The translations under genes were made by a program, and so were the position numbers. Of a stretch of 64,000 nucleotides of DNA, positions 1-64,000 are shown piece after piece (position 1 is the stretch's first letter; every line of letters starts with the position of its first letter). Source of the DNA: Heterotrichella gracilis (lineage: Eukaryota; Sar; Xanthophyceae; Tribonematales; Xanthonemataceae); assembly GCA_032358255.1 (NCBI GenBank), contig JAULBX010027827.1:62001-126000 (forward strand), given 5' to 3'. The notes under the pieces are model-generated. The model worked only from the letters and a program-made list of their open reading frames with translations, made no database searches and had not been told where the DNA came from.

Positions 1-278
1 TCGTGTGTCATTCAGATGAAATTTTGGGTTGTACTAAATCCAGCATGCCATAGCCGAACTTCACCAGTATCATTGGACCATTCGCTTGGTGTCAGCAGGT
101 TTGTGGATTAAGTCTGTCGCGTTACCTGCGTTGCACTTGCGCAGCCAGATCAGCAGTCAGCTCTGCTCAAGTGGTGCTCTTATGCGTCAAGTCTCTCACC
201 CCCTGACGCCCAAGCTAAAATTCCAACATTACAGCACCTGTGCATACAAAAGGCACTAAATTCATCATTCCTGTGCAG

Positions 279-527
279 GTGCTGAAGCGGACTGTGAACG
301 CCACCCACGCACTCGTGGTGGCCATGGTGGTGCTCCGATTGCTGCCAACCACATGCGCAGGCCTCCTCCTCATCGGTGGTCTGCCAACGGGGCAGCGGCT
401 GATCAGCTTTGCCAGTGAGAACCACACGGTGGATGAGCTGATCAAGCCGCTGAAGAAGTACGCCATCCAGTGGCACCTGGGGGTGACGCTGGCGCTGGTG
501 TTTGGGATGCTGCGGAAGGGCGCGTGA
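279..527 (+). CDS. ABC4: 1,4-dihydroxy-2-naphthoate phytyltransferase (MenA/ABC4-like), last exon only
   Basis: An 83-codon terminal exon begins after a CAG acceptor at 276-278 and ends with TGA at 525-527. It shows two hydrophobic segments around a polar loop reading PTGQRLISFASENH, then a K-K-Y-A-I-Q-W-H stretch and a final hydrophobic helix. This matches my memory of the C-terminus of plastid DHNA phytyltransferases (UbiA superfamily, ABC4 in plants), which have a P-x-G-x-L...F-x-E-x-N-H loop followed by K-Y-Y-x-x-R-L-H. The enzyme attaches the phytyl chain in phylloquinone synthesis in the chloroplast membrane. The catalytic Asp-rich motifs lie upstream, outside the window. The exon converges on the LEA gene. 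Another UbiA-family prenyltransferase is the main alternative. Confidence 0.55.
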   Translation: MLKRTVNATHALVVAMVVLRLLPTTCAGLLLIGGLPTGQRLISFASENHTVDELIKPLKKYAIQWHLGVTLALVFGMLRKGA

Positions 528-1598
528 GCAGGCGCTGGGCAAGTGGAGGTCTGGCAACAATCGCATTGCTCTTTTGAGGGGGGGTTATGGCTCCACGTCG
601 TTGGTTGAAGCTAATGAGCTAATCAGCTTGCTGGGCAACTGCTTAGGGTTTGGATGGGGTGGAGGGCTTGCTCAGTGAGGTTTCGGGAGCATGTGCTGCG
701 TCAAGCGACCCCTCAGTAGGGTTTTGGGTGGGTTTCCTCTAGCCCAACGATGCCACCTCCACCAGGTTTCATGCAGCAGGTTCCAAGTGATTTGGATTTT
801 GCCAATGCCTTCTCGTCATGTTCGTTTATACAGCTATAATTTCCTTGATTACCAGATGTGTGTGTGGTGTGCGGGTGCAAAAGCCGTCAGTGACATGTGG
901 CGTGCAGCATATTCCATGCTTCTGCAGCAACAGGGTGCCCGGGCAATGCAGATGTGTGCACGCTACTAGCAATCTACTTGATTTTTAAATCCATGCAAGC
1001 TCTGAGAGGTATATTGCTTTAACATATGTGCAAGTTTCCGTTTGTGCTGCAAGATTGCCAGCGGATGTTAAGACAATTTTGAGCATGTGCAATTTTCAAG
1101 TTTCCTCGCGCGCAGGAACCCACAGTTTTCAGTCAGACTACACATTAAGGGTGCATCCCACTGTATGGAGTATTTTGTTAATCCATCATTTCGGGGGCAC
1201 TAATCACTTCTTGCAAAGTGCGTACGTGTCCTGAGAAGGCATAGCGATAAATTGCTTTTGGTTACAAACAACGGTGAAAGACAGTGGTGTGAGTGCCATA
1301 TCGTGGTGACACTTTGGGCAAACAAAAAACAAGTGGGCTGTGCCAGGCCCAGGCTGACTGTACATATGTCTTTACAAGCACAATTACTGGTCCGAACTGG
1401 CGGAACCTCCTGGCCCAATGATTGAGCCTCTTTACCCAAGTGGCAGAAAATTCTATCCCTCACTACACTACACAACATGATTGGCATACTCTACTAGCCT
1501 TGCCATTGCCATTCTGCAAACTGCCTCATTGGCAATTTGCAAACACAATGTATAATTTGGACAGTCAGTGCTGTACTCCCACAGCCTCGCCAACTGAT
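528..1598. other. convergent intergenic region
   Basis: This stretch separates the ends of the phytyltransferase (+) and the LEA gene (-), so it should hold both 3' untranslated regions. It is fairly AT-rich. The short open frames have no recognisable motifs. I see no RNA gene or mobile element. Confidence 0.5.
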
Positions 1599-4500
1599 CT
1601 AATTGTACTTGGCAAAAGCACCACCTCCATCGGCAGCCACCCGCACATCCTCGCTATCCATCTCGGGCGCAAAGTTCTCCTCCCCCCACCCCACAGCGGT
1701 CGCCTCCAGCACCCTCTCAGTCGTCTGGTGCCCCCTCTCCATATCCTCCCGCTCCTCGTGAGCCTCGTGCTGGGCGTGCGCCTCAGCAGCGGCTGCAGCA
1801 GTGGCATCCGCCTCCCGCTGCTGCTCTTGCTTCAGCAGGTCCTCGGTATTGGATGGGATGTAGCCTGAATCAGGAGCAAGGTTCACCAGATGGACCCGAG
1901 CAATCAAGGATTTGTAAGCGGCTGATTAGGTCTGCTGCAGCCGGCGGAGATTGGGATGTTTGGAGAGGATATCCCAATTCAGGAAGAGCCATAGGGCGCT
2001 GCCTTATCCACCTGGGCGGCTGTATCACTGATGGACTCCTCTGCCTGGCGCTGTGCCAAGATGTCCTCGGTGTTTGAGGGGATGTAGCCTACACCACCAC
2101 CACCCAAACGTTGGCTGGCTGTCAGTGGTCCACAAATCTCAACTTCAACAATGCTGCTAGCCTCCTTTGAATCTACTATGCTTACCACCAATTGTTGACA
2201 GATTTGTGCAGATTGCATCGCAATGCCTCGTCAAGCAACAGACCATAACTTCGTCCACATGCAAAGCTTATCACAATATGGACACCTGATGGCACCTGGC
2301 ACCATCAGGGCCATGGGCTAAGTACCATGACACAACCAACATGCCAGTTGCTCACCTGCGCTCAGCATGGCCTCCTCGTATGTGTGTGGTGTGATGCTGT
2401 CGCGCCACGCCTCCCCCACGTTGTCCGCCTTCTCCTTTGCCCCTTGCGCCAGGTCAACGACCTTGTCCTTGCTGGCCACAGCGGTGTCGGACACAGTCTG
2501 CAAGAAAAGGAAATTTTAATGAAAATCCAACCTCGCAGGAACAATATACTGCTCCTTCAGCCCAGTACATGATTGCTTGCAACATTAGATACTACTGCAA
2601 ACTCTGTGATTGCGTCTGGCAGCAATATATGTACTACATATTTCATGTATTACATTAGCATTTTATTCATGGCAATGCCAATCTTCCTGTTCAAGGCATG
2701 CATATCAATTTTCACTGCATCACTGGGGCTGCACATTATTCAAAATCTCAAATAGGTCAGGGGTTTACAATACGTGGGTGCTACAATAGTGACCCACACC
2801 ATTGCCACCATACTTTGCTGCATGCTAATTGCATAAGAAGGTGCACATACCTGCTTTGCTCCTTGGTACTTGTCCTTCACCACCTCCCCTGCTGCGCTCA
2901 CAGAGTCCACGGTGGCGCCATAGCCCTCCTGCACCTTCTCTGCACCATACCCAAGCTTCTCCTTAATCACGTCAAACACCCCCTTGGCACGCGCTTGGCC
3001 CTCCTCAGCGGTCTCAGCCACGTACTGCAACAAGGAGGGGTTTGGTAAGTCAGTCAAAAAGTTAAAATAGGTGCAAACAAAATAATAATTAAACTAGCAC
3101 TACTTGGTAAAACAGGCTCTTTAAACTGCATGGAGTGGCATTGCCATGATCTGATTTGATGACATGCAACTGAATTTTGGAAAACATGGTGCATGGAGTG
3201 GGCAAAGTATTGCTGCACATGCATGCTGCAGCAGCGGTAGTCAGGCCTTGCAATTTATGTTGCAATCTTGTGCATATTACAGAATTTGCCAAATTCGAAT
3301 ATTGTGCACGTTGCAAACTTGATGGTTCACTATCCTCACAAGTCCTAGGAATTGCATACCAGGTATAGATAATTGTGCTGCAATTCAGAAGTACACTCGA
3401 CCCTAAATGCACCGTACCTGCTTTGTCCCCTCATACTGGTCTGCCACTGTGTCCTTAGCCCTGGCAGCCTTGTCCTTCACAACATCCGCACCCTCCTGCG
3501 CCTTCTCTTTAGCTGCATCCACACCCCCTGCCACTGTGCCCTTGGCTGACTCATAGCTGTCACTGGCCTTGTCCTTGGTTGCGTCATAGGTGCCCTTGGC
3601 ACGCGCTGAAGCATCGTCCAGGTTCTCTCTGGTCCTGTACTTGGCGTCCCGGTAGGAGTCGGTCGCCTTTCCAGAGTCATATGTTCCCTTGGTGTGGCCA
3701 GTGGCTGAGTTGTAGGTGTCGCTCGCCTTGTCTGCTGCTGCGTGGTAGGTATCCTTTGCCTTGTCGGCCGCTGAGTTGTAGGTATCCTTGGCCATGCCTG
3801 CAGCTGAGTTGTAGGTGTCCTTGGTCTTATCTGCTGCTGAGTTGAGGGTGTCTTTGGTCTTGTCTGCAGCTGAGTTGTAGGTATCCTTGGCCGTGCCTGC
3901 TGCTGAGTTGTAGGTATCCTTGCTCTTGTCTGCAGCTGTGTTGTAGGTGTCCTTGGCCTTTCCAGAGGCAGAGTCCAAGGTGTCGCGTGTGGACCTCCTT
4001 GCATCATCAGCTGCCTGCTCTGCACTGGTCCTCCCTGCACACACACCAAAAGCTGTCAATAATCATGCTTCTGGCAATACATAACCGTTGGTAGATTGAT
4101 GGGTCATTAGTTGCACAACCATCCCAGGAGCCAGAGAAATGAGTACAAGCAGCGCTGTACACCACATGAGCCCCACATCTCACTGCACAACGATCATATG
4201 TTGACAATAACAGGCCAACCCCCTGGCATCACACACACATACGTCAGAAAACAGTTCAGGGTTAAAGGTATATGTACAAGCTTCAAAAGGTTTAAACTTG
4301 TACTGCCTTGGATGGAAACATAAGCAGTGGATTATTGTTTACATGCTGAGCAAACCTGGGCTCAGTATTTCCACCATGGCATGTTCGGTTGTGCCAGGTG
4401 CAGACTCTATAACATCCGTGACCAGACCCAGCACCTCGTGCTCGTGAGCAGCCAGCCCTGAAAATGCCGGCAGTACCGGTTAATCTATGCAGCAATGCAC

Positions 4501-7050
4501 CCAATGACGCAAAAAACACACAAAAACACACACACAATGCCCCCAGTGATTGCCCGATGCAGTACCTGCAAGGTCAGCTTGGTGGGGATGGTGGTGGTGG
4601 GTCAGAGTGTCAGTCAAGTGGTTCAACGCGTCCTGCACTGGCTTGTGCACTGCAACACCTCGCACCTTTCAGCCACACAAAAGGAAAATAGCAGATGCAG
4701 AGGTAGTGATCAGTAGTTTGCAGGTTCGGAATGCATTTATATGGTACATGGTACATGGTAAAAGCCAACAGAAAAGGACGCATCGACACAAGGACAAATA
4801 AGAAAACCAACCACTATGATAGGTCACTGCAAGCACACCATGTGATGCTGCAGAGTGTGAAACAGCCTGTGGCAGCACAACCCCACGCAAACAGAACGAA
4901 AGTCACAAGGAATAGCTTCAAACACTGTGACAATGGTGAAGAAAATAAGCTATCGCTTGTCAAACAATCCTGGCCTATAAACCCTAGCTCACCAGATGCA
5001 TGTGGGTCAGAGACATGGAAGGCGCCCAGAGTGACAGCATCACCCACGCGGTGCGCGGCATCCTGGATTTTGTGTGCAGCACCATATATGGCGGCTGCAC
5101 CTGGGCCCATGGTTTCCTCCTCGTGTGAGGGCGGTGGGTGGCTAACTGGGTGGGCTGTTGCGGCAGACGGGTGGCTAATTGGGTGGGCAGAGGGAGCAGA
5201 GTGGTCTCCTGCAATGCAGCATGGCTACTGTGTATGCAAGTCCAGGAATCTGCATGGGGTTTCCTGTTGCATGTTGGATGTACAGGTCTTGATGCCAACT
5301 TTATATTAATTGTTTTCTACTGTTTACAAAACATTTGCTACACCGCTTGCATTAATCAATACACCAGATCTGTTTGCAACGACCTGGTGTGTTGATGAAA
5401 GCAAGGGATGCAGAAATATTTTGTAATCAGCAAACAACAATTCAGTTCTTTGCCGAAAGTGCAGCACTTGATTTCACATGACAAATTTCAGATTGTTATG
5501 GGCAACAGCTTTTGTGGCCCACACCACGTTTACATGTCTAGCTCGACATCCTACACTACACTGTTTACTCACTGTTTCCTCATGTATCTACTTCCTACTG
5601 GATGCACGCTTCACCCCTCTACAAATGAACGCTTACCAGCTGGTGTTGAGCCCACAACCCTGTCCCTCAGGCCATGGTACGCCTCATCCACGGTGTCCTT
5701 GAGGCTTGCAAACACGCCCTTAGCCTCAGTCCTGTCCTGTGCAGACTGGGTCACGCCAGTGGCACCCTGGGATCCCTGGGAGTGGCGGTGCAAGGGAGAG
5801 TTACTAACTGTGAAGGCAGCACAGGGCCCCATGTACAGAAACCTTTCTGCCAGGGTACATTATGTGCGGGCTCAAGTGTACAACAGGTTCAATATATGTA
5901 GTGCACAGGCCTGCCAGCAAAAGCTGCATGCTTGCAGGTCATAGGAAAAGACTCTGTACAAAATAAGTCCAATATCCAGTTAAACACAAAAAAATCCTCT
6001 CACCTTTCCCAGGGACTCCAGCACACGGTTTGACTCTTCCAGTGCCTCTCCAGCATGCTCACGAGCCTGCACAGAAAAAAAAACAGGCCCACTCAACCTT
6101 TATACTACTTTATACCGCAATTTCAGGAACGGCTTTCCAAGAGCAACGTATGCATACACACATACAACCCTCAAAGTTTTCTTGTTGGTCAACTCAATAA
6201 TTGCAGTTTAAATGCTCTTTGCCAGGGAGCAATAGCAACAGTAGAGAAACGGTGGAACATTACTGCCAATGCTGCACACACTGTAGATACCAAAGCAACA
6301 GTTGCACATACAGCCCACACAAGGCTGCAGCCAAACACAAAGCTACCATGGTGCATAGCCATGAAAAGCATTAGGCAGACGCACCCGCTGCGCGTGCACC
6401 GCCGCCTCAGACGTGGGTGGCTCCATGGCGTGGCCGGTGAACTTGTCCTTCATTGCCTGGGCAGCATCGCCCGCCTGCACGCACACACACGCCAGCACTC
6501 AGAAACAAAACCCTACACCATACAGCCCAACCCCTAATTGGCAAGTGCCCGTTCCAAGGCCAGAATCGTTCAGCTGTGCGCGCACTCTGGCCAGCAGCAC
6601 TAACAAACCCTAGATACCAACACCCTAGCCTATGTGCCACCCCATAGGAGGGTGGCATGGCCAGTGAAAGCATGTCCTTGCATGCCGTGGCAGGAACCCT
6701 ACACCCCAAACCCTACAAAGCACCCTTCCATACCCTGTCTACAATCCTCATCCCTCAGCCCTACCCAATGGCCTTGCATATCATGCCAGCAACCCTGCAC
6801 CCTACACCCTTCCCCTGCGTACCATGTCTGCAACCCCCTTGGCGGGGCCGCCCTGCTCCTGGGTGGGGTCAGCAGTCACGTGGGTACCATCGGTGTCGGT
6901 GCCCTCCCCAGCAGTCACAGGCTTGGGGGCTGCGCTGTGGTCCCCGGCACGCAGTGTGGGGACCTCATTCTGTGGGGCCTTCATCCCCGGCTGCTTGGCT
7001 GCCTCCTCAGGGTTGGTCAGGCCCTGGATGGACTGCTTGATGGCATCCAT
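1599..7050 (-). CDS. group-3-like LEA protein, 11 exons, alternative last exons
   Basis: The first ATG is at 7050-7048. Exons: 7050-6823, 6474-6385, 6066-6004, 5775-5637, 5208-4993, 4649-4566, 4457-4356, 4034-3418, 3024-2851, 2497-2356, then either 2118-1979 or 1864-1599. All have GT-AG borders and compatible phases, giving 664 or 706 residues. Exon 8 (residues about 308-513) carries about a dozen degenerate 11-residue repeats of the type A-A-D-K-T-K-D-T-Y-N-S, the amphipathic-helix signature of group-3 LEA proteins such as Chlorella HIC6. Other exons contain similar Ala/Lys/Asp/Glu-rich helices. No signal peptide is evident. Known members are disordered when hydrated and protect membranes or proteins during drying and freezing; that role is inferred here. 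Confidence is high for the family, moderate for the small exons. Confidence 0.8.
1979..2118 (-). other. alternative terminal exon of the LEA gene (proximal)
   Basis: This exon starts after an ACAG acceptor in phase 1 and ends with TGA at 1981-1979. It encodes G-Y-I-P-S-N-T-E-D followed by 30 residues. The distal exon at 1864-1599 also starts in phase 1 and begins with the same nine residues, but has a longer acidic tail ending in TAG. I find no donor in the proximal exon whose phase fits the distal acceptor. The two therefore look like duplicated, mutually exclusive last exons rather than consecutive ones. Confidence 0.6.
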
Positions 7051-8950
7051 GGGGACTGGAAAATAGGGCTGAAGCTTGGTGGTTTTAAGACGATGAGGAT
7101 GTGGTAATCTGGGTTGACCTGGAAGCAACACAGGGTTGGTGAGGGCCAGCTTTGGGCAGAGCTTGGCTGCATTGCGTTCAGTACACCTGTGTTATATGAC
7201 ATGCGCATCCGGCACCGGAACGATAACACTTAGGCAGCTATCTCACGGCAAGGCGCATCAGCAGGTGCAGGAAGTAGATCTTTTCAGTCTCAAGTCCTTC
7301 CACAGGAGGGGCCGTATACGTAGGCAGCACGACCGCACGACACCGTTGAAAAACAAGCAATGCATGCCATGCCACCCCATGGGCGCAGAATGGCTTGTGA
7401 TACCAACTGATGGCAATAATGGCTGGGCGTTAAAACCTTCACCATCCCTGTATTCTGCTGAAGCAGGGGGCGTACCTCGACACGGGTTTGTTGCTCGACA
7501 GACGCAAAAGCACTCTCGGAGCACGCTTGCAATCGACTGTAGTGACTTGGTTTAGCAAATGAAGGCTACGACAGCGACAAGTTGTACAGAGAATCACTGG
7601 GAATAGCATATACAAAGCCCTTTCCCAGCACGAACCGGAGTTATACGCGGACAGGGCAGTCGCAAGAAACGACTCTGCATTCGCAACGAGTGCTTGACAG
7701 CTGCCTAGAATTGCACCTAAAATCAAGCCATGTGAAAATGACACGTGGACCAACATTTAGGGTTTTAGGGTTTGGACCAAATGCATGCCAATGCAAGGGG
7801 GCAAAGAAAGGGGTGAAGAACTTTAGAAGTTGATGGTGCACCGCAGGTCTCGAAGACACCTTTCGTGGAAAAGCCAAAGGCTCAACAAGGCTTTCCAAAA
7901 GTAATCCTTGAGAGGTGGTGCGCGGGCATGGCATCCAAAGGACTTGAGAAACCTTCACAACACCCACAGGCAACAGCGCAACACTACCCTAAATTGTGTA
8001 CAGTGGCTATGGCTGCCAACATCCATATTGTTATACTCGAGTTACACCCGCTCGGTGAGTGGTGGTAATATGATGACAGCAAGTATGGCACGCCCATGCA
8101 AGCCTGGTGCCAATACCTGACCTACCACACTACCACTTGGAACTGACATGCAGTATTGCACCACTTGCCATCAAAATTCAACTCAGTGGATATCCAGTCC
8201 ATCTTCCACTCACAGAACGAGACTAAAGTATGGGACTGGCATGACAGACAAACAAATGCTGTGCCCTTGGGCAGTAATTTATCTACCAGATGTGTCTATC
8301 AGATTGCTTCACTTGAGACTGTGCAAAGTATTCACCCAGCTCCCTATCGCCACTGTGCTGTGCATATTGCAAACAAAAAGCGCATGGGGGACCACGGCTT
8401 GACTATGAGCCTGCTCCACCACGGGGGATCATTACCACAAGAAAATAAAAGGACGATACATATCGATACATACACTCAAAATTCACTGCTGGAAAGCAAG
8501 ACGCCATTGACCATGGTGGGGCTTGGCCATGATCAGGACTGGCATATAGACAGAATGCTGTGCCCTTGGGCATTATTTTCTACCAGAAGCAGCATGGCTT
8601 GAAACAGCGCAATATATTTTCACAGGCCTCTTACCGCAACAAAACCAAACTGAAAAGCAACACGCCATTGGCCATGGTGGGCAAGAGCGAACGCCCTCCC
8701 AAATCATCCACCACAGGTCAAACTGCATGCATCAGGACCACCTAATCCACTCTACCTCCAACTACATGCAAGTGCTACTGTGCAAAAATCATCGTTCCCA
8801 ACCCTACACAGGGTACAGGTCCGCTGATACCCGCTGAACGCTGTCAAAATCTCCACTCTTTTACCCGTTTTCAGCAGCCCCTAAACCCCCTTCCCCTTCC
8901 CCCTCCCCTTTTCCTTCTCACACCGTTCTCTCCCCTGCCCCTCACCGCAG
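7051..8950. other. intergenic region between the LEA 5' end and the D-lactate dehydrogenase 3' end
   Basis: No open frame here shows protein-like features. The part next to 7050 should hold the LEA promoter and leader. A short G-rich telomere-like stretch lies at about 7757-7776. An imperfect repeat occupies 8228-8690. Confidence 0.45.
8228..8690. repeat. imperfect tandem direct repeats
   Basis: A segment with ACTGGCAT, TGCTGTGCCCTTGGGCA and TCTACCAGA occurs at 8228-8296 and again at 8533-8597, about 300 bases apart. A second motif reading GCCATTG(A/G)CCATGGTGGG occurs at about 8500 and 8662. The copies look like old duplications in noncoding DNA. I recognise no element family. Confidence 0.55.
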
Positions 8951-11900
8951 CTAGTAGTGCCACTTGAACTCCCATGGATCGCTGCCCAGCTTGCCGGGAT
9001 TGAGGATGTTGTGGGGATCCAGCGCCTTTTTTATGGCATGCATCACCTCCAGCGGCACTGCCCCGTGCTCCGCCTGCATGTGCTGCAGCTTGCCATAGCC
9101 CACACCATGTTCCCCTGCAGTCAAGGCAAAATAATACATTGAGCAGACCCACACAAACTATACCAGTAGAAGCATTATCGATACAATGGGGTTGCGGGGG
9201 GGGGGTGAGCCCCCATAGGGCACAAGTGTAGGGTATGGGCGCCTCCAGCGCCGCCCGCGTTTTGGCTGCATGTTCTGGAACTTGCCATAGCCACCACCAT
9301 GTTCACCTGCTAGGAGGTGGGGTGGCGGGGGTGGCGGGGGTATGTATGTGCATTCCGGCTTCAGGAGCAGGCTAGCACATGTCCGGGTATGCCTCTCCCG
9401 GCCGTACTGGGGCAATGCCTTTCACGCCAGGGATTTCCACCCACCCGCCTACGCATGCGCCCATTATGGTTTCCAACAGGTGCATTTTCGAGATTATGCT
9501 AGGGTTTCCAGCCTAGGGTAATGCATGCCCTCACCTGTGCACGTGCCCCCCATGCACTGCACCAGGTGCACCTATCTAGTTCCAGTCTACAGTTCCCCAT
9601 TCTAGGGTTTCACGTTAGGGTTTTTGCTCCAGGGTTTCCACCTGCCCACCTGTGCATGTTCCCCCCATGGCCTGCGCCAGGTGCACCATATCTCGCACCA
9701 CCCTCTCAGCACTGGCCACCTCAGCAGGGTCCCGGGGATCCACAATCAGCAGCATGTGGAAATTGCCATCCCCAACGTGGCCCACAAGGGGAGCATAGAT
9801 GTTGGCGTCCTGCAGCAGGGAGGGGAAGGGGTTTTCCATGAGGGTCTTCTAGGTTCAATCATTCATTCACATATAATGAGTTAGATGAATTCCAAGGCGT
9901 AGCTCCCAGAAGCCCTATCCCACACCTCCCGACTCTACAATAAACCCTAGCCGCAACTTAATATCCGCCTCCTATGTACACAGCTAGTATTCACCCACTT
10001 CCGCCCCTGGCTTCCCTCTTACTCCCAATAAAAACTCCTAAACCAATCTCGCACGGCACTCTGTAGGCCTGTATATGGGGACACACACGCCCATGGGAAC
10101 CCCAGCAACCCCAGGCACGTCACCCCTAACCCACATAGAAATTGAGCCAAAATTGTCAAATTGGACAGCATCCAACCCCCTACCCCTGCGTATTCCCACC
10201 AGCACACCCAAATCCCCACCTCGCACAGCTTCTGGGATGCCAGAACACACTCCGCCAGCCTCGAAATGGGCACACACACATCTGTGGGGAAGCCATTGCA
10301 CTCTGGGCGCACCGCCTTGGCCGCATAGTAGGCCGAATGGCGGGCAGACCACAGAGTCTGGCGCTCCTCGGGGGAGACGGCCCACTGGAAATCGGACCCC
10401 CCAAAATCACGCGCGATTTCTCCCACCAGGGTGGCCTGCAGAGGTGGACGGGGTGGGGAAGTGAGGTGGCGTGAGTGGCGGTGGTGGTGGTGGCCTGTGG
10501 GGAATGGTGGTGGGATGGCGGTGGTGGCGGCAGCATGTGAGTGGTACGCATGCGGGCACGAGAATTGGCATGTGGACATGGGAAGGAGACCTGCTGGGAA
10601 TCCGACCCGCCAAAGTCATGCGAATCTGAACTCATAATAAAAAACGTCAATTACCTATGATAAAAATGGATAAATTCCGGATGGATTGACCTTTTACCCT
10701 GTACCCAAACCCTACACACCCTGTGCCCACCTGTTCCTGCACCGCCGCCTCAGACACCTTGTGGAACTCGAAAAACAGCGTGGGCGCCACTCCAAACCCT
10801 GAACCCTAACCCTAAACCCACCTGGCGCCGCATGTGCAACACTGACTGCAATCTGGGTGTAGTGCTGGAATGCATGTAACTGGACCCACCTGCTCCTGCA
10901 CCGCCGCCTCCGACACTAAAAAACCAGCATGGACGCCACCGGCTCATTTTAAACCCTAAACCTAATCCTTGAACCCTAAACCCTGCGCCCACCTGCTCCT
11001 GCACCGCCGCCTCCGACACCCCGTGGAACTCAAAGAATACAGTGGGCGCCACGGGGAGGTGCGTGCCGCTGTATGCGTTCACTGCGCTAATGGCCAGGGG
11101 GTCGAGGAGCTCCACCCGCGCAACGGGGATGCCATACTGGAGCAGCGCAGTCACGCTGGAAACAGCGCCCTGTGGGTGTGGGGGCGGAGTTTAGGAAATT
11201 GGGATTTGAAGTACTAGGATTTATAGTTTTGCGGTTCAGGGCGGTGGCGATGGGCTCGGCGTCGAGAATTAGGGTTTTAAGGTTGTAGGGTTTAGGGCGG
11301 TCAGGGGGTCAAGCAGCTTCACCCGGGCCACGGGGATGCCGTACTGGAGCAGGTGGGTCATGCTGGACACAGCACCCTGAGGGTGTGGGGATTAGGATTT
11401 AGGGTTCTAGGATCTGGACTTTAGGGTCTGTTGTACTGCGGCATTACCCTTGCACCAGCTAACCCTGCACATGCCCACCCCCACCCCCACACAACCCACC
11501 TCCATGTCCTTGAACCCGCACACCGCCACAGACAGAGCCGCAGGTTGGCCCCACAGCCTCAAGGCAACCTCAGTCACCACCCCGAGGGTTCCCTCAGACC
11601 CCACCAGCAAATGGGTGAGGTCATACCCCGCGCTGCTCTTGCGCACGCGCCTGCCGGTGGTCAGAACCTGCGCGGGCAAGGGTTTGCTTAGGGGTTGTGA
11701 GCTGCACTTAGGATTTAATTAGGTTTGTGAGCCGGGTTTGTGAGCCGTAACTCGTCCAGGGGAGGGTTTGGCTAGGGTGTGTGGGCCATGCGGGCGCAAC
11801 CAGTCGGCGCCATTGGGAGGCGAACGATTGCATGTTCATAGATCATTTAGTACTCACCATCTCAGGCCCATGCCCGCACCTTCCCGTCCGCCATGACTGC

Positions 11901-13293
11901 CGTTATTTCCAGCACATTCTCACGCATGGTGCAGTACACCCTCAGACCCTAAACCTAAAACCGTAAACCCCTAACCGCACCTTCCCATCCGCCATGACCG
12001 CCGTTATCCCCAGCACATTCTCACGCATGGTGCCGTAACGCACGGCGTTGGTGCCGGACGCCCTGCATGACAAAGCCAAGGGTTGTAAATATAATGCATA
12101 TAAATTAAAAATGGGTTTTGAAAGAAAGCCAAAATAGATAAAATAAAAAGTAATACTGCGTATATATTCATAAAATGACAATGTATTCACCTCAGTCTCG
12201 ACACATACCATTTGTACGCAGGGTTTTGTGACATTCGGCATCCCAACCTACCCACCCACACCCACCCACCCACCCAACCCAGACCCTCCCCCCACCCACC
12301 TTGTGGCCGTCATCCCCCCCAGCGTCGCATGTGCCCCTGGGTCCACAGGGAAGAACAGGCCGGCATCCCGCAGGTGCTCGTTCAGCTGCTGGCGGGTCAC
12401 CCCAGCCTCCACCCGGCAGTCCATGTCCTCGGAATTCACCTGTGGTGCGTGCGTGCATAGTCAAATGATCAACAAGTGAAATTTAAAAGAAACATGTTTA
12501 CAGCAGTTGAGATTTGCTGCTGCCAAGTCACATCAGCCTCCATCCAGGAGGGTGGCACATATTGGGAGTGAAAATTTGATGGGTAGCATCTACGTGCCTT
12601 CACACGGTCTCCTGCCAAGGGTAAAGTAATAAACTAATAATATGACTACTTATCATCATATTACCCTTGTCCCATAGGGATTCCGGCTTGGGGTAGGTGG
12701 ATCGAGCACAGGTTAGCCATATTAGGATCAGGATTCAGGTGTCCACTACCATGACGCAGGATCCATTGATGTTGCACCCTACCTCCAATATGCGCGTCAT
12801 GTTCGACAGGTCCATGCACACGCCCCCCTGCACCGCAGCTATGTGGCCCTCAAGGGAGGTGCCGGCGCCAAAGGGGATGACGGGGGTGCGGGTGCGCGCG
12901 CAGGCGGAGACAACCTGCAGCAAGGAAACCAGTCGGGAATGCATGGTAACCCTCCAGAAGTATTAGATTTGCCGTTTAGTGTCATGGCGGCCAAATCCTA
13001 AACCCTAACCCTAAACCATGATTAGATTTGGTCAGTGGCATGGTCAAGCACACGTGCCAAATGATACTTGACCCAGCCACTGTAATCACTCTATGTTTGC
13101 ATGCTGCAAGACCCGTTATACCCTAACCCTTGAAGAAAAACCCTGCCTGTACCTTTGACACCTCCTCGGTTGTCTGTGGGAAGACCACTGCTGCGGGCGG
13201 GATGGTGGGGTGGTATGACTCGTCCTTGCCATGTGACTGCAGCACTGAGCTGTTGGTGCTCAGCCGGTCGCCCACTGCCGACCTCAGGTCATC
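8951..13293 (-). CDS. D-lactate dehydrogenase, FAD-linked (LDHD/DLD type), N-terminal exon not resolved
   Basis: Exons: 13293-13153, 12914-12783, 12439-12300, 12062-11981, 11667-11500, 11169-10993, 10435-10220, 9809-9650, 9114-8951 (TAG). Phases agree throughout and give 459 residues. The order of motifs fits mitochondrial D-lactate dehydrogenase: [11 protein letters not shown] and [11 protein letters not shown] in the FAD-binding (PCMH) half, [12 protein letters not shown], then [18 protein letters not shown] and [11 protein letters not shown] in the C-terminal half. The enzyme oxidises D-lactate and related 2-hydroxyacids and passes electrons on to cytochrome c or quinone. The start and transit peptide must lie upstream, before the divergent lipase gene. 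Glycolate dehydrogenase-like activity cannot be excluded. Its introns contain many partial exon copies. Confidence 0.85.
9238..9311 (-). repeat. echo of the D-lactate dehydrogenase last exon start
   Basis: This intronic segment repeats, with many changes, the first part of the true last exon (9114 downward), including its splice acceptor. It can still be read as [14 protein letters not shown] before losing resemblance. It lies about 190 bases upstream of the real exon start and is probably not translated. Confidence 0.75.
9437..9580 (-). repeat. two echoes of the donor end of the GHVGDGNFH exon
   Basis: The segment at 9531-9580 closely repeats the real exon end and donor at 9647-9696. A weaker copy lies at 9437-9486. 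Between them are fragments reading TAGGGTTT, a telomere-like motif. Confidence 0.65.
10586..10624 (-). repeat. echo of the FGGSDFQ-encoding segment
   Basis: The minus strand can be read as [10 protein letters not shown]. The real exon (10435-10220) encodes [10 protein letters not shown]. The echo lies about 190 bases upstream of that part of the exon, inside the preceding intron. Confidence 0.6.
10724..10943 (-). repeat. two echoes of an exon 3' end and donor in the D-lactate dehydrogenase gene
   Basis: The real exon end at 10993-11057 encodes [19 protein letters not shown] and is followed by a GT donor. Copies of this end, including the donor, occur at 10882-10943 and 10724-10793. The spacers contain runs of CCCTAAACC and CCCTAACCC. 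Splicing could in principle use these extra donors. Confidence 0.75.
11306..11382 (-). repeat. echo of the [16 protein letters not shown] exon start with its acceptor
   Basis: The segment reads as [16 protein letters not shown] on the minus strand and is preceded by an acceptor-like CAG. It sits about 210 bases upstream of the real exon start (11169) and is followed by TTTAGGG-type DNA at about 11270-11300. Confidence 0.75.
11877..11939 (-). repeat. echo of the [17 protein letters not shown] exon end
   Basis: This is a degenerate copy of the real exon end at 11981-12035, located just downstream in the intron. It is separated from the real exon by a stretch reading CCCTAAACCTAAAACC. Confidence 0.75.
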
Positions 13294-14699
13294 CTATCAA
13301 GGTGAGATTCCCAAATTTAGGGTTTAAGGTTAGGGTACAGTTCGGAAAGTAGGCAACGCCTTGATGGCAATTGCAGTGTGGAGTGGAGTGACTGCAATCC
13401 AGCAAATGCGCTTTCTGGAGACTAAAAGGAAAGCGACCTGTGCATCCTTGGAGCTGTCTTGCAAGTCACTAAGAACATCAAGGTCTGCACGGTTGGTTTG
13501 TGACCCACCCCAATATGCATGCATAAGTGTTTCGATGAGCAGGCAATTCTCCTACAATGTGGTCAAGAGGTTGAATGTGCACTGCCAAACGTTGAACATA
13601 CCTCTAGTAAAGCAGGAAGTGCCGAGAAAGGCCTGGCTGGCAGTAGCAAGGGTGCAAGCCCAGAGCACCTTGACCTGGCATGTAAAAAAATGCCTTGCAT
13701 TGCACCTTCACCTGAGCGTGACTAGGGGCAGCAACTCATTGTGGTCAAACTAGAATAACTTGAGAGTTCAATTCCTCCCCATATTAACACGGACTGGCAT
13801 CCACATGGGGATTTGTGACCAACATTGCTCATGTGGGTTGTCTGCAGCATGCGCCTATGGAAAACGCATGCTGGGGCGAAGTTTGTGCGACGCTGGAAAG
13901 TACGGCACCATCGGATAGCGGGCAGCCAGCTTCGCCGGCGTTAGCTTTGTCTTGGATGGCCCCCTCGAACCTTTATTCATATGATAAGGTCTACCGTTTT
14001 TCCAGGGCTTCCGCCTTTACTTAACCCTCGACTAATAGTCTCCGAGGGAGCAGATGTGTACAACTCCTCGCACAGGCGGCGGTGCTGCAAACGCTAAGAT
14101 AGCTGGTGCTTGGTCGTTCGTTGGAAAACAAGAAATCTCCAATTGAAGCATTTGGAAGAACTCAGATGCATGCACCACGCCCACATGTGTATGCTCCTCG
14201 CCAACTTGTACATCACCCCTCCAAGGTAAGGTTACCCGTCGTGGGCATGCGCCATCGTTGAGCCACGGTCTGGCTTGCAGCAAGCGGCCAGCCTTGAGCG
14301 CTTGTGGGCAGCCTTCTGGTACAGTCGTGACCCATCCTGAGTAGGATGCATGCATGCTGCGCCGTGCTCTGCGCCCATCAACTCCCAACACCCGTATCGT
14401 TTTTGAAACTGTGTGACATACTTGGGTCTTTACACGTTTTGTTGGGCTTGGGTGTCTCGGGGCAGACCTTTGCACACTGGCATCACTGCATGGCGCTCGT
14501 ATGGCGTGTGCCGTCACCCCTCTCAGCTTCCTCGCGACTCCTGTCCTTTTCTGCTGCTGCATCGAAACCGTGCTGGTCGACGCTTTTGCCGATGCAGGAC
14601 AGTGTAGTTTCTACGGAGTGAATGCAGTGAGTGCCTGTCTGGCACAGGGTGGCTACTCTTCAGACAGACAAAAACCGTAAACGGTTCCAAAGCAAGACC
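13294..14699. other. divergent intergenic region, likely holding the missing D-lactate dehydrogenase first exon
   Basis: This lies between two head-to-head genes and must contain both promoters. The D-lactate dehydrogenase still needs a start codon and transit peptide here, but no single open segment on the minus strand is convincing. Several short open frames occur at 13330-14600 on both strands without recognisable motifs. Confidence 0.4.
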
Positions 14700-17600
14700 A
14701 TGGATGACGGCACTCGCGGCCCCGTGATAGCCAAGCTCTCCGAGGCATTCACGTGGGCAATCAAGGGGTACAAGCCCGTGTGTGGCGTCCTGGGAGGCAA
14801 CTCCACTTTTCTGAAAGGTGTGTGGAAAGTAGGCTGAATGGAACTGTGGCGTGGTACAGCCGATGTGCAAGTGGAATATCTAGGCCAGCTCCCTTTTGGC
14901 CTTACCCATATGTGAGCCAAATATCGTGTGCTCCTGACACCTCCTGGGTTCAGGGCCCTGTGGAGCCAACAAGCATGTGCGTCTCCTTCCTTTTGCAGGG
15001 CCGCCCATCAAGGATGGGGTCTCGCTGTCCCATGTGCATGTGGCGTGGTTTGAGCAAGAGGCGCAGCTGGTCCTGGCCTTCAAGGTGGGGCCTTGCGGAA
15101 ACCTAAACCCGAAATCCTAAGCAACGGCCACCAGTACCCGGGTTATTACCTCTACCATAAACCCTAAACCCCAATTCCTAGGGCAAGCCTGCGCGCCAGA
15201 TAGTATTTCTCCCACCAGCACTTTCATGTTGTCCGCCTTTCATGCACTGGTGCCCATCGTTAAAATAGCTCTTGAAACTGTACAGCTGCGGAAATATTTT
15301 TGGAATTCCTGAGTATCTGCTTGTATGCCAGGTGGCGTTTGATGGCAGCTGGGACCCTGTGGACCTCAGCGGTGCCCGCCGCCCAGCATTCCTGGCACCA
15401 TACGCACCAGAGGCGCTGGTGTCAGACTACTTCCTCACGCACTTTGAAGGTGCGCCAACTTTTATGCCTTGTGTAGGGTCTAGGGTTTAGGGTTTGACTC
15501 TTCCTCACGCACTTTTAAGGAAGTAGTGCGAGACCACCCCACGCCATCCCACGCCACCGCACCTCCCCAGCCCACCTCACGTACCCACCCCACCCCCTGC
15601 AGGCATGCTGGCCGGCAGCGCCGCCGGCCCCGACCTGGCCAGCGCCATCGACGGGGTGACACGTGGCGCAGTCCCCCGCCGCATCGTCAGCACCGGCTAC
15701 TGCATGGGGGGCTGCCTGGCCACGCTGGCTGCACCCTGGCTGGCTGTGTGCTTCCCCACCAGCGACATCCGCTGCGTCACCTTTGGCTCACCCAAGTGAG
15801 TGGGATGGGGGGTGGAGGGGGGTTGGAGGGGAGGTTGTGGGGGGGACACGAGAGGGGGTGAAGGCGAGATGCATTTCCAAGCGCAGACACTTGCTGCGTC
15901 ACCTTGGAACCATCCAGTTGAGGGGCTGTGTGCTTCCCCGCCAGCGACATCTGCTGCGTCACCTTTGGTTAACCCAAGTGAGTGGGGTGTATGTGTGTGT
16001 AGAGGTGTGGAAGGGGGGGCTAGGGTGGGGAATGGGACGCGGGGGTTATGGTCAAATGCATGCCAGATACAGGCATACGCTGCGTCACCTTTGGGTCACC
16101 CAAGTGAGTGGGGGTGGGGGGGCTAAGGGGTTGTGGAGGGGGGAGATTTCATGCATTTCAATTACAGACATGGGTTGTGTGCTTCCCCGCCACTGACATC
16201 CGCTGTGTCGTTGGGTTGTCCGAGTTAGGGGCAGGGGGGGGGGTGGATCGGGAAAGGGGTGGGGGGCTGGGGGTTGGGGGGAGCTGATGGGTGGGACGGG
16301 ACATGGGGGTTAAATGAGGTGTATCTCTACCACCAACATCCGCTGCGTTACCTTTTGCCACCCAAGTGAGGGGCAGGGGGTGCGACAGAAAAGGGAGTAG
16401 AGGTTGTATGCATGTCCAATACAGACATGCGCTGCGTCATATTTGGGCCACTCAAGTAAGGGGCAGGGGGGATGGGGAGGAGGGTTGGGGGCTAAAGGGA
16501 TGGGACGGGAGGTGAGGTAAAAAGCTAGATTAGGGATGTAAGGGGTAAACCAGGAGTCCAATCTCTGAGCCCCGCCGCAGTACCCCGATCCATCCCTGCA
16601 AGCCCCTGCCCAGCGCTTCTGCTGCCCAAACGTGACGTAGTCAATGTCAATGCTTGAGATGCATGTATGCCAGGTATGTCATCCCCTGGCTAGATGCGCC
16701 TCAAGCACCAACGCTCGCTCTGCCACGTTTGGGCAGCCCAAGCGATGGGCAGGGGGCTGCAGGGGGTGGATTGGGGTACTGGAAGGAGGCTCAAAATGGA
16801 TGCACCCTGCCACACGTCTGGGTCCCTTCAGTGAGGGGCAGCGTGTGCAGGGGAGGTTGGTAGATACAGGTTGCATGCTGTGCGCGGCATGGAGGGACAT
16901 GCTGTTGCATGGGCAGTGTGAGGTGCTAGAGTTTTGCACGACTTTCATGTATAGGAGCCCTGACGAGGTGCTTTTGGAGGTGCAAAGCAGCATGTATGCA
17001 TGCTCAAGTGGTCTGGGTGGGAGACTGAATGCATGATGTTTGGCTTTGCCACATGTCGAGCGTTGAGTCTCCTACCTGTTCCACATGCGCATGCATGCAG
17101 GATGCTGTGTACACCCACACCACACCAGTGGGGTTCCTAAACAAGCTTTGCTCTAGAATCATAAGCTGAACACCGGTGGGTTCTCAAACAAACCTAGCCT
17201 CAGAACCTAAACCCTAATACACCGGTGGGGTTCCCAAACAAGCCTAGCCCTAGCCCTAACCCTAAACATTGGTGGGGACCCTGGCACTCAGCGGTGTGCA
17301 TGTGGTGCTGCTGACCTTTGCCACTGGCCAGTCATGCACACCCAACACGCCCTTATATCCCGATGCCTCCCCTACCCTCTTGAGCCTACAGTTCTTGATG
17401 CCTTCCCTGCACTCTTGAGCCTGCAGTTGGAAACGCAGAGTAAAGATTGCCTTTATCTTTTGAGTCTAAACCCCAAATCCTGAATACAAACATTGACCTC
17501 TCACCCTACCATAGCGTCAGCAATGCTGAGTTTGACTACATATGCCATTGGCTGCTCTTTCTGAGCTTCATTCTGTACCCTAGGCTGAAACCTTGACCTA

Positions 17601-20600
17601 GACCCTAGAGCACAAATCCTAACGTAGGGTCCGCAACGTCCCCTTCAAAGTGCAGCAATTGGTGGCTGGCCAGCCGTAAATTGCTGCCCTTCGCAGGGAA
17701 CGTTGCGGACTCTACACTAGGATCTGTGTTTTAAGTCTGGATCAAGGTGTCTCTGAGCTGCACCGCACCCCCTAAACCCTGAAGTGCAAATCCTACTCCC
17801 CCAAACCCTACCGCAGAGTGGGAAACGCTGAGTTGAACCGCATCTTTCGCCGGCTGGTGGCCCTGAGCTATACCCCACTCCCCAAACCCTAAATTCAAAC
17901 CCTAACCCCCCAAACCCTACCGCAGGGTTGGCAACCCTGAGTTCAACTGTATCGTCCGCTGGCTGGTGGCCCTGAGCTACAATGCAGTGCCCGAGAAACC
18001 CTGCCAGCTGGCAAAGCAATGTTACGCTAAAACCCTAAACCCCAACTACTGTAGGGTCACGAACGCTGCCTTCAAGCATGAGCTACGCTGGCTGTCTCCC
18101 TGACCTATATTTCAAACCCTAAACCCTACCGTAGGGTTGGCAACGCGGAGTTCAACCGCATCTTCCGCTGGCTGGTAGCCCTGAGCTATAACGCAGTGTA
18201 CCGCAACGATCCCGTGCCTGACAAGCCCCGCCAGCTGGCGAAGCAGTTCAAGGCGGTGCACGGATCCATCTTTTTGCACAATGGCACTGCCGAGGCCACC
18301 GCCAGGGGGGCGGGCAAGCGCGGCATGTCGGAGATTGAGGTGGGGATCCTCGGGGGTTTTGGGGTGTTTAGGGATAGGGGGGTTGTTGTGGTGGTTTTGT
18401 TGACGTGCAGGGTTTGATGAATATGGCGTGGGGATGCAAAGCATGTTCTGTGTTGCATTCAATGGGTGCGCATCGTGAGACGGATCTTGCAGTGCCTACA
18501 CTACTGTAAAGTATTCCAGACACGACTAACGACACATCATTCAGGTGTGCTGCATCACAAGTATTGTCCTCCTCCCTTGCGAACGCACTAACCCTGACCC
18601 CCTTTTTGCAGAACCATTTGCCACCTGTGTACCAGCAGTCATTGGTGGGTGACAGGGGGTATAAGTTTATAAAGTAGGGTTGAGGAGGTTACACCATGCA
18701 TGCATTGGGGTTCGGTAATTCTACCATTTACCATTGAAACTTGCCCCCTTGTGCAGGATCACCTGCCATCTGTGTACCAGCAGTCGCTGGCAGGTGCAAG
18801 GGGGTTGGTGGCATCCCTCCCCAGCCGAACAGGGAGGCTGGTGGGGCTGGTGGATCCCGAAGTGGCTGCACACACCAAGGAGCTGGCGGCAGCACAGGTG
18901 AAACCCCTTGGCAAAACCCTAGCAAAAAACTAAACCCTAATTCATTACAGAGGTTGCGGCGCACACCAAGGAGCTGGCGGCCACGCAGGTGAAAACCCTT
19001 GTCAAACCCTAGCAAAACCTTAATTTCGGACTTGCATGCCACATTAAAATGCCTTCATTGCTCAGCCCCTGTCTGAGCTATGCCCTGCCATGTGTGCCTA
19101 GGTCTGGGATTATACAGAGGTGACAGATGCTGTGGGTACCCATGGGTGCTGTCTATTATTATGTGTTCTGCAACCTTTTGAACGCAACTAAACCCTAAAC
19201 CCCAAACCCTGCAGTCCTTCAAGCGCACCGAAGACGGGGGGGTGCTCACGAATGGTCCTGGGTCCCCTGGGGCGGCCTCTTCCCGACCCAAGGGGGGCGC
19301 CATAAAGAGCCAATCCGGGAAATTGTACACCCCAATGGGGTTCTGGAGGGCCGTGGTGGGCAAGGTGCTCCGCAGGAAGGTGCAGGGGGGCAAGGGGGGA
19401 AGCGCGGATGGTGGCCCATTCACAGGGGAGGGATCGGGTGCCGACTTGGCACCAGCTGGCGATATGCACAGGGGAGGTGATGGGGGGGTACGTGCTGCAT
19501 TAATTGTGCCCCACAACATGGTTGATTTTGACCCCGCACTGTTCTCATGTGCGCACCCGCAAGGCTCCAAAACTACCACCCGAGCTGAATGACCAAAACA
19601 TATGTAATATTTAAATTTTATCTGATAAGAGTTTGTATACCATGTACGTATGATGCAAATATTATAAGTATTTTTAACCTTCGATCAGTTGGAGTTTGTC
19701 AAACCCAGGACCTTCAGTCAGCCCTTGTTCTGTCAGCGGCGGTGCAGCAGGGCAGGGGGGCAGGCGACTGGGGTGGCTATGTTAAAACAAGCGGATGAAA
19801 GTAATAAGCAAAAAATATGACAAAATGATAAACAACTGCAACGACCTCCCCATTGTGCAGGGCATTGGCGACGAGGTCGCTATCGCGTGCGGCTTTGCCC
19901 CGGGGTTTCAATCGCTTGCCCCGGGATTGGACATCAGGCAAGAGCTGACACCTCCATCCTCTCGGCCTGCGTTGATGGCTTCTGGGAGTGCGCCGGAGGC
20001 TGGTGATGCCCGTCAGGGTGGAAATGGAGTGCAATCTGACGCCCACCAGGGGGGAGGCTTGAGCCTGGATGATTTGGACCCCGGCGCATTCACCTGCTCC
20101 CTGCCCCAGCACTTCAAGGAGCTGGCTCCTGGGTTGGACATCAAGGAAGAGTTTGGAGCCCCAGCAAGCACCCAGCCTCCCCACATTGGCAAGACAGATG
20201 CCCACCAGGGGGGAGGCTTGAGCCTGGATGATTTGGACCCCGGCGCATTCACCTGCTCCCTGCCCCAGCACTTCAAGGAGCTGGCTCCTGGGTTGGACAT
20301 CAAGGAAGAGTTTGGAGCCCCAGCAAGCACCCAGCCTCCCCACATTGGCAAGACAGATGCCCACCAGGAGGGGCTGAGCCTGGATGATTTGGACCCCGGT
20401 GCATTCACCTGCTCCCTACCCCAGCACTTCAAGGAATTGGCCCCTGGGTTGGACATCAAGGAAGAGTTTTCAGCCCCTGCAAGCACCCAGCCTCCCCATG
20501 TCGCCAATGCAGATGCTCATCAGGGGGGCCTGAGCCTAGATGATTTGGACCCGGGTGCATTTGCTTGTTCCCTGCCCCAGCATTTCAAGGAACTGGCTCC

Positions 20601-23600
20601 TGGGTTGGACATCAAGGAGGAATTTGCAGCCCCAGCAAGCACCCAGCCTCTTGCAGTGCAACCTGCTTCAAATGTCCACCAAGGGGGAGGCTTGAGCCTG
20701 GATGATTTGGACCCCGGCGCATTTACCTGCTCCCTGCCCCAGCATTTCAAGGAGCTGGCTCCTGACTTGGACATCAAGGAAGAGCTTGCAGCCTCCAACC
20801 CACCCAAGCCTGCAGCCCCCCAGCCACCCCATTCTGGCGCAGTGCAGCCCGCTGCGGGTGGCCTGAGCCTGGATGATTTGGACCCCTCTGCATTTGCGTG
20901 CTCCATGCCCCAGCATTTCAAGGAGCTGTCACCCCAGCTGGATTTCGCCCAGGACCTAAATGATGTCGACGAGACCATGGCTGGGGTGGTAGAAGCAGCA
21001 GCCGCTGAGCCAGATGAGGAGGAGGGTGGGGGCGCAAATGCCGGGGGTGCACAGCCTCCCCGCATCGATGTGAATTTCGAGCACTACCAGAGGGCCACTG
21101 CAGGCATGCAGGATGACTCTGCAGGTAAGAAAATCTTACACCCTAGACCTAATCGTAAACCCTAAATGGAGGATGACTTGGCAGGTGAGTGATGGCGACG
21201 TTGCCTGTGGATTTTTAGGTTATGGGTGTTGTGGGATTGCACACACAAGTGTGTAGTGAATGGAGCCAAAGGTGTCGCCGCGCTGATGAGCTGTTGCGCC
21301 AATTGCGTTGTCTCATGCATTCCTGGATTGTGAGCAAGCAAGCTATATCCCCACTGCTCTTTTGGAACGACCAGCCCACTGTACAATGCCTTGCCAAGAC
21401 AGATATTTAGACCAATAATTACTTACATTAGGGATTGAAATCATATATACCTTTGAAAGAGACGCAGTGAACTTACGCCTTTCCCTCTGGTTGCAGAGAC
21501 GCCTCGCGTCACCGGAGGGCCGGGAAACCCTAAGATGGGTTCCCTCCTGCCAGGGGAGGTGATGATCGAGGGGCCAGGAGGGGAGGAGCACGGCCAGCTG
21601 CGCGTATCTTCAGGCAGGGCGGCCACCAACCGCCTCAACAGGACTGTGTCTGAGATTGAGAGGATCGACTCGGGCCTGGTGGCGGATATTACTGCGGGCG
21701 ATCTGGGTAAGTGGGGAACGTGCATGTGTCTGCATTACCAGAGCATATCCAAAACCGAGACAAATTTTAAGCCAGCGCAATATAAATCCTTTCAGTTTGC
21801 CACAAACCCTACCTGCTTGCGCGCCAGTCTCGCTGCTTCCTGCTTGTGCACCATAAATCCCCCCAGCTCCCCCCTTTCCATGAACCCTAAACCCTTGCCC
21901 CGTAGACCCCATGTCCCAGCTGCTGATCAATACAAGATCATTCAACCTTTGACCATAAAACCCTAAACCCCCTGTGCCCCTCAGACCCCATGTCCCAGCT
22001 GCTCATCAACGGCAAGATTCGGCAGGCCTTCACCCTGGCCACCGCAGCCTACGAGGACGAGGAGACTTTCAGGGCAGCAACGGGGGTGACGAACACGCGA
22101 TTTGTGGATGAGGCAAGGTTTGACTGCCAGGTGAGGGGATACACACACCAATGAATGACCGTAGGGTGTGTGCTCCCTGTGCAGATGTGGCAGGAGTGTT
22201 TGTTGACCTGACGGATGGGGTTTGTGCAGTTGCGGAAGGGTTTGAGCCTGAACACTAGGAATGGCGTCTTACCACGAGGGTTCTTGCGTTGACCCCAGGC
22301 GTTGACCCTAGGGTTTGTGCGCACGCAGGTGCACGTGTGCTGGCTGGATGCCGGCACTGCCATCCTGGCGTTCAGGGGCACTGAGAGTGGCCAGGACTCA
22401 ATCCAGGTGAACCATCCCAAACTTGAAAAACACACATGTGCCAAAGTAGTGATGATATATGTGTATGCACCTCCGTCACGAAATGCGCACGAGTACTTTT
22501 TTCATGAACCCTAATCCTAGGATGGCCCCGTCCTCATCCTGTGTTGCAGTGCAGCACCTTGCCCGCTTGTAACCTGGCTTGTAACAAAGCTTGCGCGTCG
22601 ATGTGCACACCGGTTCTCCAGCCTGCCATGCATTTACACCCCCACCACATTTCCCCCCTGTAGGACCTCAAATTCCTGCGCCGCCAGATTGAGTTCCTCC
22701 CCAAGCAGTTCCCAGGGGCCAAGGCCCACCTGGGATTCCTGCAGCAATTTGCCGCGGTCACCAATCCCAGCAAGCCATCCCAGCACATCGGCAATGTGCT
22801 GATGGAGCTGTCGGGAGGAAGGAAACCCTCCAGGGTTTTGTGCTGCGGCCACAGCCTGGGGGGCGCGCTGGCGACCCTAGGTAAGGGTTTTACCTGGTAA
22901 TACGATTTTGCTGAGGCAGCAATGTGAGGCACATGACTTGAAACCAAATTGAGAGGGATTTTGCTCACGCCTTGGTCCCCAAGCTCATGCATAGGACAAC
23001 TCCATCCCTGCATGTGCCTACATCCGTACCCGCACGCCTCTCGCCCCCAACGGTGGTGCATGTGGGACAGTGTTTCTCACCTTCACATTCACGCTTGGCT
23101 CATCCTCCATGGTTGAGCCCGTCTCATCCATGTGTACCCATGTTCATCCCCACGTGTACCTATTTTTTTAATGTGTTTTCTCACAAGTATATCCATTCTT
23201 CAATGCGCTGCATCCCCCCAAGGGTACCCACGTTTGAATGTGTTTCATCCCCCCCCCTTGCAGCCGCCGCCTGGGCTGCAGTTGAGTACCCCGCTGCCGA
23301 CGTGCGCTGCATCACCTTTGGTTCCCCCAGGGTGGGCAACCGCAAGTTCAAGCACGCATTCCACACACTGGTGGGGACCAGCTTCAGGGTGGTGCATGGG
23401 GGGGACCCGGTGCCAAATGTGCCACCGGCGTGGAGGTGGGTTTAAATGTTTGGTTGGGGTTGGGGTGGGTCGTGGTGTGTGTGTGGGAGCCGGGTCTGTG
23501 GTGCTATTGGGGTGTTGCTTGTGCCATGCTATTGCTTCACAAATCAAAATGCATGCCATCACGCGATCTGCACAAAAATGCATGCCATCATAGTTGCAAG

Positions 23601-23979
23601 CAATCATAGTTGCAAGGGAGTGCGCAACGCCAACACAAAATCCTCCTCGTGCGAAAACACTTTGCCTTGCACAATTGGAATCCCACCCATTCCCCATACG
23701 CTGATTCCTTTGTGCCGGCGCAGGTACAAGCACGTGCACAACGCCATGTTCCTCCAGAGCTCCGAGATCACGCTGCGCGATCGCCCCTGGCGCTTCTCCC
23801 TGTCGCTCAACGTGGGGGACCACTTCCTGTCGCGATACGGCACCTTCATGACCACACTGGGCGAGCTGGGGGATCGGATTGAGGAGGGGGTGGAGCACGG
23901 CAAGGAGAATGTCAGGGGTGCGCTGCACAGCGCGGCGGATTTGGTGGGGCAGGCTGTGCATCACGTGCCCAGGGACTGA
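14700..23979 (+). CDS. two-domain class-3 lipase with a repeat linker; first domain predicted inactive
   Basis: Exons: 14700-14817, 14999-15084, 15332-15449, 15603-15795, 18135-18339, 18757-18897, 19215-19487, 19861-21124, 21497-21706, 21985-22130, 22329-22406, 22664-22880, 23264-23435, 23724-23979. Phases agree at every junction and give 1158 residues. Domain 1 (about 1-230) has G-Y-C-M-G-G where the nucleophile elbow should be, so Cys141 replaces Ser. It keeps N-D-P-V-P (Asp197) but has Ala212 at the catalytic His position. Residues about 400-760 are a Pro/Asp-rich linker with about six copies of G-L-S-L-D-D-L-D-P-G-A-F. Domain 2 has C-G-H-S-L-G-G (Ser1008), G-G-D-P-V-P (Asp1064) and Y-K-H-V-H (His1077), a complete triad. 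It probably hydrolyses acyl glycerides or galactolipids; substrate and location are unknown. Two separate genes remain possible; the key junction is 19487/19861. Confidence 0.75.
15880..16755 (+). repeat. array of six or more echoes of the lipase exon ending FGSPK
   Basis: The real exon end and donor lie at 15757-15803. Decaying copies of the D-I-R-C-V-T-F-G-S-P-K coding stretch plus the GTGAGTGGGG donor occur near 15931-15984, 16068-16112, 16175-16230, 16327-16380, 16424-16470 and 16690-16755. An inverted copy of the last one lies at about 16600-16635. The spacers are G-rich. All sit in one long intron of about 2.3 kb. Confidence 0.8.
17115..17290 (+). repeat. short intronic tandem repeat with telomere-like spacers
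   Basis: Three to four copies of a unit reading CACCGGTGGGGTTCCCAAAC followed by AAGCCTAGCC occur in a row. They are interleaved with AACCCTAA motifs. Confidence 0.65.
17616..18110 (+). repeat. array of four echoes of the VGNAEFNRIFRWLVALSY exon start
   Basis: The real exon begins at 18135. Copies of its acceptor and first 50 to 85 bases are visible at 17812-17868, 17922-18005 and 18050-18110, with a weak one at 17616-17665. Each is bordered by AAACCCTAAACC-type DNA. The copy at 17922-18005 is the best preserved. The reading frame is broken in several, so they are unlikely to be used as exons. Confidence 0.8.
18612..18650 (+). repeat. in-frame echo of the HLPxVYQQSL exon start
   Basis: After a TTTTTGCAG acceptor, 33 bases encode N-H-L-P-P-V-Y-Q-Q-S-L and are followed by a GTGGGT donor. 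The real exon at 18757 begins D-H-L-P-S-V-Y-Q-Q-S-L. This echo has both splice sites and a whole number of codons, so it could be an optional 11-residue exon. Confidence 0.6.
18949..19000 (+). repeat. echo of the EVAAHTKELAAAQ exon end
   Basis: This is a near-copy of the exon end at 18860-18910, including acceptor-like and donor sequence. It reads E-V-A-A-H-T-K-E-L-A-A-T-Q. It follows a spacer with CTAAACCCTAA. Confidence 0.75.
20041..20940 (+). repeat. in-frame protein repeats of the lipase linker
   Basis: About six units of 50-57 codons each contain L-D-D-L-D-P-G-A-F-(T/A)-C-S and L-P-Q-H-F-K-E-L-A-P. The first two units (20041-20199 and 20200-20358) appear identical over 159 bases, which points to a recent duplication; later units diverge. 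Related motifs appear at 19870-19950 and, in the unspliced extension of exon 7, at about 19527-19565 (V-D-F-D-P-A-L-F-S-C). Confidence 0.9.
21166..21190 (+). repeat. echo of a donor end (DDSAG) in the lipase gene
   Basis: The exon end GGATGACTCTGCAG with a GTAAGA donor at 21111-21130 is repeated as GGATGACTTGGCAG with a GTGAGT donor. A CCTAGACCTAATCGTAAACC spacer separates them. Confidence 0.7.
21900..21935 (+). repeat. echo of the DPMSQLLI exon start
   Basis: The acceptor and first codons of the exon at 21985 (D-P-M-S-Q-L-L-I-N) are duplicated here, followed by unrelated sequence and an AACCCTAAACCCC stretch that leads into the real acceptor. Confidence 0.75.
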
Positions 23980-26525
23980 GGGTAGGGTTGGTGGGGATTG
24001 GTGGTGGCGGTGGTGGTGGCTTAAGGCAAATACATCACCAAACAGTTGATGTGACATATATATGACAAGGTTGGTGGCTGCCTGTGGTTTGCCTGAGCAC
24101 TAGCCATCTTGGCAGTGGCTTTCAGTGGGTGATATTGGGTAGCGTGCCTATCCATGGGATGGGGGCTACCCGTAATGCCACGCTGGAAGGGGTTTGGCAT
24201 GGGCATAAAATAATGTACGGAAAGGGAGCAAGGGATGGGGGGCCTGTGGGGAGCGAGGTGGAGCAAATGCCATGGCCAGCAAGGCTTTGTTGTGGTTGGC
24301 TAGGTAGCTTTTCAGTATCACTTCAGCGCAACAGTTTTTCATGACGCCAGGTGAACACTTCACCACCAGATTCAGTGAGTGATCCCCTATGGCTTAGAGA
24401 ATACAGAGAGGCCACATACATTCAGCGCACCTCATATTTCTGCTGGGTACCGCCTGGTCACTTGCTGCAACCATTTTGTTAGTACGTTTTTAAGACCATG
24501 ACCCAGCTCTATCTGGTGAAACGTTTCCCATACACTTACACTCATCCACTGCTGTCATGAATGACAAGCGTTGCTTTCATGCATGGCCACAATCTGTTGT
24601 CATTTTTGGTCTCGCTGTGCCCATGTCTAATAGCAGGGCAGCTGGTTGCATGCTTTATGGTCACTGCATCATCAAATCTGTGTGCGCTACCGCAACTGCA
24701 GCATACCACAGCAAAGTCTGTTTCTGAGCTGTCAGTTAGATGTGTGATTGGTGTTATGAACATGTAGGGGGAATAATTCCCAGTACTGACCATGCATGGC
24801 TGATACCAGCCCAAATGCATTTGGCAATAGCTCACCACGTTATATTACGCCTTTTTTTACCACTTTGCTGTTAGTTAAATCTAAAATATACCCATATTAT
24901 TAGTACTGTTTTTTATTTTGATTTGGTCGCAAAAGGGTGAATTCATGTGTATGCAATATTGCTGCACGATATGCTGCACAATGACGTACTTTGCAAGGCT
25001 GCTATGCCCTGATTGGGATGGACAGTTGGGTTTGCAGGTGAATGTTGGTCGTTTTTTTCCTTTTAATCCTGCAGCAGCGTCTGAATGTAGTGGAGTGCTT
25101 GTGGTGACTTACCTGATGGGTATGGACCACAGCCCGGCACAATTTTTGTCGTTGATTGTCACTGTGTAGCTGAGATCCAGACGCAGACAATATGTCAGAT
25201 GCATGTGCTACATGTACGTACAGCCTGAAATGCCTAGTATATGCAACGTGCATGGGTATGCGTTAATATCTGACAACAGGTCTTGGTAAAACGGTTGCAA
25301 AGTATGACATTACAATTGTTCTGCATGATCTTCCTTGGGACATTGCATTGAGTAAGTTTGCCAGCAGGCCTTGGCTGTCAGTGTTGCGCCACTCAGCATG
25401 TTGACAATCCAGGCTTCCTTCTCACTCATCCACATGCCATAGTGTTTTATGGGTGCATAGTATTACTGTGTTACACCCACCTGTGATACATATGACAGCG
25501 GGGCCAAATGGCTGGTATACTAGCCATCCCACGCCAAGAACAGCTTGAAGGCAAATTGTGAAACCCACAACAAAATACGGTGTGCACTAAAGCCCTGCCG
25601 GCACCCACACTCAGTCTGTATGCCCTGGCAGTGTTAACACTGCCTGGCAGTGCCACGATCTACTGTAACCGCCCAGTACACACAGTCAACACCTTACTCA
25701 CACTGTCAGTCAACAGTTTAACTTACCACTCCTAAGTGTACTGTCATGACCCTTGACTAGGGTTGATGCTATCAGTTGCCAATGGGGTGTCCATATAATA
25801 TATTATACTATGCATTAACATGGCAATTGCAGACCCTAGTGGACCTGCTGCGTCTTGTCTAGTTGCCAACTAGAGTCTATTTGCTATAAAACAAGGCAGG
25901 CTAAGGCTTAGCTCGGCCTTTCAGAGTCCCACATATTGGAGACTCCAAAATCATTAGTCACTCTGCAGAGTGGGAGTAATTGAGAGTTCCAATGCACTAC
26001 ACACTGTCAGTAAACTTGGTGAAGAGCCTAATAGAAAAATGAACCACATGAATAGTCCTCCCTTTACCGCGCACCTCAAGCATTGCAGGTGAAATGTATG
26101 TAATAATAGTTATTCCTAGCCCTCATCGCCACGAGCTGCCACATGTGACAAGCGCCAATGGCAGCGGTACCCTTGCTGCCAGCTCTGATGAACAGCGACA
26201 GCCAGATCAATATCCTGGTTTCACACTCCGAAATAGGTAATAGCTGGATCCTGGCAAAATCATTGCCGAGGCGGAATGAAGGCATTAGAGTGTGCACCAG
26301 GATATTGATGCGACTGTTGCTGATCATCATAGCTGGCAGCAAGGGGAACCCCACTGTCATTGGCGATTGTCACACGTGGCAGATTGTGGTGGGGGGGGCT
26401 AGGAAAATTTCAAATTTAATGTTGTGATGCATTTATTCAACCGCAACAATTGAGGTGCACTGTACAGAGAGCCTTAGGGCTATATTGCCAATCTGCTGAG
26501 ACAACATCTCGCTCCCTGACATTGC
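23980..26525. other. intergenic region with no recognised gene
   Basis: This 2.5 kb lies between the lipase 3' end and the 3' end of array copy A. It becomes AT-rich after 24,800. Open frames are short and show no motif. An inverted repeat lies at 26135-26382. Confidence 0.45.
26135..26382. repeat. long imperfect inverted repeat (MITE-like or hairpin)
   Basis: The left arm (26135-26219, beginning CTGCCACATGTGACAAGCGCC) is complementary, with scattered mismatches, to the right arm (26295-26382, ending GGCGATTGTCACACGTGGCAG). The arms are about 85 bases and the loop about 75. Related but less symmetric sequence lies at about 34120-34310, downstream of copy B, so the element was partly carried along in the array duplication. 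Confidence 0.65.
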
Positions 26526-29500
26526 TCAGCATGTCTGCAGCGTCGCTGACCCACCAGCAGCCGGGGGGCCCTGCGCGGTTCCAAACAGGTCCAGGCAGGC
26601 GTCTCCCAGTTTGGACATGAATGCAACCAGCTCCCGTTCCTTGGTGCTACCAGGGTCGCCTGGGAAAGGCGCTGCAGCACGACTTCCGCTGCCAGTGGGG
26701 AGGGCACTGCCTGCCACCTGGGGTTTAGTCAGGGGCCTGCGACAGAGGAAATGCAAGTGTTGGGATTGCGACCTGCTGGCCAGGACATGGTCGCTGTGTC
26801 GGTATCCTACTACACAGTGCACTGCACACCAATTGGCAACACATTGGCACATAATTACTACATGAACATACTGTATGTGACCACCAAAATGAGCTGGTAC
26901 AAGCGTTCCAGCGCTGCTTTTTGAGAGACATCATTGGCATGCAGCTTACGGGTATCAGTTATTTTGTTTACAAACTGAATGATCCTAAGCTGCCCCAATC
27001 CTCTATGACAATCATGACACTCCACTTGCATTACATGAGATGCATCCAATACTGATGACCAGGCAGGCTACCCACCCGTTGCCTTTAGCCGATTGGGCCT
27101 GTAACTCCTTTGCAGCCCTGTCAATTGGGCACAGGCAAGTGGCCCGCTCCTGGTAGATTGGCAGCAGCCCCAGCCCGCAGCAGAGCGTGAGCAATCCGCC
27201 ATTGCTTTTACCTCCAGTGGGGTCTTGGATGTAATCTGAGCAGGACTCGAACAACTGCATTGACAAGTGTGCAACTCGGATCACCACTTTCAAGTCAAGC
27301 TCAACTTCGGAAGGAAGTTCCTCACGCTCCCCTGGACTAGAAACTTGAACTTGATCAGTTGCTATGTATACCTCAAAACCTATGGAGCACACATCCCTGT
27401 CCCATTCAAAAGCTGTGCCCAAACGCTCAAAATAGTGCTCAATGAAATGCTGCCCTGTCCTACCTTGCCATACATGTCCACCCTTACCTTGCTATACATA
27501 TCACTGCATTTGCTGGGAAGGTGTTCCAGTGCTGGTTGGTAGTACTCCAGTGGGTTGGCTTCCTGGGCTGGAGGGGCTGCCTCGGGAGCTTGTGGGGCCA
27601 TGGCTCCATTAGGCCCTGGATTGTGCTGCCCACTTGGGAGTACCTGCAAACATGTCATTTTGCTATTGAATGGCCATCGCGCCAGAAAATGACCAGGCAT
27701 GGCAATCAGGGGTAAATGCCATTGACACTGGGGAGGGGAGAGGTGGACAGCTCACTGAGTGATCACAATGGGTGAAGGGAAACGTGATGATGAGGGAGGC
27801 GAGGACGGAACCAAGATGATAAATAAAAATAACATTTCATATTTCATTTCACTCGAATTCCATATGTTCATCATGGCACCCTTCATGCCAATATGCCAGT
27901 TGGATGTATATGGGTTCCAATACACTGACCAAAATATGATTATTCCATGTTTGATCTGGCTTGATCTGAAATGCCAAGCTGTGGCTTAATTGCCAATAAA
28001 GCCTGGCCCTTACCTGGTCCAGTGGCTTCCCAACAAAGGCATCCAACTGGGGCTGAGTAAGCATGCCTGGCTGCAGCAGCTCGGTACATGCCCTGTTGTC
28101 AAACCCTGCCAGGTCCAACACCACGACACCCGTCACTCCTGCGCCATCCCAACCGTCAACACCAACAACAACATTTGTAGTATCCAAACATGTGGATGAG
28201 AGGGTGCACCACGGGTAGATGTTGTAAAAGTCTGTGCACATGTAACAGTGACTTACTGCGCTCGTTTTCAATATCATATTGGCAATGACAGCCTCTGCAA
28301 GTCAGACAGTCAATTGAACAAGATGTGACCCTCAAATAAGAGTCTAATGATCGTTGCGCTGCAGCATTTGGCAGGCTTGCCAATTAGAAACCCATTTAGA
28401 TCCTACAGCAATTGGCAGGCTTGCCAGTTGAAAAATAATCCTGCATTTCCATGACTTGCAGGTCAAAGCGCACCAAAGTAGTTGTCTGAGGCGTCATAGG
28501 TTGCTGTTGCCCGCAGGGCCTGGCCTGGCAACACCCTGTAGGGTTCTGGCTGCAGGTCGTTGGTCATTTAAACCAGGTAGCCCTTCTCGTCCCCTGGCTT
28601 CTGCGGCGTGGTACCATATACCCTGCATGACTCGCATATGAGGGTGTCTGTGTCCAGGTCATACATGCGCACAAACTCCCCACCTGCACAGGTCTGGAAC
28701 CATACACGACAGGCCCAAAAACACCCCACCACAATCTTAAACAGGCGTGTGAGTGTTACAGTATATAGGGACGAAGCAGCATCCTCAAGGTGTCCTTTAC
28801 TTCAGCTGCTAGTGGGTGGTGTCCAAAATGTGCCATTGACAGTGCTACAACTTTGGGTCAAGTTGGGTACGTAATACACATTTCAATTCCTGTCAGGTCA
28901 TTTAGAACCAACCAGACCCACAGTTGGTTGAGCCAAGGCTACACATTTTGGAAAACAGAGAGTAATGTGTCACAGCCACCCACCTATGTGAAGATGGCCG
29001 AAGCAGCCCACGATGGTGTAGGGTTTTCCCTGAGGGCATTGCTCATCCAGTGACACCTCCAGCTCGATAGTGTTGTTTGCTCCAGGACCAATCTTGTAGA
29101 CGTCATACTCAGTAAACCCCCTGCCGCCTGATCAGCAAAGCACCCCGGGTGAATGGTGATCAGTGTCCAGCAACAATCTTATTTAGCAGCGTATTCTTAC
29201 TAGTATGACCCATTTGTTGGAAGCAAAGAGGTCAACTGAATATTTCAAGTACAAGCCGATCTGCACATGCTGGATGCAGTACACTAAAAACCGCCGACAA
29301 ACAATTATTGCACCATTGCGATATGGTCGTATTCGAAGCAAAAACAATGCGCTGTGAACAGTGCACACTATGTTGCTAGGAAATTCCATTTAATGATCAT
29401 GTTTGACACCTCAGAAAGCATAATAATGCTGCTGCACCTGCAAGGAGCCCCTTTCAGAACAGCATGGACCCCGTACTCTAGTGAGTACTAGAAAAACAAG

Positions 29501-32500
29501 CAATTCCATCGGGAAAACCCTAGCAAGGGATGCCATACCTGGCACATCAACGATGAAAGGCGTGACTGGTTTCAGAGCCTTGTCCATCACAGCATCCGCC
29601 AGGCGGTACCGTGAACTATAACGCAAGAAGTAATCCTTGGGCTGTGCAAACCCAGGGCCTGCCAGGGCTCTATCGACTGTGCAATTTCTGGCGCAGAAGA
29701 TTGACCCCCCTGCCATTTTTGTATTGGTGCCCTGGCACCAGCACTCAATACAGGGCTTGAGGGCAAATGGAGGCACATCCAGGGTATTTATGAGGTGAAG
29801 ACTGCCACGGCTGTAGGCACATGGGAGGGCACGTGAGCAATCCAGCACTAGCACTGTCTAGGGAATATGCATGGACCACCAGGTGGAGCACAAACCAAAA
29901 TGGGAAGACATATCTTCACGCCTTCATGGGGTGCACATCTGCATGTGGAACACTGACCGCCAGTTTGGCTGTATTGCTGCATTGAAAGCAACTGACTGAC
30001 TGCAATCATCATATGATACGTCTGGTGTGCACATCCTTCAACCAAATAACGGCAACGCACCTTGAAGTGACTAATTCTGTGATGGCTGAGACGTTGTAGA
30101 CGTAGGCAAACGGGGGCGGCAGTATAGGATAGTGACTGGTGCCTCTATACTCGGCATTCACAGCAAGAGTTACTTTACCCAAACCATAACCATGGTGGAT
30201 GTAAACCTGTGGCAAAAGAAAGCTGAGTAACAATGCTACTCCTCTCAAGTAGCTTGGGCAAAGGCACTGGGAGTTGTATCAGTTCCCATAGTTTAGTGGG
30301 AAAGTGGGCAAAGGGCCATTCTAGCTCACGTGACGCGGTATAGCGTGTATTCCACGGAGCCTGCTGCACGAGATTACAATGCTGCTCTCGTAAAGGTACT
30401 CAAATCACACACCCATGGTCAGCAAGGGTCATTTTCCGGAAGCAAACCCAGTCCCACAAAGTACACACCAGGAAGACTTTAAAACATGACAGGTCTTTCA
30501 AACATATATCAGGTCTGGTATGTGTCATATGGGGGCCCTCATGCCACATGCCAGTCTAAAATTGGGGACCTGAGCTCTGCACCCGCCTCCCCAACTTTAA
30601 ACTGGTTGTACCATGGCATTGCCAGGTCATACCTAACTTATAGGCCAGGTAGTAATGGTGGCTGGTGGGGGTTACGGTTGTCCTGTACAGCATCACCTGG
30701 ATGTCAACCTCCAATATACTACACAGGCTTGGGCTTCACTGCATGCGCTCACCTCTGAGAGCGGCACATGCCTTCCATCAGCATCCACCATATCCACAGC
30801 CATTGCCCTAGAGGTGGTCACCAGGGCGCCGTCTGGTAAGGGAATAGCAATGAGCAGGTTGACAATGACAATCTGTAATGGGAAAGGCATAGCATTTCAG
30901 CCAGTGCTCGTCTTCATGCACATGAACAGAGTAGGAACTCAATACTCAGTAGTCTATATTGGATGCGGATATCATGAGAGTATGGACATGACATTATATG
31001 GTAGGCTACAATGGCTTTAATCATCTTGATGCAACTAACAGGAATGATATTGCATTTGATTCCACGCAGCTTGGAACTGTGTGCACAAGCTGGTAAAACT
31101 CTCCGAGGTGTGATGAGATCACCACGACTGGACAGATTGTGGCACACAAGAAATATGAATGAACATTTTGTTCCTACATCCCTGCAGGACACAGTTTTGC
31201 TGGCAGACGCACATCACCAGGAGCCAGCGGTATCCTCCCCGTGGTGCAGGTCATCTCCCACTCCTTCTGTACATGCTGTCCCTCTAGTGACTCTGCAATG
31301 ATTGCTCTTCGTACAGCCATAGGGGACATGCAACTAGCTGGCTCGGACAGCAGCACCGAATTGCTGAGTGGCTGGGCGATGGAACCCTTAGGCCCAGGGG
31401 GTTCCCCTGCATGGAGGCAGCTGCGTGTTAATGGCCTCGTTATCATGGACCTTGCAAATCCCCAACAGGACCTCTGATATATTGCAAGTTTGGCAAATAA
31501 TTTTGTTATATTTTTATTCGAATATTTACTCTATAGTAAAAGCGAATAATTGTTAGCTAGTATTGCAAAAATGATCTTGTAAATGGTACAGCGCCAAGAG
31601 CAAACTGCTCAAAAGCCAATGGCGCCACCAAAATAAACTAACTTGGTCAAAGTGATGTTGGTTGGAGCGCAGTTGAATAAAGTAATCTGCAGAATCTCCA
31701 GGAAACATCACGCGGCGCGCACGATCTGCAAGTATGACAATGAATCCGGCAGGTGGTAGGGGCACCCAGGGAATTAGCCACCTCCAAGGCTGCCCTGTTT
31801 CATCTCCACCTCTTCCTCAACCAACACCCCATCTATTTTGTATAACAATGATGTATGTAGTTCAGATAAATGTGCATGTCTAAATCTGGCAGCAGCCTAG
31901 CAGCGCTAAGCCGTTGACAGCGTGCACTTGGCCAACTGCTCTCAAACCTGCCATTCCCATTGGCTTATCTAAGATGCCAGTTGCTAGCATCTATAGGTGC
32001 CAGCATTAATCCACCACAGAATTCCTTGGAGTGCATCCCCACCCACCTTGCGGCTCTCCAACCGTTACACTCAGCAGCATCCCCGCCAGGCAGTGCGCCC
32101 CCTTGGACACCCCACAGGCAAAGTGGAAGGTACCCCTCTTGGTGAGTGTGTAGTTGAAAGGGGTGGAGTAAGCATTAGCTAGCATCCGTGCAGCGCCATC
32201 AAACCTGCAGTCAAAGCCACCCACTTGCACCCGCGAAACAGCGACCTCCAGGTCCGACGCAACGTGGTCAGGTGTAAGGCCAGGTCAGTTTGCTGTTTGC
32301 TGTGCAGGGAAGGTTTGGACTAGCAGGTCAGAATATGTTTGCTGGAAGATGTGTGGTGAGCAAAATAACGTGTCACTGGCTGACTTGCAACCTCTGTAAA
32401 CAACCCATGGTGCATGTGTGTCCGACCTGCAGCCTTGGGTTGAGGGTATGGGGTTTAGGGACAAGCCATGGTGCATGTGGGTCCGACCTGCAGCCTTGGG

Positions 32501-33057
32501 TTCAGGGCTTAGGGTTAAGGGACAAGCCATGGTGCATGTGTGTCCCACCCGCAGTCTTGGGTTTAGGGTTTAGGGTTTAGGGACAAGCCATGGTGCATGT
32601 GGGTCCGACCTGCAGTTTAGTGTGAAGAAGCCATGGTGCAAGTGTCACTGCCCAGGCCTGCACTGCACCAACAAGCTATGGTGAATGTGCAACTGACCTG
32701 CATACTGGTGCGGGGAGCAGCCACACGTCGTGAAAGCCTGTTGCCCAGCTGAACACCTGCAGAGGAACGTGGCCACGGGGAGGGACGTTGGAAACAAATG
32801 TGGCATCCCAGTAGCGATCCCACTCTCACAAACTAAGTATTGGTGATATCCATATGGACCAACCACGGCCCGTGGCACGGGCAGTTGAGTCTCTTGAAAC
32901 TTACCAGAGTATCGCCCATCTGTAAGCTGAAGGGTGACAGTGGGGACCCTATCTCCCACCCCGCAGCACCCCCAACGGCGATGGTCCTGCCGTATACGCG
33001 CGTGCAGAGGATGCTGGTGAGCACCAAGGCAACAGCAACAGTCCATCGCAGCGCCAT
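26526..33057 (-). pseudogene. array copy A: cupredoxin-SURNod19-LTP-like gene with a premature stop
   Basis: Thirteen exons: 33057-32905, 32756-32698, 32204-32047, 31406-31213, 30872-30753, 30206-30061, 29810-29539, 29127-28984, 28683-28474, 28138-28014, 27643-27488, 27254-27076, 26736-26526. All borders are GT-AG and the sum is 709 codons in frame. One TAA interrupts exon 9 at 28570-28568, where the other copies have Glu in G-Y-L-V-E-M-T. Two further changes hint at relaxed selection: the Met of the predicted copper motif G-V-M is Thr (exon 10), and a conserved Cys in G-G-E-C-V-R is Phe (exon 9). The cupredoxin ligands, the HH, single His and HxH of SURNod19, and all eight C-terminal cysteines are still present. 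It is a young pseudogene, or makes a truncated secreted protein. Confidence 0.8.
32395..32700 (-). repeat. echo array of the exon 2 donor end with telomere-like spacers (copy A intron 2)
   Basis: Four to five copies of a unit that includes AAGCCATGGTGCATGTG and GACCTGCAG (the reverse of the exon 2 end plus donor) lie in tandem. They are separated by GGGTTTAGGG-type repeats, best at 32560-32582. The genuine exon 2 end is at 32698. Copies B, C and D have only the single real border. Confidence 0.75.
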
Positions 33058-34338
33058 TGTGAGCAGGCTGCACCGAGAGCTCTCTAAACAGTGCACAGCA
33101 CAGTGCCTTTAGCTCTGGTTTGTCAATGGGCAGTAAGTGCTCTGAGAGCTCTTAGAAGGTGACTCTTTTGGTATTGATAGGCACAAGTTTGAATAGACCT
33201 GCAGTATGCGCAGCTCCCTCTCGAGCTCATATAGGCTCAAGGCACGCGTTGCGGAAAGTTTAAGGCAGGCCTATGCTCACCATTGAGCCCTAAGGTCTAA
33301 GGAGAAACACCGGTCGACTCTAGCGCAAAATACCCTGGTCACGACTCGGCGGCTGACACAAACTGTAACCGAAATCCTGGTCTAGTTGACTGGACAGGAT
33401 TCCACACTAGTACTCGTGTCGTTTGCAGGAAGGTGGACGCACTGAGAACAACCTGGCAGGATGAAGACACCCCGGTCTCATTAGTACGCCGCCCTCAATT
33501 TGCGAAACGATACCAGCGATCGTACGACGTGGCCGATAGGTTTTTGACATCAAGGGAATACCTGACGCCTGTGTTGCAAGTTGGGAAGATGCATGCATTA
33601 GAATGCATGCAAAAAGGTAGGTAGAGGGTTTTCATTACCCTAGGGTTTAGCCGGCTGTAAGTCAACCTCCCTACGGGTCCCAGACAGCACATTGATAACG
33701 CAGCCTTGTTCCAGGCAAGTCATTTCCGCTGCAATACAGTCTGAGTCATATACAAATTCCCATATAACTACAACAAACCTGTTGGACACATAATGCCATA
33801 ATCACTGCAGATGAACTGTATCTCAAAAGGGACCCAAACGCCCACACACGGCGGCACGCCACAGTGTACCAAACTGTTCCCATTACCTACCAAACCTAAA
33901 TATATTCCCAAACTAGTATTGCCAATTGCCACCTAAAACAGGTTTAATAACCTGTTGTAGGTGTAGTTATTGATACATGGCAGAATTTAGCAAGTGCTGG
34001 GACTGTTGCCAACTCTTCACCAAAACGTTCCCAAACACTTGCTACGAGCCTACCAAGGGAGGGTCCGTTACAGCAGTGCAACCACAACAACTACATGCGA
34101 CAAGTGCAAAAGACAGCGGGAGTTCCCCTTGCTGACAGCTATGCTGAGCTGCGACAGTCGGAAAAGAAAAGAAAACAAACGCCAAATCAATATCATTGCC
34201 AATGATCACATCCTAAAATGTTGTAAAAGCTGAATCCTGTCTATTGGATTCCAGTATATCAGTAATAGCTCACTCCTGGCAAAAAACATTGCCGAGGCAA
34301 AATAAAGGCTAAACATAATACCCAGCTTCCTGACATGC
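33058..34338. other. spacer between copy A start and copy B end
   Basis: This contains the copy A promoter and leader (next to 33057) and the copy B 3' flank. Open frames on either strand have no recognisable motif. A sequence block shared with copies B and C is listed separately. Confidence 0.5.
33410..33520 (-). promoter_or_regulatory. conserved upstream block of array copy A
   Basis: A block containing AACCTGGCAGGAT and CGCCGCCCTCAA with ACGATACCAGCG is found about 350-460 bases upstream of the copy A start. It recurs upstream of B (41305-41425) and in part of C (49970-50065), but I do not see it upstream of D. It may be promoter, untranslated leader or simply duplicated flank. Confidence 0.45.
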
Positions 34339-37300
34339 TCAGCATGCCTGCAGCGCTGCTGACCCACCACCAGCCGGTGGGCCCTGCGGGTTTCCGACCA
34401 GGCCTATGCAGGCATCTCCCAGTTTGGTCATGAACGCAATCAGTTCACGTGATGCCTCGATGCTCCCTGGTTCAGGAGAAGGCGCTGCTGCACCGCTTCC
34501 AATGGGAAGGGGACTGCCGGCCAACTGGGTTACCAGGGTTCCAGTTGGTGGCCTGGGACGAAGGGAAGGGCAAACACTGTTAATCTGATTATCAATCAGG
34601 AATGGCCGCTGTGTCAGCCTCCTAGGAAGTGCATTGCATACGGGCTGACAACACAATGTACCCATTCTATGCGAATGACAAACTGCGTCGGTACAGTTGT
34701 TGCAGCACTACTTCAAAGAATTGCCACTGGCATGCAGGTTATTTTCACATGCTGCACCAACCTCTGTCCTGACACTCCGTTTGCATTACATGGGATGCAT
34801 CCAAAACACATGCCAGCCAAGCAACTCACCCGTTCCCTTCCTCCGACTTGGCCTGTACTCCGCTTGCAGCATACGCAATTGGGCACAGGCAAGTGGCCCG
34901 CTCCTGGTAGATTGGCAGCAGGCCCAGCCCGCAGCACAGCGTGAGCACTATGCCGTTGCTTTTGTCGCCTGTGGGGTCCTCCGAGGCAATGTAGTCCGAG
35001 CACGAGTCAAACATCTGCGTGGTCAAGGTGATCCAAGTGAGCTTGTTGCTCCTTAATCCCCTCAATGGCTTCCTGTGAGCAAAACACTAGCCTACCACCA
35101 TCCATCATACATGTAACCTCGTGACAATACATGAAGCGCATTATACCATGGCGTCCTCGTCAGTGCAGTTGTGGTACATCATGCATTGCACTGCAGAGAA
35201 ACTGTCTGCTATACGTTCAAGGCCTTGCTGCACAGCCTGCGCTCTGGTCCCCAGCCTCAGTAGTGAGGCCTGATGAACCCTTGCCTTTTCAAGTCTGACA
35301 TCATGATTTGCAATTATATTTGGTGGTGGTAAGCCTTGCCATAACTGATGACGGTCATACAAAAAGCAGCACACAGCAATGCCTAGGAACATGGGTCAGT
35401 TCCTCTATGACATGCATATGTGTTTGGCGAAAACGGCCTGGACTCCACTCCTCTTACATACATCCTGTGGAATATCCCCAGAATCTGTGGGTTGGGCAGC
35501 TATACACTCAACATGGTCTACAGTATGTATGCCCAACGCTTCTGCTGCTCAATGCCATCCTGTCTGCCCTTACCTTGCTGTACATGTCACCGCATTTGCT
35601 GGGAAGGTGTTCCAGTGCTGGTCGGTAGTACGCCACTTGGTTGGCCCCCTGGTCTGGAGGTGCAGCCTCAGGAGCTTGTGGGGCCATGGCTGGGGCTGGG
35701 ATGGTGTCTTTGCCACCTGGGGATGCCTGCAAACAGAATAAAAGTTTTTCTTTTAGTTGTTTTTCAACAAATCATAAAGATTTCTGAACTTTGTATTATG
35801 TATTTTTGGAGCGTTTTCTGGTGTTAACGTGACGTCACGGCAGTGATCATCAGGCATAGAAACAAGGCATCAACCCCAGGGCCTGCCAGGCAAATCACCA
35901 CCACTGAATAAGCAGCAAGGAATGACATATCCACACTCTCTGATGTCGCCATGGACAGAAACACAAATTGTTGTTGGAAGGACGAGGGGAGGAAGCAAAG
36001 TTCCATGGCAGTTATGACTCCCTCTGGCAGCCAATGCCATTTTCTGGGCCCACAAAGAATAAAACATCCATGTTTTATGTTGAGCTACCAATGCATTGAT
36101 CCAGACTCCAAGTTGTCAATCTGGCCTACCGTGCCAAAGATGTATACCTGGCCATTACCTGGTCCTGTGGCTTGCCAACATAGGCATCCCACTGGCGCTG
36201 GGTGACCATGCCTGGCTGCAGCAGCTCCGAGCAAGCGCTGTAGTCAAACCCTGCCAGGTCTAGGAATGCTAAACCCATCACCCCTGTGCAACGGCAACCA
36301 CCAACATCAACACGATGGCTCAGAACAACGTTTGCAAGGCGCATCCAGCACGCGAATGGTTGCAACAGTTCGCATGGAACTGTGACTCATTGCCGCAAAT
36401 TTCGACAGGCTCAAAAGGGTGTCATCAGGGTCTGCAAATGAGTCAGTCAAGTGAGAAAGAATCTACCCTCAACCCTTGGACCTTCAACACGGTAGCTGTG
36501 CAACCCTGTGTACCCATGATATCCTGTCAGCCATGTGACCACTTAATCCCCAGTCCTGAAACATGCAGGTCAAAGCGCACCAAAGTAGTTGTTGGAGGCG
36601 TCATAGGTCGCTGTAATCCGCAGCGCCTGGCCTGGGGAAACGCTGTAGGGTTCTGGCAGCAGGTCGTAGGTCATTTCAACCAGGTAGCCCTTCTCGTTTC
36701 CAGGCTCCTGTGGCGTGGTGCCGTACACCCCGCATGACTCGCATATGAGGGTGTCTGTGTCCAGGTCAAACACCCGCACACACTCTCCACCTGCACAGGG
36801 TTGGTGGTGTAAACCATACAAGACAGGCCAAAATCATGCTTTGAAAATGTTTTGGAGCACAGGCAATTTAACATGTGCTGAACGCACTACACCTCCAATA
36901 AAAACTCCATGTGGTGCAGTGCTGGCAGTCTGTACTCAAGTTTGGCATGAACACTGGAGATAGGCAGGTAGGCTGCCAACTTTTCAGGTAATCATTTCTG
37001 ACTGGAGGTGAGTATTTCAAACGTTAAAGAGGATGGCTACAAATTCGGCCAAACTGAAAACAAGGACACAATTTCTTTCCTGCAGGGCAGTGAGAATATA
37101 CCCACATTTGCACAAGCCAAGGCTGCAAAATGTGGAGTTCAGAGAGTAATGGTTCACAGCCACCCACCTACGTGCAGATGGGCGAAGCACCCCACGACGG
37201 TGTAGGGTTTGTCTTGAGGGCACTGTTCATCCAGGGACACCTCCAGCTCAATAGTACTATTAGCTCCCGGACCAATCTTGTAGATGTCATACTCAGTAAA

Positions 37301-40300
37301 ACCCCTGCCACCTGACAGCACAGTACCCAAATAGTAATCAGAGTACAGCGACAATGTAATCAGCAAGCAAAAGCACATGCACATGCGGTCTGCAGGTGCT
37401 GGACGCAATACACCAACCGTCGCGGGCACATAATTGCACCACTATGGTTCTGAGATGGCCATGGTGTAGAGTTGAGAAAAAAGTGCTTTAAACAGTGCAC
37501 ATTACATTACTGTGTATGTAGAAACGACACCTCAGAAAGCATATAATGCTGCTGCACCTGAATGGAGGCTTATTCAGAAACAGCGTGGACCCGTAGTGAG
37601 TGCTCACAACATGTCAAGCAATGCCACTCAAAAATCCCTAGCAAGGGGCGCCATACCTGGCACATCAACAATGTAGGGCGTGACTGGTTCTAGAGCCTTG
37701 TCCATCACTGCATCTGCCATGCGGTACCGCATACTGTAGCGCAGATAGTAATCCTTGGGCAGTGCTTTCCCTGCCAAGGTTCCATTGACTGGGCAATTTC
37801 GTGCACAGAAGATTGAGCCCCCTGCTTTCTTTGCATTGTCGCCATGGCACCAGCACTCGATGCAGGGCTTGAGGGCATATTGGGGCACATCCAGGGTGTT
37901 TATGAGGTGGAGGCTGGCACGGCTGAAGGCACAAGGGAGGGCACGCGAGTGATCCTTCGTTCACTATACAAGATGGCATATGCATGATCGAGCGCAAAAC
38001 AACATGGAGAGGAAAAAAGGGGTGCATATCTGCTTGTTCAAAACTGATTAGTCATGGCTGTACTGCTCTTTAACATTAACCATTGTATGATGTGCCTGGT
38101 GTGCAATTCTTTTATCAATAACACCAGCGCACCTTGAAGTGACGTAATCAGCCATGGCTGAGACGTTGTAGGCATAGGCATACGGGGACGGCAACAGTGG
38201 ATAGCGACTGACGCCTCGATACTCGGCACTCACCGCCACTCCACCCAAAGTAAATCCATGGTGGATGTAAACCTGTGGCAAAGCAAGGATAGTAATAAAG
38301 CTATTTCTTTCACTTAAACTCATGCAAAGGCATTTGCGGTTGTAGAAATTCCGTATACATAAACATTTTAGTGGGAAAGTGGGCAAAGACCCATTCTGCT
38401 CCACATAACAAGATATGAGATGTATCCCACGAAGTTTGCTGCGCCATGTACTATATGGCTCTCGCAAAGGAGCTCAATCACGCATGGTCAGCAGGAAACC
38501 CACCTTTATAAATATAACCTCTGTGCGTTCCCTTTCTTTCTTTCTTATAAGAGTACACGGCAGGACTTAAAAGACAAGACATGATATTTATTAAGGAGGC
38601 GGTTTGAAGCTCAGGTCCCCATGTCGACTTCTTGGACCGCTTAAGTTCTAGGCAGGTAGCAACGGTGGCTGGTGGGGGCCCTGTACACCATCAGCTAAAT
38701 GTCCACATCCATTCAACACCACAGGCGTGGGCCGCGCTAGATGCGCTCACCTCTGAGAGAGGCACGCGCCTTCCATCAGCATCCACCATATCACCAAGGA
38801 TTACCCTGGAGGTGGTCACCAGGGCGCCGTCTGGGAAGGGGATAGCAACAGGCAGGTTGACCACTACATTCTGCAATGGGAAAGGCATAGCACGTCAGCA
38901 ATGGCCTTTATGCAAATAAAGGCTGCATTTACTGCATATATCATGAGAATAAGGTCACGCCATTGCATAATTCGATGCAGTGACCTCAACCAGCTCGGTA
39001 CAACCAAGGGATGGCATTGGATTTGCGTCTACAAAGCTTGGGGCATTGACCACTGTGTACAAAGGCTATTGAGACCCTCAGGAATTGACAACTTGTGGCG
39101 CTCAAAACAAACCGCATTTGATTCCCACATCGCTGCAGGACACAGTCTTGCTGACAGACGTACATCACCGGGTGCCAGCGGTATCCTCCCTGTGGTGCAA
39201 ATCATCTCCCACTCCCCCTGATACTCTGGTCCTTCTGCACCTCCTTGCACAGCCACTGGGGCCATGCAAGTAGAAGGCTCGGACACCACAACCGAATTGC
39301 CAAGTGACTGGGTGCTGGGGCCCGCAGGCCCAGGGGGTGCTCCTGCATTAGGGTAGCTGCGTGTTAACAAACATCCTTTAATTAATGGTCCATGAAGTAT
39401 CATGAACCTTGTACAAACCCCACATAAAAACCCCAGCAAGACTCCAAGTGGTGCGAGATTGACAAATAGTACAAACAACACCAGGATGGAACTGCTCCGG
39501 AGCCGATGGCGCCGCATTTGCAAGCGTGACTGCTTATCTGGCTGCATGAAATCGATACTGCTGTGAGCCAGCCGAAATTAACCAACTTGCAAAATCTCGG
39601 AAGTACATAGCACGCGGCGCACACAACTTGCAAGGGTGACAATGACCCCGAGCACGTGTTGATTTAACTAGTCCAAGGCTGGCCCTGTCTCATCCCATCA
39701 CTTCTGGGCGATGTTGACCCTCTGGTTAACCAACACCCCCTTTGTATGACTAATATGCTGTACTTCAATAGCAGGCGTATCAAAACTTTGCTGCAGCACA
39801 GCAGCGCTAAGCCATTGGCAGAGTGCACCTGGCCGACTGAGCCACCCACGTATGTCCTCGTGGTCTGCAGTGGCTCAGTCAGTGGATGTAAGCACCAAAT
39901 CACCACCAAGTTAACCAAGCATCCCCCACCCACCTTGTACCTCCCCAACCGTGACACTCAGTAGCATCCCTGCTAGGCAATGCGCCCCCTCGGACACCCC
40001 ACAGGCAAAGTGGAAGGTCCCCCTCTTAGTGAGTGTGTAGTTGAACGGACTGGAGTAGGCGCTAGCAAGCATTTGTGCAGCGCCATCAAACCTGCAGCCA
40101 AAGCCACTCACTTACGCCACCAAACCAACGACCTCCACATTCTCAGGTTTGAGGCCAGGTAAGTTCGCTGTTTGCCGTGCAGGTCAGATGAGTGTGCTGG
40201 GAAGACATATCTCCCACTCACATATGTTGGGCTGACTTGAAACTGCTGCATATAAGCCATGGTGCATGTGCCAGTGCCATGCTTATGCGTACTCTAGTAT

Positions 40301-40906
40301 GCACAAGTCACGCTGCGTGTGCCACTGACCTGCAGTCTGGTTTGGGGAGCAGCCACACATCATGCATGCCTGATGCCCAGTTGAACACCTGCACAGGGGA
40401 ACGTTGGACAGGGACGTTGGAAACAACGTGGCACCCCAGTATCACTAAACATTTCCTGCACCCTCGAGCAGCTGCTGCTGCTTTGGGTGCAGCCCAGGCC
40501 AGGGTTTACGTAGGAGCCCACACTAGGTGAATCACAGGAGGTGATCAACAGCGCAGTTCTTGCTACAAGGCTGGATGGTGAAGCTTGAGTTAGTCTTGAC
40601 CTCAACTACCAACACCTCAGTTGCCAACGCATGGTACAGCCATCCGTCCTGCCTGCCAACAAACACGCCTCCCCCCCACCTCCGGCTACCCACAAACTAA
40701 GTATTGGTGCTGTGTGGACCAAGCACGGGCAGTTGAGTCTTCTTTGGACTCACCAGAGTATCGCCCAACTGCAGGCTTAAGGGTGACGGAGGGGACCCGA
40801 TCTCCCACCCCGCAGCACCTCCCACGGCGATGGTTCTGCCGTGCACGAGCGTGCAGTGGATGCCGGTGAGCACCAAGGCAAGAGCACCAGTCCATAGCAG
40901 TGCCAT
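34339..40906 (-). CDS. array copy B: secreted cupredoxin-SURNod19-LTP-like protein (intact)
   Basis: Exons: 40906-40754, 40388-40330, 40091-39934, 39342-39164, 38870-38751, 38272-38133, 37922-37657, 37311-37168, 36790-36581, 36283-36159, 35726-35574, 35014-34830, 34552-34339. Phases match copies A, C and D. The product is 701 residues with no stop. Residues 1-23 form a signal peptide. The cupredoxin part has G-M-H-D-V-W, then A-C-G-V-S-E-G-A-H-C-L-A-G-M, giving His, Cys, His, Met ligands. The SURNod19 part has Y-I-H-H (227-228), S-L-H-L-I-N (His275), F-A-H-L-H (403, 405) and G-V-M (Met479). A Pro/Ala linker leads to eight cysteines in the C...C...CC...CxC...C...C order of lipid-transfer proteins. 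It is probably secreted or wall-bound and copper-dependent; the reaction is unknown. Confidence 0.8.
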
Positions 40907-42901
40907 TGTGAGCAGGCTGCACCGAGAGCTCGCAACAGTGCACAGCACAGTCCAATCGGCTCTGGTTTGTCAGTGGGCAGGGAGAGATCTAAGAGCTCCT
41001 CCAAGGTGACCTTGGAATAGACTATTTCGGTATCAATGGACAGAAAATTCAGTAGACCTGCAGTGCGCGCAGTCCCCTCGAGCACACCAGTGGAAGTCGA
41101 ACATTAGGCTGCCTCGCGTAGCGTTTACAAAAGAGAGTAGGCTCAAGCTCACCAACGACGCTACAACCGATTAAACCGGTCTACAGACAAACACCTGGGA
41201 ACGGCTATTACGGCTCGGCAGCTTATCACAAACAAGATACTGTGATCACAAGACAAGTAACCTAAGGTCCACGATGCCCAAATTTAGTGTCTGCCTATAC
41301 GACTGTCCACAGTCGTGTCCTTAGGAAGGTGCCAGGCCCACTAAGAACAGCCTGGCAGGATATCGGCAACCCAGGTGCTGTAGCGCGCCGCCCTCAACGT
41401 ACAAAACGATACCAGCGGTAGTGGCAGCAGTGTTCAAAGGGCAACTTAACGCCTTTTATCGCAGGCTGTTCGGCACAAGGTTGGCCAACGATGCATGCAT
41501 GTCCGACATGACTTGGGACTTGAACCCTCCCGAAGGGTCTGGCCATATTGGCGCCAATTTTTGCACAACTCTTACATCCTGTTTTTCTCTCCGTATTGCT
41601 GTCCTTGCTTTGGGTTTTGCTCTGGTGCCTGTCCCTGCCCCTGCCTCTTTCCTCTTCCCTACCATTGGGTTTCCTCTCTCTATTTTGTTTGGCTGCCGAC
41701 ATGCGCAGTTTTAGATCCCTGTGTACCACCTACATCCTTTCAGGGCTTTGTATCCTTTCCACTTTGAGAGTTCGCTAACCTCTGTGTGCATATTCGAGCT
41801 TCTGTACTATATTACCATTGCCATTAACGGTATAGAATATGGCTTTTGTAAGCACTTATCTACGTGGCACGCCATGCTTTGACTGCACGCATCGTGGTGC
41901 CCATTTGCAAAATAGGTGCCAAGTCTTAGGTTCATGATTATATAGGTGCCTAGTCCCATATTTGTTGACCTAATTCAATAGTGTGCTTTTGATACCACCT
42001 CATATATAAACATGCAGGCTATGCATCGCAAGCATAGTTCACTAAGTTTCATTTTATCATCGCCCAAACATTCCAGGTCGATGATATGTCTCAATTGAGT
42101 GCATGGCAATGCAATGCGCAAATCAAAAGTCTCCAAATTGAATATGCTACCTCACACTCATAAGTAAGCTGCAATACATATTGTACTGCATTATGCCATA
42201 CATTTGCCGATAAAGCAGCTTGCACTGCAAAAGTTTTACAACATTGCGGCCACAGAATTCTCAGAAGGTCACTGCATTGCATTTGCTGAAGTCCTAGACT
42301 TTATGGTCAATGCGACCGCCTAATATCATGTATACGGCATTGCTAACAAAATGCGCCAGGATAGAGTAGTAAAAATAGTAACCTGTAACATTTCCAGTAT
42401 TGAAATTTTTTCTTTCTTCGTGATCGTATCAGAGATGACTAACTGCAACTAATCTTCAGTACGATAGGTATGGTACCACGTTCTTAACATGAAATTTACT
42501 CTCCTGCCGCAGGTTTCAAATCCTAGTCTGTGCTCTAAAGCTATATCATATAGTCAATACCAACACAGATTGGAATGCAACGTAATTCAAGAATTCCCAA
42601 TCTCAAACTCGGCAATCTCAAGAGTGAGCTGGATATATGGATGTACACACCTCCAGGCTTTGGGCAAACACCCGAGCGCACAAGCAGTTGCACACAAATT
42701 GCAAGTGAAATGGTTTATGAACTGTCCCCAGTCACCCTGCACCTTTCACACAACATTCACTGCGGGCAGGCAATCCTCATCATGACCGTGCCGTGATGAC
42801 AACAACAATGATCAGTGACCTGGCTCAGGACCGTACCGCTTGCCGTCGAACGCCACAAATTTGACTGATGCCAATGTGAGCTCTCAATCCTGTGACAATG
42901 A
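40907..42901. other. spacer between copy B start and copy C end
   Basis: The part next to 40906 shares the leader sequence GAGCAGGCTGCACCGAGAGC with copy A, and the conserved block recurs at 41305-41425. The rest, especially 41,780-42,480, is AT-rich. A 97-codon open frame at 41421-41714 (+) shows no family motif and I do not call it a gene. Confidence 0.5.
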
Positions 42902-45900
42902 TCAACATGCTTGCAAAGACGCCGACCCCTTGGCGGCCGGGGGTCCCTGGATGACATCGCTGTTTCCAAACAGGTCCAGGCACGCATCTCCCATACGGCC
43001 CATGAACTCCAAGAGCTGTGCTTCGATGCTGGAAGATCCACTGGGTGAGGGGCCAGTGGCAATGCTATCCCCAGGGGAGGGGCTGGCAACCATCTTGAAT
43101 GCAGCTGGTTGCCTGTCATAACAAGGGGATTAGCCTAGCAAAATGTGAGGTTGAATCATGAAGAAGGGCCGTGTCTTATGTGCCTTGCAAGCCAGCATGC
43201 TCCTGCAGGCTACGAATCTTAAGCTAGGAGTACCCACTAGGCTAGAAGTACACAAGGTACACACTGTACTGCACAGACCTCGTACTAAGCAAAGGCAGGT
43301 CAATTGTATGCTATGCCAGTCCTGGCATGATGACAATAGCCAGGTTGGGGCTGAACTGCACAGCCTTAATAATCCATTCACTGCAACATGCGAAACCAGT
43401 CAGTAACGGTTGGTAAACTCCCGGCACTTCCAATTCCTCTGAATGGCATGCATCAGCCACAAGCCTCCCCAACCCACCCATTTGCTTCTGATTGGGCCTG
43501 TACTCCCTTTGCAGCGTACGCAATTGGGCACAGGCAGGTGGCCCGCTCCTGGTAGATTGGCAGCAGCCCCAGACCGCAGCACAGCGTGAGCGCAACCGCG
43601 TTGCTTTTGCCCCCCAAAGGATCTTCGATGTAATCGGAGCAGGAATCAAACATCTGCATTGGCGGTATTGCGGAGGTTAAATGCAGCCTGATTTGGTTTT
43701 CTATCTCTTCCCCATAATTTGCAAATGTTTGCTTGTATCAAATCAACCACCGGCTATCTCATATGATAATTGCTGAAATAACCAGAAAAGAAAAAACAAC
43801 CGCGACAAGAAATGCAAGGACTGCAGCAGGTGTGGTATACCCTTTGATGTCGATAGACAGAGTGATAAAACTTTACACAAAGGAATATTTATGCCCTGGC
43901 ATAGTTATGTCTTTGCCACCCTTTGAACGCATTCAAATACCTTCCCTTACCGTTGCATACATAGCACCGCATTTTAGGGGGAGGTGAGCCAATGCTGGCT
44001 GGTAATAGCCCACTAGACTGGCTCCTGGTGCTGGAGCAGCAGCAACAGGAGCTCCTGCCGCATTGTCCCCACCTGGACCTGGGGATAACTCTGGGGGGGA
44101 TGCCTGCAAAGCTGTTAATTTTAGAAAGACGCCAATGACTGAAAACATAGCAACCAGGTGTAAATCCTGATGTGCGGTCAAGTACATTGTTACCCATTGA
44201 GGTACAGGGACAGGCATACCTCCTGATGCAACGATGTCAAGCCAAGATGAGGATAGGGACATCTGCCATGGTCATACTTTGATGCCAAGCCACAGACTAC
44301 TTGTAGCTTCCATCCCTTGAGTCCTAAAAGGACAACCCTTGGAAGCCTGGTCCCTACCTGTTCCTGTGGGTTGCGAGCAACAGCGTCCCACTGCAGCTAC
44401 GTTACCAGCCCAGGCAGCAGCATATCAGGGCAAGCCCTGTTATCAAACCCTGCCAGATCCATCACTGCAACAGCCATCACCCCTGCGCAATGCCAACAGA
44501 AGCATCAGCAATTGCAGTGCTTGGCAGCGAGGTGCATCCACAGGTTGTGTCACCGTATTTTGTTGCAGACTAAATAGGCATCGGAGTGTGCTGTAGTTAT
44601 AGAGTTTGCAACTACTGTAGGTGATTTATAATGCAGCTGTTGTACCCATGATGCCATGCTGTTGTGTTATACAATACATGCCTGAAGAGTGGCAAAGGTC
44701 ATGCGCTCTGGGAAGACTGCACATGCAATGCACGCAATGCAGCCTTATTGGCTTGGAAGCCCTGTTAATGATCATGCCATTCGTTATGTGGTCTTTGTTT
44801 TACACCACTTGTGTAGTTGCAAATTCTATTTAATTTCGTTTCAATTCATTAAGAGGTCCGGGCCTTGAACCCATGCAAGCCTGCTATGCATCACCACATG
44901 CCGATTACACATGAACCATACACACAGTAAGGGTAAAAGCGCACCAAAGTAGTTTTCCAAGGCGTCATACGTTGCTGTCAACCGCAACGCCTGGCCTGGA
45001 AGAACCCTGTAGGGTTCTGGCAGCAGGTCGTAGGTCATTTCAACCAGGTAGCCCTTCTCGTTCCCTGGTTCTTGTGGCTTTGTGCCGTACACCCCGCATG
45101 ACTCGCATATGAGGGTGTCTGTGTCCAGATCAAACACACGCACACACTCCCCACCTGCACAGTGTTTGCTGGTGTGAACCATACAAGACAGGCCAAAAAC
45201 TACCTCGCTTGAACGCACTCTCTGCACGGCATTGTTGGGATCAAATTATAAGCAACTAGCACAACAACCTTTCAGGACTTTTGGCAGTTATTCCAGGGAA
45301 ACAGAAGTACCAAATCGCAGAAAACTTTCATTGTAGCCCGGTATGAAACTTCCTGTATTATCACATGGTTACACACGCAGCTCTTAGAAGGGATTCAGTA
45401 ACATCCGCGGGATTGGCCTGGGATCCAAGACCATGCAGGCAACTTGAAAAGCTGAAACCCAGCGTTGTTATTACCCATAGCTTCTAATAAATTTTCAACA
45501 TTCACTCAGGGAACCATTCCACAAAGGAAATTGATGCAACACGTTCATTTACATTCACAATGCACACACGCACCAAACATTACAGGCTGCAAGATGCATT
45601 GTTAGGGATATCCTATACACATATTTTTCCAAACGTTCTCAGAAGATTTACCTATGTGAAGATGGCCAAAGCAGCCCACGATGGTGTAGGGTTGCTGTTG
45701 GGGGCATTGTTCATCCAGTGACACCTCCAGCTCGATGGTGTTGTTTGCGCCTGGTCCAACCTTGTAGACGTCATACTCAGTAAACCCCCTGCCGCCTGAT
45801 CAGCACAGGATCAACAGTAATCAGTGTACATTTGAGAGAATGAATGTGCATTACTTGTAAATTCGGTTGCCTATTATTGGCTTGGCTGCAGGTTCACAGC

Positions 45901-48900
45901 CTTGAAACACATGGTGTACCAACGCACACATTGTTGTTGGATTGTTGCACGACGAGGTTGGGTGGTGCAGCAACAGTTATGGGAATGGCGACACTCAAGT
46001 TGAGAAATTACGTGAAGCCAAACAACGGCTCGATCATGTGTACTACGTCGATTTGACAATGCGTTGCCTGTTACTCCTGTGCCTGCTGCAGCAGGAACAT
46101 CAGGTGATGGGGCAAGATCCTGGCAGTGGGCAGGCAATTGCAGCAGTCTAATGCTGATGCCGATTGCAATGATTGGGCAAACAGCACCAATGCAGAGGCA
46201 AATTGTAAGCACCGATGTGACCTTTGAGATGAGACTAGCATGTACATGAGCATGCTATATGGTGGACCCTCGCAAGGGTTATCAAATCCATACCTAGCAC
46301 GTCAACAAGGAAGGGTGTGACTGGTTCCAAAGCCTTGTCCATCGCAGCATCCGCCAAGCGGTACCGTGTAGTGTAGCGCAGGAAATAGTCATTGGGCTGG
46401 GTAGACCCTCCCAATGGTCCATCAACCGTGCAATTTTGGGCACAGAAGATTGAGCCTCCTGCCCTCTTTTTGTTGTCGCCATGGCACCAGCACTCGATGC
46501 AGGGCTTGATGTTACTTGGCGCCACATCTATGGTGTTTATGAGGTGGAGGCTGGCACGGCTGTAGGCACATGAGAGGGCATGTGAGTAATAATTTTCCAT
46601 GCCACAAGGGCACCATAATTCATGTTTGGATGTGACTGAGAAGCCATATGGATGCACCATCAGTGCAACAGTTCATGTTTCCCACACTGTGCGTTGCAAG
46701 ACTCTTACGATAATCATTGTTGGTACTATGAGCTCATTTATGCACGACTGCATGCGCATGACATGCACATCCTTCAACCAATCAAGCAAAGCACCTTGCC
46801 GTGGCATAATCCTTGATGGCTGAGACGTTGTAGACGTAAGCAAACGGAGGTGGCAAGGGAGGGTAGTTGTTGATGCCTCGGTACTCTGCATTGAGGGCAA
46901 CTCCGCCCACACCAAATCCATGGTGAATGTAAACCTGTGGGGCAAGCAAGGAGGGGCCCTGTACTCAGTGAACATTGCCCTTGCTTGAACTCCTCTCAAT
47001 CACATGACTTGGGCCAAGGGCGCACAGGTCGAATGGTTTGTAGCCTAAATAAAATATAAGTGTGGGCAATTGTTTTATAGAAATCTGGCTACAAATGTCT
47101 ACGTCATCCGATTCATGAAAAAGATGGAAAAATGAGCTTATAGTGTCACAATTGTTACTGACAGTGACAATGCTAACAACTGTTGCTCAATTGTGGGTAC
47201 CATTGACCGCCGTGACAACTGACCCAACTGGAACCAACAAGAGGCCCACCTTTGCAAATGCTTATCATGATGGACCATAAAATGACAGGAATATTTCAAA
47301 AACTTTCACTTCAGCTCCACAGCAATACCGCACTGGTAACGCTCACCTCAGAGAGCGGCACTTGCCTTCCATCAGCATCCACCACATCAAACATAATGGG
47401 CATGTCCATGGTGACCAGCGCAACATCTGGGGAGGGGATGGCAAGCGGCAGGTTGACCACAACGTTCTACAGTGGAATAAAGGCATGTAAGCATCGCTGG
47501 TTGTGCACATGACAGGGATTGGTGGTTTGGCCCAAATAACTTTCTGATGCAAGGAATTTGTTAATAAAATAATAATTTACTTACTATGTTGATCAATGTT
47601 TAATTATCAAGTAAATGTCAAATAAATGGTAATTGACACCATGATACATGCCAGCATTTTGTATATCTTGCTGTGTACCTCCATTCCCAGCAGAGTTTGC
47701 ATTCTCAAGTTGGTGAGAACCTCAAAGGCTTGGACCACTGACTGGACAGACCTTTAAAATTGTAATACACAAGATGGCACCCAAACACATTTGTCTGAGC
47801 AGCACTGGAAACAGGTAAACATGCTGACACACGTACTTCACCCGGACCCAGCGGTATACTCCCTGACTGACAAGTAATCTCCCACTCCCCCTGCTCCTGC
47901 AGCTGGTTGCGCTGGGCTTGATCACGTGCTCCCGTTGCCACTTGTGGCACAGGAATGGGTGGTAGACAATTGGCAGGCTTGGTAAGCAGCAGCGAGTTAT
48001 TAAAAGCAGGTGCCTGGGTGGTGGGGCCCTCGGACGGCAAGAGCTCACTATGTCCACCTGCAATGAGGCAGGTGGATGGTGATAATCACGTCATTGCTGC
48101 AAGAAAGTTGCAAAAGGTTTGCCAAGATTGTCTAGTAGAGCGGGGTAGTGCACCATGTAATGGTAGCTGTGCACCTAGGCTGGAGGTAGGGATACGCAAG
48201 GGAATAACCAACCTCCAAGGTCGCCTCGGTCACTGTGTACGTAAGATGAGGCGCGTACCTGCCTATCTGGATCTGGCTGCACCATAAGTGAATGAACATG
48301 GACTGCATGCGACTGCAACTGAGCAACCCATGTCTAAGAATTGTCCTACAAAGACAGTTCTCTGATTGAAGGACTTGGATGTATGCATCTGCCCAAAGCA
48401 CCTTTCCTAGCACACTTTCCTAGAGCGCTATATATATGCACGCATCTCCACCCATGGGACTCTATAGGGGCCATACAAGTGCGCCATGTGCATGCACCTA
48501 TGTACCACATGCGAGCATCGCCACCCACCTTGTGGCTCTCTAACCGTTACACTCAGCAGCATCCCCGCCAGGCAGTGCGCCCCCTTGGACACCCCACATG
48601 CAAAGTAGAAGGTGCCCTTCTGGGTGAGGGTGTAATTGAAAGGGGTGGAGTAGGCGTTAGCAAGCATCCGTGCAGCGCCATCAAACCTGCAGCCAAAGCC
48701 AGTCAATTGCATCAATGAGCAAAGCAGTACCTTGGGTAATTACTTATAACAGTACATTGAGGGTGTATATGGTAGGGAGAACAGGAGAACTTTTCACGAA
48801 ATCCTCTTTCTAATCAATGCGCCTGTTCAAGGATAGTCTGCGTCGGGTTGTTTTTGTTTTTTTGTATAGGGGGTATCATCAGGGTCTGGCACACAGCGAC

Positions 48901-49816
48901 CAGTCAGCTAAATCTGGCAAGTGGCGTACGCAGAAGCAAAATATATAACCAAGCATTTCTGTTCTCGCATCTGAAAGGATGGTGTTGACCGTGGCGCCGT
49001 GCACTGGTGCAGCAGCAAACACTGACAAGGTTTGTGGTGACCTGAAATCATTGGCTCAAGCCAACTGGCGGCACATGTGACTGACCCGCAATTTAATGAG
49101 ACTCATACCAGGATGCACTGACAGTGTGACACTGAGCTGCATCTTAGTGTGCACAAGCCACGGTGCACCTGGTGGCACTGACCTGCAGTCTGGTGCGGGG
49201 AGCAGCCACACGTCGTGCATGCCTGATGCCCAGCTGAACACCTGCGGATGGAAGAGAGTCAAGTTGTGGCACCCAGTACCTGCAAATTGCAGCAGTCACA
49301 GAAGCTACTTTGATCGAAAGGGTGCAGCCCAAGACGGCATGTCAGTGCATTGCTCAAGGTGAGGGCGCCCATGTGGGTCACAAGATTTGAGGCCATCAGC
49401 AGATTTTTTGCCAAAATTTAAAGGCTACAGGATGGTCAAGCTGGTGAAGGTAATCCCAACCTCATGATCACTTGCCAAACCCCAGTTGCCATTATTTATC
49501 CAGTGTATGGTACCGTAATGATTAGGTACTGCCATATGGAGGCATATTGGATGCCTGCCCGGCAGTGACTGGCAACCACACCTCACCCCACCCCTAAGTG
49601 CCCACGCAGTATATGTGGGCCATATGGACCATGCACGGGCAGTTGAGTCTCCCCAAAACTCACTAGAACGTCGCCCGTTTGCAGGCTCAAGGGTGACAGT
49701 GGGGACCCGATCTCCCACCCCGCAGCACCCCCCACTACGATGGTTCTGCCGTGCACGCGCGTGCAGTGCAGGCTGGCGAGTACCAAGGGAATAGCAACAG
49801 TCCAGCGCAGTGCCAT
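42902..49816 (-). pseudogene. array copy C: cupredoxin-SURNod19-LTP-like gene with one in-frame TAG
   Basis: Exons: 49816-49664, 49241-49183, 48686-48529, 48057-47837, 47466-47347, 46934-46795, 46559-46294, 45795-45652, 45154-44945, 44482-44358, 44103-43951, 43653-43478, 43112-42902. The total is 712 codons in frame with GT-AG borders. Exon 10 contains a TAG at 44399-44397, where the other copies have Gln (CAG) in V-T-Q. The rest is well kept: cupredoxin ligands, Y-I-H-H, S-L-H-L-I-N, F-G-H-L-H, G-V-M and all eight C-terminal cysteines. The stop would remove only the tail after SURNod19 (linker and LTP-like domain), so a shortened cupredoxin-SURNod19 protein could still be made. Code reassignment is unlikely, since TAG ends other genes here. 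Confidence 0.75.
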
Positions 49817-50938
49817 TGTGAGCAGGCTGCACCGCGAACAACAGCGAACAACACGATAGTCAGCTCTGGTAACAAGCGGACAGGGAGAGCTCTTTCAAGG
49901 TGACTCTGTCCGTGTCAACTGCGAGGGCAGACTCTCTGCCATAGAACCTGTGTAGTACCGACTGTCAGTCTGATAACGACACCCCGGTGCTCAACAGCAC
50001 TAGTGCGCCGCCCTCAACGTTGTAGTAAAAGTACTTGTACAGCGATACCAGCAGTGGTAGCGACCGATATTCAACACGCCTCTTGGTTGCGTTAAGTTGG
50101 AGGGGATACTACCAGCCTGACAGCGTGCAAAGAAGGTAAGCATGAAGGTGGGCCCATAGTTAGGGTTTAGCCGAAATTCCATTAGGGTTTCGGTCAGCAC
50201 AGTGCCAAGAAAGGGGACGTCTGAACAGGGGCGGAATCCAATTTCAATTAGCGTCACCACCCTGAGGGCACCAGACAGAAATGCAGCCTTGTTCAAGACA
50301 TGTCAACTCCAAGCAATTGGTGCAACTATGTGTTGCTTTGGAATCAAATACACATTCCATTTTGTTTTTTACCTACATGCCTACAAAGGTTGATTGCTGG
50401 ACACATTGCGCCTTGCGCCTTGCCAAGTGACTCAATAATTGCAACAACCACACCATGACACACAAAACCACCTGGTGCATTCTAGCTAGACAGGTCTATT
50501 CTAAGCCTAGTGCAAGTGACTCAAGTTGGGTGAGTTGCAGTCCCCCTGATGATTGAGATCAGAAATTCAACCTATTAGTATTCATGCCGCCAGGGGTGTA
50601 CCCAGTAAAAACACCATTCCAATATCTGATGTATTATTGCATTAGTACGCATTCAGCTATAATGAATATTGTGAAATATGTAAATATTGTGGAATGCTTG
50701 ACATTCAGGAAAGCAATACCAGCACAATACCTGCAGCAGCAAGATTTGTCATGCAAATGCGCAATGGGCTGACCAGAGCCAGTTATAACTTGACCAACAT
50801 ATCTTGATACATTAATGTGGCCTCTCACCAAAGACGTCTACTTTCTGAGCTATTTCCAACACCAAAATTGGATCCATGGAGCCGTCTGCAATGGCACTGA
50901 TCATGATGCACATGCATACATGGCATTGGCATTCTTGA
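49817..50938. other. spacer between copy C start and copy D end
   Basis: This holds the copy C promoter and leader, part of the conserved block (49970-50065), and TTAGGGTTT motifs at about 50160-50190. I see no gene. Confidence 0.5.
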
Positions 50939-53900
50939 TCAGCACGTCAGTGCCTGCGATGTTAATGACCCACTGGCACCCGGGAATCCCTGTGCGTTTC
51001 CAACCAATCCCAGGCACGCATCTCCAATGCGAGCCATGGTCTGCAGGAGCTCAACCTCTATTCCCAAAATGCCACCAGGGGATGGCGCAGTGGCAGTACC
51101 TGCTCCAGGGAGAGGACTGCCAGCCTCCTTGGATGTAGCTGACTGCCTGTGGGAAGGAGGGCAGCAAAGTTAAGAACAGCCTGCCAGGTACTACCATGTT
51201 GCGCAAGGCAGCAAGCTGTGCTTATGGAATGTCTTTGTGTTGGTAAACTGTTTACGGTTTAGGGTTACATTATAATGTCAGCAGGCCTGCGCCTCCTACA
51301 CAGGTACACCTTGGGGACCACGGGTACATGCAGCCACAGGTCTGTTTGCACTGGCGCCCACAAGCAGCCGCACAGCGCTTGCGCATACATGTCCAAATAA
51401 TAATACGTCACATGCATTTGCTGCAGCAAAGTCTGACTGTTTACAAATCTTGATTTGTCCAGTCACTAACTGCAGGCTGCTCATTGCATTCATATAACTC
51501 AGATGTCTCTCGACAAGTTCTGAAGCCTGTGCAACCTACCCATTTGTTGCAGCTGCTGGGGCCTGTCCCCCATATGCAGCTCGGTCAATTGGGCACAGAC
51601 AGGTGGTTCGCTCCTGGTAGATGGGCAGCAGCCCCAGAGCACAGCACAGCGTGAGGTCAAGCCCAGCGCCACTGACTTGGTTCCCCAATGGGTCTGCTCC
51701 AAAGTACTGGGAGCATGAATCAAACATCTGCAACAAGGATGTAGTGGTAAAATTAGTAAACAGGAGGGCAATGCATTTCTCTGTGTTAATTTCCTCTTTG
51801 TTATGTCCCCTTCCTTAACCAACACGCCTCTGTAAGGACAGGCTGCATTGTTTGAAGGTTGTATTTTTATTTGCATCCAGAGTTATGCAAGTGGCTTCAT
51901 TTCTTGATCACTTGCTTGGGATCATGTCCCTGTTGAATGCAAAATTGCAAGAAGCCAGCTTCCCACAAGTCCAACTCTGTGACAGAGTCTGACCCCTATC
52001 ATGACTGGGGAGTAAAAAATATAATCACAATCTGCAACATCATGCAACTTCATGGAACCCCTGAGGGCACCTACACATTTGCCACTCAGATAACCGTTTT
52101 GCAACCCAATTGCATCCTTCCCCTTACCTTGCCATACATGTCGACGCAGGTGGTGGACAGGTTGACCAGCGCAGGTTGGTAGTACCCCTCTAAGCTGGCT
52201 CCTTTCGTTGGAGGGGCTGCCTCAGGAGCTTGAGCAACCATGGTCCCACTAGACCCAGGACCGGGGACTGGGGTGCTGCCTTGGGAGGATGGATTCAAAG
52301 CCTTCTAGAGAAGACAAACAACAACAAAAATATGAGTAAGAAGCATGGTAACCAGGCATTTCTACCCAGCTGAAGCATTCGAGCAACTCAGTTTACTGAG
52401 GCACGGTGTGTTGAACATTGGGTACTTTGTTTATACACAGCAAGGCTCATGGGGCATCCAGTTGACTGCACTAATCCACGCTGCGCGCAAGACTGCGGTG
52501 CCTCAGGGAAAGCCTTACTCTACAATGTCACTGGCATCAATGACGTAGGTTGAAGCAGATGCACAACATCTGAGATACTGAGGGAGGCAGAATGTGTGGA
52601 AATGTGGATGGTTCCTTCCAGCCGCGTAATGTGCTTGACAATGTGACATGTAATGATGCATATTCATGCCTGGCTGATGCTTACCTCTTCCAGTGATGTG
52701 CGCACAACACCATCCCACTGACGCTGAGTCACCACTCCTGGCTGCAGCAGCTCAGTGCAAGCGCTGTAGTCAAACCCTGCCAGGTCAATCAGCACGACAG
52801 CCATCACCCCTGCAGAATTGCCATGACCAGCATCAGCAACAGGAACATTAATCCACGGCACAGACAAAGATGCCTCAAGTCACAATGCGTCCACCATTCA
52901 TTGGTGTGCATATAATATAGACTGCTTACCAGACAGTAAGCAGTGGCCATTATAATCTAGCCTGCTTTTCGTCACTGGGACACCCCAAAATTCAAGATGC
53001 ACAGCAGAACACCCAGACACACTACAGGATGGCCGTTTGCAATTTTTTGGTTGACACTTTGTTTCAATGGCCTTGATGACTCCACACCATACATACCCTG
53101 CCCATGCTGATGCAGTCCAAAGTCAAACAAATTTGCAAATCTGGGTTCTTATGGACCAAGCGCACCAAAATAGTTGTTTGAGGCGTCATAAGTTGCTGTC
53201 ACCCGCAGCGCCTGGCCCGGCAAAACCCTGTAGGGTTCTGGCAGCAGGTCGTAGGTCATTTCAACCAGGTAGCCCTTCTCGTTCCCTGGCTCCTGTGGCG
53301 TGGTACCGTACACCCCGCATGACTCGCATATGAGGGTGTCTGTGTCCAGGTCGAACACACGCACACACTCCCCACCTGCACAGTGTTTGCTGGTGTGAAA
53401 CAACAACAACAACAAACTGAAAGCTGTGCTGTCTGTTCTTAAACAGGTGTGTGGTTCAGGCAGAGGAGATTGCAAGAGGATGCAGTGCCCTATCAATGGT
53501 GTTGGAAAGGTGCGTCCCTATCGATAGCCATTGATGAGCCATGCTGGGACAGTGATTAAAATCCTCTCAGGCAGGATTGCATGTTTATGGGGTAGTCAGA
53601 ATGACTGTGACAAGGGGTTACCTCTTTCTACCCACTCACACTTCAAAGCACGTACAGAAAGCATTGTCTTCACAGTAGCATGCATCGCAACATCGCAAAG
53701 GCCTCACCTATATGCAGATGGCCAAGGCAGCCCACGATGGTGTAGGGTTGCTGTTGAGGGCATTGTTCATCCAGTGACATCTCCAGCTCGATGGTGTTGT
53801 TTGCGCCTGGACCAACCTTGTAGACGTCATACTCCGAGAAACCCCTGCCACCTGATGAGAGCAGATATCAGTTTTTCAGATTTCAGTTGTAGTGTACATC

Positions 53901-56900
53901 ACCAGCTTTGGCCAGCAATTGTATGTAGCCAGCTCTCATGTATGACAGTAGAAGCATATCTCACGTATGACACTAGAAGCAGCTGCACTAGAAAGGGGTT
54001 CATATTGCATCAGGTGCACTGTGCATTGTAAAGCTGCAGGGCATTTTGCTTGCTTGACGAGCATTGCGATTGCGATTTCCACTTGCTCTGCAGGTGATCA
54101 TCATGATCGTAATTGAGAAACAAAATACGTAAGTGCGTTGGATACTAAAAAAGGATACCAAGATCCATACCTGGCACGTCCACAATAAAAGGCGCAACAG
54201 GCTTCAGAGCTTTGTCCCTCACCGCATCTGCCAAGCGGTACCGTGTACTGTAGTGCAGGAAGTACTCCTTGGGCTGTGCAAACCCTGCTAGGTTTCCATC
54301 AACTGTGCAGTTTTTGGCGCAAAAGATTGAGCCCCCAGCCTTACTCGCATGATCGCCCTGGCACCAGCACTCGATGCAGGGCTTGATGTTACTTGGAGCC
54401 ACGTCCAGGGTGTTTATGAGGTGGAGACTGCCACGGCTGAAGGCACATGGGAGGGCACGTGAGTGATCGGCCAAAATAGGCAGTAAGTGTGCTTCAGCTC
54501 ACATACAATAGATCGAGCACATCATACCAGAGCAAAGCCTCACTGCGGCAATGCCATGCAATGAAAGCAATGTCGTGCAAAAAAAAACATTTTGAGATGA
54601 CTCAGAGTAGCCATAATATGACAAACATGCAGGGCAGACAAGTGTCCAGCCTGAGGTATGTAACATATATAACATGTGCATGCATCAATGGTTTATCAGT
54701 GCAAGGTGTCCTTCACAGGCCGTTCCCTCAGCAGGCCCACCAGCATGACATGCGTACATATCCTTTCACCAAAAACGGCAACGAACCTTGAAGTGACAGA
54801 TTGCTTGATGGCTGAGACATTGTAGACGTAGGCAAACGGGGGCGGCAGCGGAGGGTGGTTCTTGATGCCTCGGTACTCAGCATTGAGCGCAACCCCAGCC
54901 ACACCAAATGCATGGTGAACGTAAACCTGTGGGCCAAGCACATGCTACATGTCAGCTAGCTGTCAAGTTATGATTGCCGCAACTGACCTCACCAGTGGGC
55001 CCCAACCACCAGCAGGCCAAATGATGATGGGCCCCACCCACCAGCTGCCAAGCGATGATGCAGTTTGCAGCTGCAGCTCACCAATAAGCTCCAACATCCC
55101 ATTGCATATGCAAGATCAACCATGATGTCAGATGGAGTCCAGTTTGGCATGGCTGGAATATACCTATTAGACCTTGACTAATTACAAAGCAATACCACAT
55201 TGGTAATACTCACCTCTGAGAGCGGTACAGGTCTCCCATCAGCATCCACCAGGTCAAACGAGACGGCTCTGGATGTGGCGACCAGGGCGCCACCTGGGTA
55301 GGGGATAGCAAGTGGCAGGTTCACCACAACGTTCTACAGTGAAAAACACATGCATGTCAGCATCATGTCAGTATCATACACTGGATGTTGATGCACAAGA
55401 ACCAGAGGTGGATTTAATTCACAAGAATGTTAGACACAGGTGCGATATTTAGATACCACATGACATGTTATGCGCAGAAACAAGTCCACCTCCAAGAGTG
55501 TAGAATGCTTTGCATCCTGCAACAGCCTCCGTCTGTTGCAATTATGTTGCATGCGGCAGGAAAAGTATTATTATGGTGTTCAAATTGCGCTTTAATCACA
55601 ACGCTTGGGTCACACCCGCCGAGGTCCGATCACCAGAGCCAGATCCACGTGGATAAGCCGGGCCATTTGAACGAATGACTTCAAAACACAGCACAGCAAT
55701 GATTGTGAATGTATTTGTATAGGAACCCTTTCTTGCAAAATGTTACTGTCTTGCTTGCTGACAGACGCACCTCACCGGGAGCCAGCGGTATCATTCCTGT
55801 GGTACAGGTCATCTCCCACTCCTCCTGGTCAAAGAGTCCCACTGCAACTCGTTTGGGGGCCATACAACTAGCAGGCTCGGAGAGCAGCAGTGAATTGGAG
55901 AGCGGCTGATTAATGATTGCCTCGGCGGGGGAAGCAGGCCCACTGGGTCCTCCTGCAATGGTCCAGATGCACTGTCGATAACCTATACAGCTTGTAGACC
56001 TTGAGCCGCAGAAAATGTGCAAGGGTTGCCTCTGGTAGAGCTAAGTGGCATGAGCACAGTGTGCAATGCTCTAAACGCCTGGTGTCCTCCAGCTGACTAA
56101 ACTTTTGGATAGGCACTGGCGATGATCCAGTCCCCACCGCCCAAGGCCGCTGATCTGATATTCAATCCAGATATTTACCCAGAGCAAAATATTTGATTGC
56201 ACCCACCTTGTCCCTCCCCAACCTCCACGGTGAGCAGCATCCCAGCTAGACAATGCTCCCCCTTGGACACCCCGCAGCCAAAGTGGAAGGTGCCGCGCTG
56301 GCCGAGCGTGTAGTCGAAAGGGGTGCCATAGGCATTGGCAAGCATCCGCGCAGAACCGTCAAACCTGCAGCAGAGCACGTCAGCTGCACATCAAGCAAAC
56401 ATTACTTTGAGTTACAAAAACAGTACACTAGTCCCCTAAACTTAGGGTATTTACAAGAGACTGGCTGGCACGGCGCAAAGCATCCAGTTGTCAGGGTCAG
56501 CTGAACCTGTCACGTGGCGCACAAAGAAGCCAAGCACGGACCCAGCGTTAGGCAGCTGTTGGCCACATGCATGCAGCATACACAAAGAAGCTTCTGTGTT
56601 GACCTGGATTTTCGCGCCAACCGGTGCCATGAATGACAGACCCACACTTCGGTTTAAACACACCAGGATGCGAGTATCAGTGACCTGTAGTTTGGTGTGA
56701 GCAAGTCAAGGTGCATGAGCCACTGACCTGCAGTCTGGCGCGGGGAGCAGCCACACGTCATGCATGCCTGATGCCCAGCTGAACACCTGCAAGACCCATG
56801 TGGCATGTGGGCACATTTGTGTGCAACGCGACTAGAGAAACCCTGCTACAACAACCCAATGGCAGCACAGGAGAAGTACAAGCAACAGGTTTGAACGCCC

Positions 56901-57322
56901 AGTTGCAACAGTTGTGCACATCGTGGAGGCACTGAGATGGAGGCGCTTACCAGTGGCAGTGCTGGTCCTTTTAATAACTATGCATACCGGTAACCGGCAA
57001 AGGGCTGGCTTGGCATAGTAAGTGACCCAAAGCCAGTGTATTACAACGATCCCAAGGCCAGTGTAGTGTGTACTGTTACTGTCTGGCAAGCGCTTGCATA
57101 TGCATGGTATATGGCATGGGCGGTCCACCCATTCCTGTCGTTGTCACCTCAAGGGTTTGTGAAGCTTACCAGAGTATCGCCCATCTGTAAGCTTAGGGGT
57201 GACAGTGGGGACCCGATCTCCCACCCCGCAGCACCCCCAACGGCGATGCTTCTGCCGTGCACGCGCGTGCACTGGAGGCTGGCGAGCACCAAAGCAACAG
57301 CAACAGTCCATCGCAGTGCCAT
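50939..57322 (-). CDS. array copy D: secreted cupredoxin-SURNod19-LTP-like protein (intact)
   Basis: Exons: 57322-57170, 56786-56728, 56364-56207, 55952-55771, 55333-55214, 54926-54787, 54436-54171, 53851-53708, 53375-53166, 52809-52685, 52304-52128, 51727-51540, 51146-50939. The product is 709 residues. A signal peptide covers about 1-23. The cupredoxin (about 24-122) has His60, Cys101, His108 and Met113; the Cys-x6-His loop is longer than the Cys-x4-His of plant phytocyanins. The SURNod19 part (about 125-490) has His228-His229, His276, His404-x-His406 and Met480. These can be laid over the CuH and CuM ligands of peptidylglycine monooxygenase, which is an inference. Cys572, 583, 606-607, 621, 623, 685 and 709 form the eight-cysteine pattern. 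I infer a secreted redox enzyme in which the cupredoxin feeds electrons to a two-copper centre. Confidence 0.8.
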
Positions 57323-58292
57323 TGTGGCCAGGCTTCAACCAGGTGCTTCTTAGAAGACGGCTCTGCTTTCAACTTTGCACTACTTGTCGATGTTGTTGAG
57401 AGCTTCGAGTCCACACGTTGAGCACCAGCTTGAGCTGCACAGACGACATGGCGCGCTTTCGATTCAGCAGGTTGTGGGTTATTGTATGTGGCTTGTAAAC
57501 GTGGCGTGCCTGGATCTAGCTGGAATCGGGTGGACAGGAAACCTTATGGGCATTGAGTCGTCTACTGGGCAACGAGTCGACCATTGGGCGTTAGCTGCTG
57601 ACAAACAAGACTACCACTCGTGGTAGGCCTTGGCAAACGTTTGGGCCCACACTCTTACTTCTTATCGCTTTAAACTACCCATACGTACGATGATACACCG
57701 CCACAGCCTCGGTTCTGACGGTGGCAACGGTGGCAGTGGTGTCTGCAGGCAGGCCGGTGCCCATATATCTCCACTGCCAAGTATCAAGTCCATGTGACAG
57801 GCTGTACATGTGTCAGTCACACGGTGCTCACAATGCGCGACCTACTGACTTGCAATACGGCGTTAGCGGTGCCGTGTATCGTTACACAGTCTAAAGGTAC
57901 TTAGACAGCATATCTTGCCAGTGGGAGGGCACTGCAAGTGGCACTTGACCTTCGGATGCATGCATGCCAATTGGTAAAAATCTGGCAGTGTAGGGTTTTG
58001 GATAGGGTTTAGCCCAAGTACGGTTCCAAGCTCAGGTGCGGGGTTCATCGGGTTGGAGGTACATACTAGAAACCAGTGGCACCTCCCATTTCCCAGCAAT
58101 ACCTGTACGTATCCCTTATAGCAGCCGCCACTTTCGGGCAAGGCCTTCACTCGTTGCAACGTTGGTGCAGGGCGTGCGCCGAATACCCCTGACACTGCAA
58201 CCCTTGAGCGCTCTATTTGGGTGCCCATTAAGGGGTTATTTGCTAAGGTCGCACCCTCTTATTTTCAGAGGGTGGAGCTTGGCCCTTATAAG
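57323..58292. other. divergent spacer between array copy D and ceramide synthase
   Basis: The two genes point away from each other, so both promoters lie here. Copy D's leader is unlike that of A-C. A telomere-like stretch, TAGGGTTTTGGATAGGGTTT, is at about 57991-58010. No gene is evident. Confidence 0.5.
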
Positions 58293-60419
58293 ATGGCTTT
58301 CACCGGGCCGGAGACTTCCGATGTTCCACGAGATGCAGTCTACATGGCTCTGTTCGTGCTGCTGCTGCCCTTGATACGGCTAGTCTTCAACAAAGCGTTT
58401 GCTGAGGTGCGTTTTTAAGCAGGGGTGTTCGCTTTCACTGCGGGTCGTGACATTATGCGGCTTAGTGAGCGCATGCCCTGGCAACCTAATGCTGTTGTTG
58501 TTGCAGCCCCTGGGCAAACGCCTCCTTTTCCCACCAAAGAAGTCAGATGATCCCCCAACTATTGTTGATCTGGTGAAGCTTGGAAAGTTCCAAGGTAATC
58601 CTTGCCGCTTTGTTATTCCTGCTGAACAAAATGTCTGTGGGTGTCTTGTTGGGCAATTTTAAACAGTACTGGTTGGCTGCAGAGTCCCTTTTCAAGGCGG
58701 TTTTCTATGGGTTCACCACCACACTGGCGGTACTTACGTGCTACAACGAAGAGTAAGGCTCAGAACTGCCTCTTGCTATATCCATGCATATTGAGTTATG
58801 CCTGGCATATCAACGCTGACCTTCGCGTGCAGATACCCTTGGCATACAAGGCAAGTGTGGGCTGGATGCACTCGGATACCTTGTCAGTATGCCCTGCCAC
58901 CTGGCATGCGGTGGTTGTACATCATTGAGTTTGCCTACTACATTCAGGTGAGCGCCATGCACACGACAGCCAATTCAAATCCGGCAAATGCACTGCCATC
59001 CCACGTATGGCATGTTTAGAAACCTGTTGGTGTGCAACACTTGAAGCCACTTTGCGGCTTTGGGAAGCCATGCAAAGCATCGTGATGCCAAATACCAATT
59101 TCCTTGGCGGCGATGCAGGCCATCCCTTGCATTTTCCTGTGGGACGCATGGCGCAAGGACTCCTGGGGCCTTGTGGCACACCATATTGCCACGGCCTCGT
59201 TGATCGGCTACTCCTACGGTGTCAAGTACGTTGACTCGTGCCTAGTACTGAGACATGGTGCTGACCCCTCTTTAGTCTCCGTCCTGTATTTATTGCATCA
59301 GCAGGACAAGGGTGCCGTCAAGGATGCACCCAGCCATCCTTTGGCATGGCCTGCTGCGTCAATGCAAAGCAATCGCGCGCTGCAATGCGCTGGGTACTTA
59401 TTCCAATCACACCAGAGCATGCACACGCCATGGCTGCTGCACACAAGGCAACAGCGCACTGCACAGTGGAGGTGTTGCACCCAACACCAGCTACCATTTT
59501 TAGCATTTTTTTGGCACCAACTCATCCCCTTGCACCTGCAGCTTCACCAAGGCTGGGCTGCTGATCATGATGCTCCACGATGTGAACGACATCTTCCTGG
59601 AGCTGGCCAAGCTGGGCCGGTACATCAACATCGATGCAGTGGCTACCGGCAGCTTCATCGTGTTTGCTGTGTCCTGGTTTGTGACCCGGCTGTACTACTT
59701 CCCGGTGCACGTCATGCGGGCAACGCTCGTCGACTGCAAAGATGTGAGTGCTGGGGTGCCATCTGTACCTGGATAAGTCAAGTGTATTACATGCATTCAC
59801 AGTACATTTGTGCCGAAGTAGTCAATTTTGGCTTGCTTTATAGTTGCGGCGACTGGCAAGGCATGTGCATATGTGCAGGATAGATGGGCTTGAAGCCGGC
59901 ATTGATTTGTCAATGTATGGAATCCTGCTGGATTCGCCACTTGTGTTTTCCATAAACTGTGCATTATCTCCCTGCGCAGGTTGCGGCGGAAAATAACATT
60001 TCTGTGGAGCCTCATTACACCTTCCTCAACGCAATGCTGGTCTTTCTACTCATTCTGCACATCTACTGGTAAGCACGCATGCCCGGAGGTGGCTGGCATC
60101 TGCTGCTGCTTGCTTCGTTTATCAGTGTGCTGCAGAGTATGTTTTTGATCAACCTCGATGAGCTGCTTTTGTGGGGTCATGGTGTGTTCATGCGTTGCAT
60201 TTGTGCCTATTGCTGTCATGGTGCTTGCAATGGGGAGTGAATTGGGCAGCATGAGACCTGAAATATGTATTGGATTTCCTGGTTTGCTATTAGTATTTTG
60301 CGTGGTTCCTAGGCGCTCGTAATCCCATCCCATTGTGTAGGTCAATCCTCATTTTGAAGATTGTGTATCGGACCTTGAGGGGGAACCAACTGGATGATGT
60401 GCGCGAGGATGATGATTAA
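58293..60419 (+). CDS. LAG1: ceramide synthase, LAG1/TLC family
   Basis: Eight exons: 58293-58406, 58507-58594, 58683-58752, 58833-58947, 59119-59225, 59542-59743, 59980-60068, 60341-60419 (TAA), giving 287 residues. The TLC domain carries the Lag1p motif: R-K-D-S-W-G-L-V-A-H-H-I-A-T with His150-His151, then S-L-I-G-Y-S-Y and M-L-H-D-V-N-D-I-F-L-E-L-A-K. Several membrane segments flank it, and the tail is acidic (D-V-R-E-D-D-D). The enzyme joins a fatty acyl-CoA to a sphingoid base in the ER. The protein length is near the plant family's. There is no homeobox-like insertion, as in plants and algae. All splice phases agree. The start ATG is the first in frame before the first membrane segment. 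Confidence 0.9.
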
Positions 60420-61411
60420 AGCAGCTGCAACCAGGCTGACAGCAAATTGCATGTGTCCAGGTCGTGCAAACTGCTGGGGGTGGCTGCAGTTGAGTTTGGA
60501 ACCATAGGCAATATCTCAACTTCCACGATCCTTAAATATTGCCTCTGGATGAAGTCGGCTTCATAGGTTATAATGCAATTACAATTGAGGTGCATCGTAC
60601 ATTAGATAAGAGTGCGGTGTGAATATTGCAAGTCTGAGGTGTCAGTGGTTCTGTTCTGTCTTTTCTCCACGCATGACACAGCGATAGGCAAAATAATGCA
60701 TAAAAAATAGAAAACAAGTGTGACTCCCAAGTAAGGCTCATGATGGTGTTTTTAAGGTCTTGCATTCCCGAGGGTGTCAGCTACAGTGCTTTGCCATTGC
60801 GTGATTTCCCACAACAGCAGCTGCAGCAACCTCTTGCACATCCACATTTGGTTTTGTCTGAGTCTGAGAAGTGGAAGATGCCAGGGGCATGCGGGGTATG
60901 GGTAGGTGAATACCCCAGTCGTCGAATCCAGCAGGGTACCTGTCCCTGTCACCTGCAGTTGCGTGGGCACGTCATTCACGCACTTTGAGAGTACGTCACT
61001 CTCGCACTCTGAGAGTTTGTTGATAGGGTGCGGATGTTTGGTCAGTCAGCTGTGACCTTCTCCTTTCATCTTGCTTCAGTGGGATTTTCCTTCAACAGAA
61101 GTGCTGGACAAAAAGATTTCCAATCCCTGAAACCCCTTCCAAGAAAAGAAAAGGCATTTAAATAAATTATTATGGCGCTCCGGGGATCATTTATGAAACT
61201 TATGATCCCCAAACAGTTTGAAATTGATCCCATAAAAGAATAGTATTCGAGTCAGACTCGAGTCGAGGAAAGGAGAGCTCGCAAAGAAGGCATAAAAGCT
61301 TAGATTCATAGCATTGCAGGCAGACTGCAGGGGATACCACGTTGTCAACCTCGTGTGGTGATCAATATCCAACTCCTTGTTTGCGTTTGTTGTGCGATCT
61401 GACAGGAAACC
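60420..61411. other. intergenic region between ceramide synthase and the HN1-like gene
   Basis: This should hold the ceramide synthase 3' untranslated region and the next promoter. The duplicated phrase GCACT(T/C)TGAGAGT lies at about 60980-61016. A perfect small hairpin is listed separately. I see no gene. Confidence 0.5.
61182..61210. repeat. perfect 9-bp hairpin
   Basis: GGGGATCAT (61182-61190) and ATGATCCCC (61202-61210) form a perfect stem with an 11-base loop, about 200 bases before the start of the HN1-like gene. It could be a binding site for a dimeric factor, or chance. Confidence 0.5.
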
Positions 61412-63945
61412 ATGTACAACCGGGATGGCAGTATGCGGGCTCTGTCCGGCAAGAGACCGTCTACAGGAGGCGGACAGCAGACAGTGCAGCTGTACGGGTG
61501 AGTTCCATTGACCATGTCTGCTAGGCTTGGAATAGCAAGCTAGCTGAAGCACGATCCACACTCACAAGTTGGCCCCACCCTTGCGTGCGTGAGTTGAGCC
61601 GCAGTCCAGTTGTCCTCGAGAGGTTGTGCTCAGTCTTGCTGTCAGGATGCATCTTTGTTTAGTGAGACAACGTCGCGGTGCCAATCCCGCTTTGTTTTAG
61701 TGGCTTGTCTCACCACTGTCCAAGGCGTTTTTTGTTTACATAGTGGATATGGCGAAGACACAAACCTGCGGCGTTCAGCTAGCAACGCAAGCTCTGGAAC
61801 AAGTGGATACACCAACGGTGTTGAATCGTCTCCGGTCCTTGCTGCTGGTGTGCGCGTGAAGGTGCGTACAAGCAGTACTGGCGGACTCTGATTGCTTAGT
61901 CACCATATGCATGCCTCCTTCGTTCACCCCTTTGCGGTTTAGAACAGTACTGTTCGTCGTCGAACTCTGGTTGTGTGGTGTGGTCACTGAGCCAAGAACC
62001 AATACCATACCTAGCCATTGCAGGTTGCCAAGCCAAAGCACCTGCTGTAAACTGTGTGCACCCCCCTGTGCATCGTGATATATGCCATCAGACTGAAGTG
62101 TGCATGCAAACAGGATCTAGACATCCAAAGCAACATTGCAAGTAGGTACACTTACCTTGAATTGGTCTGAACATATCTATTGCTCCTGCAGACTGATGAC
62201 GAGTTGTCACTGGATCCTGTCCAGCGACCGTAAGTAGATCTAGCCTTTGCTCCCCCCTGCGTGTATGTGTATGGTTTTTTGTAAAGCCTCTTTGCATCCT
62301 TGCTGATTATATGCTACTTGTAGGGGCGCTGAGCACAAGCTCAAGCAAGTGTTTGACAGCAACGTGTTTGATGACAATGTTCCCTGGAACAAGCAGCTGA
62401 CGGAAGACGCCAAGAGGAACTTTGTGAACTCCAACATCTTCTCAGATGACCCTGGGGAGGGTCTGCAAGCGCGGCAGCTGTCCCCAAGCGGCCAGCAGTT
62501 GGTGTACGCTTCCACGGTGTTTGATGACGGCCCAGAGGACCAGGTGCCTTCCGCGCGCCGGGATGTTTGCGAGGAGAAAATCACACACCTTTACAAGACC
62601 AAGGTATGGTTGTCTGCACGATGCACCACTAAGCATAGTTGCCTGCCAACAGTGTGCTACCCCCTTCATGAGAATGGCATCGAGTACTGAGGCTTAAAGC
62701 AAACCCAGTGCTCAGTCACGACCGGCCTCTTTGCAACCCTCGCAAACCCTGCATCCAGCGTTGTATTCAAATTTTCAAAAGAGCATTTTCATTGCCATTG
62801 CCAATCACGCAACATGATCTGGCCACATCTAACCTCGCCCCTTCAGAGCATTTGAATGCATTATATTTCATATGGAGGTGCATGCAAGCGGCAAGAACAT
62901 CATGCATGAATATATCTGCTCACAATCTCATACCTGCACCCGCAGGTTTTTGAGGACGACCCGGTGGAGGCCGAGCGCAAGGAGCTGAGCGCCGCAGCGA
63001 AGAAGGTGCTTTTTGAGAGTGCGGTGTTTGACATGACGCCCCCCTCGCCGGAGGAGATGCCACCTCTGCCACAGGTGCCATGCGTGGGGTTTGCCAGACC
63101 GGTTTTGCTTTTGGAAAGCCACAATTTGTAAGATCGGGCGCAGTGAGTCTAAATTGCAGCAACCTTTGGTTGATCAGTGCCGTTGTCACAGTGCGGTGAG
63201 TCATGTGTGCTGCTCATTTAGAAATGCTCTCCTGGCAAAGGCGGATGATCGGCATGTCCTGACAGGGACGTGCTGCTGCCGGGATGCCCCACCACACTGG
63301 CATTGAAGAACCTAGCCCATGGATCATATCACATGCAGTTGTCTCAGCAATGCGCACATGCCAAGCTCATGATAGCGCTGAAGCCCACCTGAGCTTGCTG
63401 CAGTTCCACCTTATTCTGCCAATCACCATACACAATTGCCACCTCCATTCTTCCCGCTTGCAGAATTCTGAGGGCAAGCAGCGTGAGATCAAGGGCACTG
63501 TGAACATCTTTGGAGTGGAGGAGGCTGTGGATGTGCGGGCTGCAAGGGGAGGGGTGCGCAAGACACCAGGGGGAGGGTGCAACATAGAGGTCACTGAGCA
63601 TGGTGCGTGGGTGGTGTGGCCAGGCAGTGGTGGGGTGTTGTGGAGTTGATGGTTCAGATGGCGACGAGGTGGACGGGGCAACAGAGCATGGTGTGCGGCG
63701 ATTAGGAAGCGAATATATGTGGCTGCACTCGACATCCCAATGCCATTCAGAATGATCGCAGCATCCACATGTTGTTCCGCTGGCTCAATTCCAGTCCTTG
63801 CACCTGCATCATAGTGCGTGTTGGCAGCAAGTGCCTTTCCCCCCTTGCAGGCATCAATACCAACGAGGAGGTGACGCTCACGCCGCCAAAGTCCATCAGG
63901 GTCAGCCGTCCACCAGGGGGCTACAGTAGCATCATCCTGGGCTAG
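61412..63945 (+). CDS. HN1/Jupiter-like short-motif protein
   Basis: Seven exons: 61412-61497, 61744-61861, 62192-62229, 62324-62603, 62946-63074, 63464-63602, 63851-63945 (TAG), giving 294 residues. It is low in hydrophobic segments and looks disordered. A short motif of the form S-(N/T/A)-(V/I)-F-(D/S) recurs: D-S-N-V-F-D-D, N-S-N-I-F-S-D-D, A-S-T-V-F-D-D, E-S-A-V-F-D-M, with a last variant T-V-N-I-F-G. The C-terminus reads S-I-R-V-S-R-P-P-G-G-Y-S-S-I-I-L-G. Animal HN1/Jupiter proteins, which bind microtubules, have R-V-L-R-P-P-G-G and N-I-F-G motifs, and plants have distant relatives. The relation is from memory and motif level only. The function here is unknown. Confidence 0.6.
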
Positions 63946-64000
63946 GCATGGGTTCATGGTGAGACTGACGATGGGAGCAGTCACTGGACTGGCAAACCCA

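Follow-up and report, generated by a model that had tools for sequence, protein, structure and literature searches.

A four-gene tandem array occupies positions 26526-57322 of the window, the 64,000-nucleotide stretch of Heterotrichella gracilis DNA analysed here (GenBank assembly GCA_032358255.1, contig JAULBX010027827.1, positions 62,001 to 126,000). Self-comparison of the reading frames revealed four consecutive units, all on the minus strand. Exons were placed using alignments among the four copies together with canonical splice sites, and were then joined. Each of the four copies consists of 13 exons with one common phase series, 0,2,1,0,0,2,1,1,1,0,0,2. All 48 introns are of the GT-AG type, which is a consistency check and not independent proof since the borders were set at GT and AG, and their consensus is GTGAGT / CTCTGCAG. 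A TGA stop codon directly follows the final cysteine in 4/4 copies. The gene models are as follows:

Copy A, 33057-26526, minus strand: 13 exons, 708 codons, one in-frame TAA
Copy B, 40906-34339, minus strand: 13 exons, 701 amino acids, open
Copy C, 49816-42902, minus strand: 13 exons, 711 codons, one in-frame TAG
Copy D, 57322-50939, minus strand: 13 exons, 709 amino acids, open
Copy D, exons 1-7, minus strand: 57322-57170, 56786-56728, 56364-56207, 55952-55771, 55333-55214, 54926-54787, 54436-54171
Copy D, exons 8-13, minus strand: 53851-53708, 53375-53166, 52809-52685, 52304-52128, 51727-51540, 51146-50939

The array of four genes with 13 exons and identical phases that the original prediction had described was thus rebuilt on the minus strand, and the limits given there correspond to the last base of the stop codon of copy A and the first base of the ATG of copy D. 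That prediction had named no strand and had missed the in-frame stops of copies A and C. The TAA of copy A lies in exon 9 (28570-28568), and the TAG of copy C in exon 10 (44399-44397), past the SURNod19 module. Reassignment of UAR stops to glutamine was ruled out, as all 53 glutamine codons in copies B and D are CAA or CAG. One cysteine that is kept in the other copies is now phenylalanine in copy A, which is a degenerating copy. No further copies were detected in the window, where the best tblastn match outside the array had an E-value of 0.11. The copper-response element GTAC occurs 18 times in the 4 x 1 kb upstream of the genes, against 3.6 per kb across the window, and no enrichment is claimed.

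Several other features were observed in the window. An inverted repeat, recognized by opposite-strand self-matches, lies just past the 3' end of copy A, and intron 2 of this copy contains a 61-bp tandem repeat ending in units of TTTAGGG, the plant-type telomere motif. Together with the presence of phytocyanin and SURNod19, these units may point to the green lineage; the poly(A) signals TGTAA and AATAAA were not informative about lineage. Away from the array, an open frame that looks LEA-like by eye carries 33-bp repeats coding AKDTYNSAADK units, and its Pfam matches (Apolipoprotein, YtxH and ApoO) were all under the cut-off. An open frame of 459 codons contains roughly five repeats of 156 bp that code for LSLDDLDPGAFTCSLPQHFKELAPGLDIKEEF-type units, and it gave no Pfam match up to an E-value of 0.01. 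Neither Rfam families nor tRNAs were found when the window was scanned for them. The positions of these features are:

3406-4062, minus strand: LEA-like open reading frame
10022-10615, minus strand: FAD-linked oxidase exon (FAD-oxidase_C, 42 bits), perhaps a D-lactate dehydrogenase
19786-21165, plus strand: 459-codon open frame with repeats
22942-23442, plus strand: class-3 lipase exon (Lipase_3, 49.3 bits)
26112-26406: inverted repeat
32400-32615: 61-bp tandem repeat
59086-59880, plus strand: TLC-domain exon (TRAM_LAG1_CLN8, 27.3 bits, cut-off 24.6), past the 5' end of copy D

The four copies are under purifying selection. With stop codons skipped, dN/dS over the six pairs was 0.33-0.38 overall, 0.18-0.25 for the cupredoxin, 0.26-0.33 for SURNod19, 0.31-0.52 for the eight-cysteine module and 0.23-0.73 for the two linkers. 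Pairwise dS over the whole coding sequence was 0.40-0.60, and the copies are therefore not recent assembly duplicates. The alternative that the modules are separate neighbouring genes, fused in appearance by models joined across intergenic DNA, is very improbable. It could draw on intron 3, the longest intron in copy A (640 bp) and in copy B (591 bp). Introns 3 and 10 nonetheless span 254-640 bp, shorter than the intercopy gaps of 1122-1995 bp (exon tables), and the phases match across the four copies. Reading through past exon 3 meets a stop after 13, 7, 33 and 10 codons in A, B, C and D, respectively, and past exon 10 after 54, 10, 55 and 6 codons; these distances differ from copy to copy, so neither module border has a conserved stop. 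The sole signal-like start seen by eye is also in exon 1. The phases, the constraint and the absence of conserved border stops thus support a single predicted transcript for all modules, as originally proposed.

The N-terminal module is a phytocyanin. Its positions in the two open copies are:

56223..57250, minus strand: copy D phytocyanin module, amino acids 25-118, exons 1-3
39950..40834, minus strand: copy B phytocyanin module, amino acids 25-118, ligand positions as in D

When the domains were scanned in isolation (limit E 10), all four matched Cu_bind_like, copy B with an E-value of 1.1e-6 and 28.9 bits against a cut-off of 20.8. At full length, copy B (23.9 bits) stayed above the cut-off and copy D (17.2 bits) fell below it. 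The best PDB profile matches were umecyanin (1.6e-5), cucumber basic protein (5.4e-5) and mavicyanin (8e-5). The putative type-1 copper site, formed by H60, C101, H108 and M113, is present in 4/4 copies, as is a candidate disulfide pair, C70/C109. The type-1-copper-like domain that had been predicted can thus be named more closely, by both Pfam and PDB profiles. The VGG..GW start, the ligands and the paired cysteines are shared with umecyanin, cucumber basic protein, mavicyanin and plantacyanin. Known phytocyanins are stand-alone proteins or have AGP-like tails and GPI anchors, whereas the phytocyanin in the window is joined to a larger module.

Secretion is suggested by several features of the proteins. 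For the predicted signal peptide, a signal-like start is visible by eye, and the most hydrophobic 19-residue window is N-terminal in copy B only. Each protein has four to five N-glycosylation sequons and 21-27 prolines that follow an Ala, Ser, Thr, Val or Gly residue, a composition that fits with secretion but does not prove it.

The central module belongs to the SURNod19 family (PF07712), as the original prediction had held. Its core was located in all four copies, in copy A by homology:

52772..55246, minus strand: copy D SURNod19 core, amino acids 214-490, putative ligands H228, H229, H276 / H404, H406, M480
36246..38783, minus strand: copy B SURNod19 core, amino acids 213-489, putative ligands H227, H228, H275 / H403, H405, M479
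44445..47379, minus strand: copy C SURNod19 core, amino acids 227-503, putative ligands H241, H242, H289 / H417, H419, M493
28101..30785, minus strand: copy A SURNod19 core by homology, amino acids 218-498, H232, H233, H282 / H412, H414, T488

Copies D and B reached 59.6 and 72.4 bits, respectively, against a gathering cut-off of 25, and copy C, the third copy included in the scan, also matched SURNod19 at the limit of E 10. No PDB relatives of this module were obtained up to an E-value of 10. Searches of genome_contigs, viral_contigs and plasmids, run by tblastn or with sets of two to six short motifs and so liable to miss distant relatives, confirmed no relatives there. Comparison with land plants was made using a hand-composed SURNod19 consensus, which matches PF07712 across 328 residues with 581.7 bits. 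Between this land-plant (SURNod19/MtN19) consensus and the window copies, the HH, H, HxH and M residues and the cysteines of a CxECxC motif are invariant. The arrangement of modules differs. Arabidopsis NOD19 is described as a signal peptide, SURNod19 and a C-terminal hydrophobic helix (PMC10326430), whereas SURNod19 in the window lies between the phytocyanin and the eight-cysteine module, and no hydrophobic helix is seen by eye in the last 30 residues of the proteins.

The C-terminal module, encoded in copy D by exons 11-13, has the following positions and cysteines:

50942..52148, minus strand: copy D eight-cysteine module, exons 11-13, C572, C583, C606-C607, C621-x-C623, C685, C709
34342..35594, minus strand: copy B eight-cysteine module, C563, C574, C596-C597, C611-x-C613, C679, C701

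The order C..C..CC..CxC..C..C is kept in 4/4 copies and resembles that of the eight-cysteine (LTP / 2S albumin) superfamily. Profile matches to Pfam and PDB were not significant. LTP_2 was matched by one of the four copies (E 0.045), beside two unrelated families (E 0.052 and 0.094), and the PDB profiles gave napin (E 0.033) and pronapin (0.051), so that the LTP_2 and napin matches are at chance level. The distance from CxC to the seventh cysteine is 60-65 residues, far longer than in nsLTPs. Of the LTP-like domain originally predicted, the cysteine pattern is present and the fold is putative. The third module is the weakest part of the architecture, an eight-cysteine pattern and not a proven LTP; a lipid- or wall-binding role for it is putative, taken from the cysteine pattern.

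The ligand set of the SURNod19 module suggested what kind of protein this may be. In an alignment of the hand-composed plant consensus with copies B, C and D, only five histidines are invariant (plant positions 9, 10, 96, 243 and 245), along with methionines at plant positions 284 and 318. They follow the order HH, H, HxH, and then Met (plant position 318) 73-74 residues on. The same ordered set, HH, H, HxH and M, is found in PHM and dopamine beta-hydroxylase (DBH), with the PHM residues H107, H108, H172, H242, H244 and M314 read off a PHM sequence identical to that in the PDB. In these enzymes HH and H form the CuH site, and HxH and Met the CuM site. The spacing from HxH to Met is 70 in PHM, 73 in DBH, 73 in the plant sequence and 74 in the window. 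The spacing from H to HxH is 128 in B, C and D and 147 in the plant sequence, against a shorter 70 in PHM. In the plant consensus, the order HH..H..HxH arises in 7 of 792 five-histidine subsets, and the full ordered pattern with Met at +70 to +74 arose in 9 of 20,000 shuffles. SURNod19 thus appears to carry the ordered copper-ligand set of PHM and DBH, a likeness newly noticed here. The window proteins differ from PHM and DBH in that no match to the profiles of these enzymes was found, in a longer H-to-HxH stretch with extra cysteines, and in a fused cupredoxin. All six putative dicopper ligands are present in B, C and D. Copy A is the sole copy in which the putative Met ligand is changed, to Thr (T488, window 28131-28133), and the stop together with the Met loss would fit an end of selection on the dicopper core in this copy.

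Similarity beyond the ligands was measured against both enzymes, with PHM versus DBH as the positive control (z 10.71). With the ligands masked, the segment of the plant consensus around HxH scored z 5.72 against DBH, a value reached by 0 of 2000 shuffles, with 0.63 for the reversed control. The same masked segment did not resemble PHM (z 1.14), and the masked segments of the window copies resembled neither enzyme (z 0.37 to 1.78, three copies by two targets). Three unrelated pieces of copy D served as controls: two scored below zero against both enzymes, and the third, the eight-cysteine part, reached z 1.89 with PHM. For domain-1 pieces with ligands unmasked, the plant sequence scored z 4.0 (DBH) and 4.2 (PHM), and the window copies 0.91 to 2.63. 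Unmasked segments gave z 1.35-2.55 for the window and 1.96 for the plant versus PHM, and the segments between ligands gave -0.27 to 0.77 with PHM and 1.94 to 2.67 with DBH. In local alignments with DBH, the score was reached by 19 of 1000 shuffles for the plant, 48 for B, 442 for C and 523 for D; with PHM, it was reached by 374 to 926 of 1000. Profile-profile comparison with PHM and DBH using hhalign was weak (P 0.012-0.77 over nine pairings, and 0.23 and 0.045 in another comparison). Pfam gave no link to Cu2_monooxygen: at a limit of E 10, where its filters remove most weak matches, only SURNod19 was reported in the plant consensus and in B, C and D. The sequence case for a putative dicopper core therefore runs via the plant member, to which the window copies are tied by PF07712 and the ligands.

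Taken together with the fusion, and with the regulation of a plant relative, these ligands make a copper-enzyme mechanism the most likely interpretation. The array probably encodes a secreted, disulfide-rich copper enzyme, with a SURNod19 core distantly of the PHM/DBH type, a phytocyanin as electron donor and an eight-cysteine anchor or substrate module. The original prediction, a secreted enzyme equipped with electron transfer of its own, was guesswork, to which the PHM/DBH-like ligand set now gives a concrete, if sequence-derived, basis. In the proposed mechanism, the N-terminal phytocyanin would bind type-1 copper, HH and H of the SURNod19 module would make up a CuH-like copper site for electron transfer, and HxH and Met a CuM-like site for oxygen activation. 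Ascorbate or a phenol outside the cell would donate electrons to the phytocyanin, which would pass them on to the dicopper core and so replace free ascorbate as the electron source. The C-terminal eight-cysteine module and the Pro-rich linkers may hold the enzyme on the wall or a lipid surface, or bring the substrate. Whether this extends to the family is a more tentative matter: chances fall a little short of even that the stress-induced SURNod19 family of plants as a whole belongs to the PHM/DBH dicopper monooxygenases as a branch so far overlooked, of which the window proteins would be a self-sufficient form with tethered type-1 copper and an eight-cysteine module for substrate or wall.

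The regulation of the plant relative comes from common bean, where miR398b cleaves the Nod19 transcript (5/6 RACE clones), and the transcript is down in copper deficiency and up in copper excess, except in leaves (PMC3882225). Copper microRNAs are described as degrading cuproprotein mRNAs (PMC8430956), and miR398 also targets a blue copper-binding protein; the miR398 targets listed include non-copper genes as well, namely AGL genes and, as a potential target, APX6 (PMC9502370). A SURNod19 module that binds, buffers or senses copper without catalysis would show the same ligand conservation and the same copper-linked regulation, and the fusion would then serve as a secreted store of copper or as a redox shield, in which the phytocyanin supplies a second copper site. 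No report of SURNod19 catalysis was found, and the function of NOD19 was called elusive in 2023 (PMC10326430). Two sites, a Met at the DBH spacing and DBH-like surroundings of the plant HxH are, however, more specific than storage needs, and such a role is considered unlikely. That the histidines have a structural role or bind zinc, with no relation to PHM and DBH, while the phytocyanin only adds secreted redox activity, seems decidedly unlikely. It would agree with the masked window copies, which have no significant PHM or DBH similarity, with the missing Pfam link and with the weak hhalign result, but it sits poorly with the ligand order and spacing, the masked plant-DBH similarity and the miR398 regulation of bean Nod19.

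No tie of SURNod19 to monooxygenases or phytocyanins was found in the openly licensed literature searched. A 2026 soybean Nod19 paper counts 24 SURNod19 genes, and a word search of its main text returned neither 'copper' nor 'monooxygenase' (PMC13355928); the 'monooxygenase' in PMC5894230 refers to a CYP listed in a table of genes. Stress regulates SURNod19 genes, and a genome can contain many of them. If the proposal is true, a role as secreted copper monooxygenases would explain why bean Nod19 is silenced by a copper microRNA, and would enable searches for substrates. A blue-copper domain naturally fused to a core of this kind would also be relevant to the route by which electrons are delivered to the copper sites of such enzymes.
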